From Alentia gelatinosa (lineage: Eukaryota; Annelida; Polychaeta; Phyllodocida; Polynoidae): a DNA stretch of 64,000 bases. The DNA is taken from contig OX465579.1 in assembly GCA_950022655.1 (NCBI GenBank), positions 180,114,303 to 180,178,302 of the forward strand, read 5' to 3'. Both the position numbers and the translations under genes were made by a program. Shown here piece by piece: positions 1 through 64,000 of the stretch. The notes beneath the pieces were generated by a model, which had not been told where the DNA came from, did not search any database, and saw only the letters and a program-made list of their open reading frames with translations. Each line of letters opens with the position of its first letter. The first letter of the stretch is position 1.

Positions 1-846
1 CTTGCACGCCCTAAATACATCATCTAGAGGTTAGAGGGGTCCATATAGACTTTCAGGGTCCTGCATACAAACTATCCCTTCACTATCTGTGTGCTATTTA
101 CTGTGGTATTGAGAACAGAGCAGGGTGCCAGTGTCACAGTCTCTTAGAGGTGTGCCCAGCTGACCATGACCAATCATGCAAGACCAAAATACCTCAAGAC
201 CCACTGGTGCTTGATTTGTTTGGATCTTAGATAGACAATTGCAGAAATTGCAAGTTGACTGGGTGCAATTGGGTTACAGAACACTATCCATAGGCTAAAT
301 CTAACTTATGCCTTTTAATTGTTCTTCATTTATAATAGCACGCTCATTCATCTAGGATGAACATACTATTTGCTCCTAGTTACAGGATAGAGGGCTGCCG
401 GTCTACCTGCACTGTTGGGGAGTTCTTGTCGTTATTCCCGCACCACACATGTCTGTGACGCAGCACGCTAACACGTAGGGCACAGAGACCATAGACTCTA
501 GTACATCCCGTTGTCGCCAGGGCCAGGGCGCACAGGCTCTCATACTGGGACTGTTTTGTGCTGCCATTTTAAGGTAGAGATTCCTACCTCCGCTGGTACC
601 AAGCTGCCCTGATTGATTTGCCAGTTACCAGTATGTTACTCTTCAAGCAGAGGTCCTAGAGTAGCTTTTACTGGGCATGTACCAAATAAATCAGCTTGGA
701 GAGTTATAATGATTCCCAGAATAGTGCCAGAATCGTGGTATTCTCAGGCTTGGGTTTGCACTAAAAGGTAGCAGGCCAGTCAGAGTCATACTCTGTTAGA
801 CCTTCACGTACCGTAACCCGAAGGTGGCACGGTGCGTGAACGGACT
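1..846. other. Non-coding stretch, nothing recognised
   Basis: I see no convincing exon, RNA gene or repeat here. By position it should be intron of the receptor gene whose Cys-loop exon begins at 1653; the preceding ligand-domain exons are not visible and probably lie left of the window. Confidence 0.4.
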
Positions 847-847
847 A

Positions 848-930
848 CAGAGACCACAGCTACACGCCAGCACAGCGTCAAGCCAGCACAGCTACACGCC
901 AGCACAGCTACACGCCAGCACAGCTACGAG
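848..930. repeat. Short 17-bp minisatellite
   Basis: About four to five copies of a unit like CAGCACAGCTACACGCC, with one variant copy (agcgtcaag). It lies in the intron upstream of the Cys-loop exon. Confidence 0.7.
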
Positions 931-1069
931 CTAAAGTTCATTTTATTCCACATCATGTGAAAACGACAGAGGCAGTCCAGAAGGCGTGGCCAGACAATTT
1001 CACAAACAAATAAACCATTCTTTACTCAGTATCGAATCTCCCTCCATTCTCCACCCTCTCTACTTTAAT

Positions 1070-1652
1070 ATCCTCCCATGTTGTTCACGTTTTATTCACT
1101 CTCCCCCCGTGTCTCTGCTCACTCTCAGGGCAGAGGCTCAGACGGAGGAGCGGCCGGCAGACCTCATGGTCGACAACACGGGCCGCGTCTTCTGTCATAT
1201 CCTCCCATGTTGTTCACGTTTTACTCACTCTCCACCCCCCCCCCGTATCTGCTCACTCTCAGGGCGGAGGCTCAGACGGAGGAGCGGCCGGCAGACCTCA
1301 TGGTCGACAACACGGGCCGCGTCTTCTGTCATATCCTCCCATGTTGTTCACGTTTTACTCACTCTCCACCCCCCCCCCGTATCTGCTCACTCTCAGGGCG
1401 GAGGCTCAGACGGAGGAGCGGCCGGCAGACCTCATGGTCGACAACACGGGCCGCGTCTTCTGTCATATCCTCCCATGTTGTTCACGTTTTTCTCACTCTC
1501 CCCCCGTGTCTCTGCTCACTCTCAGGGCAGAGGCTCAGACGGAGGAGCGGCCAGCCGACCTCATGGTCGACAACACGGGCCGCGTCTTCTGTAATATCCT
1601 CCCATGTTGTTCACGTTTTACTCACTCTCCACCTGTATCTGCTCACTCTCAG
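1070..1652 (+). repeat. Tandem copies of the exon A acceptor and exon start
   Basis: Four decoy copies (exon-like parts starting near 1129, 1263, 1397 and 1526) precede the true exon A at 1653. Each is about 127-134 bp: a pyrimidine-rich tract, the acceptor ctcactctcag, and about 67 bp nearly identical to the first part of exon A, breaking off at cgcgtcttctg. The true copy alone continues with ggcgccacac. Differences include poly-C length and cggccggc/cggccagc. The decoy at 1263 is 390 nt upstream, so it keeps the reading frame, and that frame is open throughout; the other three would shift the frame. Confidence 0.9.
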
Positions 1653-1856
1653 GGCGGAGGCTCAGACGGAGGAGCGGCCAGCCGACCTCATGGTCGACAA
1701 CACGGGCCGCGTCTTCTGGGCGCCACACAAGGTCTTCAAGAGCGCATGCCTGATCGACGTGACCAACTTCCCGTACGACCAGCACACGTGTTACATGTGG
1801 TTCCAGTCCATGTCGCGCTACAGCTGGCACCTCGACCTCCAGCCCTACCTCAACAG
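1653..1856 (+). CDS. Exon A: Cys-loop exon of a nicotinic-receptor-like ion channel subunit
   Basis: This internal exon encodes part of the extracellular ligand-binding domain of a pentameric Cys-loop channel. The hallmark is a pair of cysteines 13 residues apart enclosing the canonical FPYDQ (ACLIDVTNFPYDQHTCY). Before it, GRVFWAPHKVFKS matches the beta-strand that reads G-V-W-P-P-F-S in nicotinic receptors. After it, the loop B segment reads FQSMSRYSW, where cholinergic alpha subunits have FGSWTYDG, so the ACh-contacting Trp appears to be Met. The exon starts after acceptor ctctcag with one nucleotide completing a split codon. It ends aac-ag before donor gtacgt and joins exon B through AG+C (Ser). 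Earlier exons are not in view. The Cys-loop identity is firm; ligand and subtype are unknown. Confidence 0.9.
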
Positions 1857-3640
1857 GTACGTAAACTGTATTATCCTACCTTAACAGTCACATATAGAGT
1901 GACAGTCCTAAAATTAACAGTCACATAAAGTGTGACAGCCCTACATCAACAGTCACATAAAGAGTGACAGCCCTACATCAACAGTCACATAAAGAGTGAC
2001 AGCCCTACATCAACAGTCACATAAAGAGGGACAGCCCTACAACAACAGTCACATAAAGAGTGACAGCCCTACATCAACAGTCACATATAGAGTGACAGCC
2101 CTACATCAACAGTCACATAAAGAGTGACAGCCCTATCTCAACAGGTACGTAAACTGTATTATCCTACCTCAACAGTCACATAACGTGTGACAGCCCTACA
2201 TCAACAGGTAAAGAGTGACAGCCCTATCTCAACAGGTACGTAAACTGTATTATCCTACCTCAACAGTCACATAACGTGTGACAGCCCTACATCAACAGGT
2301 AAAGAGTGACAGCCCTATCTCAACAGGTACGTAAACTGTATTATCCTACCTTAACAGTCACATATAGAGTGACAGCCCTACATCAACAGTCACATAAAGA
2401 GTGACAGCCCTACATCAACAGTCACATAAAGACAGCCCTACCTCAACAGGTACATAAAGAGTGACAGCCCTACATCAACAGTCACATAAAGAGTGACAGC
2501 CCTACATCAACAGTCACATAAAGTGTGACAGCCCTACATCAACAGTCACATAAAGAGTGACAGCCCTACATCAACAGTCACATAAAGAGTGACAGCCCTA
2601 CATCAACAGTCACATAAAGAGTGACAGCCCTACATCAACAGTCACATAAAGACAGCCCTACATCAACAGTCACATAAAGACAGCCCTACATCAACAGTCA
2701 CATAAAGAGTGACAGCCCTACATCAACAGTCACATAAAGACAGCCCTACATCAACAGGTAAAGAGTGACAGCCCTACATCAACAGTCACATAAAGAGTGA
2801 CAGCCCTACATCAACAGTCACATAAAGAGTGACAGCCCTACATCAACAGTCACATAAAGAGTGACAGCCCTACATCAACAGGTAAAGAGTGACAGCCCTA
2901 CATCAACAGTCACATAAAGAGTGACAGCCCTACATCAACAGTCACATAAAGACAGCCCTACATCAACAGGTAAAGAGTGACAGCCCTACATCAACAGTCA
3001 CATAAAGACAGCCCTACATCAACAGTCACATAAAGAGTGACAGCCCTACATCAACAGTCACATAAAGAGTGACAGCCCTACATCAACAGTCACATAAAGA
3101 TTGACAGCCCTACATCAACAGTCACATAAAGAGTGACAGCCCTACATCAACAGTCACATAAAGAGTGACAGCCCTACATCAACAGTCACATAAAGACTGA
3201 CAGCCCTACCTCAACAGTCACATAAAGAGTGACAGCCCTACATCAACAGTCACATAAAGAGTGACAGCCCTACATCAACAGTCACATAAAGAGTGACAGC
3301 CTACATCAACAGGTAAAGAGTGACAGCCCTACATCAACAGTCACATAAAGAGTGACAGCCCTACATCAACAGTCACATAAAGAGTGACAGCCCTACATCA
3401 ACAGTCACATAAAGAGTGACAGCCCTACATCAACAGTCACATAAAGAGTGACAGCCCTACATCAACAGGTAAAGAGTGACAGCCCTACATCAGCAGTCAC
3501 ATAAAGAGTGACAGCCATACATCAACAGTCACATAAAGAGTGACAGCCCTACATCAACAGTCACATAAAGAGTGACAGCCCTACATCAACAGGTAAAGAG
3601 TGACAGCCCTACATCAACAGTCACATAAAGAGTAACACAC
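1841..3640 (+). repeat. 32-bp minisatellite containing the exon A donor site
   Basis: The unit is about 32 bp (agtcacataaagagtgacag plus ccctacatcaac) and runs for 1.8 kb, about 55 copies with some short ones. The first unit overlaps the last bases of exon A (ccctacctcaacag|gtacgt). Copies near 2140, 2233 and 2327 keep the junction as caacaggtacgtaaactg. Many others read caacaggtaaag, also a good donor; most have decayed to caacagtcac, which lacks GT. Confidence 0.92.
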
Positions 3641-3937
3641 ATGTTACAAGCACCTCTACCTCCAGCCCTCCCTCAACAGGTTAAATAGATCGTTTGTGGA
3701 GGCAGCCATGATAAAGGTGGCTTCTCTACGTAATGTACCATATCTATTTTTGGTTGAGAAATAGAAGATTGAGTCAGAAGCTGTTTAGTTTAGGTTATAT
3801 TTGATGTACAAGAATGATGCCAATATGAGAAGTAACAGTTACAACTGATAATTATCAGTTGACGTACAGGATCCCCTGGATGAAATGTCACTGTAATTTA
3901 GTCCACTGTTCGCAACACCTGCTGCGCTCTCCTGTAG
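3641..3937. other. Unique intron A-B sequence
   Basis: Single-copy-looking intron sequence between two minisatellites. No gene, RNA or transposon was recognised. Confidence 0.5.
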
Positions 3938-5615
3938 GCGAGGATCCTTAACTCTAGAGCCTCACATGATGGGACTGCTCTGTAGGTGAGGATCCTTAAC
4001 TCTAGAGCCTCACATGACGTGACTGCTCTGTAGGTGAGGATCCTTAACTCTAGAGCCTCACATGATGGGACTGCTCTGTAGGTGAGGATCCTTAACTCTA
4101 GAGCCTCACATGATGGGACTGCTCTGTAGGTGAGGAGTCTAAACTCTAGAGCCTCACATGATGGGACTGCTCTGTAAGTGAGGAGTCTAAACTCTAGAGC
4201 CTCACATGATGGGACTGCTCTGTAGGTGAGGAGTCTAAACTCTAGAGCCTCACATGATGGGACTGCTCTGTAAGTGAGGAGTCTAAACTCTAGAGCCTCA
4301 CATGATGGGACTGCTCTGTAGGTGAGGAGTCTAAACTATAGAGCCTCACATGATGGGACTGCTCTGTAAGTGAGGAGTCTAAACTCTAGAGCCTCACATG
4401 ATGGGACTGCTCTGTAGGTGAGGAGTCTGAACTCTAGAGCCTCACATGATGGGACTGCTCTGTAGGTGAGGATCCTTAACTCTAGAGCCTCACATGATGG
4501 GACTGCTCTGTAGGTGAGGATCCTTAACTCTAGAGCCTCACATGATGGGACTGCTCTGTAGGTGAGGAGTCTAAACTCTAGAGCCTCACATGATGGGACT
4601 GCTCTGTAGGCGAGGAGTCTAAACTCTAGAGCCTCACATGATGGGACTGCTCTGTAGGCGAGGAGTCTGAACTCTAGAGCCTCACATGATGGGACTGCTC
4701 TGTAGGTGAGGATCCTCAACTCTAGAGCCTCACATGATGAGACTGCTCTGTAGGTGAGGATCCTTAACTCTAGAGGCTCACATGATGGGACTGCTCTGTA
4801 GGTGAGGATCCTTAACTCTAGAGCCTCACATGATGGGACTGCTCTGTAGGTGAGGATCCTCAACTCTAGAGCCTCACATGATGAGACTGCTCTGTAGGTG
4901 AGGATCCTCAACTCTAGAGCCTCACATGATGGGACTGCTCTGTAGGTGAGGATCCTTAACTCTAGAGGCTCACATGATGGGACTGCTCTGTAGGTGAGGA
5001 TCCTTAACTCTAGAGGCTCACATGATGGGACTGCTCTGTAGGTGAGGATCCTTAACTCTAGAGCCTCACATGATGGGACTGCTCTGTAGGTGAGGAGTCT
5101 AAACTCTAGAGCCTCACATGATGGGACTGCTCTGTAGGTGAGGAGTCTAAACTCTAGAGCCTCACATGATGGGACTGCTCTGTAGGTGAGGAGTCTAAAC
5201 TCTAGAGCCTCACATGATGGGACTGCTCTGTAGGTGAGGATCCTTAACTCTAGAGCCTCACATGATGGGACTGCTCTGTAGGTGAGGATCCTTAACTCTA
5301 GAGCCTCACATGATGGGACTGCTCTGTAGGTGAGGAGTCTAAACTCTAGAGCCTCACATGATGGGACTGCTCTGTAGGTGAGGAGTCTAAACTCTAGAGC
5401 CTCACATGATGGGACTGCTCTGTAGGTGAGGAGTCTAAACTCTAGAGCCTCACATGATGGGACTGCTCTGTAGGTGAGGAGTCTAAACTCTAGAGCTTCA
5501 CATGATGGGACTGCTCTGTAGGTGAGGATCCTTAACTCTAGAGGCTCACATGATGGGACTGCTCTGTAGGTGAGGAGTCTAAACTCTAGAGCCTCACATG
5601 ACGTGACTGCTCTGA
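3938..5615. repeat. 48-bp minisatellite
   Basis: About 35 copies of a 48-bp unit (ctctgtaggtgagg, then atccttaactctagagcctc or agtctaaactctagagcctc, then acatgatgggactg). The two main variants, gatcctta and gagtctaa, are mixed in blocks. Each unit carries TAG|GTGAGG, which resembles a donor site, though no matching exon is visible. Because 48 is divisible by three, the minus strand is open for 450 codons; I regard that as an artefact. Confidence 0.92.
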
Positions 5616-5942
5616 GTGGGGTCACAATGTCCTTTCTGCCTCCCAACAGCGCGGGACTCCAGCGTGCTGTTGAGAGAGCCAGACTCAAGCTAGACTCAAA
5701 TTACCTAGAATCAATAACAATAATCTCATTTACCATCAGAAATCACTGTCATAACACACTTTGCATGCTAAAATCACAGCTTAATGGCGAACTATATTAT
5801 TAGTGTAAGTCTACACAGAATTACTGCCACGCATGACAGTGCTTTGGTGTCTGGAACTAAATGTCTTGCAGGAACTTTTTAATTGCAATAGACTTGTTAT
5901 TAATCTTGTAGGCAGGTAATAAATACAATAAGGACTGGTTTC

Positions 5943-6046
5943 GTATCCGAGTGACCATAATCTCCTTGTAGTTGATGATGTAATATCCTCTCTAATTGCT
6001 CGGATATTATTACACATCAACTACTCGGAGATTACGGCCACTCGTA
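5943..6046. repeat. Imperfect hairpin, possible MITE remnant
   Basis: Arms of about 44 bp (5943-5988 and 6001-6046) are inverted copies: gagtgaccataatctcc pairs with ggagattacggccactc, and gtagttgatg with catcaactac. The loop is about 12 bp. No clear target duplication was found. Confidence 0.65.
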
Positions 6047-6246
6047 CACAGGGACTGCAGCCATGTTAGGTTATAATCCTAAGTCTTTTTAATGTTACGC
6101 ACCTCATTGACACTTCATTATGCTCCCGTGAGACTCGTGCCCTGTTTTTGTACCTCGCGGGGGTGAGGCCATGCACTCTATGACCTCATATATAATATTC
6201 CCTCATAAATCCAGAATTTAATACAAGCAGGATCAGCTATTCAACC

Positions 6247-6990
6247 TTCCCCCGCGTATACCCCACCAGGTGGCGTTATACAACATGCCCCGTGTATACC
6301 CCACCAGGTGGCGTTATACAACATGCCCCACGTATACCCCACCAGGTGGCGTTATACAACATCCCCTGTGTATACCCCACCAGGTGGCGTTATACAACAT
6401 GCCCCGTGTATACCCCACCAGGTGGCGTTATACAACATGCCCCGTGTATGCCCCACCAGGTGGCGTTATACAACATGCCCCATGTATACCCCACCAGGTG
6501 GCGTTATACAACATGCCCCACGTATACCCCACCAGGTGGCGTTATACAACATGCCCCGTGTATACCCCACCAGGTGGCGTTATACAACATGCCCCGTGTA
6601 TACCCACCAGGTGGCGTTATACAACATGCCCTACATATACCCCACCAGGTGGCGTTATACAACATGCCCAACATATACCCCACCAGGTGGCGTTATACAA
6701 CATGCCCCGTGTATACCCCACCAGGTGGCGTTATACAACATCCCCCGTGTATACCCCACCAGGTGGCGTTATACAACATGCCCCATGTATACCCCACCAG
6801 GTGGCGTTATACAACATCCCCCGTGTATACCCCACCAGATGGCGTTATACAACATGCCCCGTGTATACCCCACCAGGTGGCGTTATACAACATGCCCCGT
6901 GTATACCCCACCAGATGGCGTTATACAACATGCCCCGTGTATACCCCACCAGGTGGCGTTATACAACATGCCCAACGAATACCCCACCAG
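6247..6990. repeat. 38-bp minisatellite
   Basis: About 19 copies of gccccgtgtataccccaccag followed by gtggcgttatacaacat, with small variants (cacgtat, catgtat, acatat, cccccgtg). All three plus-strand frames are open across it because the repeat has no stops; no gene is implied. Confidence 0.92.
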
Positions 6991-6999
6991 GCGGCGCCA

Positions 7000-7267
7000 G
7001 TGGGCGTGACGTCACGGTGTACACTGGAGATCAGAGCCCTCTTGTGGAGGTATTTGTGTGTGTAGGGGGCACGTTTTACGACACCCGGGCGGTCCCCTAT
7101 ACGGTGGTGGTGGTAGGTGTGTGTGTAGGGGGAGCGTTGGGGGTTCTGGTACGTGGCATATTTGTGTAGAGATATATTACACAGAGCAAATGTGAGCAGG
7201 CCCGGAGGACCAATATGAGGCTGTGTAGTCTGTGGGGACGTGCCATAAACCCGGGTTTATATGGCAC
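7000..7267. other. Unique intron sequence
   Basis: Intron A-B sequence between two minisatellites, with GT-rich runs near 7040-7150. No gene was recognised. Confidence 0.4.
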
Positions 7268-8345
7268 CCCCTGTATTAATTAGTGTGTGACTTCTCTGTA
7301 TGATATATTGAGTTGATGTTATCGTAAACCTGTATTAATTAGTATGTGCCTTCTCTGATGTTAGTTTCATTATAAACCTGTATTAATTAGTGTGTGACTT
7401 CTTTGATGTTAGTGTTATTATAAACCTGTATTAATTAGTGTGTGCCTTCTCTGATGTTAGTTTCATTATAAACCTGTATTAATTAGTGTGTGACTTCTTT
7501 GATGTTAGTGTTATTATAAACCTGTATTAATTAGTGTGTGACTTCTCTGATGTTAGTTTCATTATAAACCTGTATTAATTAGTGTGTGACTTCTCTGATG
7601 TTAGTTTCATTATAAACCTGTATTAATTAGTGTGTGACTTCTCTTATGTTAGTTTCATTATAAACCTGTATTAATTAGTATGTGACTTCTCTGATGTTAG
7701 TTTCATTATAAACCTGTATTAATTAGTGTGTGACTTCTCTTATGTTAGTTTCATTATAAACCTGTATTAATTAGTGTATGACTTCTCTGATTTTAGTTTC
7801 TTTATAAACCTGTATTAATTAGTGTGTGACTTCTCTTATGTTAGTTTCATTATAAACCTGTATTAATTAGTGTATGACTTCTCTGATGTTAGTTTCATTA
7901 TAAACCTGTATTAATTAGTATGTGACTTCTCTGATGTTAGTTTCATTATAAACCTGTATTAATTAGTGTGTGACTTCTCTGATGTTAGTTTCATTATAAA
8001 CCTGTATTAATTAGTATGTGACTTCTCTGATGTTAGTTTCATTATAAACCTGTATTAATTAGTGTGTGACTTCTCTGATGTTAGTTTCATTATAAACCTG
8101 TATTAATTAGTGTGTGACTTCTCTTATGTTAGTTTCATTATAAACCTGTATTAATTAGTATGTGACTTCTCTGATGTTAGTTTCATTATAAACCTGTATT
8201 AATTAGTGTGTGACTTCTCTTATGTTAGTTTCATTATAAACCTGTATTAATTAGTGTGTGACTTCTCTGATGTTAGTTTCATTATAAACCTGTATTAATT
8301 AGTGTGACTTCTCTGATGTTACTGTTATTGTAAACTTGTTTTTTG
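7268..8345. repeat. 48-bp AT-rich minisatellite
   Basis: About 21 copies of a unit like tataaacctgtattaattag followed by tgtgtgacttctctgatgttagtttcat. Variants include gtatgtg, ttatgtt and tgttatt. Homogeneous in the middle and degenerate at both ends. Confidence 0.9.
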
Positions 8346-8396
8346 TTAGTGTGTGACTTCTCTGATGTTACTGTTATTGGAAACCTTTATTAATTA

Positions 8397-8700
8397 TTAT
8401 TGTACCCCTGTTATCTGTTATTTACGGTGTACTGTCAACTATAATTTATTTACGGTATACTGTTAACTATAATTTATTTACGGTTTACCTCGCAGCCCGT
8501 GGGACCTGGACACATACCTGTAAGTGTCAAAGCGGGCCGTACATACCACACTGGGCAGTATATGGTATTATTGTACCCCTGTTAACCATTATTTACGGTG
8601 TACTGTCAACTATGATTTATTTACGGTATACCGTTAATTATAATTTATTTACGGTTTACCTGTCTGCCCGCAGCCCGTGGGACCTGGACACGTACCTGGG
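8397..8700 (+). repeat. Direct duplication of the exon B acceptor region
   Basis: About 127 bp at 8397-8523 recurs at 8573-8700, roughly 90% alike by eye. Shared blocks include attattgtacccctgtta, ttatttacggtgtactgtc and cagcccgtgggacctggaca. The right copy leads into true exon B. The left copy has the acceptor and the first 24 exon bases, then runs into ctgtaagtg. Confidence 0.85.
8496..8519 (+). other. Possible 24-nt in-frame microexon (decoy of exon B start)
   Basis: In the left copy of the duplicated acceptor region, acceptor tcgcag is followed by 24 nt nearly identical to the start of exon B and then by a near-consensus donor, cct|gtaagt. Its entry and exit phases match the exon A to exon B junction. 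Inclusion would therefore add eight residues, repeating PWDLDTYL, just before the same residues from exon B. This is geometry only; use in mRNA is not shown. Confidence 0.35.
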
Positions 8701-8942
8701 CAGCTTCAAGGAGTCCCAGGAGTGGGAGATCAAGACGAACCTGACGGAACGCTTCACCCAGTCACGTGACGTGGGCGTGCTGCTCAAGTTCTCGCGGCGC
8801 CCGGCGCTGCGCTTCTCGCTGTCCGTGAGACGGCGTCTCGGCTACACGTGTCACCTGCTGATGCTGCCTGGTGTCTTCCTCATCTCGATGACCCTCGTTG
8901 TCTTCTGTCTGCCACCCGAGCGACCCGACAGGCACAGTCTGG
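8674..8942 (+). CDS. Exon B: end of ligand domain and TM1 of the Cys-loop receptor
   Basis: The exon starts after tgcccgcag with the C that completes the split Ser codon and ends ctg-g before donor gtatgt. It encodes SPWDLDTYLGSF (compare the WDL strand of nicotinic receptors), an NLTE N-glycosylation sequon, the pre-TM1 strand LRFSLSVRRR, TM1 (about YTCHLLMLPGVFLISMTLVV) and the TM1-TM2 linker LPPERPDRHSL. The vicinal cysteine pair of loop C that defines alpha subunits is absent. With the loop B Trp also missing, this is a non-alpha or non-cholinergic subunit. The last base joins exon C to give Ala. Its donor is the founder of the huge array that follows. Confidence 0.92.
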
Positions 8943-11900
8943 GTATGTACGGGTAGATGTTTAATTAGATATGTCCACAGACAGGCACAGTCTGGGTATG
9001 TACGGGTAGACGTTTAATTAGATATGTCCACTGACAGGTACAGCCTGGGTATGTAGATGTTTAATTAGATATGTCCACTGCCATGCACAGCCTGGGTATG
9101 TACGGGTAGATGTTTAATTAGATATGTCCACTGACAGGCACAGTCTGGGTATGTAGACGTTTAATTAGATATGTCCACTGACAGGCACAGTCTGGGTATG
9201 TAGATGTTTAATTAGATATGTCCACTGACAGGCACAGCCTGGGTATGTAGATGTTTAATTAGATATGTCCACTGACAGGCACAGCCTGGGTATGTAGATG
9301 TTTAATTAGATATGTCCACTGACAGGCACAGCCTGGGTATGTAGGGGTAGATGTTTAATTAGATATGTCCACTGACAGGCACAGCCTGGGTATGTAGATG
9401 TTTAATTAGATATGTCCACTGACAGGCACAGTCTGGGTATGTACGGGTAGATGTTTAATTAGATATGTCCACAGACAGGCACAGTCTGGGTATGTACGGG
9501 TAGATGTTTAATTAGATATGTCCACTGACAGGCACAGTCTGGGTATGTACGGGTAGATGTTTAATTAGATATGTCCACTGACAGGCACAGTCTGGGTATG
9601 TACGGGTAGATGTTTAATTAGATATGTCCGCTGACAGGCACAGTCTGGGTATGTACGGGTAGATGTTTAATTAGATATGTCCACTGACAGGCACAGCCTG
9701 GGTATGTACGGGTAGATGTTTAATTAGATATGTCCGCTGACAGGCACAGCCTGGGTATGTAGATGTATAATTAGATATGTCCACTGACAGGCACAGTCTG
9801 GGTATGTACAGGTAGATGTTTAATTAGATATGTCCACTGACAGGCACAGTCTGGGTATGTAGATGTTTAATTAGATATGTCCACAGACAGGCACAGTCTG
9901 GGTATGTAGATGTTTAATGAGATATGTCCACAGACAGGCACAGTCTGGGTATGTACGGGTAGATGTTTAATTAGATATGTCCACTGACAGGCACAGTCTG
10001 GGTATGTACGGGTAGATGTTTAATTAGATATGTCGACTGACAGGCACCGTCTGGGTATGTACGGGTAGATTTATAATCCTAGTTCACTGTTCACTGACAG
10101 GCACAGTCTGGGTATGTACGGGTAGATGTTTAATTAGATATGTCCACAGACAGGCACAGCCTGGGTATGTACGGGTAGATGTTTAATTAGATATGTCCAC
10201 TGACAGGCACAGCCTGGGTATGTACGGGTAGATGTTTAATTAGATATGTCCACAGACAGTCACAGCCTGGGTATGTACGGGTAGATGTTTAATTAGATAT
10301 GTCCACTGACAGGCACAGTCTGGGTATGTACGGGTAGATGTTTAATTAGATATGTCCACAGACAGGCACAGTCTGGGTATGTACGGGTAGATGTATAATT
10401 AGATATGTCCACAGACAGGCACAGTCTGGGTATGTACGGGTAGATGTTTAATTAGATATGTCAACAGACAGGCACAGCCTGGGTATGTACGGGTAGATGT
10501 TTAATTAGATATGTCCACTGACAGGCACAGTCTGGGTATCTACGGGTAGATGTTTAATTAGATATGTCCACAGACAGGCACAGTCTGGGTATGTACGGGT
10601 AGATGTTTAATTAGATATGTCACAGACAGGCACAGCCTGGGTATGTACGGGTAGACGTTTAATTAGATATGTCCACTGACAGGCACAGTCTGGGTATGTA
10701 CGGGTAGATGTTTAATTAGATATGTCCACTGACAGGCACAGTCTGGGTATGTACGGGTAGATGTTTAATTAGATATGTCCACTGCCATGCACAGCCTGGG
10801 TATGTACGGGTAGATGTATAATTAGATATGTCCACTGACAGGCACAGTCTGGGTATGTACGGGTAGATGTTTAATTAGATATGTCCACTGCCATGCACAG
10901 CCTGGGTATGTACGGGTAGATGTTTAATTAGATATGTCTACTGACAGGTACAGCCTGGGTATGTAGATGTTTAATTAGATATGTCCACAGACAGGCACAG
11001 TCTGGGTATGTAGATGTTTAATGAGATATGTCCACTGACAGGCACAGTCTGGGTATGTACGGGTAGATGTATAATTAGATATGTCCACTGACAGGCACAG
11101 CCTGGGTATGTACGGGTAGATGTTTAATTAGATATGTCCGCTGACAGGCACAGTCTGGGTATGTAGATGTATAATTAGATATGTCCACAGACAGGCACAG
11201 TCTGGGTATGTACGGGTAGATGTTTAATTAGATATGTCCACTGACAGGCACAGTCTGGGTATGTACGGGTAGATGTTTAATTAGATATGTCCACTGACAG
11301 GCACAGTCTGGGTATCTACGGGTAGATGTTTAATCAGATATGTCCACAGACAGGCACAGTCTGGGTATGTACGGGTAGATGTTTAATTAGATATGTCCAC
11401 AGACAGGCACAGTCTGGGTATGTACGGGTAGATGTTTAATTAGATATGTCCACAGACAGGCACAGTCTGGGTATGTACGGGTAGATGTTTAATGAGATAT
11501 GTCCACAGACAGGCACAGCCTGGGTATGTACGGGTAGATGTTTAATTAGATATGTCCACAGACAGGCACAGTCTGGGTATGTACGGGTAGATGTTTAATT
11601 AGATATGTCCACAGACAGGCACAGCCTGGGTATGTACGGGTAGATTTATAATCCTAGTTCACTGTTCACTGACAGGCACAGTCTGGGTATGTACGGGTAG
11701 ATGTTTAATTAGATATGTCCACAGACAGGCACAGTCTGGGTATGTACGGGTAGATGTTTAATTAGATATGTCCACAGACAGGCACAGTCTGGGTATGTAC
11801 GGGTAGATGTTTAATTAGATATGTCCACAGACAGGCACAGTCTGGGTATGTACGGGTAGATGTATAATTAGATATGTCCACTGACAGGCACAGTCTGGGT

Positions 11901-14900
11901 ATGTACAGGTAGATGTATAATTAGATATGTCCACAGACAGGCACAGCCTGGGTATGTACGGGTAGATGTTTAATTAGATATGTCCACAGACAGGCACAGT
12001 CTGGGTATGTACGGGTAGATGTATAATTAGATATGTCCACTGACAGGCACAGTCTGGGTATGTACAGGTAGATGTATAATTAGATATGTCCACAGACAGG
12101 CACAGCCTGGGTATGTACGGGTAGATGTTTAATTAGATATGTCCACAGACAGGCACAGTCTGGGTATGTACGGGTAGATGTTTAATTAGATATGTCCACT
12201 GACAGGCACAGCCTGGGTATGTACCAGTAGATGTTCAATTAGATATGTCCACAGACAGGCACAGTCTGGGTATGTACGGGTAGATGTTTAATTAGATATG
12301 TCCACTGACAGGCACAGTCTGGGTATGTACGGGTAGATGTTTAATGAGATATGTCCACAGACAGGCACAGTCTGGGTATGTACGGGTAGATGTTTAATTA
12401 GATATGTCAACAGACAGGCACAGTCTGGGTATGTACGGGTAGATGTTTAATTAGATATGTCCACTGACAGGCACAGTCTGGGTATGTACGGGTAGATGTT
12501 TAATTAGATATGTCCACTGCCATGCACAGCCTGGGTATGTACGGGTAGATGTTTAATTAGATATGTCCGCTGACAGGCACAGCCTGGGTATGTACGGGTA
12601 GATGTTTAATTAGATATGTCCGCTGACAGGCACAGTCTGGGTATGTACGGGTAGATGTTTAATGAGATATGTCCACAGACAGGCACAGCCTGGGTATGTA
12701 CGGGTAGATGTTTAATTAGATATGTCCACAGACAGGCACAGTCTGGGTATGTACGGGTAGATGTTTAATTAGATATGTCCACAGACAGGCACAGTCTGGG
12801 TATGTACGGGTAGATGTTTAATTAGATATGTCCACTGACAGGCACAGTCTGGGTATGTAGACGTTTAATTAGATATGTCCACAGACAGGCACAGTCTGGG
12901 TATGTAGATGTTTAATTAGATATGTCCACAGACAGGCACAGTCTGGGTATGTACGGGTAGATGTTTAATTAGATATGTCCACAGACAGGCACAGTCTGGG
13001 TATGTACGGGTAGATGTTTAATTAGATATGTCCACAGACAGGCACAACCTGGGTATGTAGACGTTTAATTAGATATGTCCACAGACAGGCACAGTCTGGG
13101 TATGTAGATGTTTAATTAGATATGTCCACAGACAGGCACAGCCTGGGTATGTACGGGTAGATGTTTAATTAGATATGTCCACTGACAGGCACAGCCTGGG
13201 TATGTACGGGTAGATGTTTAATTAGATATGTCCACAGACAGGCACAGTCTGGGTATGTACGGGTAGATGTTTAATAAGATATGTCCACTGACAGGCACAG
13301 CCTGGGTATGTACGGGTAGATGTTTAATTAGATATGTCCGCTGACAGGCACAGTCTGGGTATGTACGGGTAGATGTTTAATTAGATATGTCCACAGACAG
13401 GCACAGTCTGGGTATGTACGGGTAGATGTTTAATTAGATATGTCCACAGACAGGCACAGTCTGGGTATGTACGGGTAGATGTTTAATTAGATATGTCCAC
13501 TGACAGGCACAGCCTGGGTATGTAGATGTTTAATTAGATATGTCCACTGACAGGCACAGTCTGGGTATGTACGGGTAGATGTTTAATTAGATATGTCCAC
13601 TGACAGGCACAGTCTGGGTATGTAGATGTTTAATTAGATATGTCCACAGACAGGCACAGTCTGGGTATGTAGATGTTTAATGAGATATGTCCACAGACAG
13701 GCACAGCCTGGGTATGTACGGGTAGATGTTTAATTAGATATGTCCACAGACAGGCACAGTCTGGGTATGTACGGGTAGATGTTTAATTAGATATGTCCAC
13801 AGACAGGCACAGTCTGGGTATGTACGGGTAGATGTTTAATTAGATATGTCCACTGACAGGCACAGTCTGGGTATGTACGGGTAGATGTTTAATTAGATAT
13901 GTCGACTGACAGGCACTGTCTGGGTATGTACGGGTAGATTTATAATCCTAGTTCACTGTTCACTGACAGGCACAGTCTGGGTATGTACGGGTAGATGTTT
14001 AATTAGATATGTCCACAGACAGGCACAGTCTGGGTATGTAGATGTATAATTAGATATGTTCACTGACAGGCACAGCCTGGGTATTTACGGGTAGACGTTT
14101 AATTAGATATGTCCACTGACAGGCACAGTCTGGGTATGTACGGGTAGATGTTTAATTAGATATGTCCACTGACAGGCACAGTCTGGGTATGTACGGGTAG
14201 ATGTTTAATTAGATATGTCCACTGCCATGCACAGCCTGGGTATGTACGGGTAGATGTTTAATTAGATATGTCCACTGACAGGCACAGCCTGGGTATGTAC
14301 GGGTAGATGTTTAATTAGATATGTCCACAGACAGGCACAGTCTGGGTATGTAGATGTTTAATGAGATATGTCCACAGATAGGCACAGCCTGGGTATGTAG
14401 ATGTTTAATTAGATATGTCCACTGACAGGCACAGTCTGGGTATGTACGGGTAGATGTTTAATTAGATATGTCCACTGACAGGCACAGTCTGGGTATGTAC
14501 GGGTAGATGTTTAGTTAGATATGTCCACTGACAGGCACAGTCTGGGTATGTACGGGTAGATGTATAATTAGATATGTCCACTGACAGTCACAGCCTGGGT
14601 ATGTACGGGTAGATGTTTAATTAGATATGTCCACTGACAGGCACAGTCTGGGTATGTACGGGTAGATGTTTAATTAGATATGTCCACTGACAGGCACAGT
14701 CTGGGTATGTAGATGTATAATTAGATATGTCCACTGACAGGCACAGTCTGGGTATGTACGGGTAGATGTTTAATTAGATATGTCCACTGACAGGCACAGC
14801 CTGGGTATGTAGATGTTTAATTAGATATGTCCACTGACAGGCACAGTCTGGGTATGTACGGGTAGATGTTTAATTAGATATGTCCACAGACAGGCACAGT

Positions 14901-16752
14901 CTGGGTATGTACGGGTAGATGTTTAATGAGATATGTCCACTGACAGGCACAGTCTGGGTATGTACGGGTAGATGTTTAATGAGATATGTCCACAGACAGG
15001 CACAGTCTGGGTATGTACGGGTAGATGTTTAATTAAATATGTCCACAGACAGGCACAGTCTGGGTATGTACGGGTAGATGTTTAATTAGATATGTCCACA
15101 GACAGGCACAGTCTGGGTATGTACGGGTAGATGTTTAATTAGATATGTCCACAGACAGGCACAGTCTGGGTATGTACGGGTAGATGTATAATTAGATATG
15201 TCCACAGACAGGCACAGTCTGGGTATGTACGGGTAGATGTTTAATTAGATATGTCCACAGACAGGCACAGTCTGGGTATGTACGGGTAGATGTTTAATTA
15301 GATATGTCCACAGACAGGCACAGCCTGGGTATGTACGGGTAGATGTTTAATTAGATATGTCCACTGACAGGCACAGTCTGGGTATGTACGGGTAGATGTT
15401 TAATTAGATATGTCCACTGACAGGCACAGCCTGGGTATGTAGATGTATAATTAGATATGTCCACTGACAGGCACAGTCTGGGTATGTAGATGTTTAATTA
15501 GATATGTCCACAGACAGGCACAGTCTGGGTATGTAGATGTTTAATTAGATATGTCCACAGACAGGCACAGTCTGGGTATGTACAGGTAGATGTTTAATTA
15601 GATATGTCCACAGACAGGCACAGCCTGGGTATGTACGGGTAGATGTTTAATTAGATATGTCAACAGACAGGCACAGTCTGGGTATGTACAGGTAGATGTA
15701 TAATTAGATATGTCCACAGACAGGCACAGTCTGGGTATGTACAGGTAGATGTTTAATTAGATATGTCCACAGACAGGCACAGCCTGGGTATGTACGGGTA
15801 GATGTTTAATTAGATATGTCAACAGACAGGCACAGTCTGGGTATGTACAGGTAGATGTATAATTAGATATGTCCACTGACAGGCACAGCCTGGGTATGTA
15901 CGGGTAGATGTTTAATTAGATATGTCAACAGACAGGCACAGTCTGGGTATGTACGGGTAGATGTTTAATGAGATATGTCCACAGACAGGCACAGCCTGGG
16001 TATGTACGGGTAGATGTTTAATTAGATATGTCCACTGACAGGCACAGTCTGGGTATGTACAGGTAGATGTTTAATTAGATATGTCAACAGACAGGCACAG
16101 TCTGGGTATGTACGGGTAGATGTTTAATGAGATATGTCCACAGACAGGCACAGCCTGGGTATGTACGGGTAGATGTTTAATTAGATATGTCCACTGACAG
16201 GCACAGCCTGGGTATGTACGGGTAGATGTTTAATTAGATATGTCAACAGACAGGCACAGTCTGGGTATGTACGGGTAGATGTTTAATTAGATATGTCCAC
16301 TGACAGGCACAGCCTGGGTATGTAGATGTTTAATTAGATATGTCCACTGACAGGCACAGTCTGGGTATGTACGGGTAGATGTTTAATTAGATATGTCCAC
16401 AGACAGGCACAGCCTGGGTATGTACGGGTAGATGTTTAATTAGATATGTCCACTGACAGGCACAGCCTGGGTATGTACGGGTAGATGTTTAATTAGATAT
16501 GTCAACAGACAGGCACAGTCTGGGTATGTACGGGTAGATGTTTAATGAGATATGTCCACAGACAGGCACAGCCTGGGTATGTACGGGTAGATGTTTAATT
16601 AGATATGTTCACTGATAGGCACAGTCTGGGTATGTACGGGTAGATGTTTAATTAGATATGTCCGCTGACAGGCACAGTCTGGGTATGTACGGGTAGATGT
16701 TTAATTAGATATGTCCACTGACAGGCACAGCCTGGGTATGTACGGGTAGATG
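8929..16752 (+). repeat. 7.8-kb minisatellite built from the exon B donor site
   Basis: Roughly 150 copies of a 53-bp unit: caggcacagtctgggtatgt, then acgggtagatgtttaattag, then atatgtccactga. A 47-bp variant lacks acgggt. The first unit overlaps the last exon B bases, so each copy preserves about 14 exon bases and the donor ctgg|gtatgt. Variable sites (tct/cct, cacaga/cactga, ttagat/tgagat) recur in blocks. A distinct variant with tttataatcctagttcactg appears near 10070, 11645 and 13940, marking larger-scale duplications. Confidence 0.97.
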
Positions 16753-16824
16753 TTAGATGTCTTAGTTGCATCCCTCGCAGCAGGTATTTCCTAGCCGTTC
16801 GACTAGAGGTGTGTAATAACAGGA

Positions 16825-17383
16825 TGTAAAGTCTGGGGCCCTTATGCATAAGGAGTACACCATAAGAGAAGACATTCAGAACTCAAACACAGAGGTACTA
16901 CGTGCTACTATGAGTCAGAACTTGAGACTGTTTATTGACAGGAAAGAGTCCTTGTTTATACCCCTAGCAGGGGTTGACATGACAGGCTTGGCATCTGTGA
17001 GCTCTGCGCTCTCATTGGCTGTTGTACCAACACCAATAGGGGATGACCAAATTGTTCCAGTTGTGTGTCCGTTCTGGTTTGTCACACATGTCAGGAGGCC
17101 GCTCATGACACTGAAGAACTGGAAGTGTCATTGGTAGAGTGACCTGCCCTCATGTGGACATACTGGGAACTAAAGCTGTGTGATAATAGGAGTATTATAT
17201 GCCATTCAAGGCATGGCAGCCATACTGTAAACATCAGGGAGGAGGTTACTTACCAAAATGGTGACTGAACCAATTCAGTCAATTTGTTCCTCAACAATAA
17301 GGGGTAATTTAAGTAATTACTTTCTTCTCGTAGAAACCAATATTACTTGGCCACGATAGGGATGTATAGAGCGGAACTTTACC
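16825..17383 (-). mobile_element. Solo LTR, family TGTAAAG (copy 1, degraded end)
   Basis: It reads on the minus strand and is related to the LTRs at 31739 and 61640. The plus strand begins TGTAAAGTCTGG and ends gcggaactttacc, where TTTACA is expected, so one terminal base has mutated. Shared internal blocks include the promoter (TATAAA on the minus strand at 16955-16960), ccaatggcatt-like sequence and gaggaacaaattgact. No clear target duplication remains. The plus-strand 97-residue ORF inside it is not a gene. Confidence 0.75.
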
Positions 17384-17581
17384 GGGCGATTTAAGAGCAG
17401 GTGGAAGAAGATGATGAGCGTATGAGCGCTGAAAGCCTTGCCGTAACAGATGCCTTATACCCGGTAAAAAGTAGTCCCTCCGCGCGCCGCCGGTGAAAAG
17501 GCTAGGCGGAGGATACGGGGGGAGAGTGTAGACAGGGGAGAAGGTGGCAGCTGGCAGTGTGTGGTCGGCCGAGATGAATGT

Positions 17582-18137
17582 GAGGCGGGGTGAGGGCGGG
17601 GTGAGGGCGGGGTGAGGGCGGGGTGAGGGCGGGGTGAGGGCGGGGTGAGGGCGGGGTGAGGGCGGGGTGAGGGCGGGGTGAGGGCGGGGTGAGGGCGGGG
17701 TGAGGGCGGGGTGAGGGGGGGTGAGGGCGGGGTGAGGGCGGGGTGAGGGCGGGATGAGGGCGGGGTGAGGGCGGGATGAGGGCGGGGTGAGGGCGGGGTG
17801 AGGGCGGGGTGAGGGCGGGGTGAGGGCGGGGTGAGGGCGGGGTGAGGGCGGGGTGAGGGCGGGGTGAGGGCGGGGTGAGGGGGGGGTGAGGGGGGGTGAG
17901 GGCGGGGTGAGGGCGGGGTGAGGGCGGGATGAGGGCGGGGTGAGGGCGGGATGAGGGCGGGGTGAGGGCGGGGTGAGGGCGGGGTGAGGGCGGGGTGAGG
18001 GCGGGGTGAGGGCGGGGTGAGGGCGGGGTGAGGGCGGGGTGAGGGGGGGGTGAGGGCGGGGTGAGGGCGGGGTGAGTGCGGGGTGAGGGCGGGGTGAGGG
18101 CGGGGTGAGGGCGGGGTGAGGGCGGGGTGAGGGCGGG
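17582..18137. repeat. 11-bp G-rich minisatellite with quadruplex potential
   Basis: About 50 copies of GGGGTGAGGGC on the plus strand, with a few ggggggtg and gggatgag variants. Every unit has G-runs of three and four, so the displaced strand could form many G-quadruplexes. It lies about 300 bp upstream of the TM2 exon. The Pro-rich minus-strand ORF across it is a repeat artefact. Confidence 0.95.
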
Positions 18138-18437
18138 CCGGACGTCAGGGTTGGAGGGTAGGAGAGGGGGACGGAGGAGGGTGGGAGGAGGGCAGCTGGC
18201 GGGGGGAGGCTGATAGACTACGGCGGCATGCTGAGCTGATAGGATCAAAACACATGAATTCCCGGGGGCGCTGCTCCGACTCGTCAGTCACCACAGCCGC
18301 CGGACGAGCCACAATGAGTCCCGCAGACACGACTCTAAACAGGTCGACTATACACCAGCAGGCGGCCGCACTGTGTTCTGAACCGCAGCTGAGTTATAGT
18401 AATTGGTACTTTATGTAGTTCTCCGTTATCTTTTCAG

Positions 18438-18524
18438 CCATGAGCCTGTTCGGAAGTTTTATGGTGCTTTTATTGATATTGGTGGAGGTGGCTCCCCCAA
18501 CGGCGGCGTCTATACCTAAATTAG
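18438..18524 (+). CDS. Exon C: TM2 pore helix of the Cys-loop receptor
   Basis: An 87-nt exon with acceptor tatcttttcag and donor g|gtgagt. It completes the Ala codon from exon B and reads AMSLFGSFMVLLLILVEVAP then PTAASIPKL, plus the first base of a Gly codon finished by exon D. Aligned to vertebrate alpha7, the charged rings are kept (Asp at -1', Arg at 0', Glu at 20'), as are Ser 2', Ser 6' and Val 13'. This favours cation permeation. The near-invariant 9' Leu gate residue is Gly. The exon is too short for most ORF callers but fits phase and family on both sides. Confidence 0.9.
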
Positions 18525-18885
18525 GTGAGTTCTCCGATAAGAATTCTTCTCAACTTTATAAACTTTATGTCAATTTACGATATGGGAACTCTAGCCGTGA
18601 TTCTATCATTAAAGTTACCAACACCTTGTAAATAACACACCTTTCTATGCTCGGCTTCACTGTGTTTTACATATTACACGTGCACTATGGCGCAGTCTAC
18701 AGGCCTCTTCTGTGTGTAGTATAGGGAAACATTGTTAGTGTGACTGAATGGAATCTGTTAAATATTGTTTTGTGTCTGAAATGTTCCCCAAGTTCGTATT
18801 GGTACAGTGTGCATGAATTGTTAGTTTTTACACATTGAATTGTGCACGAATGAATGCGACATTCCTGCTCAAATACATGATACTT

Positions 18886-20563
18886 TTTATGGGACATATT
18901 ACGCGTGTAATATATTGACATATCTCTGTATATTTACAGGGACATACTACGCGTGTAATATATTGACATGTTTCTGTATGTTTACATGGACATATTACGC
19001 GTGTAATATATTGACATGTTTCTGTATGTTTACAGGGACATATTACGCGTGTAATATATTGACATGTTTCTGTATGTTTGCAGGGACATATTACGCGTGT
19101 AATATATTGACATGTTTCTGTATGTTTACAGGGACATACTACACATGTAATATATTGATGTGTTTCTGTATGTTTACAGGGACATACTACACATGTAATA
19201 TATTGATGTGTTTCTGAATTTTTACAAGGACATATTACACATGTAATATATTGACATATTTCTGTATTTTTACAGGGACATATTACGTGTGTAATATATT
19301 GACATATCTCTGTATGTTTACAGGGACATATTACGCATGTAATATATTCACGTAATTCTGTATGTTTACAGGGACATATTACGCTGTAAAACTTTGACGT
19401 GTTTCTGTATGTTTGCAGGGTATTAATACATGCGTAATATATTGACGTGTTTCTGTATGTTTACAGGGACATATTACACATGTAGTATATTGTGTTTCTG
19501 TATGTTTACAGGGACATATTACACGTGTAATATATTGACGTGTTTCTGTATGTTTACAGGGACATATTACGCGTGTAATATATTGACATGTTTCTGTATG
19601 TTTACAGGGACATATTACGCGTGTAATATATTGACATGTTTCTGTATGTTTACAGGGACATATTATGCATGTAATATATTGACATATTTCTGTATGTTTA
19701 CAGGGACATATTATGCGTGTAATATATTGACGTGTTTCTGTATGTTTACAGGGACATACTACGCGTGTAATATATTGACATGTTTCTGTATGTTTGCAGG
19801 GACATATTACGTGTGTAATATATTGACGTGTTTCTGTATTTTTACAGGGACATACTACACATGTAATATATTGATGTGTTTCTGAATTTTTACAAGGACA
19901 TATTACACATGTAATATATTGACATATTTCTGTATTTTTACAGGGACATATTACGTGTGTAATATATTGACATATCTCTGTATGTTTACAGGGACATATT
20001 ACGCATGTAATATATTCACGTAATTCTGTATGTTTACAGGGACATATTACGCTGTAAAACTTTGACGTGTTTCTGTATGTTTGCAGGGTATTAATACGTG
20101 CGTAATATATTGACGTGTTTCTGTATGTTTACAGGGACATATTACACATGTAGTATATTGTATTTCTGTATGTTTACAGGGACATATTACACGTGTAATA
20201 TATTGACGTGTTTCTGTATGTTTACAGGGACATATTACGCGTGTAATATATTGACATGTTTCTGTATGTTTACATGGACATATTACGCGTGTAATATATT
20301 GACATGTTTCTGTATGTTTACAGGGACATATTATGCATGTAATATATTGACATATTTCTGTATGTTTACAGGGACATATTACGCATGTAATATATTGACG
20401 TGTTTCTGTATGTTTACAGGGACATACTACGCGTGTAATATATTGACATGTTTCTGTATGTTTACAGGGACATACTACATGTGTAATATATTGACGTGTT
20501 TCTGTATGTTTACAGGGACATACTACGTGTGTAATATATTGACGTGTTTCTGTATTTTTACAG
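18886..20563 (+). repeat. 48-bp minisatellite built from the exon D acceptor
   Basis: About 35 copies of ggacatattacgcgtgtaat, then atattgacatgtttctgtat, then gtttacag. Each copy carries a polypyrimidine-like tract, an acceptor (tttacag) and the first about 20 bases of exon D. The unit is 16 codons without a stop (repeating GTYYACNILTCFCMFT), so upstream acceptors keep the phase of true exon D. A block with degenerate units (tacaagg, gtattaatac) at about 19216-19450 recurs at about 19884-20118, a higher-order period of about 668 bp. Confidence 0.95.
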
Positions 20564-20682
20564 GGACATACTACGCGTGCAATATGACACTCGTCATGTT
20601 GTCCATCTTCCTCTCCGGGACGGTGGTCAATGTCAGTCGGCGAGGAGAGACCAGAGTTAAAGTACCTTTTCTGGTCAAGTTT
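20564..20682 (+). CDS. Exon D: TM3 of the Cys-loop receptor
   Basis: It starts after tatttttacag and completes Gly, then TYYACNMTLVMLSIFLSG and TVVNVSRRGETRVKVPFLVKF, ending in phase 0 before gtaagt. It aligns with the TM2-TM3 loop and TM3 of nicotinic receptors (pattern G-Y-MT-V-SI-V-T-V-N-H-R). The basic SRRGETR segment corresponds to the start of the TM3-TM4 loop. The acceptor used here is the last of about 35 near-identical tandem acceptors. It was chosen because only this copy continues into coding sequence (aatatgacactcgtc) rather than back into the repeat. Confidence 0.92.
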
Positions 20683-20689
20683 GTAAGTA

Positions 20690-21290
20690 ACAATGACACT
20701 TTACATCAAAACATCCATTTTACATTATTTATTGCTATAAATTGTATATACTATTTCATTTTCTCATTTTCTGTACGTTATAATAAAAATATTAAATAAA
20801 TCTTTCATGGTGAATTATGTTTCAAAGCAACAGCTAGGTTCCCCAATGAATAAGAAAAAGAAAGACATTGACAATCGATCTTTTTTTTTATCCTGCACCA
20901 ATATCTTTCATGATTTATTTGGGGAGTATCAGAAGCAGAGACTTTGATGAATGCGCTAGATATGAATTAAATCCGCTTGGGTCTTTTTATGATCCACCTA
21001 ACACAGGGTGTCCATAGAAAAAACAAATAGGGAGTGTGTATCACCATACTCGGATCATACAGATATGTTGTATACTGCGGAAAAATAGTGCGCATGAAAA
21101 AATAGTGCATACTTAAATGAACTAATATTGGTGCGCCACTTGTCAGGAAAAGTGGATGATAAATACAATATAGACTGGTTTCAGATAAAAGTGTTTCTAT
21201 GCTCCTTGGAGTTGACTCTGCGCTCGGATATGACTATGCGTCAACTCCTGGGAGAAAACACCCATCGTCTGAATGATCGTGTAAGTGAGT
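20690..21290. other. Unique intron D-E sequence
   Basis: AT-rich intron sequence following the exon D donor. No gene, RNA or mobile element was recognised. Confidence 0.5.
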
Positions 21291-22805
21291 TATTCTCTCT
21301 ATTGCAGGTTTTCATCGACATCTTGTCCTATCCACTGTTTAGCATATATCTCTTAGTTATTGTGTAAAAAACTAAATCTCTCCATTGCAGGTTTTCATCG
21401 ACATCTTGTCCTACCCGCTGTTTCGAATATATCTTTAATGTTTTAATGTAATAAGTAAATCTCTCTATTGCAGGTTTTTCATCGACATCTTGTCCTACCC
21501 GCTGTTTAGCATATATCTTTAATGTTTTAATGTAATAAGTAAATCTCTCTATTGCAGGTTTTCATCGACATCTTGTCCTATCCACTGTTTAGCATATATC
21601 TTTTAGTTATTGTGTAAAAAACTAAATCTCTCCATTGCAGGTTTTCATCGACATCTTGTCCTACCCGCTGTTTAGAATATATCTTTAATGTTTTAATGTA
21701 ATAAGTAAATCTCTCTATTGCAGGTTTTTCATCAACATCTTGTCCTACCCGCTGTTTAGCGTATATCTTTAATGTTTTAATGTAATAAGTAAATCTCTCT
21801 ATTGCGGGTTTTCATCGACATCTTGTCCTACCCACTGTTTAGCGTATACCTCTAATTTATAATGTAAGTAAGTAAATCTCTCTATTGCAGGTTTTCATCG
21901 ACATTCTGTCCTACCCGCTGTTTAGCGTATATCTTTAATGTATTATGTAAATAATTAAATCTCTCCGTTGCAGGTTTTCATCGACATTCTGTCCTACCCG
22001 CTGTTTAGAATATATCTTTAATGTTTTAATGTAATAAGTAAATCTCTCTATTGCAGGTTTTTCATCGACATCTTGTCCTACCCGCTGTTTAGCATATATC
22101 TTTAATGTTTTAATGTAATAAGTAAATCTCTCTATTGCAGGTTTTTCATCAACATCTTGTCCTACCCGCTGTTTAGCGTATATCTTTAATGTTTTAATGT
22201 AATAAGTAAATCTCTCTATTGCGGGTTTTCATCGACATCTTGTCCTACCCACTGTTTAGCGTATACCTCTAATTTATAATGTAAGTAAGTAAATCTCTCT
22301 ATTGCAGGTTTTCATCGACATTCTGTCCTACCCGCTGTTTAGCGTATATCTTTAATGTATTATGTAAATAATTAAATCTCTCCGTTGCAGGTTTTCATCG
22401 ACATTCTGTCCTACCCGTTGTTTAGCGTATATCTTTAATGTATTATGTAAATAAGTTAATCTCTCCGTTGCAGGTTTTCATCGATATTCTGTCCTACCCG
22501 CTATTTAGCGTATATCTTTAATGTATTATGTAAATAAGTAAATCTCTCCGTTGCAGGTTTTCATCGACATTCTGTCCTACCCGCTGTTTAGCGTATATCT
22601 TTAATATATTATGTAAATAAGTAAATCTCTCCGTTGCAGGTTTTCATCGACATTCTGTCCTACCCGCTGTTTAGCGTATATCTTTAATATATCATGTAAA
22701 TAAGTAAATCTCTCCGTTGCAGGTTTTCATCGACATTCTGTCCTACCCGCTGTTTAGCGTATATCTTTAATGTATTATGTAAATAAGTAAATCTCTCCGT
22801 TGCAG
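21290..22805 (+). repeat. About 83-bp minisatellite built from the exon E acceptor
   Basis: About 18 copies. Each has a polypyrimidine tract and acceptor (tctctctattgcag), then about 30 bp of exon E start (gttttcatcgacatc), then tttagcgtatatctttaatg instead of coding sequence. Every decoy therefore encodes VFIDILSYPLF, a few residues and a stop. Two copies read attgcggg and have lost the AG. Sub-blocks repeat at about 418 bp (the tacctctaatttataatg variant near 21847 and 22265). Confidence 0.95.
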
Positions 22806-23267
22806 GTTTTCATCGACATTCTGTCCTACCCACTGCTGCTCCGGAAGCGCGTCTCAGGGCCCTTCACCTCCAAGTCTCGCATGCACGACCTGCGCGAGAG
22901 GAGCCGCCAACAGGAAGCGGAAGACGCCGCCATGGCCGCCTCCAACGCGTCGGCCTTCGTGAGCGCGCAGCCTCTGTCTCAGAACGTCTACAACTACCCC
23001 GTCCCGCCACTCGACGCCCACCCCGCCACCGCCACCAACGGCCTCAACACCAACGACTCCATCGTGCAGATGGACCGGAAGTTACGTCACATGGAGACGC
23101 TGGTGGCCCGGATGGGGACGGGGGACGCGGACGCCGACCCGCTGCGGACGCTCAAGGCGCAGTGGCGGAACGTGGCGGTGGTGATGGACCGACTCTTCTT
23201 CCTGCTCTATCTCATCATTATCGTCACCACTCTCATCGTCCTCTTCCCCTGGCCTAATTACTCGTGA
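22806..23267 (+). CDS. Exon E: intracellular loop, TM4 and C-terminus of the Cys-loop receptor
   Basis: The last exon enters in phase 0 after ctccgttgcag. It encodes VFIDILSYPLLLRKR (compare nicotinic KVFLDILPRLL-R), then an intracellular loop rich in Ala, Asn and Pro with a charged helix (RMHDLRERSRQQEAEDAA). Next come a pre-TM4 amphipathic MA-like segment (MDRKLRHMETLVARM) and WRNVAVVMDRLFFLLYLII, running into TM4 and ending LFPWPNYS before TGA. This is the typical W-V-A-V-DR-L-F signature of nicotinic TM4. At about 110 residues, the TM3-TM4 loop is of ordinary to short length. The GC-rich, codon-biased composition contrasts with the AT-rich repeats before it. Confidence 0.93.
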   Translation, partial: VFIDILSYPLLLRKRVSGPFTSKSRMHDLRERSRQQEAEDAAMAASNASAFVSAQPLSQNVYNYPVPPLDAHPATATNGLNTNDSIVQMDRKLRHMETLVARMGTGDADADPLRTLKAQWRNVAVVMDRLFFLLYLIIIVTTLIVLFPWPNYS

Positions 23268-24195
23268 TCCCATACATATATGGTAGTTTGACCTACATAC
23301 GTGACCTATATATCGGTCTGTGCTACTCGTGACCTACATTTACCTGGGGTTGTGAGTGAGGAGTGAATGTGGATCTGTTCACTTTGTGAGGGGTTTTCTG
23401 CCACCAAGAGAGCAAGGTTTCTATGTTTTCATACACAAGGTGGCGCCACTAATATGGAAGGATATTCTGAGGAGAAGATTTAAGATTCCACTTAGTTGTA
23501 CTACTTTCCGGAAGGTGTACTACTTCCGGAAAGTGACATCAATGGCTGTAAAAACGTCACAAACGTCGCGCACTATTCAGCACTGGCATCATCTTAAGTG
23601 CTACAAATAATGATAAAATACTGTGTACGCTTCCTGTCCTATTTGTATATATCTGTGGCACAAGATGAACATTACTTATCGGAAGGAGGTATTTAAAGGA
23701 AGATTCATCTGACACCTACCTGCAGTGCGTTATGATGCAGAGTGGGAACCGAGGAAATGAATGGGACACATTTTACTAATATTGATATATCACCGGAAGT
23801 TACCTGATTGGGACGTTTAGCTCCACAGAATTATGGATAGGAACTGAATTTTTGTCAAGTTGTAAATTCTCAGCTCCAGAAGCGATGGGAATATTCTCAA
23901 TTCTAGAGATCCCCTTCATCAAATTGAACAAACCTGGGATGTTACAGAAAAGACTTTCATCAATCGCTACTGGAGATGAGGCAGTTACCTGTACCTTTTA
24001 CATCATGTGTGTCCATTCACAGAATGGTCTTCTTTGTGCACTCTACTCTGAAATGGAGATGCCGATACCGGCATCTTACAGTCTTTTATCTTCCAAACCT
24101 ACACTGGACGCGGTCTGAAGACAACACAGAAACGTTGTTGAAATATCAGCGAAATGTTGGATTCAAATTCGTCCGAGCAGCATTTTTATGTTTCA
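23268..24195. other. Downstream of the receptor gene: 3'UTR or intergenic
   Basis: No coding signal. A small direct repeat containing the ETS-like core ttccggaa occurs near 23505-23535. A true AATAAA is seen only at 25734-25739, which could serve as the poly(A) signal if the 3'UTR includes the next minisatellite; this is a guess. Confidence 0.35.
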
Positions 24196-24196
24196 C

Positions 24197-25440
24197 GAGA
24201 ACTGTGACTTTGTGAAGGAGGTGTCTGACATGGTGTCTGACAGTGAGGGAGGTGTCTGACATGGTGTCTGACTGTGAGGGAGGTGTCTGACATGGTGTCT
24301 GACTGTGACAGAGGTGTCTGACAGTGAAGGAGGTGTCTGACATGGTGTCTGACTGTGAGGGAGGTGGCTGACGTGGTGTCTGACTGTGAGGGAGGTGTCC
24401 GACGTGGTGTCTGATAGTGAGGGACGTGTCTGACATGGTGTCAGACAGTGAGGGAGGTGTCTGAGGTGGTGTCTGACAGTGAGGGAGGTGTCTGACGTTG
24501 TGTCTGACTGTGAGGGAGGTGTCTGACATGGTGTCTGACTGTGAAGGAGGTGTCTGACATGGTGTCTGACTGTGAAGGAGGTGTCTGACAGTGAGGGAGG
24601 TGTCTGACATGGTGTCTGACTGTGAGGGAGGTGTCTGACATGATGTCTGACAGTGAGGGAGGTGTCTGACAGTGAGAGAGGTGTCTGACATGGTGTCTGA
24701 CTGTGAGGGAGGTGTCTGACATGGTGTCTGACAGTGAGAGAGGTGTCTGACTGTGAGGGAGGTGTCTGACTGTGAGGGAGGTGTCTGACTGTGAAGGAGG
24801 TGTCTGACTGTGAAGGAGGTGTCTGACATGGTGTCTGACTGTGAGGGAGGTGTCTGACATGGTGTCTGACTGTGAAGGAGGTGTCTGAGGTGGTGTCTGA
24901 CTGTGAAGGAGGTGTCTGACTGTGAGGGAGGTGTCTGACTTTGTGACAGAGGTGTCCGACTGTGAGAGAGTTGTCTGATGTGGTGTCTGAATGTGAGAGA
25001 GGTGTCTGACATGGTGTCTGACTGTGAAGGAGGTGTCTGAGGTGGTGTCTGACTGTGAGGGAGGTGTCTGATGTGGTGACTGACTGTGAGGGAGGTGTCT
25101 GACATGGTGTCTGACTGTGAAGGAGGTGTCTGACATGGTGTCTGACTGTGAAGGAGGTGTCTGACATGGTGTCTGACTGTGAGGGAGGTGTCTGACTGTG
25201 AAGGAGGTGTATGACATGGTGTCTGACTGTGAGGAGGTGTCTGACATGGTGTCTGACAGTGAGGGAGGTGTCTGATGTGGTGTCTGACTGTGAGGGAGGT
25301 GTCTGACATGGTGTCTGACTGTGAGGGATGTGTCTGACATGGTGTCTGACTGTGAGGGAGGTGTCTGATGTGGTGTCTGACTGTGAGGGAGGTGTCTGAC
25401 ATGGTGTCTGACAGTGAGGGAGGTGGCTGAGGTGGTATTT
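24197..25440. repeat. 31-bp minisatellite (GTGTCTGAC family)
   Basis: About 40 copies of gtgtctgacatggtgtctga then ctgtgagggag, with shorter units lacking the catggtgtctga half. All three minus-strand frames are open (up to 442 codons) because neither the unit nor its variants carry stops on that strand. Confidence 0.93.
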
Positions 25441-25444
25441 GATT

Positions 25445-26845
25445 GTGTACAAGAAGCTGATCGTCGGTGTGCATCCATCCGTGGTAATCGATATATTATT
25501 GATCAAATGAAAATCTCACATGGTATTCCTACTTTTAATTCTTGTAAAGTCTTGTAATATATTGTTTAAATGGACTCATTATTTGCTACCGATCTGTTGT
25601 CGGAAACCATCAACTGACTATTTTGGACACCAATGCAAGAATGATATACGGTTGAAACAAGGAATATGGTGAAATATGGAACGATGTATTTGGCAATGAG
25701 TACAACATGATACGAAGAGTTCTTCACTGACAAAATAAAAATCTGTTTTATTACTTCACTAGGAAGGTTATGTCAACATGCACTAATCATATCTGCATGT
25801 TCATCGCTAATATTGAATACTCGGTACCAACGTCTAGTCGATGAACCATCCATCGGCGTTTTGGACAACTCAAAAAATCAGAGATGCTTCTCTCAGCATT
25901 TAAAAACAGTTTCTGCAGTGTTACACTATTGGAATGTAAGTTTCAGCTCCCACTGTCTGAACACTATTCTATGGTCGGTATTGTGCCCATTTTTACTGAG
26001 ATCCCTGTACTATAGAAGACTGTGCTACTTCCCGGACTGTGGCAAGTTACTGCCATCTCTCCTTTTCTCCGTCTCTCTCTCTACTTGATATCAGTGTGGC
26101 CGTTCATACGTATACGAGGTGAGATATCAGAAGGTTCCGAACCATCCACCACCCATGTACACAAACCCGCAGTAAACTGGCCACTTCGGGGAATTCTTCA
26201 CACACACTCAACTCCTACGAGTTGGACTTTGCTGATTATGTTTCCACGGCAGAAAGATTTAGATCCATGATGTTTGGAGAAATTGTTCTTCCTAAAAACA
26301 GAAACGGCAACATCCACTGCACCCTTGACCTTGTCAGTGTCCTTGTTTTTTACCAGTCAAGGTCAGTCTCCGTCAAGGTCAGCCTATCTCTCTGTGTGGA
26401 TGGATCAAAGTCACTCTCTGTGTGATAGATGAACTCACTGTTAGAAGTCATATCAGTGCGATTCTGTACATTGTTAATTAATATCATTAACCTCTGTGAA
26501 ATATGACTCACTGAGTTTTACCGATACTGACATATTCAGCTGAATTCTCCTTCACTGTAGTTATATCTCCTTGTTCCTGTCGTCACGAATACCGACCATC
26601 ATGGTCGGGTCCGGTATGACTGAAGGTGGTGGTGACCCTGGACGCTCGTCCTCTTTACTGTCTGCTATTGAGATGTAAAACGGTCCGTGCTGTACACATC
26701 ACAACTGGACGTGTGTTCAAAACGAGTCTAGACACAAGAGTAATCTTCTGAGCGTTCCCGACCTACTTACAAGTCAGACACCCAACAACGATTACCAGCA
26801 AACAAGTCCAAAGTGAATGTTCCTGTGTGTTAGAGTATGCAACAC
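25445..26845. other. Unique sequence, no gene recognised
   Basis: Only short ORFs of unlikely composition. Candidate poly(A) signal AATAAA at 25734-25739. No transposon hallmarks were seen. Confidence 0.4.
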
Positions 26846-26849
26846 AAAC

Positions 26850-27378
26850 AGCCCCATATCGGAGTGGTGTCACACAAACAGCCCCATATTGGAGTGGGGT
26901 CACACTGACAGCCCCATATTGGAGTGGTGTCACACTGACAGCCCCATATTGGAGTGGTGTCACACTGACACCCTAATATTGGAGTGGTGTCACACTGACA
27001 CCCTAATATTGGAGTGGTGTCACACTGACAGCCCCATATTGGAGTGGTGTCACACTGACAGCCCCATATTGGAGTGGTGTCACACTGACAGCCCCATATT
27101 GGAGTGGTGTCACACTGACACCCTAATATTGGAGTGGTGTCACACTGACACCCTAATATTGGAGTGGTGTCACACTGACAGCCCCATATTGGAGTGGTGT
27201 CACACTGACAGCCCCATATTGGAGTGGTGTCACACTGACACCCCAATATTGGAGTGGTGTCACACTGACAGCCCCATATTGGAGTGGTGTCACACTGACA
27301 GCCCCATATCGGAGTGGTGTCATGTTTGTACTGACAGCCCCATATTGGAGTGGTGTCATGTTTGTACCGTACTGACAG
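26850..27378. repeat. 30-bp minisatellite
   Basis: About 17 copies of gccccatattggagtggtgt then cacactgaca, with a recurring variant (accctaatattgg) in pairs. Units are exactly 30 bp, so both strands stay open; the Cys-rich ORFs are artefacts. The last units carry a catgtttgta insertion. Confidence 0.95.
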
Positions 27379-27389
27379 CCCTATGGTCG

Positions 27390-28160
27390 TAGCGTACAGA
27401 CACAAGAGGGCGTTATGAATGAATGTCTTCACAACGTTAGTTCTGATAATGACCACCAGGTGGCATGGTGAGCACGAGACTTATTTCTGTTTTTATAATA
27501 ATGTATAAAATGTAAAGACTGTGAGCGGACCCTGCGCCTTGATTTAAAGCCGTGTACATTCTGACTGCCTTAAACATCGGTTTGATGATCCTGCTGTTAC
27601 ATTACTGCTTTAAATAAGCTGCTGATTCTATTGTCATATTGTGCTATTGTTATGTGATATCCCCAGGTTTATACATAGACATTGATGTATGGCTGTGTGT
27701 GTCCACAAGACCATCGTTTGTTGTATTTATTATCCATCTTCCCGAATGAATAAAAACCAGAAATTGTCATATTATAAGGTATATCAATAGGGACTACGTC
27801 TTGGCTCCGTACACAAAGTGTATTTTCTCGTAATCAATGGCTTTAAAGCCGTATTCAATCCGCTCAATCCGCAAACAATGGTCATAGTTTCTCACATCAG
27901 AGAAATAACGGGTAGTAGCCACATACACTTTTAATGAAACCTCTACTTCAAACAATAAGCCTTTTTATATCTGGTGACACACACAACTTAGGGCCACTGG
28001 CTTATATAAGGTGAATGAGATATTTACTCACGTGGATATAGATAAAGGTTTATAAAGGTATATTCAAACAGTATCGATATTCACAACCTTTCTAGGATCA
28101 TGTCGGTTGAGGCGGTATCGGCTTGTCGAGAGCATACTTGGAACCAACACATATTTGTTC
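27390..28160. other. Unique sequence, no gene recognised
   Basis: AT-rich, with an AATAAA motif near 27749. No coding region was supported. Confidence 0.4.
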
Positions 28161-28164
28161 TTAT

Positions 28165-28475
28165 ACAGCAGCCTGTCACAGGCAAAGGGAGGTCAGGTGT
28201 CATACAGCGGCCTGTCACAGGCAAAATGAGGTCAGGTGACATACAGTGGCCTGTCACAGGCAAAGGGAGGTCAGGTGACATACAGCAGCCTGTCACAGGC
28301 AAAGGGAGATCAGGTGACATACAGCGGCCTGTCACAGGCAAAGGGAGGTCAGGTGACATACAGCAGCCTGTCACAGGCAAAGGGAGGTCAGGTGACATAC
28401 AGCAGCCTGTCTCAGGCTAAGGGAGGTCAGGTGACATACAGCAGCCTGTCACAGGCAAAGGGAGGTAAGGTGGAC
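28165..28475. repeat. 39-bp minisatellite
   Basis: Eight copies of tacagcagcctgtcacaggc then aaagggaggtcaggtgaca. Each contains the small palindrome gcctgtcacaggc. The 13-codon unit makes open frames on both strands that are not genes. Confidence 0.92.
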
Positions 28476-28802
28476 AGCGAATTGACTTTATTCTGCTACG
28501 CGCTTTCCTCGTCAGACCGATGCCGGTCCTATTCAAGACCTAAAACCAGTCCTATCGTGTCCATACACGCTGAGAGGCCGGGAGATATCTTAAGAACGAT
28601 GAATCTTACTTGGAGAACGATGAATCTTACTCGGCACTTTCTTTTCATTATGAATATTTTAGGGCATTGAATCTCTTCACTGGACTCGTGTATATTTCCT
28701 CTTACCTGTTTGATGAACTGCCCTGCCGAGGTCTGAATCCCCCTCCTCCCCCTCCTCCCCGATCTGTCAGTATTATGATGACTCCATTCACAGATGTTAT
28801 GA

Positions 28803-31470
28803 ACTTCATTTGAGAGTATTGGGCGGCGATATTGAGGATGTATTACCTTCATACTCCACCTGCTGCTGCCGTTCCCACGTCAACTTCATTTGAGAGTATT
28901 GGGCGGCGATATTGAGGATGTATTACCTTCATACTCCACCTGCTGCTGCCGTTCCCACGTCAACTTCATTTGAGAGTATTGGGCGGCGATATTGAGGATA
29001 TATTACCTTCATACTCCACCTGCTGCTGCCGTTCCCACGTCAACTTCATTTGAGAGTATTGGGCGGCGATATTGAGGATGTATTACCTTCATACTCCACC
29101 TGCTGCCGTTCTCACGTCAACTTCATTTGAGAGTATTGGGCGGCGATATTGAGGATGTATTACCTTCATACTCCACCTGCTGCCGTTCCCACGTCAACTT
29201 CATTTGAGAGTATTGGGCGGCGATATTGAGGATGTATTACCTTCATACTCCACCTGCTGCTGCCGTTCTCACGTCAACTTCATTTGAGAGTATTGGGCGG
29301 CGATATTGAGGATGTATTACCTTCATACTCCACCTGCTGCCGTTCCCACGTCAACTTCATTTGAGAGTATTGGGCGGCGATATTGAGGATGTATTACCTT
29401 CATACTCCACCTGCTGCCGTTCTCACGTCAACTTCATTTGAGAGTATTGGGCGGCGATATTGAGGATGTATTACCTTCATACTCCACCTGCTGCCGTTCC
29501 CACGTCAACTTCATTTGAGAGTATTGGGCGGCGATATTGAGGATGTATTACCTTCATACTCCACCTGCTGCTGCCGTTCCCACGTCAACTTCATTTGAGA
29601 GTATTGGGCGGCGATATTGAGGATGTATTACCTTCATACTCCACCTGCTGCTGCCGTTCTCACGTCAACTTCATTTGAGAGTATTGGGCGGCGATATTGA
29701 GGATGTATTACCTTCATACTCCACCTGCTGCCGTTCCCACGTCAACTTCATTTGAGAGTATTGGGCGGCGATATTGAGGATGTATTACCTTCATACTCCA
29801 CCTGCTGCTGTTCTCACGTCAACTTCATTTGAGAGTATTGGGCGGCGATATTGAGGATGTATTACCTTCATACTCCACCTGCTGCCGTTCCCACGTCAAC
29901 TTCATTTGAGAGTATTGGGCGGCGATATTGAGGATGTATTACCTTCATACTCCACCTGCTGCCGTTCTCACGTCAACTTCATTTGAGAGTATTGGGCGGC
30001 GATATTGAGGATGTATTACCTTCATACTCCACCTGCTGCTGCCGTTCTCACGTCAACTTCATTTGAGAGTATTGGGCGGCGATATTGAGGATGTATTACC
30101 TTCATACTCCACCTGCTGCCGTTCCCACGTCAACTTCATTTGAGAGTATTGGGCGGCGATATTGAGGATGTATTACCTTCATACTCCACCTGCTGCTGCC
30201 GTTCTCACGTCAACTTCATTTGAGAGTATTGGGCGGCGATATTGAGGATGTATTACCTTCATACTCCACCTGCTGCCGTTCCCACGTCAACTTCATTTGA
30301 GAGTATTGGGCGGCGATATTGAGGATGTATTACCTTCATACTCCACCTGCTGCTGCCGTTCCCACGTCAACTTCATTTGAGAGTATTGGGCGGCGATATT
30401 GAGGATGTATTACCTTCATACTCCACCTGCTGCCGTTCCCACGTCAACTTCATTTGAGAGTATTGGGCGGCGATATTGAGGATGTATTACCTTCATACTC
30501 CACCTGCTGCTGCCGTTCTCACGTCAACTTCATTTGAGAGTATTGGGCGGCGATATTGAGGATGTATTACCTTCATACTCCACCTGCTGCCGTTCTCACG
30601 TCAACTTCATTTGAGAGTATTGGGCGGCGATATTGAGGATGTATTACCTTCATACTCCACCTGCTGCTGCCGTTCCCACGTCAACTTCATTTGAGAGTAT
30701 TGGGCGGCGATATTGAGGATGTATTACCTTCATACTCCACCTGCTGCCGTTCCCACGTCAACTTCATTTGAGAGTATTGGGCGGCGATATTGAGGATGTA
30801 TTACCTTCATACTCCACCTGCTGCCGTTCTCACGTCAACTTCATTTGAGAGTATTGGGCGGCGATATTGAGGATGTATTACCTTCATACTCCACCTGCTG
30901 CTGCCGTTCCCACGTCAACTTCATTTGAGAGTATTGGGCGGCGATATTGAGGATGTATTACCTTCATACTGCACCTGCTGCCGTTCCCACGTCAACTTCA
31001 TTTGAGAGTATTGGGCGGCGATATTGAGGATGTATTACCTTCATACTCCACCTGCTGCCGTTCTCACGTCAACTTCATTTGAGAGTATTGGGCGGCGATA
31101 TTGAGGATGTATTACCTTCATACTCCACCTGCTGCGGCCGTTCTCACGTCAACTTCATTTGAGAGTATTGGGCGGCGATATTGAGGATGTATTACCTTCA
31201 TACTCCACCTGCTGCTGCCGTTCCCACGTCAACTTCATTTGAGAGTATTGGGCGGCGATATTGAGGATATATTACCTTCATACTCCACCTGCTGCTGCCG
31301 TTCCCACGTCAACTTCATTTGAGAGTATTGGGCGGCGATATTGAGGATGTATTACCTTCATACTCCACCTGCTGCCGTTCCCACGTCAACTTCATTTGAG
31401 AGTATTGGGCGGCGATATTGAGGATGTATTACCTTCATACTCCACCTGCTGCGGCCGTTCCCACGTCAGC
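28803..31470. repeat. 77/80-bp minisatellite, highly homogeneous
   Basis: About 34 copies of acttcatttgagagtattgg, then gcggcgatattgaggatgta, then ttaccttcatactccacctg, then ctgctgccgttcccacgtca. Units differ mainly by one CTG triplet (80 versus 77 bp) and by cccac versus ctcac. The array lies in no recognised gene. Confidence 0.95.
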
Positions 31471-31474
31471 GCCG

Positions 31475-31738
31475 CGAACTCTGCCAGATACTCCAGTCCT
31501 ACATTTGAGTATGAATTCTTTTAATGAATAAACTCAATTTGTATCAAACTTTAGTTCTCATGTTATTCCCTTTTCCCAGGATGAGTTCAGATTTTATTGA
31601 GTGACGAGAACGTGGGTTGAGTGGGTTAAAATGAGGGGCGAGCATCAACTCAAAACGAGGCCGCAGAGTATAGAGTGGCTCCACCTGTAGTTCTAACAGT
31701 GTACTAGGAATATGTATGCCTTTTTTTCTGTAACTACT
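31475..31738. other. Short unique spacer
   Basis: Nothing recognised between the 77/80-bp array and the solo LTR. Confidence 0.4.
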
Positions 31739-32248
31739 TGTAAAGCTTAGGAGCCTAGACTAGCTAGGTGTAGACTCTAAGAGGAAGGGAGTAAAAACTC
31801 AAACACCGATGTACTAGGTACTACTATGAGTCAAGAACCTCACTGATCTTAATAACAGATTCTACAGCGGGTGGCATCTTGCTGCAGGTTGAGCTTACAA
31901 GCTCTGTGCAGAGATTGGAAATTGAACCAACAGCTTGACCAGTCTCGTTCTGGTCCATTTCATATGGCAGGGGGGCCGCTCACGTCACTAACAACACAGG
32001 TGTCATGTCAGCGCACCCTGCCCCCATGCGGGAAGACTAGGAATCAGGGTGAGCGATAATGAGGGTAAACATGCCATTCACTACATGGCCACTGTACGGT
32101 CTACATCAAGACGGGAAGGAGCTGCTACAAAATGGTGACTGTCTTAATGTAGTCATTTTTTAACTATCGACAATTTAGATGACTAATCTCTTTGCATAGA
32201 ACCAATATAATTGATCACCAGAGGGATTTACAGACCAGAACTTTACAT
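31739..32248 (-). mobile_element. Solo LTR, family TGTAAAG (copy 2), TSD TACT
   Basis: 510 bp bounded by TGTAAAG and CTTTACA. It is flanked by TACT on both sides (31735-31738 and 32249-32252), a 4-bp target duplication typical of Ty3/gypsy-type integration. Internal blocks (atgagtcaagaacc, ggccgctcacgtca, tgccattcactacatggc) match the LTRs at 16825 and 61640, in minus orientation. No internal element remains, so it is a solo LTR. Confidence 0.88.
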
Positions 32249-32989
32249 ACTGAATATTACATTCAGCACCACCAACAGATTATTTGTCTTAGGACGATTG
32301 TCAGCGTGGTTTTACGATGAAAGTTGGCTCTATGAGTGTAACGACGAATCCAGGGGCAGGTGTATATGAGCCATGAGGACGTTTCCTGGTATTTTAATGA
32401 GTTTATCAATGATTGCAGATTAACTATTCTCAGGTCTGACTGATGTGAATCCCCCTGGTGTGAAGTAAGGAAACTAACTTGCCAGGAAGAAGGGTTTCTG
32501 AGTAGTGCAGACTGAGGGTAACTGAGGGTAACCAACAACAAGTCATTTTATAGCCGACGAAACCGGCACCGGTTAAACCGGTATCAAGTAATAGGTGAGG
32601 GCGTGCCGTAGTCACTGAGTCTACAGTATGTTCCAGCTAGATACTTAGTCTGCACATAAAAATCGCGATGATCGATAACAATATTAGCAATACTTTTGAT
32701 TCTGTCGGTCTGTGAGAAAACTATGCTAAACTGATGAGTGAGTATTTTCCTGCATGTTTCGTTTCCGTTCACCGATTTGCAGTTCGATGGTTCCTGACAG
32801 GTGATTGGTGCCGAGTAATCGGCCAATAGAAATCGGGCTTATCCAAGGATAACGACGACGGAGGTGGCGCCCCCAAGTGAGAGGCCGAGGAGGGTGTTCC
32901 CGCACTGTGCGTCTGTTCTGCACCTGAAGGGAACTCACAGAGGTTACACACTCTCACTTATCAGAATACACTCTTCTGTAAGTGATTGA
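32249..32989. other. Unique sequence, no gene recognised
   Basis: Only short ORFs. A small palindromic patch, ccggcaccggttaaaccgg, lies near 32561-32582. Confidence 0.4.
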
Positions 32990-33936
32990 AGTCAACGAGT
33001 AAGTGATAAATTGTTTATTTGATAAGATATATACTAGGATCGTTCTCAGAATGGTGCTCTTATTAGATTTACTCGTGGTGCTATTTGGTGTTCGTCTTAC
33101 TTACAGATAATTCTGATCTGACTGTTTTTATAGTTAAGAGGTGTCATTAGCGAGTATGTTCTATAGAGCACGTATTGATATATGATATAGATTATAACGA
33201 CTGATTATCGGTCGTTTCCCGACTACTGTCTTTGTCGGGTAACGGTGAGACCAGCACCTGCTTACATCTCATACTCTATAGTCCATCAGATACAGACACC
33301 GGTACGCCACACAATGTGTACTGGGTCGTAAAGCTGGACCCGCATCGTGCATCAGGTGTCGGGCAGTGTGAACAGGGTCTTTACTATATACCTACTGCCG
33401 TAAGTGACGTAATTACTACACGCTGCGCCCCATGATGTACTGCACAGCTGTGCAGTATATCAGGGTTCATTTCACGATCGTAACGGATATGATTACGACG
33501 TCGATATTTAAAAATGGCCGACGTGGTCTCCGCTTCGACATCGGTAACGTTAACGTTGGAGTACATAAAGAAGACTTACTGAAATACTGTAAAATCAAAA
33601 ATACATATATGAATTACAGAAAAAATTTGAAGTACTGTAATAAAAACCTGAATAAACATGGCAAGCACCTTAAAAACCGGAGTGCAATGAGAGAATAACT
33701 GCTATGTTTTCTTCCCGGCGTTTTCCCGCTGGTTCCCCGCTGGTTTGCAAGTGACAACAAGTGTTGCTATGCTGGTTGCTATGTGCGTTGCTATACAATA
33801 ACGTCACAGCCGCATTCCACGGATGAAGCGAAAGCTAGGGTTCACATTGATCGCTCTGTGCCCAAATTGGATTTAAAATGGCTCTTACAACTTAAATAAG
33901 GTAAGAATATGAATGTTTTGGAGGTTTATAGTAAAG

Positions 33937-34083
33937 ATAAAACGTTGTGCCTGTAAACGTAAAACTTTCGATCCTCACTCGGGCCCCTAGCACGTTTACA
34001 ACTCGGTGTAAACACCTCGTTCTAAACGTGCTAGGGCCCGAGTTCGGATCGAAAGTTTTACGTTTACAGGAACTTCGTTTTAT
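33937..34083. mobile_element. Long near-perfect hairpin (foldback MITE)
   Basis: Arms of about 60 bp are inverted copies: cctgtaaacgtaaaactttc pairs with gaaagttttacgtttacagg, and gggcccctagcacgttta with taaacgtgctagggccc. The loop is about 20 bp. The core is 33950-34070 and imperfect pairing continues outward. It lies in sequence absent from duplication copy 2, consistent with insertion after the duplication. Confidence 0.8.
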
Positions 34084-34178
34084 TACTGTATGGCCAGGAG
34101 CCACGCGCTCAGTGAAGTTCACCGAATACAAGCAGTTCTCCACAGTGATAATTATATAGGATTGGATCAAGAATCGTA

Positions 34179-34266
34179 CAAATACACAATACTCCACCAG
34201 TTTGGATGCACTGTTATCATCATCATCATTATGATTACGGCACATCCAAATGAGTATTGTGTATTT
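34179..34266. repeat. Inverted repeat shared by both duplication copies
   Basis: Stem of about 20 bp (aatacacaatactcc, gtttggatg) with its inverse catccaaa...gagtattgtgtatt. The counterpart is at about 55148-55248. Possibly an old MITE present before the duplication. Confidence 0.6.
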
Positions 34267-34589
34267 TACAAGTCTAGTGCAGTTCTCAATTTATCTGACA
34301 GCTATCTTTCAATAGCATCAAATAGCATCACAATATCAGAATAATTTGAATTACTTCACAAATCTAGTTAGTCAATAATATATGACGTCATCTCATATTT
34401 ACTCTGCCACAGTTATGGCATAGTATTGTCACATTACAGGGGTGATTGTTGAGTATTTTTCTCTAATGTTATTCCTATGGCTAAACTTTAACCAAGGATA
34501 AAGATTAATGTCTGTGTCAGTGGCAATGTGGAGATCCTCATGTCCCCTTCGTCACATCGTGTTGGTGTCAGTGTGTAAATCCTGCCTCC

Positions 34590-35087
34590 TTATGGCACCC
34601 CATCCCCTGTGTCAGACCATATCAGTATAGACGACTCACAGGGTGCGTCCTCTTGTGCCAGCTGGTTGTAAGGAGGAGGTAAATCCTGATCCCCCAGTGA
34701 GTCATCACCCAGTTCGTCATAAGCCGGGGGCGGACCGCAGCTAGCGGCAACACTATAAGGTGGGGGAGGAGCCTCGGTTACACCAGCCCCTGCCTGACCT
34801 GCCCCATCAGGGCTCCCAGACATAGGTGGGATGAAATGACCGGAACCTGACTGGATGATGAGGTAGTTACTCTGCTGGCCCTGGCTGTGTTGTTCCGCTG
34901 GGCGCCCGGCCGGGAACAGCTGGTGGTATCCAGGGATAGCAGGCTGTGACTGCGTCGTGTGGATCGTACTGACAGAAATCTGGTTCGGGGGAGGCGGAGT
35001 CTGCCTCGTCGGCTTCAGGCAGCAGAAGGACCAGATCGAGGCGATACATCCAGCAAGCATGATTGACGCCAGAGCAAATATAGCCAT
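34590..35087 (-). CDS. Gene 1a: single-pass membrane protein with PPxY motifs (Shisa/CYYR1/WBP1-like), last exon
   Basis: 165 residues from ATG at 35087. The TM helix comes first (MAIFALASIMLAGCIASIW, then SFCCLK), with a juxtamembrane CC likely to be palmitoylated. A Pro/Gln/Ser-rich cytoplasmic tail carries APPPPYSVAA, GPPPAYDELG and LPPPYNQLAQE, three PPxY-type motifs that bind WW domains, for example of Nedd4-type ubiquitin ligases. The exon probably opens at 35105 after acceptor ttaccttgcag. In this superfamily an upstream exon would supply a signal peptide and Cys-rich ectodomain; I could not find it. The close counterpart is at 55580-56074. Family placement is by architecture only; function is unknown. 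Confidence 0.7.
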   Translation of the reverse strand: MAIFALASIMLAGCIASIWSFCCLKPTRQTPPPPNQISVSTIHTTQSQPAIPGYHQLFPAGRPAEQHSQGQQSNYLIIQSGSGHFIPPMSGSPDGAGQAGAGVTEAPPPPYSVAASCGPPPAYDELGDDSLGDQDLPPPYNQLAQEDAPCESSILIWSDTGDGVP

Positions 35088-35252
35088 CGTAGTGTGTTCA
35101 TCAGTCTGCAAGGTAAAGTAATGGGTTCTCAATTTGATGTGGACTCAGAGAAATGGGTGATATTTGGGAATGTATCCACAGTAAAGATTTGTATATATAG
35201 CGAACGTCAATAAAGACACAACGAGTAAATCCTGTGCTCAAGTATTAATATA

Positions 35253-35424
35253 CAGTAGAACCCCGGACACCCCACGTAAGCGGACACCCTGCGTTAACGG
35301 ACACCTTCGTTCGGAACCGTTCCCTCTATTAGATGTTTATTTTAACCTCGCGTAAGCGGACACCTCGCGTAAGCGGACACTTTGGCTCGGAACGAAGGGT
35401 GTCCGCTTACGCGGGGTTCTACTG
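35253..35424. mobile_element. MITE with pogo/Tigger-like termini, TSD TA
   Basis: 172 bp with inverted ends CAGTAGAACCCCG and CGGGGTTCTACTG flanked by TA. Internally gcgtaagcggacac is repeated. CAGTAGAACC ends are what I recall for pogo/Tigger-type Tc1-mariner elements. Duplication copy 2 lacks it (around 56230), supporting recent insertion. Confidence 0.85.
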
Positions 35425-35807
35425 TACTGCATTCAGTCGATTACTTTACAATCTAAATGAGTAACCAGGAATTCCTCTGCATAATTAACTATCATGTTTT
35501 CAGAGAAGACCATAGCAGACCAAACCAGGTTCACCCAGGCTAGCCAGTATGTTTGCGCTCCATGAGCTAGACCAGCAAAAGTTCCAAATCGAGTTCAGAG
35601 AAAAATACTCTATGGGGTATTACCTTACCACTATGATAATAGAGATAGCACTTCCTCTATATTATTTCCCTCATTCAGTGTCAACATCAAACACCATGAC
35701 ATCCAACACATAGGCCGAATCATATATGGAGCACACATGAGCATATTAATCATTAGAGACTGTACTGGGTGGTGTCTGTAGTCGTTCATCTACAATGCAT
35801 GTTGAAC

Positions 35808-35956
35808 ATTGTCTTCTGCCTCAGTCTGTGTCACCGGAGATGCAGCGTATTAATCATTAAATACAACTGTAATGGGTTGAGACAGTGGTGTCTGTAGTCA
35901 TTCATCGATAATGCTCACTAAACACTGTCTTCTGCCTCAGTCTGTGTCATTGGAGA
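35808..35956 (-). repeat. Duplicated 3' end of the PPxY pseudogene
   Basis: The segment encoding the C-terminus (tctgcctcagtctgtgtca) and following 3' sequence occurs twice, about 115 bp apart. It matches the four to five copies downstream of the homologue at 58263. Confidence 0.8.
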
Positions 35957-36413
35957 TGCCGCTTGCTGTGAATCTTCTTCCAGTATCTGACGGCAAGAAG
36001 GGGGTCTCCCGTGTGAGCCCTGGTGTGTGAACTCGCTGTAAGAAGGGGGTGAACCTGGGCTTTCCCCATTTGCATTAGAAGGTGAGCACTCCTGACCACT
36101 CCTGGGACCTTCCCCTGCCCGAGTTCTCCTGTCAGGGTTTCCCACGAAGGGGTAGCTAAATGTGCAGCCAGACTGTATGTACATGAAACCTGATGCAGGT
36201 GGTCCAAGGGCTAGCGAGCCCAGAGCTGCACTGTGGGGCACCTGTAATCCATTGTTCGCATATTGTGAATATATGGCGCATATTGTGAATGGTATCCTAG
36301 ACTGTTGTCTGGATCCAGGCCACAGACCACACCAAAACTTCCAGTCATGATGAGACCCATCAGGGCCACTATGACCATCGGCATGGCCACTCTGTGCTGC
36401 GTCAATGGCTGGT
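35918..36413 (-). pseudogene. Gene 1b: frameshifted PPxY membrane-protein pseudogene
   Basis: This is the counterpart of the intact gene at 58263-58754. The TM-encoding part (MPMVIVALMGLIMTGSFGV) and the C-terminal part (LGPPASGFMYIQSGC onward to AEDSV) lie in different frames. Against copy 2, about 20 bp encoding the juxtamembrane WLCCMRDDD region is deleted and about 7 bp are inserted near 36255-36285, for a net frame change. The Met upstream of MPM has become Val. The PPxY motifs are damaged: PPPYSE is PPSYSE and PPSYRQ is PPSCRQ. The acceptor ccattgcag is kept at 36414. It is very likely non-functional. Confidence 0.8.
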
Positions 36414-36769
36414 CTGCAATGGTAAAATGGGCACATTCCTCAGTGAGGTTTGGTCTCTTTGGTATTTCAGTGGCACCAAAAACAGAGTTTTCAAATATCA
36501 TTTATCTTACCCCAGGTAAAAGTTCAGCCATAGGAATAACATCAAAAAGGTTATACGCAACAATCACCTGCTTAAAGTGACTATACTACACAATGGCAGA
36601 GTGATGCAAGATGACATTATAATGGATTGGCCAATAAGCGGGCATTTGGGAATGTAGACAAAACATCACCAAGACATAAACATGGAGATTTATGGCATAT
36701 ATAATTACTTGTTTATTATATGGATATATATTCCTAGAGACACTGACTTATTAATATTCATTAGATCAC

Positions 36770-37905
36770 ATGTTGTGGTCACATGGTTTTTTCCCGGGCC
36801 TTCACATGTTTTCTGCCCGCCATTACTGTCAGCTGTCTCCAAAAAAAATTTCTACGTTACGTTTTTGTTTCATCAATGAATTCCTCAGCGAATTCGAGCA
36901 ATCGATGTCTGTATCGAAGTGCACAACTTGTCTTCCAAAACACGTAGCTCCGCGAGGCCGCAAATGCTGGGTTATTCTCCAGAAACAAGAAAACATGTCG
37001 GAAAGCGATAAGCTCGCTGAGGCGACGGGAGGCCCCGACACTGCAGCAACTCAAATCCACAAAAGCAAGGGGAAGAAACAAAAGGTACTCATGGATTCTG
37101 ACAGCGAGTCCGACGAAACCGACGCCGGTACGGGAACAGATTCTGATGCTGGAGAGAAATTGTTTAAACAATATCTCAAGAATCAGAAAAAACAGTCTGC
37201 TGAGTTGAACTCCATGATGGCCGCCCTGTCCACTTCCATGCAGCGCCTAACGACACGAGTGCGTAGAAGCGGAAAAAAAGGCGTCTCGTCGCTCATCGAG
37301 CGAAGACTCCTCTCAAAACGTCTTCTGATTCGTCAATACCGAGACATCGACCATCAAATCGCAGCAAACCAAAGGTAAAACCCCTTCGATCGAAGTCTTC
37401 GAGACATCAATTCACTCTCCAGCCATATTTGAAGGAGGGAGAGAAATGGCCTATCACCTTTGCAGCTTTGGTCAGCGCCCTTGTTGCTCTCATCATAGCT
37501 GCCTACGGTTCCGGGATCCAAATCGCTGGTATGCTGGATCATCTACGGTTCATATCCGACAAAGCAGCAACAAGAGTTTACTCCACGGAGTCTATTGTTG
37601 CCTACGATGCGGAGGTGCGTCAACAAGCGAATCTTCAGGGACGGCGCGCATTCGGGTACGGCTGTACTGAAGCCATCCACAAGCACCTCGGGGTTGAAGG
37701 GACCATAGCTTCGAACAAGCCTAGAATGAAAACCAAGTCGGGTGTCTACAAAGATCGAGGTAAATCATCTGTCTGCTGGTTTTACAATTACAAGTTCTGT
37801 AATAATCCCAAGAAATGCTCCAAGCTTCACGTCTGCTATGTATGTCATGGTGAAGACCATAAACAAGGTGCTTGTCCAAACGTCAAGCGTCAGGATAAGG
37901 ACTGA
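36770..37905 (+). pseudogene. Retroelement gag-like fragment, two frames
   Basis: Two adjacent reading frames look like one broken gag protein. The first (to 37378) has an acidic Ser/Asp-rich start after MSESDKLAEATGG and a basic helical tail. The second (37429-37905) has a YDAEVRQQ motif in a helical region and ends in two zinc-binding motifs. These are a Cys-rich CCCH-like finger (CWFYNYKFC...C...H) and a CX2CX4HX4C knuckle (CYVCHGEDHKQGAC). The frames overlap around 37321-37430, suggesting a frameshift. It sits in an insert (about 36700-38020) missing from duplication copy 2. Such paired fingers occur in gag of several retroelement classes; I cannot say which. Confidence 0.6.
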
Positions 37906-39569
37906 CTATCGAGTTCCGAGCGTCAACATGTCGACAAAGATCCAGGTATCTCTCCAACTTGCCGTGTTATCACTTCTAACAATGTCTTTAGCGAATTGTG
38001 TACGGGTTGCTTATTTAGAGAATCAAAACATAATAGATGCAGGTGTTAATGAACAAGGGATTAAGATTTGCTATCTGAAAATACAAGAGTAGTGGGCTGA
38101 GAACAGATGAACTAAATATTCAAAATAATAAAATCAAACAAAACTGTCATCTACCCTGTATAATAACCGGTGGAGTTTTGATGCACAGCATGTATTAGAT
38201 TTTTCAGAGAGAAACATGAGAAGCAATGACAAGTGTAAATTAGAAAAAATAATAATTAATTTGGAAAAATTCCAAAGATGCTCACTGATCTACAGTTATG
38301 CCCTACTGATGGACCTTTAGCACTGCCGACGTAAAATGGAAATGGGCTATTAGGAGAACCAAAATAATCTACACTGTTTTTGTCAGCCCATAGAAATTTG
38401 CCTTTAGAATGTTTTGGCTATCCTAGTACTGGCAGAATGATGTGACAAATCTTCATTAGCTTCTGGTAGGACATGACGCCTTTATTGTGTTAGTAATATA
38501 TGGGCATAGACATCTGGTGAATACATTCTTATACCACGGGGTGTCTTCAGGAAAAAACCTCTCTAGAAAGCTCTCTTCTGTTTGCTTAGTTGCTAAGTTG
38601 CCTTCTACTTCTACAGAAGCAGTCTGCCATTTAGTGAACAGTGGTTCTTTATGTTTCACAGAATTGGTCTGAAATTTTGAAAGAAGAAAGTTTGAAAGGC
38701 TTACAAGAATGATATGTTCTTGAATAAAAATATCCTATTGAATCATCAATTTCATGTTTACTTATTTGTAATCAAGTGTGTCATTTCAGCAATGTATTGT
38801 AACTAGTTGTGAAGGGAAGAATTGACTAAAGAAGGTCATTTGGGATGTTTTTTATTCAAAACACTCGATGGCACAGTAACCACTTCAGGCCACAAGGGTC
38901 TTGAGTAACCAATAGTTCTATTAAGGCAAAAAGTTTTGATATTAGAAGACTATTGAAATAGAATATTTCATAGAATGCTCCAATTCAAATAATATATGAT
39001 AATACACAACTTAGAAAGGAAAATCTTATTAGAAATTTAAGATTTCATTCATTTGTTGTCAATATGGTTTCACATATTTGTGAACTCAAAGTCACGGGTT
39101 TTGAATTTCTACTATGAAGAGCTACACAACCTCAAGAGAAAATGTTATCAGATCTCCACGGCTTTTCAGGACAGCACATTTTGTCGTGACCAGTCTTATA
39201 ACACATATACTGTTACCATTAATATTAAATGTGTGATGCTAAAGAATATGAAAAAAGGCCATTTTAATCGCATATTAAGTCATCGATTCATAGATCATTG
39301 ACTTCATCTCAGTGAGCCCGAACACTAGTTATACTGCACACCTAGGTGGTAGTTATGATATGGAGCAGACTCCTGTCTATGCCTTTAGCGCTGTCAATAC
39401 TAATCCTCAACACCGCGGCATTAATGACATCTAAAACATCTACTTTATGATGTATTTATCATTATCAGATGCAAATCTGAGAACTCTTCCCAATAGTGTC
39501 TCAGAATGATGTATTCTATCTAATAGACACATAATGGTTGAATATGGTCAGTATATTCACAGATCACAT

Positions 39570-40038
39570 TGTAAAGATCTGCAGTCGATAATTCTAACTT
39601 TGTGGTATTTTTGCGTTGAAAAAGCAGCATTATTAATTATAATATATATATTCAATCTATTCTAAATTCTTTCCCCCGAATCCAAGATGGCCGACACTGG
39701 CCAGGCTAATTGGTCCTTCCTGCTGTAGCTATAATCCCCCCTTTGAACCCGGCTTTGGCCGGCGGTTGTTTGTTAACCCAACTTCCTGGAGATGCGGGCG
39801 CGCTCGTTGTTACAAAGGTGACGCTAACTGGCGCCTAACACGACCGCCCGTATAAGCGTCCCCCACCTGGAGACAAAGGCGCTACGATTGTATATAAACC
39901 CGGGCCCAAATTAAAGAACCATTCAGTCTTACCTGGATTCTGCTACCTACAACATCTATGCGTTGACTCCAAACCTTATTTAACGTATATCGACCGCTAG
40001 GAACAGAACCGCTATGGGTATAGCCTAGAAACTTTACA
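39570..40038 (+). mobile_element. 5' LTR of a Ty3/gypsy element
   Basis: 469 bp beginning TGTAAAG and ending CTTTACA. It differs from the 3' LTR by one transition (ctaggaacag here, ctagggacag there). It contains a TATA box (tatataaa, 39891-39898) and ATTAAA (39910-39915), setting the U3/R border near 39920. Target duplication ACAT at 39566-39569 is matched at 50941-50944. Confidence 0.97.
39891..39898 (+). promoter_or_regulatory. TATA box of the LTR promoter
   Basis: TATATAAA about 150 bp before the LTR end, the expected place for the U3 promoter; the same motif lies in the 3' LTR. Confidence 0.75.
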
Positions 40039-40039
40039 T

Positions 40040-40057
40040 TGGCGACCACGACGAGAC
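40040..40057 (+). other. Primer binding site, tRNA-Arg-like
   Basis: One base after the LTR end, TGGCGACCACGACGAGAC is complementary to a tRNA 3' end ending CGTGGTCGCCA. From memory this fits animal tRNA-Arg acceptor stems (GACCACG...CGTGGTCG plus CCA). Check against a tRNA set from this genome. Confidence 0.7.
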
Positions 40058-40337
40058 GCTTTTAGTGTGATTCGAGGACAGATTGCCGGTCGAGTTACGA
40101 ATGACCGCGGAAGGACCGACGTCATAAGACACGGACTCATGCAGGGAAGTGACATTCTGCTATGATATAACGATTTGATGTGGGCGTGGAAGGTACTTGC
40201 ATGCCAGTAGTTCTGTGTTAGCGACAGTCGGACCGAGCGGACCAGCAGCTGTCGCACGTGGGAATCGCAACAGGTTCGTGCCATATAAGTGATTGACGTA
40301 TATATAACGTGTGTGGTTATTTACGCAATTCTGAAGG

Positions 40338-41741
40338 ATGGCCGAACCCAGTGTGTTGCCTGAGGATTTCCAGGTGTGGCTTAACGCTGGGAAGTTGGCG
40401 GGGACCATTCCGACCGACTTTACTGTCGCCAACACAGAGCTGCTGGGCAAACTGTGGAAGCAGTACCTGGCCCAGACCTGTAAGGAAGTGAAAGATGTCG
40501 CTATCTACGAGTTGGAGCAGCGACTTCGCGCCGAGTTTACGCGACAGGCCGACCTCCGGGCTCAACAACACGCTCTGGAATCCCAGCAGCAGGCCATGGA
40601 ACTCGCCGAGGCGGCGCGACAGCTCGCCGAGGCCCGTGCGATCATTATTGACTCCGCCCCCCGGTCGCGGCCCGAGACCCATGAGTTGGCCTCGGTCAAG
40701 CAGCTCATCCGGCTGTTTCGGGCACTGCCGACCGTCGACGGTCAGGATAAGGCCGCCCTCCGCACGTGGTTAAACGATGTGCGACAGGCGCGCTTTGTCT
40801 CCAAGGCCCCCGACGAGAAGCTGATATCGGAGGCCCTGGCCTACTCGGCGGGGCGCCTCAAGTCGATAATCTACGACTGCTTCGAGGACGGCGTCACCGA
40901 CTTCGAGGCCGTCGAGCGCAAGATCACATCGACGCTTCTCGGCATGGAAGAAATGGAGAGTCTGCGCGCTGCACTCGGGCATTTCTCCCAGACGGCCCAC
41001 GAGACCGCCCCCGAGTACGCGCAGCGCTTCTGGTTGGCGGCAAAGAAAGCCTACTCGCCCCTTGAACTCGCATCTCCCTTCGTACTGCGGCCGACGATGC
41101 GACAGTTCGTGAGTACTCTGTCGCGAGGCCCTCTGCGGTGGGACCTCAATCTCAACACGCCCCAAACAATCGCCGAGGCTCTCTCGAGGGTCGACGCGTT
41201 GGCGAAGGCGGTCGAGAAGGAGGCGCACTCTGACGACACTCGCGTCGAGGAGGCCATGGAAGTGGGCGCGGTCGGCTCGAGGACCACGGCCGCCCGTTCC
41301 GCCAACCACCCCGCGCAAACCGCCCACCAGCGACAGATGGAGGAGATGCAGCAGGCGATAAAGTCCATCCAAGGGGAATTGAAGGCGAAAAAGGGCAACA
41401 AGGGCCACACGGTCGCGGCTGTGATGCCCGCGGCAGCGCCACCACAATCCACGATTGTGTTCGCGCCGACCCCCGCGCCTGTTCCCGCCCCCCAGCCGCT
41501 GTTTGCGACCGTTCCAGCTCCGCCGCCCCCAGCCGTCGCCTCCACGGTAGCAGCCGTCGCGCCGGGGCAGCGTAACTCCGGCCGGCGGATGACGCCCATA
41601 AACGACATCATCTGCTACGCGTGTAATCAACGAGGCCATTATGTGGCTGGATGCCCAAGCCTGAAGGCCTCCAGGGACGCGGCACGGTCGTTAGCCCACT
41701 CCCAGGATCAAATCGTAGCCGCCGCGACCCAGGGAAACTAA
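40338..41741 (+). CDS. gag: Gag polyprotein of the Ty3/gypsy element
   Basis: 467 residues, intact. An N-terminal helical, Gln/Glu-rich coiled-coil part lies at about residues 55-100. A retrotransposon gag (capsid-like) domain follows at about 125-300 (AALRTWLNDVRQARF, then the EYAQRFWLAAKKAY motif). An Ala/Pro-rich linker leads to one zinc knuckle at 426-439 (CYACNQRGHYVAGC, CX2CX4HX4C) for RNA packaging. The ATG at 40338 is the first good start after the primer site. The frame ends AAC TAA directly after the heptamer GGGAAAC. Pol is in the -1 frame with a 91-nt overlap. The GC-rich, biased codon use contrasts with the flanking AT-rich DNA. Confidence 0.95.
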   Translation: MAEPSVLPEDFQVWLNAGKLAGTIPTDFTVANTELLGKLWKQYLAQTCKEVKDVAIYELEQRLRAEFTRQADLRAQQHALESQQQAMELAEAARQLAEARAIIIDSAPRSRPETHELASVKQLIRLFRALPTVDGQDKAALRTWLNDVRQARFVSKAPDEKLISEALAYSAGRLKSIIYDCFEDGVTDFEAVERKITSTLLGMEEMESLRAALGHFSQTAHETAPEYAQRFWLAAKKAYSPLELASPFVLRPTMRQFVSTLSRGPLRWDLNLNTPQTIAEALSRVDALAKAVEKEAHSDDTRVEEAMEVGAVGSRTTAARSANHPAQTAHQRQMEEMQQAIKSIQGELKAKKGNKGHTVAAVMPAAAPPQSTIVFAPTPAPVPAPQPLFATVPAPPPPAVASTVAAVAPGQRNSGRRMTPINDIICYACNQRGHYVAGCPSLKASRDAARSLAHSQDQIVAAATQGN

Positions 41742-44700
41742 AACGCGCGTCCGACCGACGACCCTGCATTGACCTCGAGCTTCGAGGCGTGGCACTGCAG
41801 GCCCTCGTCGACTCGGGTGCGTGTTGCTCCCTGGTGTCCGTCCCCGCGGCGGATGCCTTGCGACAGGTGGGCGCGGTGGGTAAGAGTGCAAGACCCCCGG
41901 CGCGACTCAAGTCCCTCACCGGCCACGGCATCTCCGTCCGCGAGGCGGTTAACCTGAAGTTGTACGGCCGGCCGTGCGACTTTAATGTGGTGGGTGATAT
42001 GTCCCACGATCTTTTATTAGGGGACGACGCGTTGGAGGCTACTCACGCGATCGTAGACTATGCTTCCCCTGATAAGTCTGTAACCCTCTGTGGTCGTCGC
42101 CATGCGGTGCGACGGTCGGTGCGACGCGAGGGACACATCGGTCAGCTGGTATACGAGGCCGAGTATTGGAAACGGCAATACCCCGATGTGTTCCCGGTCA
42201 CCGGCCGCCCCCTCACATGCACCACGGAGGTCTACATGAGGATCGATACGGGCGATCACCCCCCCATCAATCAACGGCCGTACAGACTTCCCCTCGCCAA
42301 GCGCGAGGTCGTCGACCGCGAGCTGGACAAGATGCTCGCGGAAGGCATAATCGAGCCCAGTTCCTCCCCCTGGGCCTCGCCCCTCACCCTCGTCCCTAAG
42401 AAAGACGGCTCGGTCCGGTTCTGTGTGGATTACCGAGGACTGAACGCAGTTACTCGTCGCGATGCATACCCCCTGCCTCGTATCCAGGACATTGTTGATA
42501 ATCTAGGTGGTGCGAAAGTGTTCTCGACCCTAGATTTAAAGTCCGGATACTGGCAGGTGCCGATGCATCCTGACAGCGTCGAGAAGACGGCCGTAGCGAC
42601 GCATCGGGGCCTTTTTCAATTTAAGCGGATGCAGTTTGGCTTGTGCAATGCGCCAGCTGCATTCCAGAGGCTTATGAACAAGGTTATAACCCCGCTGCGT
42701 AAGTTCGTTATGGTCTATCTCGACGACCTCGTAATCTACAGCCGGACCGAGGAAGAACACCACCACCACATCGCGGCCGTCCTCGAGGCCCTGCGCTCAT
42801 ACGGCCTCGTGGTCAAAGAATCGAAGTGCCACTTCGGGGTCGACCGCGTGAAACTCCTTGGCTATGTGGTCAGCGCGGACGGCGTCTCCTCGGATCCCGA
42901 CAAGGTGGAAGCCATACGTGACATGGTGCCACCCGAGGACGTAAAGGCGGTGCGACGGCTGCTAGGGTCGGCCAATTATTATCGGCAGCTCATACCCAGA
43001 TATGCCGATATTGTCCGACCCCTCGTCGCACTGACAAAGAAATACGCCCTCTTTCATTGGGATTCCGAGTGCCAGACCGCGTGGCAGGAGTTGCGCGACG
43101 CCCTCGTGAACACGGTGACCCTCGCTTACCCGGACCCCGGTCGCCCGTACAAACTATACACCGACGCCTCAGATTATTGCCTCGGCGCCATCTTGGTACA
43201 AGAGGATGACCAGGGTATCGAGCGACCCGTACACTTTCTCTCACGTCAGTTTACGGAGGTGCAACGCCGATACCCTGTCATCGAGAAGGAGGCCTACGCG
43301 ATAGTCTTTGCGCTTACGCGCTTACGGGCGTATTTGTACGGTGCGACCTTCCAGATTCTGTGCGACCACAAGCCCCTCAAAAGCTTATTTTTGGCCGAAA
43401 TGAAAAATACGCGAGTACAACGGTGGGCCGTACTCCTTGCGGAATACGCCGCACCCATCGTGTACTTCGCTGGTGCCAAAAATGTGTGGGCGGATATGCT
43501 CTCGCGCCTCCGGTCCGATTCACCGGCCGAGCTGCCGCTGGAGGTCGCACAGATCGCCTCGGTCCAGGAAGAGCGGGAGTTGCCGTGGGAAGCGTACGGG
43601 CTGACGGAAGCAGAGGTGAAAGTGCGACAAGCAGCGATGCCTGAGTTCCGGTACGGTCTCGAGGAACAGGAGGATTATCTGGTCAGTAATGGCCTCCTCT
43701 TTACCCTCAAACCGCCCTCGGGTCTCGCGGCTTACCCTCGCCTCGTCCCCCCGTCGGAAATTCGCGCCAACTTGGTCCAGACCGCCCATCTACAGGTCTG
43801 TCACCAAGGTATGAGGAAAACTTTGCGACGACTTCACGACCATTTTAAATGGCCAGGAATGAAGCGACAGGTATTTTCCGTTCTTGCACGATGCGCCCCC
43901 TGCGGAGCCAATCGCGTCCGTGCAGAACGCCCAACCCCCGCCCCTATGCCTGTCGCCGAAAACCCGGGAGAAGTCGTCGCAATGGATCTGACCGGCCCCC
44001 TCCCCCTGAGTCGCAGCGGCGCTCGTTATCTATTATCAATCATAGACCACGCCACTGGCTATGTTGATTGTTTTCCCCTCAAGGATAAGTCCGCTGAGTC
44101 GGTTTATTCCTCCCTATCCCGGGAGTACATCCCCCGCTACGGCCCCCCCTCTGTCGTGTTAACGGACAACGGATTAGAGTTCAAAAACGCGACAGTGGAG
44201 GGATACCTGCGACAGCTCGGGACCGAGGTGCGACACACCACCCCCTACCACCCGCAGGCCAACGGTCGCGTAGAGCGTTTTCACCGCACGCTAAAGGATA
44301 TGTTGCGTAAGGTGGTAAACGCCCGTGCTTGCGAGTGGGAGGACCACCTCGGGGATGTACTCCTCGCCCACCGGACGACCCCCAGTGACGTCACCGGCTT
44401 TTCCCCCTACTACCTCCTCTTTGGTCGTTGCCCTCCTCCCCCTTTTTCCCACCTCCGAGATCGCCCGCTAGGGGATTCGTCGGCCCGCCTCGCCCTCCGT
44501 GTGGACGAGCACTCGCGTGCTTTGAAGGAGGCCGCCCACAACGCGGAAATAGCGAGGCAGGCTAACGTTAATCGCCTAAGCAAACACGCCAACGCCCTCC
44601 CCCTAGAACCCGGTACCAAGGTGTTCCTACGAGTCCACGAGCCCGGACCGCTGGACCCCCGCTGGGACCCCGGATACCTCGTGACGCGGGCATCCGGCAA

Positions 44701-45523
44701 CGTGGTACACGTGGTGGGCCCAACAAACAAACGGCGGACGGTTAATCGCAGTCATGTCAAGGCGGCCGACCCGGGCCTCGACTGGGAGGGCTTACGCCCA
44801 CGCCTAACCCGAGCCCAGCGGACGCGCCCCCCGACTGCGATGCCTCCACCCACACCACGGCCACGCGGCCGCCAGCCCCAGACGCGCGTTGCTTGGATAC
44901 CCAACCCCAGCGTGCCAGCTGTAAACGCTAATCCTCAAACCCCAATTATCCCACCAACCCGGCCCGCGTCCCCCATGCAGCTAATCCCCGGCAACGACGC
45001 ATCCCGTCCCCCCTCTGCAACTCCCATGCAATCAACTCCCACAGATGTCCCGGCCCGGCCTAACTCCTCCAACAACATGGCCATCGATCTGCCCCCACTT
45101 CCCCCTACAGGTCCAAACTCCCTTGCGCCCTCGGCCGCCCCCACTCCTCGAGCAAACACCCCCATCCCGGTAATCGACCCCATCACGCCCGTCCCACATG
45201 TCCCTAATCCCCCTGATGTCCGCCGAGATCGTAAACGTGCGGCTTCACCTGAGACACCCCCTCCCCCCCCACTGGTGCGTGGTCCGGTCACTTCCCTCCC
45301 GCTCTCGGGCCGACCCACCCACGCGACGCGGGACGATCTTAAAAGGCGGGCGGCGGCCCCGCTCAGTCACTTCACCCGTATCACGCGCTCGTTCACCCGG
45401 TCGTTGGAAGCGGAGACTGCGAAACGCCAAACACTCCAGCCACCGGACGAGGCCGAGATACAAGCGGAGAAGCGACTGTGCATTGCAGCCGTCGCCCAGC
45501 ATTGTCGCCCCCTACACATCTAA
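41651..45523 (+). CDS. pol: Pol polyprotein: protease, reverse transcriptase, RNase H, integrase
   Basis: Open for 1290 codons in the -1 frame relative to gag and probably made only by frameshifting at 41738, since the ATG at the frame start lies inside gag. Residues counted from 41651: protease LVDSGA 52-57; RT with YLDD 356-359; RNase H with LYTDAS (Asp 505); integrase zinc site H713, H718, C748, C751; integrase core D779, D839, E875 (DD35E). A GPY/F-like segment (GPLDPRWDPGYLV) follows, then a Pro-rich tail of about 230 residues. Domain order PR-RT-RH-IN is that of Ty3/gypsy (Metaviridae). No stops or frameshifts; all catalytic residues are present. Confidence 0.96.
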   Translation: MPKPEGLQGRGTVVSPLPGSNRSRRDPGKLKRASDRRPCIDLELRGVALQALVDSGACCSLVSVPAADALRQVGAVGKSARPPARLKSLTGHGISVREAVNLKLYGRPCDFNVVGDMSHDLLLGDDALEATHAIVDYASPDKSVTLCGRRHAVRRSVRREGHIGQLVYEAEYWKRQYPDVFPVTGRPLTCTTEVYMRIDTGDHPPINQRPYRLPLAKREVVDRELDKMLAEGIIEPSSSPWASPLTLVPKKDGSVRFCVDYRGLNAVTRRDAYPLPRIQDIVDNLGGAKVFSTLDLKSGYWQVPMHPDSVEKTAVATHRGLFQFKRMQFGLCNAPAAFQRLMNKVITPLRKFVMVYLDDLVIYSRTEEEHHHHIAAVLEALRSYGLVVKESKCHFGVDRVKLLGYVVSADGVSSDPDKVEAIRDMVPPEDVKAVRRLLGSANYYRQLIPRYADIVRPLVALTKKYALFHWDSECQTAWQELRDALVNTVTLAYPDPGRPYKLYTDASDYCLGAILVQEDDQGIERPVHFLSRQFTEVQRRYPVIEKEAYAIVFALTRLRAYLYGATFQILCDHKPLKSLFLAEMKNTRVQRWAVLLAEYAAPIVYFAGAKNVWADMLSRLRSDSPAELPLEVAQIASVQEERELPWEAYGLTEAEVKVRQAAMPEFRYGLEEQEDYLVSNGLLFTLKPPSGLAAYPRLVPPSEIRANLVQTAHLQVCHQGMRKTLRRLHDHFKWPGMKRQVFSVLARCAPCGANRVRAERPTPAPMPVAENPGEVVAMDLTGPLPLSRSGARYLLSIIDHATGYVDCFPLKDKSAESVYSSLSREYIPRYGPPSVVLTDNGLEFKNATVEGYLRQLGTEVRHTTPYHPQANGRVERFHRTLKDMLRKVVNARACEWEDHLGDVLLAHRTTPSDVTGFSPYYLLFGRCPPPPFSHLRDRPLGDSSARLALRVDEHSRALKEAAHNAEIARQANVNRLSKHANALPLEPGTKVFLRVHEPGPLDPRWDPGYLVTRASGNVVHVVGPTNKRRTVNRSHVKAADPGLDWEGLRPRLTRAQRTRPPTAMPPPTPRPRGRQPQTRVAWIPNPSVPAVNANPQTPIIPPTRPASPMQLIPGNDASRPPSATPMQSTPTDVPARPNSSNNMAIDLPPLPPTGPNSLAPSAAPTPRANTPIPVIDPITPVPHVPNPPDVRRDRKRAASPETPPPPPLVRGPVTSLPLSGRPTHATRDDLKRRAAAPLSHFTRITRSFTRSLEAETAKRQTLQPPDEAEIQAEKRLCIAAVAQHCRPLHI
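41732..41738 (+). promoter_or_regulatory. -1 ribosomal frameshift heptamer GGGAAAC
   Basis: In the gag frame it reads G GGA AAC followed at once by TAA. This fits X XXY YYZ, and slipping back one base enters the pol frame. I recall the same heptamer at retroviral gag-pro junctions. No downstream pseudoknot was checked. Confidence 0.8.
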
Positions 45524-45562
45524 AAAAAACCCAGTGAGTAGATCCAACTGTGTGCTATCATC

Positions 45563-47530
45563 ATGTGGATGCCCGTATTCCTGCTATGCTTATACGCCCC
45601 CTTCCTCGACGCGGACCTGTTCTCGGACGATGGCGTGTTGGTCTACACGGACGGTCGTGCGCGTGCGGTCGCGGCCGCCTGGACTGTCGCCGTCACGATC
45701 CGACCACCATCCCCCCCCTGTGTAGATAACCTCGTGCACAACCTAACTGTCGCCATTGACGCTGTCGCGGACGTGATGGAGCCGAATCACGTCCCCTACT
45801 GGCGCCGGCATCTGTCGCGTTTGCTAACCCGCTTGTCCGAACTACCCAGGGCAAGTCGGATAGTAACCGACGGCAGACCGGAGGCCGGCCGACGGCGTCG
45901 GGGCCTGCTTAATATTGTGGGGTGGGCTGGAAAGGCTCTGTTTGGACTGGCGACTGACCGCGACGTCGCATCATTGCGAGGAGTCGCACGCGACACGCTG
46001 GTCCAGCAGCAGCAAATAGCCCACCACCTGGAACAAATGGTATCGGTAGTAAACGCCACTCGTGGAGGCGTTCTACAGAATGCCGATAACATCGCCACAA
46101 TAAACGAGCAGGCCGCCCGCGCGATCCACCTCGCGGAAGCCGGAGGTACGATCGCGGTCGGGGCCGACGAAAAGGTGAACAAGGTCTGGATGGCCCGGCA
46201 GATCGAGCTGGGCCTACGGATCTTGGAGGAGACGGTGCGCCAACACGAACTTCGGCGAGTACAGTTCCATAATCAACGGATGGAGCTGGAGCGGGGCCAA
46301 CTGACCGAGGACGTTCTCCCCCGAGAACACCTGCTCCAGGTCCTCCGCCGCCTAAGAGACGCCGGATACCACACCCTCCCGGCGATGTGGTACTACAACT
46401 ACGTGGACATCGACCCCATCTGGGAGGAGGGACGGGAGTTGATCTACCGTGTTGTTGTTCCCGGGCTCACGAGCGAGGCCTACCTGGTGTACAAGCTGCA
46501 GTACTTCCCCGTGCAGTTGGACGCGTCCCACCTGCGGACGGTCCAGGGTAGGCCCCGTTTGGCCGTGAGCTCGTCGTCCTCCACGTCCTTCGTCCCTGAT
46601 GTCTGCGTAGGTCGGCAGCCACGAGTGTGTAGGCCTACGGTAGTGTACACCGAACGGTCCTGCGAGTCGGCACTCGTGCGCGGGACCAAGCCGACCTCGT
46701 GCCACATCGCCATCACCGCCCGGAACAACGCGACGGCCGTAGTGTCGAGGCCCGAGGCCGGAGGCCGACAAGCTGTGGTAGTCGCCTACCAGTCGACCTC
46801 CGTGCTACGCCTCTGCACCGGCCGCCCACCCGTGAACCTGCTCGTCAACGGCCCCACCCTCGTCGACCTACCCCCAGGATGTTCGCTGGAGTCGCGTGGG
46901 TGGCGCCTACACGGCATCGCGGCTGGGCACCATACCCTCAACTTCCACTTCCGGCGCCCCCTTCAGCTTTCCCCCCTCAACATATCCTGGCCCCGAACCC
47001 TACCTCCCACCTTCTCCGAACCACTCAAACTCCTCCCCCGCGTAGTCCTTCCCGTAATGGAAGTAGGCCGCCTACAGGGCTTACGCTCCCCGACCTCTAT
47101 ATTATCCTCGGTCCCCTTTGTGTCCACCTCCTCTGTGACCCTGCTAATAGTCCTTATCCTCCTGACGGTTTGCTGCGTTCGATACAAAAAGCTTTGTTGT
47201 ATCCCCGTCACTCGCTGGTGTTGTAGGTTGATCTGCGTGCGGAGTCCGCCGAGGTCGGCTGAAGAGGAACGCCCACGCGAGGAGATCAGCCTACAGAGCC
47301 TACAGGCAGCACCAGCATCCCCCTTTCTGTCCCTCCCTGCCCCCACCATCGTTACCGAGGATCCCCCCACTGAACCCTTCCCCCAATCCCTACCCGTAAT
47401 TCCTATACGATCAGAAACCGCGACCGCCCCCATACCCCCTCTCCGCCTACGCCCAACCCTGGAGCGGTTGGCAGGCTCCTTCGCGGACTTACGCCCCCAA
47501 GATATATATCCCAGACTTCCCCCCGTGTAA
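45563..47530 (+). CDS. env: Envelope-like fusion glycoprotein of the Ty3/gypsy element
   Basis: 655 residues starting 40 nt after the pol stop. It has a hydrophobic N-terminus (MWMPVFLLCLYAPFLDA) as probable signal peptide and a polybasic furin-type site RRRR at 110-113. This is followed directly by GLLNIVGWAGKALFGLA (114-130), a fusion-peptide-like segment of the kind in insect errantivirus Env and baculovirus F proteins. Long helical heptad regions follow (about 140-250), then N-glycosylation sequons (NLT, NAT) and scattered cysteines. A TM helix lies at about 524-545 (VTLLIVLILLTVCCV), followed by CC-rich juxtamembrane residues and a cytoplasmic tail of about 105 residues. Expression would need a spliced mRNA. 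The frame is intact, so the element may be an endogenous retrovirus-like agent. Infectivity is not shown. Confidence 0.88.
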   Translation: MWMPVFLLCLYAPFLDADLFSDDGVLVYTDGRARAVAAAWTVAVTIRPPSPPCVDNLVHNLTVAIDAVADVMEPNHVPYWRRHLSRLLTRLSELPRASRIVTDGRPEAGRRRRGLLNIVGWAGKALFGLATDRDVASLRGVARDTLVQQQQIAHHLEQMVSVVNATRGGVLQNADNIATINEQAARAIHLAEAGGTIAVGADEKVNKVWMARQIELGLRILEETVRQHELRRVQFHNQRMELERGQLTEDVLPREHLLQVLRRLRDAGYHTLPAMWYYNYVDIDPIWEEGRELIYRVVVPGLTSEAYLVYKLQYFPVQLDASHLRTVQGRPRLAVSSSSSTSFVPDVCVGRQPRVCRPTVVYTERSCESALVRGTKPTSCHIAITARNNATAVVSRPEAGGRQAVVVAYQSTSVLRLCTGRPPVNLLVNGPTLVDLPPGCSLESRGWRLHGIAAGHHTLNFHFRRPLQLSPLNISWPRTLPPTFSEPLKLLPRVVLPVMEVGRLQGLRSPTSILSSVPFVSTSSVTLLIVLILLTVCCVRYKKLCCIPVTRWCCRLICVRSPPRSAEEERPREEISLQSLQAAPASPFLSLPAPTIVTEDPPTEPFPQSLPVIPIRSETATAPIPPLRLRPTLERLAGSFADLRPQDIYPRLPPV

Positions 47531-50471
47531 AACCTTTTTTTTTATGAATGACACGTTGACGATAAGGAATTGACCCACGATTGTGAAACTGGAATGATTA
47601 AGACCGATAGCATGGTGAAAACCGTGGGGTGCTTGCAGCCTCGCTGAGACCCACGAGTTTTTTTGTTGTATGTGCTCGGCCATCGGTAAGGGCCTTGGTT
47701 ATTCGAAGTGACCTTGGCCCTGTGTTTGGCGGTCAAAGGCTGGCCTTAAGGCCTTATCGCCAGCCCCTTCGCCCCAGACCCTTTGGCCGAAGGATGATTA
47801 TGTGGAGAAACGACGATTTGAAGAGGCACGAGGAGCACGAGAGGTCGGCCGGCCTAGCTCAGCCTAATCGTCTATGTGTATGTGTAAATATCGTGTGTGT
47901 GCGATATCGTTTTGTGTTTTTATCGTTTATCGTAGGAACGATTTTTAAGGGCCTATGCGCCCAGGGAGGAGTCCATAATGGGACCTGCCCTACTAGTCTG
48001 AAAACAATTTTTTTTACATATATCAAACATGTTACTTACCGTGCTTTGCCGCGCTAATTTTTCTTCTTGGGTGGGCACGCCGAGAGTGGTTGAGTTATTT
48101 TTAGAGTAATTTGAGTATTGCAAAAATTTAGAGTGTTGGGGGAGTGAAGTACGTATGATGCCTACGTATCCCCTGGCACAGGTTGAAATTTTTGGCAATT
48201 TTCTAGAAAGAACCACTCTCAGCTGCTTCACAACCCCCTATTTTTTAATAACCACGCTGCACGAATCTTATATATTTAAGGTGGCCACGCTGCACGACTA
48301 TATGTCTGGGTTTTTCCTATACATAAACGTGGCCACGCAGCAAGACATTATTTTCTTTTTTTTCAATTTACAATGTATATCAACGACACCTATTATTTAT
48401 ATTGACGAGCTCCTGCCTATATATAATATGCTATGCTTTATATTTTATAAGGAACCGACCATACTACAATCACAGCCCTGCGCTAAGTATTACTTAATTC
48501 TAAAATGATTCTCTTAATTAATGTCGGTTCCTTAGTCTATTGGCCAGAATTGTTTAATATTATTATGTAATTTATGTCCTATTGGAATAGCCCAACGAGG
48601 CGACATGGTTAGTATCAAGGTGGATCTGAGACAGGTAGAAATGTTAGTATAAACCAGAAATTTAAGGAATTATAATCATCTAGTGCATACCAGCCGCGTG
48701 CAAATAGTAAGTATTACCCAGAAATTACAGAAAAATTTAAGTAAATAACGAGAAATATCGTTTATATTGATTTCTAGACTCTAATTAGGCTAACAGTAGT
48801 GATACAGTGAGTTACTATCGGTTAGGTATGCAATAGCTGGAGATGGGCCGATGTTTTAGGCCGCTGAAAATTTCTATAAATCGGGGTTAATCGGGAGGGC
48901 TCTACGATTTATTATGTTTAGGCCACAGTGTTATCTCACCACTCCTCGGTAACTTGAGTAGACTTGGGAAGGGATGAAGGCTGTAGGCGAACGTCAGGTG
49001 GGTAGCGAGTGGCGCGGCCCGTACACCCGTCGTCACCAGAAGCCGGGCGCTAGCCGCAGTCGATATGTAGAGAATGGCGATGTCCAGGCCTTAACGTAGT
49101 GCTCAGATCCACGCTGAAAACGCCAATATTATATGTTATAACCCTGTACATATTTGTTTATAATACGGCCACAAGCATATTTTCTACAATCTTTATCAAG
49201 ATTACGGGAGCTCGTCCTTTTTGTGTCATTTACCGCCTTATCAATTTTATCGTAAGATTTACCGTCCTCAGCGGCGACCAAATTGTCTATTTTTAATCAT
49301 TGAGCACCCCGCTGCTACTTATATGTCATGCCTTTCACGGCGATATTATCTTCTTTTTTTTTGTACAATCAAAATGGCTGCCGGGATGTGCGCTGGTGAG
49401 GAGCCTGAGATGTGTAAAATTGTTTGAATTACCGTTTTTATTGAGGAAAACGTGTAATCTACGTGTCAACTGAGTACGTGTGACTCACATCTTTTTTTCT
49501 GTAACCTTTTTTTTATGACCTGATTGTGACATGACGGGCTCCGATCCTCCCGCGAAGTGCTTCGCGTGGGCGGCGGTCTCGGGCTGGCGCCTACGCTCGG
49601 ACCGCCAGCTGTCGCACTTCGGTAGCCCGGGACGCGGAGTTCCGTCGCGGCGGCCTGTCAACAACGAACAAAGGTGTGTTCTGCACTTGACAGGCCGTTC
49701 CTACGTGTATATACCTCTACAAGGAGTAACAATCGTGTCAATCGTGCTAAAGTGTGTTTTAGCGCGATTGACTCCACCCCTACGATTGGCGAGCGAGTCA
49801 ACCAAGAGACACTGACGCCGAAGACCGCTCGCCATACCCTGTGAGATCCCTGTGGTCTATCTTTTTAAATTCATAACCACCATCCTGAAGCAACAGGATA
49901 CAGACACTCGTATCCCAGCTTTATATCAAAATGGACTACGCTTTTATATTTTATAAAGACATTCGCTGGCCATTTTCTACACTCGCGACTGGTTGTACAG
50001 CCGAGTACCCATAACCCGGACACGGTCGGAGCTCTGACGCCGAGCGGGCCGCAGTGACATTTTTTCAAAATATAACCTGTATTTCTGTTATCATCTCTGT
50101 TACTCTTTACCCGTGTGATCTATATGTGTTAATGATTGAACCTACCTTATTTGAAGACCCGATGGCCGCCATTGTTTGCGTAAGACCCGTTTGTTTAGCA
50201 CGCCGAGATGTGGGCGCTGCCATTTTTGTTGTTTCTGGGTGGTGACCGGAAGTTGGGAATTACTACCTTTTCATTGGTCGAGAGATCGTGAGCGCGCGCT
50301 GGTGGCGCCTCCGCGTTCGCTCGACGAACTAACCGTTCCCGCGCTGGTCTCAGCAGCCGCACGACTGCTCTGAGACGGAGCAAGGCGGTTAGGTTGGTTT
50401 TAGCGACTGCACATCTTTTTCTTTTCTTTTAAAGTTCTCCGTTGCTCTTCGAACTCAGAGTGAGGGACGTT
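47531..50471 (+). other. 2.9-kb non-coding 3' region of the gypsy element
   Basis: Between the env stop and the 3' LTR no convincing ORF exists (longest about 142 codons, poor composition). There are three imperfect copies of gtggccacgctgcacgac near 48250-48345, a small palindrome cgaagtgcttcg near 49553, an inverted pair cggcctgtcaa/ttgacaggccg near 49649-49697, and several oligo-T runs. The tract before the LTR (50457-50467, agagtgaggga) is a weak polypurine primer candidate. Such length is unusual after env. Confidence 0.6.
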
Positions 50472-50940
50472 TGTAAAGATCTGCAGTCGATAATTCTAAC
50501 TTTGTGGTATTTTTGCGTTGAAAAAGCAGCATTATTAATTATAATATATATATTCAATCTATTCTAAATTCTTTCCCCCGAATCCAAGATGGCCGACACT
50601 GGCCAGGCTAATTGGTCCTTCCTGCTGTAGCTATAATCCCCCCTTTGAACCCGGCTTTGGCCGGCGGTTGTTTGTTAACCCAACTTCCTGGAGATGCGGG
50701 CGCGCTCGTTGTTACAAAGGTGACGCTAACTGGCGCCTAACACGACCGCCCGTATAAGCGTCCCCCACCTGGAGACAAAGGCGCTACGATTGTATATAAA
50801 CCCGGGCCCAAATTAAAGAACCATTCAGTCTTACCTGGATTCTGCTACCTACAACATCTATGCGTTGACTCCAAACCTTATTTAACGTATATCGACCGCT
50901 AGGGACAGAACCGCTATGGGTATAGCCTAGAAACTTTACA
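50472..50940 (+). mobile_element. 3' LTR of the Ty3/gypsy element
   Basis: 469 bp, identical to the 5' LTR except one base near 50904. It is followed by target duplication ACAT (50941-50944). Confidence 0.97.
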
Positions 50941-50965
50941 ACATGTTGTTGTCCGCTCAGTATAT

Positions 50966-51365
50966 TGTAGCGGAGTTCCTCCAGTCCTCTGGTCCCCCGG
51001 TTGGGCTAGATGGGTAACGGACGAGAGGGCCCCCCGGTCCTCCAGTGAGGTAGCCCTCCAGTCCTCTGGTGAGGTGGCCCTCCGGTTCTCCAGCCCTCCG
51101 GTTCTCCGGTTCTCCGGCTAACCTTCTAGTGACGTCAGCAGATATGACGTCATCAACCGACTATAAATAAAGCGAGCGCGGACCGGTCGTGGTCATTCTG
51201 GGAGTGCCAGTCCATGAGGCAAGGTCATACCTAAGACTTACCTGAGCGTAGGCCCAGCCTACAGAGGGTGCTAGCCTTTGTGTAACAGCAGGCTCCTTGA
51301 ATAAAGATGTCTCTAAATACAGTGTATCTGGTCGTCTTCGTCCTCATTCTGCATTTACTGTTACA
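50966..51365 (+). mobile_element. Solo LTR of a second family, TSD ATAT
   Basis: 400 bp from TGTAGCGG to CTGTTACA, flanked by ATAT at 50962-50965 and 51366-51369. Copy 2 near 60985-61010 shows the empty site (cagtatatttacagatcacatg). It carries TATAAATA (51162-51169), AATAAA near 51299 and imperfect repeats of ctccagtcctctggt and ctccggttctccgg in U3. It landed 26 bp from the gypsy insertion. Confidence 0.88.
51130..51152 (+). promoter_or_regulatory. Paired CRE octamers in the solo LTR
   Basis: Two perfect TGACGTCA palindromes, 51130-51137 and 51145-51152, 15 bp apart and 10 bp before the TATA box. This is the classical binding site for CREB/ATF bZIP factors. Confidence 0.7.
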
Positions 51366-52205
51366 ATATTTACCGATCACATGTTGCTTGGTGGAAATGA
51401 AGGACATCAATCAAGAGGTGAGAGTTAAAACCTTGAGTATCAGAAATTGAACTAGTATCAATAAACTTTCTCCCCTGGTATCTTTCTCCACAGGTTTAAC
51501 ATTGGGAGGTCATACTCCACGTCCATGTGGGTAGTACACCCAATACTCGATGGCTAATTGGGTGAGTTATATCATTGATTGATAATGTTCATGAACATGT
51601 ATATGGGGTGAGATAAAATCCGAAACCCTCTTGATAAAAATAACTTGGTTCGCACTTAACTTCGTTTGACCGCTACGTAATTCACTCAGCTTCACTTCAT
51701 ATATTACTCCATGGTCAAACTTGGTGGAGTACAGACCAAGTTATTTATATCTGATGAGTTTCTTCTAAATATCAACATATACCTCTGACTTCTGCCAGCT
51801 CGGGTTGTTGTCAATGGAAAAGATTTTGTAACCTGAGAAGTACTATCATATTACAAAAGAACCTGTTGAGTTGTGTACAATTGTACAAGTTACGGAATTG
51901 ATCAATTTCATGCATGACATACTGTGGTCTATATGCCACCATGGGTGACATACCATGCTCTATATGCCACCATGGGTGACATACTGTGGTCTATTTGCCA
52001 CCATGGGTGACATACTGTGCTCTATATGCCACCATGGGTGACATAGTGTGGTCTATATGCCACCATGGGTGACATAGTGTGCTCTATATGCCACCATGGG
52101 TGACATAGTGTGGTCTATATGCCACCATGGGTGACATAGTGTGCTCTATATGCCACCATGGGTGACATACTGTGCTCTATATGCCACTATGGGTGACATA
52201 CTGTG
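51366..52205. repeat. Segmental duplication copy 1, right part
   Basis: It resumes the match to copy 2: tcacatgttgcttggtggaa at 51378 equals the sequence at about 61009, then shared gaggtgagagttaaaac and acttggtggagtacagacc-like blocks. It runs into the 31-bp minisatellite. Confidence 0.8.
51925..52205. repeat. 31-bp minisatellite (ccaccatgggtgacata), short allele of copy 1
   Basis: About nine copies of gacatagtgtggtctatatg then ccaccatgggt. The same array in copy 2 exceeds 50 copies. Confidence 0.93.
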
Positions 52206-52319
52206 CACACATATATGTGTACCAAGCCATGAGGTACACCATAGTTACTGCACACGGTGTAGAACAAAATGGATACTGCATGCCCAAGAACATGACGTAA
52301 CTCGTACAAGTATGTGCAC

Positions 52320-52480
52320 TTGTGTATGATAAACTGCATATCTATAGACCACCAGCTAAGTAACGGATAAAGGTATGTGCACAACTGTATGATAAACTGC
52401 ATATCTATAGACCACCAGCTAAGTAACGGATAAAGGTATGTGCACAACTGTATGATAAAATGTATATCTATCAACATGAT
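52320..52480. repeat. 63-bp tandem repeat, 2.5 copies
   Basis: Unit tgtatgataaactgcatatc then tatagaccaccagctaagta then acggataaaggtatgtgcac. Confidence 0.85.
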
Positions 52481-52489
52481 CTATCTATA

Positions 52490-52904
52490 AATGGGCTGTA
52501 GCTAAGCTTGTGGAGTATTTTTTACCAGGTGTGCCTCCACAGGAGGATGGTGTCCAGTGTAACAGTGTGATATTTTCATAGTGTGGTGGTATGGACCGCC
52601 TGAGGCACTTAAAGACTCCATCAAATCACACACCGCATATTTATGACCATTGATTCTGGTCATAACTCGAGACATGATTATCAAGTTTGATATAGAAAAC
52701 AACATACAGCAAGTGGGCTCAGGGAGAGGGTATCCCCCTCCTCAGCCCAAAGTTCCCATCCTAAAGGTAACTTTGTCTTTAATTCAGAAGCAGTCCTCAT
52801 ACCACACAGAGCTACCTACTCTTTTCATACCAACTTCCAAAATATCTGTATTCTTTCATTCCATATTTGATTTTCATCATTACCAATCCATTATATTGTA
52901 TCAT
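52490..52904. other. Unique sequence, no gene recognised
   Basis: No coding or mobile-element signal between two small tandem repeats. Confidence 0.4.
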
Positions 52905-53320
52905 TGAGTACCTCAACTTGATCTACATGTTAACCATATTGAGTCTCTTTGAGCCCCCCAGGGACCATGAGAAAGGACATCTTAGCTTTAACATATTGAA
53001 TACACCACATGTTAACCATATTGAGTCTCTTTGAGCTCCCCAGGGACCATGAGAAAGGACATTTCAGCTTTAACATATTGAATACACCACATGTTAACCA
53101 TATTGAGTCTCTTTGAGCTCCCCAGGGACCATGAGAAAGGACATTTTAGTCTTAACATATTGAATACACCACATGTTGACCATATTGAGTCTCTTTGAGC
53201 CCCCCAGGGACCATGAGAAAGGACATCTTAGCTTTAACATATTGAATACACCACATGTTGACCATATTGAGTCTATTTGACCCCCCCCAGGGACCATGAG
53301 AGATGATATAGTAGCCTTGT
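52905..53320. repeat. About 83-bp tandem repeat, five copies
   Basis: Unit contains catgttaaccatattgagtc, tctttgagccccccagggac and catgagaaaggacatcttag, separated by taacatattgaatacacca. The last unit diverges after ccccccccaggg. Confidence 0.88.
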
Positions 53321-53552
53321 CCTTTGCATGTATCCATTTAACATCTATTCTCATTCATTGGTGCAAGTGCCTCACTGTAGTTCCTCAGTCTGGCACTTGG
53401 CATAAGGCATGACAGCATATAGTATCTGCTCTCTTGTAAGGCAGATCCAATGACTATGTATGATTATATACAGTGGCATACATAGTATCTCCTCTATTGT
53501 AAGGGGACTCCAATGACTATGTATGCTTATATATGGTAGACTATACAGTATT

Positions 53553-53690
53553 TCCTACAGATCCACTCAGACTAGTGCGGTGCCTCTGCCCCATTTACAC
53601 TAGGTGCAGATGGCACCACCTGTCTTGTGTCCTCTTGCATCACCTGACTATAGGGCGATGGGAGCTGAAGTAGCTGTGTATGATGGTATA
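53553..53690 (-). pseudogene. Duplicated C-terminal end of the PPxY gene at 53727
   Basis: On the minus strand it encodes LPSPYSQVMQEDTRQVV and a C-terminus ending NGAEAPH plus stop, matching LPPPYSQVMQEDARQVM and NGAEALH of the adjacent gene. Flanking 3' sequence (ctacagatccactc, agtatttcct) is duplicated too, so it is a partial tandem duplication of the gene end, about 150 bp downstream. Confidence 0.8.
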
Positions 53691-53726
53691 TGGCAGTATG
53701 AAGTATTTCCTACAGATCCACTCTGA

Positions 53727-54113
53727 CTAGTGCAGTGCCTCTGCCCCATTCCCGCGGTGTGCAGGTGGCATCACCTGTCTCGCGTCTTCCTGCATCACCT
53801 GACTATAGGGCGGAGGGAGTTCCACAGGTCCCGGGTGGTAGTCCTGCACCTGGCTGTAGGGTGGGGGCAGGTCCTCCCCCCGAGGCACCCCACTGTACAC
53901 TGGGCCGCCCGGACGGCGGTACTGACCAGAGATGTAGGGGCTGATCCGGGCGCTGGGCGGGACCCCACTGTAGGCCCGTGGCACCCCGGCTTGTGAGGTT
54001 GACATGGGGCTGGTGGGCCGCGTGGTTTGTGTGTTGGACTTGAAGCAGCAGAACCACCAAACCACGCCCACACTACCGGCAATGAAGAAGGCCATGAACG
54101 CTGACACCGCCAT
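53727..54113 (-). CDS. PPxY-bearing single-pass membrane protein, divergent paralogue, last exon
   Basis: 128 residues from ATG at 54113. TM helix MAVSAFMAFFIAGSVGVVWW is followed by FCCFK, the same TM-CC arrangement as the genes at 34590 and 55580. The tail is Pro/Ser/Tyr-rich with repeated YSGVP and two PPxY motifs (LPPPYSQVQDY, LPPPYSQVMQE). The exon opens at 54148 after acceptor ttttaccattgcag, identical in form to that of 1b. The frame remains open to the acceptor (entering with two bases), so upstream coding exons for signal peptide and ectodomain are likely but not found. Role inferred from family: WW-domain adaptor in the endomembrane system. Confidence 0.68.
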   Translation of the reverse strand: MAVSAFMAFFIAGSVGVVWWFCCFKSNTQTTRPTSPMSTSQAGVPRAYSGVPPSARISPYISGQYRRPGGPVYSGVPRGEDLPPPYSQVQDYHPGPVELPPPYSQVMQEDARQVMPPAHRGNGAEALH

Positions 54114-54164
54114 CTTTTGGTTCACTAGGGGCAGCTGGGAGGAGAGGTCTGCAATGGTAAAATG

Positions 54165-54530
54165 ATAACAGCAGCTTGTTTAGGGTTTTACTCTGGACCA
54201 TTCAGTAAATATGTGAATCTTTAAATAAAGAACCAGCATAACATCGACTTGTCTAGGGTTTTACTTCAGACCTTTCAGTAATATGTGAATCTCAAAATAA
54301 CAAACCATCGCAACAGCAGTTTGTCTAGGGCCTAACACTGGACTTTCCAGTAATTTGTGAATCTTCTAAAAATAAGATCATAACAGTGGCTTGTCTAGGG
54401 TATAACTCTGAACCCTTCAGTAATTTGTGAATCTCCTCAAAATAACATCATAAAAGCGGCCTGTCTACGGTTGTACTCTCGACTCTTTACTAATATGTGA
54501 ATCTTCTCAAAATAATGAACAATCCTAACA
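54165..54530. repeat. Degenerate about 75-bp tandem repeat
   Basis: Five diverged copies of gcttgtctagggttttactc, then aacccttcagtaatttgtga, then atcttctcaaaataa. It lies in the probable intron just upstream of the PPxY exon. Confidence 0.75.
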
Positions 54531-55579
54531 GGGCCAGGAACCTGTTCCCACTCAATACCTTCATGAACACTGTGTTTGTACTGCACTTGAAGCAAACTGA
54601 CAGAATATATTAACACATTTTAGAATACATTATAGCATAATTGAACATAAGTCAACAAGTATGTGATATATTGTTTATTTGATAAAAGATTTACACTAGG
54701 AGCTTTCTCAGCCTGGTTTTCATATTAGATTTCCTTGTGCTGCTATTTGGAGTCCTTCCTATCTTACAGATAATTCTGACATGACTGTTTTTATGGTTAA
54801 GAGATATCATTAGTTAGTATAGCTATGGGGCAATTGATATATAATATAGATCATAACAACTGATACTCAGTGGTTGGTCCCCAACTACTAAGGTGCTATA
54901 TTGTACTTCCTTGTCGGGTAATGGCGAAACCAGCACCTTCTTACATATAATACTCTAAAGTCCATCAAATGCAGGCACCATCAAGCCAAACAATGTGTAC
55001 TGGGTCATATAGCAGAGCCTGCATCATGCGTCAGGTATCGAACAGTGTGAAGAGATGGCCCTGAGCTACACGCTCAGTGAAGTTCACTCAAATTTGACCA
55101 CTCCTCAACAGTAATAATTATATAGAACTGGATCAAGAATCATATAAATACACAATGCTCCACGAGTTTGGATGCAATCATTATCAAGGTAAAGCCAAGT
55201 GATGATTACGGCACATCCAAACAAGTGGAGTATTGTGTATATTATGATTTGGGTGCCATTGTGGATTTATCTCACCCCTTTCAATGACATCATATAGCAT
55301 CACAGTATCAGAATAATTGAAATTACTTCGCATATTTAGTTGATCAATAGCATATGACATCATCTCACAATCTCTCTGCCACAGCCATGGCTGGAATTGT
55401 TAATTTACAGGGGTGATTGTTGAGTATTTTTCTATGGCTAAACTTAAACCAGGGGTGACATAAAGATTGGTGTCTGTGTGAATGGCAGTGTGGAGATCCT
55501 CGCGGTACTCCATCCCCTCTGTCAGATCGTGTATGTGTTAGTGTATGAGCCCAGTCCCCTGTGTCAGACCGTGTTGGTG

Positions 55580-56074
55580 TCAGTGTGGAGATGCCATGTT
55601 TGACCGCCTTCGTAAAGACGGCTCGCAGGGTGCGTCTTCTTGTGCCAGCTGGCTGTAAGGAGGAGGTAAATCCTGATCTCCCAGTGAGTCATCACCCAGT
55701 TGGTCATAAGATGGGGGCGGACCGCAGCTAGCGGCAACACTATAAGGTGGGGGAGGAGCCTCGGTTACACCGGCCCCTGCCAGACCTGCCCCACCAGGGC
55801 TCCCAGACATAGGTGGGATGAAATGACCGGAACCTGACTGGATGATGAGGTAGTTACTCTGCTGGCCCTGGCTGTGTTGTTCCACCGGGCGCCCGGCCGG
55901 GAACAGCTGGTGGTATCCAGGGATAGCAGGCTGTGACTGTGTCGTGTGGATCGTACTGACAGAAATCTGGTTCGGGGGAGGTGGAGTCTGCCTCGTCGGC
56001 TTCAGGCAGCAGAAGGACCAGATCGAGGCGATACATCCAGCAAGCACGATTGACGCCAGAGCAAATATAGCCAT
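55580..56074 (-). CDS. Gene 2a: PPxY single-pass membrane protein, counterpart of gene 1a
   Basis: 164 residues from ATG at 56074. TM helix MAIFALASIVLAGCIASIW then SFCCLKPTRQTPPPP. The tail matches gene 1a almost residue for residue, with APPPPYSVAA, GPPPSYDQLG and LPPPYSQLAQE, then a divergent end (EPSLRRRSNMASPH). The exon opens at 56092 after acceptor ctttaccttgcag. An ORF reading extends upstream through the intron but crosses the acceptor and is not taken as coding. The high protein identity of 1a and 2a, against heavy divergence in their flanks, suggests both are under purifying selection. The ectodomain exon was not found. Confidence 0.72.
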   Translation of the reverse strand: MAIFALASIVLAGCIASIWSFCCLKPTRQTPPPPNQISVSTIHTTQSQPAIPGYHQLFPAGRPVEQHSQGQQSNYLIIQSGSGHFIPPMSGSPGGAGLAGAGVTEAPPPPYSVAASCGPPPSYDQLGDDSLGDQDLPPPYSQLAQEDAPCEPSLRRRSNMASPH

Positions 56075-56079
56075 CCTAG

Positions 56080-57390
56080 CACATTCACTGGTCTGCAAGG
56101 TAAAGAATGAGTTCTCAATGAGACATGGACTCAGAGAAATCGGTGATATTTGTGAATGTATCCACAGTAAAGATTTGTATACATAGCGAACTCCAATAAA
56201 GACACAACGAGTAAATCCAGTGCACAAGCGTTAATATTCTGTATTCAATCACTTCACAGTCTAAACAGGTGTCCCACAGAGTCAACAATTACCCAGCATA
56301 ATTAACTACTATGTGATCACAGAAGACCATAGCAGAGACCAGGCTCAACCGGGCTAGTCAGTATGTCCACTTGTTATATGGCGAAACGGTGTGTATTTGC
56401 AGGATTTATCTCAACCATGGTATTTTTCCACATGGACTTAACATTGAAAACTCTTACCCAAATCCCATTGAGTATTTAGGAAGAATATCCAATTTGGGAT
56501 TATGTCACAAAGGTTGGCCCCATAGTCAATGTGAGGGTCAGATGACTTCAGAAACCTATTCAAGTGTGATGTCAGAGCCCGATCCCATCTCATTTGTCGC
56601 GTAGTAATTCAAAAGATGAAGCTACATGAATTACTAAATGATTCAAACATGATGGGATCGAGCTCTGACTCTTTTATAGGTTTCCTCTATAATATACCAT
56701 GTATAATGTTAACAATGTTAAACCTTGGGCTTTGTATCATGTACTGGTCTTATCGTTTGACCTCTCATCTGATATGTATTAGATATCATCACATGCAAAT
56801 AAATCAATGATTATTATTACAAAGAGGACCATGAAAGCTCCTTAAACGAGAGATAATGTACAACTGGACAGAGACATGGACATGTTATGTGATGAGTGAA
56901 TGCGCCTTTAGACTGATATACAGGAGAGCATCTAGGAGACTGTTTGGACGTTCAGGTCGTTGTGCGTGAGTGATTCCACATAACAACATAAACCATGATT
57001 GGACGCCACTAAAACAAGAACATCCTACATTTGTCCATGAGTTGCCACTCAGTGACTTGTTATTGTTTATGGTTTGTGACTTTTATCATCTGTAGGAATG
57101 TTGTGAACTGATGACGTGACCAGGTACCGGTCAGCTTTACTCCGCCTCTTTGTACTTCTGAGGTTTCAGCTGTAATTTGTATCACTCAATAGGGAAGGTT
57201 CATCGGTTTAACCCTCTGTGTTTATATATTGAATAAAGCATGTCCCCAAATCCCAACTTTCAATATTACTCATTGCATTAATATTCAAATATTGCTCCGT
57301 GTCACCCTGATCCATTATAGAAAGATAATCGTACCATTTTGGTGGGTTAGATCTAAAGGTTGTTTCATGTTAATATGGTGTACACATTGT
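56080..57390. other. Upstream region of gene 2a, no exon recognised
   Basis: I looked on the minus strand for a Cys-rich ectodomain exon and found none. Contains an inverted repeat (56547-56700). Confidence 0.4.
56547..56700. repeat. Inverted repeat, about 60-bp arms
   Basis: cagaaacctattc, tcagagcccgatcccatc and tagtaattca recur inverted as gaattacta, gatgggatcgagctctga and ataggtttc. Probably a MITE remnant. Confidence 0.65.
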
Positions 57391-57392
57391 GT

Positions 57393-57445
57393 GCATATAT
57401 AAACACACATATATATATATACATCTATATACATGTATATGCATC
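57393..57445. repeat. AT-rich microsatellite
   Basis: A run of (ta)n, acacata and tatacatgtata-like sequence. Confidence 0.8.
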
Positions 57446-57859
57446 GATACACTCCTCTTAGGTCATTATTGCATTCCCTTTGCACTCACAGTTCTAGTTT
57501 GCATTTCATTATTTTGCATAATCTAACAAGAGTTTTTGGTTATGACGGAAAGGCATTTTGTTCCCTGAAAACCTGTCAATTACATTTCTTTGATGGAGGT
57601 TCTTTCAGAGTTGACTTTGCTGTCTTTGGTGACTTTGGTCTTGTTGTGAAGAGGTTGCCTGGCAATGCCTCTTCTATACACCATGCAGCTCCCATCTAAA
57701 TGTGAGTCAAGAACCTAAAGGTATCTTTACCACTATGATAATGGACATATCTCTTCCTCCATACTATTTTCCTCATTCAGTGTTAATATCCAACACAAAG
57801 ACATCCAACGCGCTGACATAGGCCAAAAAGTCTCTGAAGCACAAATGAGCATATTAATT

Positions 57860-58310
57860 ATTAGAGACATCGGGTTGAGACAGTGGTGTCTGTAGTCATT
57901 CATCAACAATGCTCACTAAACACTGTCTTCTGCCTCAGTCTGTGTCACCGGAGATGCAGCCTATTAATCATCAAATACAACTGTAATGGGTTGAGACAGT
58001 GGTGTTTGTAGTCATTCATCGACAGTGCTCACTAAACACTGTCTTCTGCCTCAGTCTGTGTCACCGGAGATGCAGCGTATTAATCATCAAATACAACTGT
58101 AAAGGGTTGAGACAGTGGTGTTTGTAGTCATTCATCGACAGTGCTCACTAAACACTGTCTTCTGCCTCAGTCTGTGTCACCGGAGATGCAGCGTATTAAT
58201 CATCAAATACAACTGTAACGGGTTGAGACAGTGGTGTCTGTCTCCTTCATCCACAATGCTCACTAAACACTGTCTTCTGCCACAGTCTGTGTCACCGGAG
58301 ATGCTGCCTG
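57860..58310 (-). repeat. About 115-bp minisatellite built from the 3' end of gene 2b
   Basis: About four copies of the sequence encoding the last residues of gene 2b (on the plus strand cactaaacactgtcttctgc, ctcagtctgtgtcaccggag) plus 3' flank (attaatcatcaaatacaact, gggttgagacagtggtgt). The rightmost unit is the real gene end; all lie downstream of it on the minus strand. Confidence 0.88.
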
Positions 58311-58754
58311 CTGTGAATCTTCTTCCAGTATCTGACGGTAAGAAGGGGGTAACTCTATATCTCCCGTGTGAGCCCCGGCTATCTCGCTATAAGGAGGAGG
58401 TGAACCCGGGCTTTCCCCACTCGCATTAGAAGGCGTTGACTCCTGACCACTCCTAGGACCTTCCCCTGCCCGAGTTCTCCTGTCAGGGTTTCCCACAAAG
58501 GGGTAGCTAAATGTGCAGCCAGACTGTATGTACATGAAACCTGATGCAGGTGGTCCAAGGGCTAGTGAGCCCAGAGCTGTACTGCGGGGCACCTGTAATC
58601 CATTGTTTGCAGGGCGACGGCGTGTATTGTGAATGGTATCCAAGACAGTTGTCTCGATGTCATCGTCCCTCATGCAGCAGAGCCAGCAGGCCACACCGAA
58701 ACTTCCGGTCATGATGAGACCCATCAGGGCCACTATGACCATCGGCATGGCCAT
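58263..58754 (-). CDS. Gene 2b: PPxY single-pass membrane protein, intact counterpart of pseudogene 1b
   Basis: 163 residues from ATG at 58754 (MAMPM). TM helix MVIVALMGLIMTGSFGVAC then WLCCMRDDD, with the juxtamembrane CC. The tail has LGPPASGFMYIQSGCTFSY and two PPxY motifs, SPPPYSEIAG and LPPSYRQILEE, ending TVAEDSV, whose last residues fit a class I PDZ-binding pattern only loosely. The exon opens at 58777 after acceptor ttttaccgttgcag with two bases of a split codon and stays open upstream of the ATG. The first exon is therefore expected elsewhere. Same TM-CC-PPxY plan as its neighbours, but a distinct subfamily. Confidence 0.7.
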   Translation of the reverse strand: MAMPMVIVALMGLIMTGSFGVACWLCCMRDDDIETTVLDTIHNTRRRPANNGLQVPRSTALGSLALGPPASGFMYIQSGCTFSYPFVGNPDRRTRAGEGPRSGQESTPSNASGESPGSPPPYSEIAGAHTGDIELPPSYRQILEEDSQQAASPVTQTVAEDSV

Positions 58755-59156
58755 TCTGTGCTGCGTCGAGGACTGGTCTGCAACGGTAAAATGGGCACAT
58801 TCCTCAGTGAGGTTTGGGCTGTTTGGTATTTCATTGGCACTGAAAACTATCAACAGAGTTTTCAAATATCATTTATCTCACCCCTGGTGCAAGTTCAGCC
58901 ATAGGAATAACATCAACAAGTTATATGCAATAATCACCGGCGTAAAGTGACAATACAATGCCATAGTCATGGCAGAGTGATGTAAGATGCATATGACATC
59001 ATAATCAACTGGCCAATCAGCGGAATTTGAGAAGGTAGGCAAGACATCAACATGGAGATTTATCTGTTCCTCTAAGGATTTGCTTAAGCAATTTGAATTA
59101 TTCTGATATTCTGATGCTATTTACCTGGATGATGATGACTGTGCATCCAAACTCTA

Positions 59157-59448
59157 AGGGGGCCTCCCACCCACTACCATTTTGTTCCCAACGGGCTACG
59201 ATTAACCCTTTGGCGATGTCAGCGACAACCTGAACAACATTGTGGAGTTATCGTAAAGCTTGACATCAATTAGGTGGGTTTTGTTGCCGAGCTCTACAAT
59301 CCGTGCTGACATGTTTTGACGCTCTACGATGAATAAACATTAATCGCAGGGTGTCGAAATTCAAACATGTCTGAATTCCATATTCCGTCGTAGCCTATCG
59401 GGGACGAGTACGGCCAGAAAATCGTCATAGTAGGTGGGAGGGCCCCCT
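59157..59448. mobile_element. MITE with AGGGGGCC termini, TSD TA
   Basis: 292 bp with inverted ends of about 18 bp (AGGGGGCCTCCCACC / GGTGGGAGGGCCCCCT) flanked by TA. No coding capacity. The TA target suggests mobilisation by a Tc1/mariner-type transposase. Confidence 0.85.
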
Positions 59449-59459
59449 TAAAGATATTG

Positions 59460-61639
59460 CTTGATGACAGAATCAAAATATAATAAATTACAGGTGTTAA
59501 GATAGGTTTTCGGAAAGTACAAGAGGAAAGGGCTGAGTACAGATGAATTAGTAAGAAAATTAGACATAAGACGAAACTGTCATCTACTTGTTATAAAAGA
59601 AACAGTGGGGTTTGGATGCACAGCATGAATTCGATTTTTCGGAGAGAAAGCAATGACAAGTTTTAATCAAAATTTAAAAGAAAAAAAAGAATTTGGCAAA
59701 ATTGCCGAGATTGTCAGTGATCTTCAGTCATGCACCACCGATGAACCTTGAATACTGCTGATACAAAATGATCTACACCGTTTTCATCGGCCAATGGGAA
59801 CAGGCCTTTAGAATGTATTGATTATCCTAGTAGTGGCAGAATGATCTGACAATATGTCTATGATTATTATAATACCCTATTGCCTTGACTGCTTTGCAAA
59901 CTTCATTAACTTCTGGCAGGACATGACGCCCTTTATTGTATTAGTAACATGTGGGTATAGACATCTGGTCAAGGCACTGTATCCTATACGTGGGGTGACT
60001 AGAGGGAAAAAGAACCCTCCTCTGTTAGCTAAGTTGTTAAGTTGCCTTCTTCCTCGCACAGAAACAGTCTTCCATTTATGGAAAGTGGATCTTTATGTTT
60101 CAGGTTTAATCTGAAGAAGGCAGTTATAGAATGCCCCACCTTTAACTGAGACAGCACATTCAGTGACTGATATGCATGTAGTGGAACTAGTTGTGAAGGG
60201 AAGAATTGACTGAAGAAGGTCATTTGGGATTTTTTTGTTTAAAACACTCGATGGCACAGTAACCACTTCAGGCCACAAGGGTCCTGAGTAACCAATAATT
60301 CTATTAAGACGAAAAGTTTTAATATTAGTAGACTTTTGAAACAGAATATTTCATAAAATGCTACAATTCAAGTGATATGCGCCAATAGACAACTTAGAAA
60401 GGAAAGTCCTATTAGATATTTCAGATTTCATTCATTTATTTTCAATATGGTTTCGTATATTTCTGAACTCAGTCATGTGTTGCGGACTACGCAGGCTACG
60501 GGGAAATGGCCATCAGATCTCCATGGCTTCAGGACAGCACATTTTGCTGTGATCAGTTTTATATCACATTTACCATTTGGTTTAATGGTGACCTCAAGAC
60601 AACATTAAATCATAACAAGCGTCATTATCTTCATCATCACAGTGCAAAGAATCAAAGGAGGCAGTGCACACAAAAATACGAAAAAAGGCCATTTTAATCA
60701 TATATTAAGTCATCGATTCAGTGAGGCCAAACACTATTATACTGCACCCAGAGGTGGTAGTTATCATATGGAGCGGACTTCTGTCTCTGCAATTAGCTGT
60801 TGATACCAATCTCTGCAGTCCTAGTATTTATACATGTAAGACTTCTACTTTATGAAGTATTTATCATTATCAGATGCAAATCTACGAACTCTTCCAAATA
60901 CTATCTCAGAATGATGTATTCTGTTAAACAAACACAGAATGACTGAATTGACCGGTCTGTATATTTACAAATCACATGTCCTTGTCCGGTCAGTATATTT
61001 ACAGATCACATGTTGCTTGGTGGAAATGAAGGACATCAATCAAGAGGTGAGAGTTAAAACTTTGAGTATCAGAAATTGGACATGACTCAATAAACCCCAG
61101 TATATTTCTCCACAGGCTTAAGATTGGGAGCTCATACTCCATGGCCGTGATGGTAGTGTACCCAATACTCGATGGCTAATTGAGTGAGTTATTTATTGAC
61201 TAATAATGTTCATGTATGAACATGTATATGGGGTGAGATAAAATTAGAAACCCTCTTGATGAAAATAACTTGCTCTGCAATACACCTCGTTTGACCGCTA
61301 CGTAATTCACTCAGCTTCAGTTCGTGAATTACTCTGGGTTGAAACTTGATGGAGTACATACCAAGTTATTCATATCTTATGAGTTTCCTTCTAAATATCA
61401 ACATATACCTCTGACTCCTGCCACCTCAGGATGTAGCCAATGGAAAATACTTTGTAACACAATAATGTGTATTTACTGTATTGTAACTAAGACTGCGCTT
61501 GTTGTAATGTCTCTGCCTGGAGAGTGAACAGGCATTGGAATGTATGACGCGGTCTGAGCCACAAGGAGCTTGGATAGGATGGTGCACTCTGACTCAGCCA
61601 GACCAGACCAGTGTCATGTAACATCACCAACAGTCACAT
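59460..61639. other. Non-coding part of duplication copy 2
   Basis: Matches 38025-39569 and 51366 onward in copy 1. Only short ORFs, not conserved between the copies. A local duplication (tatatttacaaatcacatgt / tatatttacagatcacatgt) at about 60957-61013 marks the site which, in copy 1, received both the gypsy element and the solo LTR. Confidence 0.6.
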
Positions 61640-62174
61640 TGTAAAGTTCTGGTCTATACATCCCTATCGTGGCCATGTAATATTGGTTTCTATGAGAAGA
61701 AAGTAATCATCTAAATTACCCCTAATTATTGAGGAACAAATTGACTGAATTGGACCAGTCACCATTTTGGTTAGTAACCTCCTCCCTGATGTTTACAATA
61801 CGGCTGCCATGCTTTGAATGGCATATAATACCCCTATTATCGCTCAGCTCTAGTTCCCAGTCTGCCCACATGAGGGCAGGTCGCTCCACCTATCACACTT
61901 CGAGTTGTTCAGTGTCATGAGCGGCCTCCTGACATGTGCGACAGACCGGAACGGGCACTCAACCAGAATGTATTTGGTCTTCCCCTATTGGCTGTTGGTA
62001 CAACAGCCAATGAGAGCGCAGAGCTCACAGATGCCAGGCCTGTCATGTCAACCCCCTGCTAAGGGTATAAAACCAAGACCCATTCCTGTCAATAGACAGT
62101 CACTGATACCTAGTACTTCTGAGTTGCTCTTCTTAAGGTCTACTCCTTACACAAGTAGGGTCCAAGACTTTACA
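61640..62174 (+). mobile_element. Solo LTR, family TGTAAAG (copy 3), TSD ACAT
   Basis: 535 bp from TGTAAAG to CTTTACA, flanked by ACAT (61636-61639 and 62175-62178). TATAAAA at 62066-62072. It is the best preserved of the three copies (others at 16825 and 31739, opposite orientation). It shares TGTAAAG/CTTTACA ends with the gypsy LTR but not its internal sequence, so it is a related but different family. The 101-codon ORF inside is not a gene. Confidence 0.9.
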
Positions 62175-62269
62175 ACATGTTACACAATGAGAAGTAGTGA
62201 AGTTATATAACAAATGAATGTTGAGTTATGTACTATAAATTTACAACTTACAGAATTAGTAAATTGCAA

Positions 62270-64000
62270 GCAAGACATAGTGTGCTCTATATGCCACCAT
62301 GGGTGACATACTGTGCTTTATATGCCACCATGGGTGACATAGTGTGCTCTATATGCCACCATGGGTGACATAGTGTGGTCTATATTCCACCATGGGTGAC
62401 ATAGTGTGCTCTATATGCCACCATGGGTGACATTTTGTGCTCTATATGCCACCATGGGTGACATAGTGTGGTCTATATGCCACCATGGGTGACATAGTGT
62501 GGTCTATATGCCACCATGGGTGACATTCTGTGCTCTATATGCCACCATGGGTGACATACTGTGCTTTATATGCCACCATGGGTGACATAGTGTGATCTAT
62601 ATGCCACCATGGGTGACATAGTGTGGTCTATATGCCACCATGGGTGACATATTGTGCTCTATATGCCACCATGGGTGACATAGTGTGGTCTATATGCCAC
62701 CATGGGTGACATACTGTGCTTTATATGCCACCATGGGTGACATAGTGTGGTCTATATGCCACCATGGGTGACATAGTGTGGTCTATATGCCACCATGGGT
62801 GACATAGTGTGGTCTATATGCCACCATGGGTGACATAGTGTGGTCTATATGCCACCATGGGTGACATAGTGTGGTCTATATGCCACCATGGGTGACATAG
62901 TGTGGTCTATATGCCACCATGGGTGACATAGTGTGGTCTATATGCCACCATGGGTGACATAGTGTGGTCTATATGCCACCATGGGTGACATAGTGTGGTC
63001 TATATGCCACTATGGGTGACATAGTGTGGTCTATATGCCACCATGGGTGACATAGTGTGGTCTATATGCCACCATGGGTGACATAGTGTGGTCTATATGC
63101 CACCATGGGTGACATAGTGTGCTCTATATGCCACCATGGGTGACATAGTGTGCTCTATATGCCACCATGGGTGACATAGTGTGCTCTATATGCCACCATG
63201 GGTGACATAGTGTGGTCTATATGCCACCATGGGTGACATAGTGTGGTTTATATGCCACTATGGGTGACATAGTGTGGTCTATATGCCACTGTGGGTGACA
63301 TAGTGTGGTCTATATGCCACCATGGGTGACATAGTGTGGTCTATATGCCACCATGGGTGACATAGTGTGGTCTATATGCCACCATGGGTGACATAGTGTG
63401 GTCTATTGCCACCATGGGTGACATACTGTGCTCTATATGCCACCATGGGTGACATAGTGTGGTCTATATTCCACCATGGGTGACATAGTGTGGTCTATAT
63501 GCCACCATGGGTGACATACTGTGCTCTATATGCCACCATGGGTGACATAGTGTGGTCTATATGCCACCATGGGTGACATACTGTGCACTATATGCCACCA
63601 TGGGTGACATAGTGTGGTCTATATGCCACCATGGGTGACATAGTGTGGTCTATATGCCACCATGGGTGACATAGTATGCTCTATATGCCACCATGGGTGA
63701 CATAGTGTGGTCTATATGCCACCATGGGTGACATAGTGTGGTCTATATGCCACCATGGGTGACATACTGTGCTCTATATGCCACCATGGGTGACATAGTG
63801 TGGTCTATATGCCACCATGGGTGACATAGTGTGGTCTATATGCCACTATGGGTGACATAGTGTGGTCCATATGCCACCATGGGTGACATAGTGTGGTCTA
63901 TATGCCACCATGGGTCACATAGTGTGGTCTATATGCCACCATGGGTGACATAGTGTGCTCTATATGCCACCATGGGTGACATAGTGTGGTCTATATGCCA
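62270..64000. repeat. 31-bp minisatellite (ccaccatgggtgacata), expanded allele of copy 2
   Basis: Over 50 copies of gacatagtgtggtctatatg then ccaccatgggt, running off the window. Variants (tactgtgct, ttccacc, ccactatggg) are scattered. The copy 1 counterpart has about nine units. Confidence 0.96.

Follow-up and report, generated by a model that had tools for sequence, protein, structure and literature searches.

A receptor gene of the scale worm Alentia gelatinosa carries tandem arrays whose repeat unit spans a splice junction at 7 of its 13 junctions (four acceptors and three donors). Its exons A to E lie in the window, the whole 64,000-nucleotide stretch of DNA analyzed here. Each array keeps the genuine junction as its terminal unit, and the reading frame of exons A to E is intact. 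Junction arrays extend beyond this receptor gene into several unrelated genes. They are mirage-type minisatellites, a kind already known from lancelets and seen here in an annelid. They probably arose by ordinary tandem duplication, locally very frequent, while selection purged duplications inside exons and tolerated those across coding borders.

Exon Structure of the Receptor Gene

Five exons, all on the plus strand, were assigned from their borders, frame and homology:

1653 to 1856, plus strand: exon A, ligand-binding domain; GT-AG borders
8674 to 8942, plus strand: exon B, end of the ligand-binding domain and M1
18438 to 18524, plus strand: exon C, M2; exon-edge copies absent on both sides
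20564 to 20682, plus strand: exon D, M3; donor without copies
22806 to 23267, plus strand: exon E, loop, M4 and stop (near 23267)

All internal borders are GT-AG, and the joined exons form an open frame of 379 residues that matches Neur_chan_LBD and Neur_chan_memb and whose homologues are annelid-like. Those homologues that carry a name are annelid, and amphioxus was rejected as the host. P0001 is 52% identical to this frame, with 100% covered, and both it and P0002 align across all four exon joints, which bears out the earlier reading of the terminal units as genuine junctions. Intron places vary widely within this receptor family.

Tandem Arrays at the Splice Junctions

Six junctions of exons A to E border repeats whose unit includes the exon edge:

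1068 to 1718, plus strand: array at the exon A acceptor, five units of 134 bp with 66 exon nt each, last unit the real junction (TRF and probe)
1840 to 3681, plus strand: array at the exon A donor with a 32-bp basic unit; GT follows 13 of its 58 exon-edge copies
8405 to 8701 (bounds approximate), plus strand: exon B acceptor, two-copy duplication, 171-bp tandem unit, about 28 exon nt
8927 to 16754, plus strand: array at the exon B donor, 150 units of 53 bp with 16 exon nt each (TRF and probe)
18891 to 20585, plus strand: array at the exon D acceptor, 35 units of 48 bp with 22 exon nt each (TRF and probe)
21280 to 22835, plus strand: array at the exon E acceptor, 18.7 units of 83 bp with 30 exon nt each (TRF and probe)

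The TRF extent of the exon A donor array is 1875 to 3637; at the far end (3650 to 3681) the final 30 nt of the exon occur once more. The exon B acceptor duplication, which is not one array in the TRF output, was read in the sequence and gave one probe copy. Exon-edge copies in the adjacent intron were counted by probe, and the ranges reflect probe and cut-off: 4 at the exon A acceptor, 57–58 at the exon A donor (3 with a 20-nt probe), 1 at the exon B acceptor, 98–150 at the exon B donor, 25–33 at the exon D acceptor and 16–18 at the exon E acceptor. Reverse-complement controls gave 0 copies for every probe in the control set. Taken together, the exon model, TRF, probe copies and control establish that the junction-unit arrays first proposed for this gene are real, and donors and acceptors are both amplified, as had been claimed. 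The original prediction had also held every intron side except the exon C donor to be amplified; this stands for the six junctions above, but the exon C acceptor and the exon D donor proved as free of exon-edge copies in the adjacent intron as the exon C donor (probe scan).

Units within an array have diverged from one another, and for conserved exon pieces the direction of copying is from exon to array. GT follows the exon-edge copy in 150 of 150 cases in the exon B donor array, whereas 45 of the 58 copies at the exon A donor are without it; AG precedes 28 of 33 copies in the exon D acceptor array and 16 of 18 in that of exon E. The 48-bp exon D array contains long open stretches in the exon D frame.

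Other arrays in the window either avoid the junctions or span a stop codon:

3932 to 5614, no strand: intronic array, non-junctional, 48 bp x 35 (TRF)
6250 to 6996, no strand: intronic array, non-junctional, 38 bp x 20 (TRF)
7325 to 8396, no strand: intronic array, non-junctional, 48 bp x 22 (TRF)
17580 to 18137, no strand: intronic array, non-junctional, 11 bp x 51 (TRF)
57872 to 58309, minus strand: stop-codon array, 116 bp x 4, unit made of the end of the CDS plus 3' sequence

The stop-codon array belongs to a second gene of the window, a minus-strand ORF at 58263 to 58868.

Junction Arrays in Other Genes

Among 60 myosin exons picked without regard to repeats (120 exon sides), junction arrays were found at 5 sides. 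Four of these belong to the only sampled myosin gene less than 3 Mb from a chromosome end, giving 4 of 8 sides there vs. 1 of 112 across the rest of the myosin exons (nominal P 4e-5). At C9:61.37–61.40 Mb, one exon of a myosin gene is flanked by arrays on both sides, with 4.4 units of 86 bp at the acceptor and 17 units of 51 bp at the donor. Another myosin gene (C9:7.30 Mb) has a clear junction array as well, as do receptor paralogues on chromosomes C1 and C2. An edge scan of 162 exon sides placed 8 above threshold vs. 2 in the inverted control. Outside the window gene, the junction arrays comprise three acceptors and five donors, counting one weak case (L039).

Ten upstream 10-kb stretches, largely the receptor gene's own introns, were 38–100% tandem repeat, vs. 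0–18% for ten along chromosome 1. Two 4-kb stretches of C1 were free of repeats, the first lying 1.5 Mb short of the chromosome's end and the second 300 kb in from its start. Junction arrays are present in chromosome interiors too; among the sampled genes they are strongest in two subterminal genes, one of the two ascertained.

Array Placement Relative to Chance

Since the present introns of the receptor gene are 66–88% repeat, a fair null collapses the arrays, which raises the expectation for the window gene from 0.26 to 0.92. With introns collapsed, the excess of junction arrays is still 5–8 fold, so the original assertion that the pattern "cannot be chance" keeps its substance for this gene, though in softened form. 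An independent sample, drawn without regard to repeats, held 18 arrays, of which 7 were junctional vs. 2.4–2.7 expected under uniform placement, an approximately 2.6–2.9 fold excess with P values of 0.005–0.009 that are nominal because several arrays share one gene. No array in the sample lay inside an exon, vs. 3.9 expected (P 0.012).

Repeat coverage, based on few arrays and a 270-nt flank, was flat with distance from exons (0.05–0.08 in each 30-nt bin from 0 to 270 nt). In 11 hand-measured units the exon part varied from 16 to 97 nt (share 0.16–0.76), with breakpoints in no register, and unit length was divisible by 3 in four of them, a random-like result. Flat coverage, unregistered breakpoints and the stop-codon array do not support a splice-directed process. 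What remains of the proposed duplication across splice boundaries is a set of real arrays, beyond chance in this gene and in modest excess in the sample. The stop-codon array and flat coverage suggest that a duplication is neutral whichever coding border it crosses; on that rule, repeats should accumulate at intron borders in any genome where tandem duplication is fast.

Proposed Origin and Alternatives

If ordinary duplication filtered by selection is indeed the source, founders would be small tandem duplications of tens to ~170 bp with breakpoints anywhere, arising and expanding very often in this genome, seemingly above all near chromosome ends. A duplication inside an exon would damage the protein and be lost, and one inside an intron would survive. 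One straddling a junction would survive as well, because the original exon would still be completed by the exon-proximal copy, which is the first at a donor and the last at an acceptor, leaving the other copies as intron; a stop codon would enjoy the same tolerance. Later slippage or unequal exchange could then build tens to hundreds of units. The splicing machinery would skip the decoys and take the exon-proximal site, in line with exon definition. We infer the duplication chemistry, the selection and this proximal choice, and array-bearing exons are presumably spliced normally. RNA-seq of A. gelatinosa exists (ERR11242532; PMC10980856). The exon B donor offers a natural experiment in splice-site choice, in which up to 150 near-identical donors stand beside one exon and the first must be chosen.

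The excess over uniform placement counts against a pure sieve, which alone does not predict it, and it is what speaks, in the window gene and in the sample alike (7 of 18), for splice junctions as preferred founding sites, whether through a composition step, an R-loop, nicking or transcription pausing with U1/U2 bound. We nevertheless consider such preference unlikely: the supporting P values are nominal, with several arrays from one gene, and the coverage profile, scattered breakpoints and stop-codon array all point away from it. A broader version, slightly more doubtful still, is that animals in which minisatellites arise very actively near chromosome ends are biased to found arrays at coding borders, with decoy splice sites and exon fragments, supplied in large numbers, driving the fast turnover of intron positions in this worm's receptor family. 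Were that true, intron movement would generally be powered by mirages, and these would not be an amphioxus oddity.

The arrays might instead mark recent gain or moving of introns by duplication of exon segments, as in the Rogers and tandem-genomic-duplication models and as proposed for amphioxus globins. The intron between exons A and B is absent at the same place in the two closest paralogues, whose intron lies further on, and nine homologous receptor exons have seven distinct donor positions; but most junction arrays border introns not known as new, and repeats without border sequence are abundant, so we regard this as quite improbable.

Marginally less likely still is selection for a function, with the arrays as splice-site reservoirs, controls of intron length or sources of alternative in-frame isoforms. 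The unbroken run of GT at the exon B donor would suit it, as would the open exon D frame, in which repeats of 16 residues could be added by use of an acceptor further upstream. On the other side, 7 of 11 unit lengths are not multiples of 3, most exon A donor copies lack GT, and in the two closest paralogues, with nine exons between them, the edge scan was positive at 1 of 18 sides. Nor are the splice-motif columns of the exon B donor unit better conserved than many others, leaving no clear selection signal there. Repeat collapse or expansion in assembly can hardly be the cause: long arrays are difficult to assemble and exact copy numbers may be wrong, but the assembly is PacBio HiFi at QV 59.4 (PMC10980856), the units are diverged, and the pattern recurs at unrelated loci on several chromosomes. 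At 1,234.4 Mb in 101 contigs, the sequence analyzed falls slightly short of the published assembly (1,237.5 Mb, 192 scaffolds) and may lack small scaffolds. Duplication under selection is the probable origin.

Comparison With Known Systems

Human internal tandem repeats in segmental duplications are of minisatellite size and also occur at exon–intron boundaries, but they change the transcripts and can give rise to introns (PMC2812944), whereas the worm exons are intact and the copies presumably intronic. Metallothionein genes of earthworms, annelids like the worm studied here, contain intronic minisatellites and duplications of the fourth exon that are absent from the transcript; unlike for the scale worm arrays, the portion of that account considered here describes no unit across a splice junction (PMC12783039). 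Intron gain in potato RdRp, like that in earlier models, has the same starting point as the worm arrays, namely tandem duplication within a gene (PMC4974935). Unlike in potato, the worm duplication crosses an existing junction and a new intron is unnecessary. The potato duplication reportedly takes in exon sequence.

To our knowledge, arrays named mirages are known only from lancelets. Among the matches listed, titles and opening lines of abstracts describe no junction arrays in annelids or scale worms. Lancelet mirages occur in Adh3, the globins BflGb6 and BflGb9, and also troponin C and PGBD5, with units of 10–160 bp across an exon–intron boundary, at donors or acceptors, and the real junction kept (PMC3087553; PMC3902484). 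The likeness first drawn to them was correct. The contrast with amphioxus mirages as lying mainly at donors does not hold for the globins: the BflGb6 mirage is at an acceptor, and the Figure 6 legend gives both boundaries (PMC3087553). The worm arrays, known from the DNA of one haplotype, share with amphioxus mirages the boundary-spanning unit, the occurrence at donors and acceptors and the kept junction. Their presence in several unrelated annelid genes means that mirages are not peculiar to lancelets. They differ from the amphioxus mirages in phylum (Annelida), in reaching 150 units, in occupying 7 of 13 junctions of a single gene as well as the two sides of a myosin exon, in extending to a stop-codon border, and in their concentration near chromosome ends in the sampled genes.

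Junction arrays of the receptor gene

Exons A–E of a nicotinic-type Cys-loop receptor gene occupy the left part of the window (Neur_chan_LBD, 2.5e-15, and Neur_chan_memb, 3.2e-19, in Pfam). The best solved relatives of the encoded protein are nicotinic receptor subunits, and its named homologues are annelid. The exon map was set from the reading frame and GT-AG borders; the joined protein was alignable to six homologues, and the annelid-like P0001 and P0002 cross all four joints. The A. gelatinosa assembly wpAleGela1.1 is described as built from PacBio HiFi and Hi-C data (PMC10980856), and the genome examined comprised 1,234,393,884 bases in 101 contigs. Because chromosome 1 has 180,793,948 bases and the window lies at 180,114,303-180,178,302, the gene is situated ∼0.65 Mb short of the chromosome end.

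Exon-edge probes were run over the adjoining introns on both strands, with copy numbers varying with probe and cut-off. All copies were direct and none inverted. When each exon plus 60 nt on either side was searched by BLAST over the entire window, copies appeared on the plus strand only. The probes bore out the predicted junction arrays (tandem repeats whose unit spans an exon-intron border) at six exon sides.

Junction arrays of exons A–E (plus strand): copies; exon nt per unit; decoys with the canonical dinucleotide
Exon A (1653-1856), acceptor: 4; 66; 4/4
Exon A, donor: 57-58 (3 with a 20-nt probe); 17; 13/58
Exon B (8674-8942), acceptor: 1; ∼28; 1/1
Exon B, donor: 98-150; 16; 150/150
Exon D (20564-20682), acceptor: 25-33; 22; 28/33
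Exon E (22806-23267), acceptor: 16-18; 30; 16/18

The longest exon match in the exon A donor array (30 nt) lies at its far end. The original prediction had exempted only the exon C donor, but the edge probes found no copies in the adjoining introns at the C acceptor or D donor either. The 48-bp exon D acceptor array contains long open stretches in the exon D frame (18825-20799, +), with a 16-residue repeat, so use of upstream acceptors could yield in-frame isoforms. One intron of the gene holds a 22-kb array of 344 copies of a 66-bp unit (chromosome 1:180082752-180105123).

With uniform founder placement, 0.26 junctional arrays would be expected in this gene, or 0.92 with each array collapsed to one unit, against five observed by strict TRF overlap and seven by homology, in agreement with the claim that they exceed chance. 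In the part outside the view of the original prediction, 1 of 30 arrays was junctional (P 0.065-0.20).

Junction arrays in other genes

Since the receptor gene had been picked for its arrays, other genes were sampled: the first 60 of 70 myosin head exon matches, fetched with 270 bp on each side, plus 21 hand-picked exons of receptor paralogues (162 exon sides in all). The edge-copy threshold was the 99.5% level of mismatched partners, with the inverted flank as control. Eight sides exceeded it vs. two for the inverted flank, and six scored at least 47 (null maximum, 40). On reading, a myosin gene at chromosome 9:61.37-61.40 Mb had clear junction arrays at four sides, with one exon affected at both ends (acceptor, 86 bp × 4.4; donor, 51 bp × 17), and a second myosin gene (chromosome 9:7.30 Mb) had one at a donor. 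Receptor paralogues had a donor array at chromosome 1:16.77 Mb, an acceptor array barely over threshold at chromosome 2:13.74 Mb (score 24), and a weak donor case, under threshold, at chromosome 2:67.96 Mb. Junction arrays thus extend beyond the receptor gene, and acceptors are amplified as well as donors, as had been proposed for that gene.

A 93-bp-unit array lies downstream of the myosin donor array (chromosome 9:61373410-61374110, locus L111). By eye, part of its sequence recurs upstream of L081, in another myosin gene at a distance of 54 Mb; the recurring sequence is probably a dispersed element.

Splice-directed or random duplication

Elsewhere the window encodes five small, membrane-protein-like ORFs with PPPY-like motifs, several clearly related to one another.

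34590-35144, minus strand: ORF, no Pfam match
35918-36439, minus strand: ORF, two copies of the stop-codon tail of its relative at 58263-58868
53727-54179, minus strand: ORF
55580-56230, minus strand: ORF
58263-58868, minus strand: ORF, 116-bp × 4 array across the stop codon

Tandem stop-codon tails thus occur in two of the five (4 and 2 copies, counting the real one). Between these ORFs, three long ORFs in succession (40335-47530, +) resemble, on reading, the genes of a Ty3/gypsy-type LTR retroelement (gag, pol, and env-like).

The arrays had been attributed to a process duplicating DNA across splice boundaries. Its support is the junction excess: among 18 clear arrays in the sampled flanks, 7 were junction-spanning vs. 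2.4-2.7 expected. No array lay inside an exon vs. 3.9 expected. Against a splice-directed process, repeat coverage in nine 30-nt bins outward from the exon core (0.059, 0.079, 0.080, 0.076, 0.068, 0.076, 0.074, 0.063, 0.051) had no peak at the exon border. Across 11 hand-measured units, the exon part was scattered over 16-97 nt, or 0.16-0.76 of the unit; four unit lengths were divisible by three, as in untranslated sequence. Together with the stop-codon array, these observations favor small tandem duplications with random breakpoints, on which selection on coding sequence would then act as a filter; this fits better than a splicing-tied process, and the residual excess leaves room for a moderate bias toward junctions.

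Chromosome-end regions

Tandem repeats made up 38-100% of ten successive 10-kb stretches upstream of the window, which include much intronic sequence of the receptor gene itself, 40% of the window, and 0-18% of ten stretches spread over the remainder of chromosome 1. Within 3 Mb of the end of that chromosome, repeat fractions in five 4-kb stretches were 0.29, 0.56, 0.25, 0, and 0.34; one near the opposite end had 0. The single sampled myosin gene <3 Mb from a chromosome end had junction arrays at 4/8 sampled sides, and all remaining sampled myosin exons together at 1/112. Human minisatellites are common near chromosome ends, and subtelomeric minisatellites are a subject of published work. We infer that minisatellites arise fast in a zone near the chromosome ends, with isolated cases outside it.

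Comparison with lancelet mirages

Among nine receptor genes of this genome (represented by exon A of the window and loci L030, L035, L039, L041, L043, L045, L047, and L049), the end of the homologous ligand-binding exon falls at seven different intron positions, indicating much intron-position turnover. The junction arrays described here are objects of the kind known in lancelets as mirages (Adh3, globins, troponin C, PGBD5). The account of two lancelet globins places mirages at acceptor and donor, with regular splicing undisturbed, and puts them forward as a path to intron gain (PMC3087553); PGBD5 is added in a report that cites troponin C (PMC3902484). The scale worm arrays, known here from sequence alone, have the mirage features open to sequence tests. 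They differ in belonging to an annelid, in their unusual density in one gene, and in having a stop-codon counterpart, which shifts the likely explanation of junction arrays.
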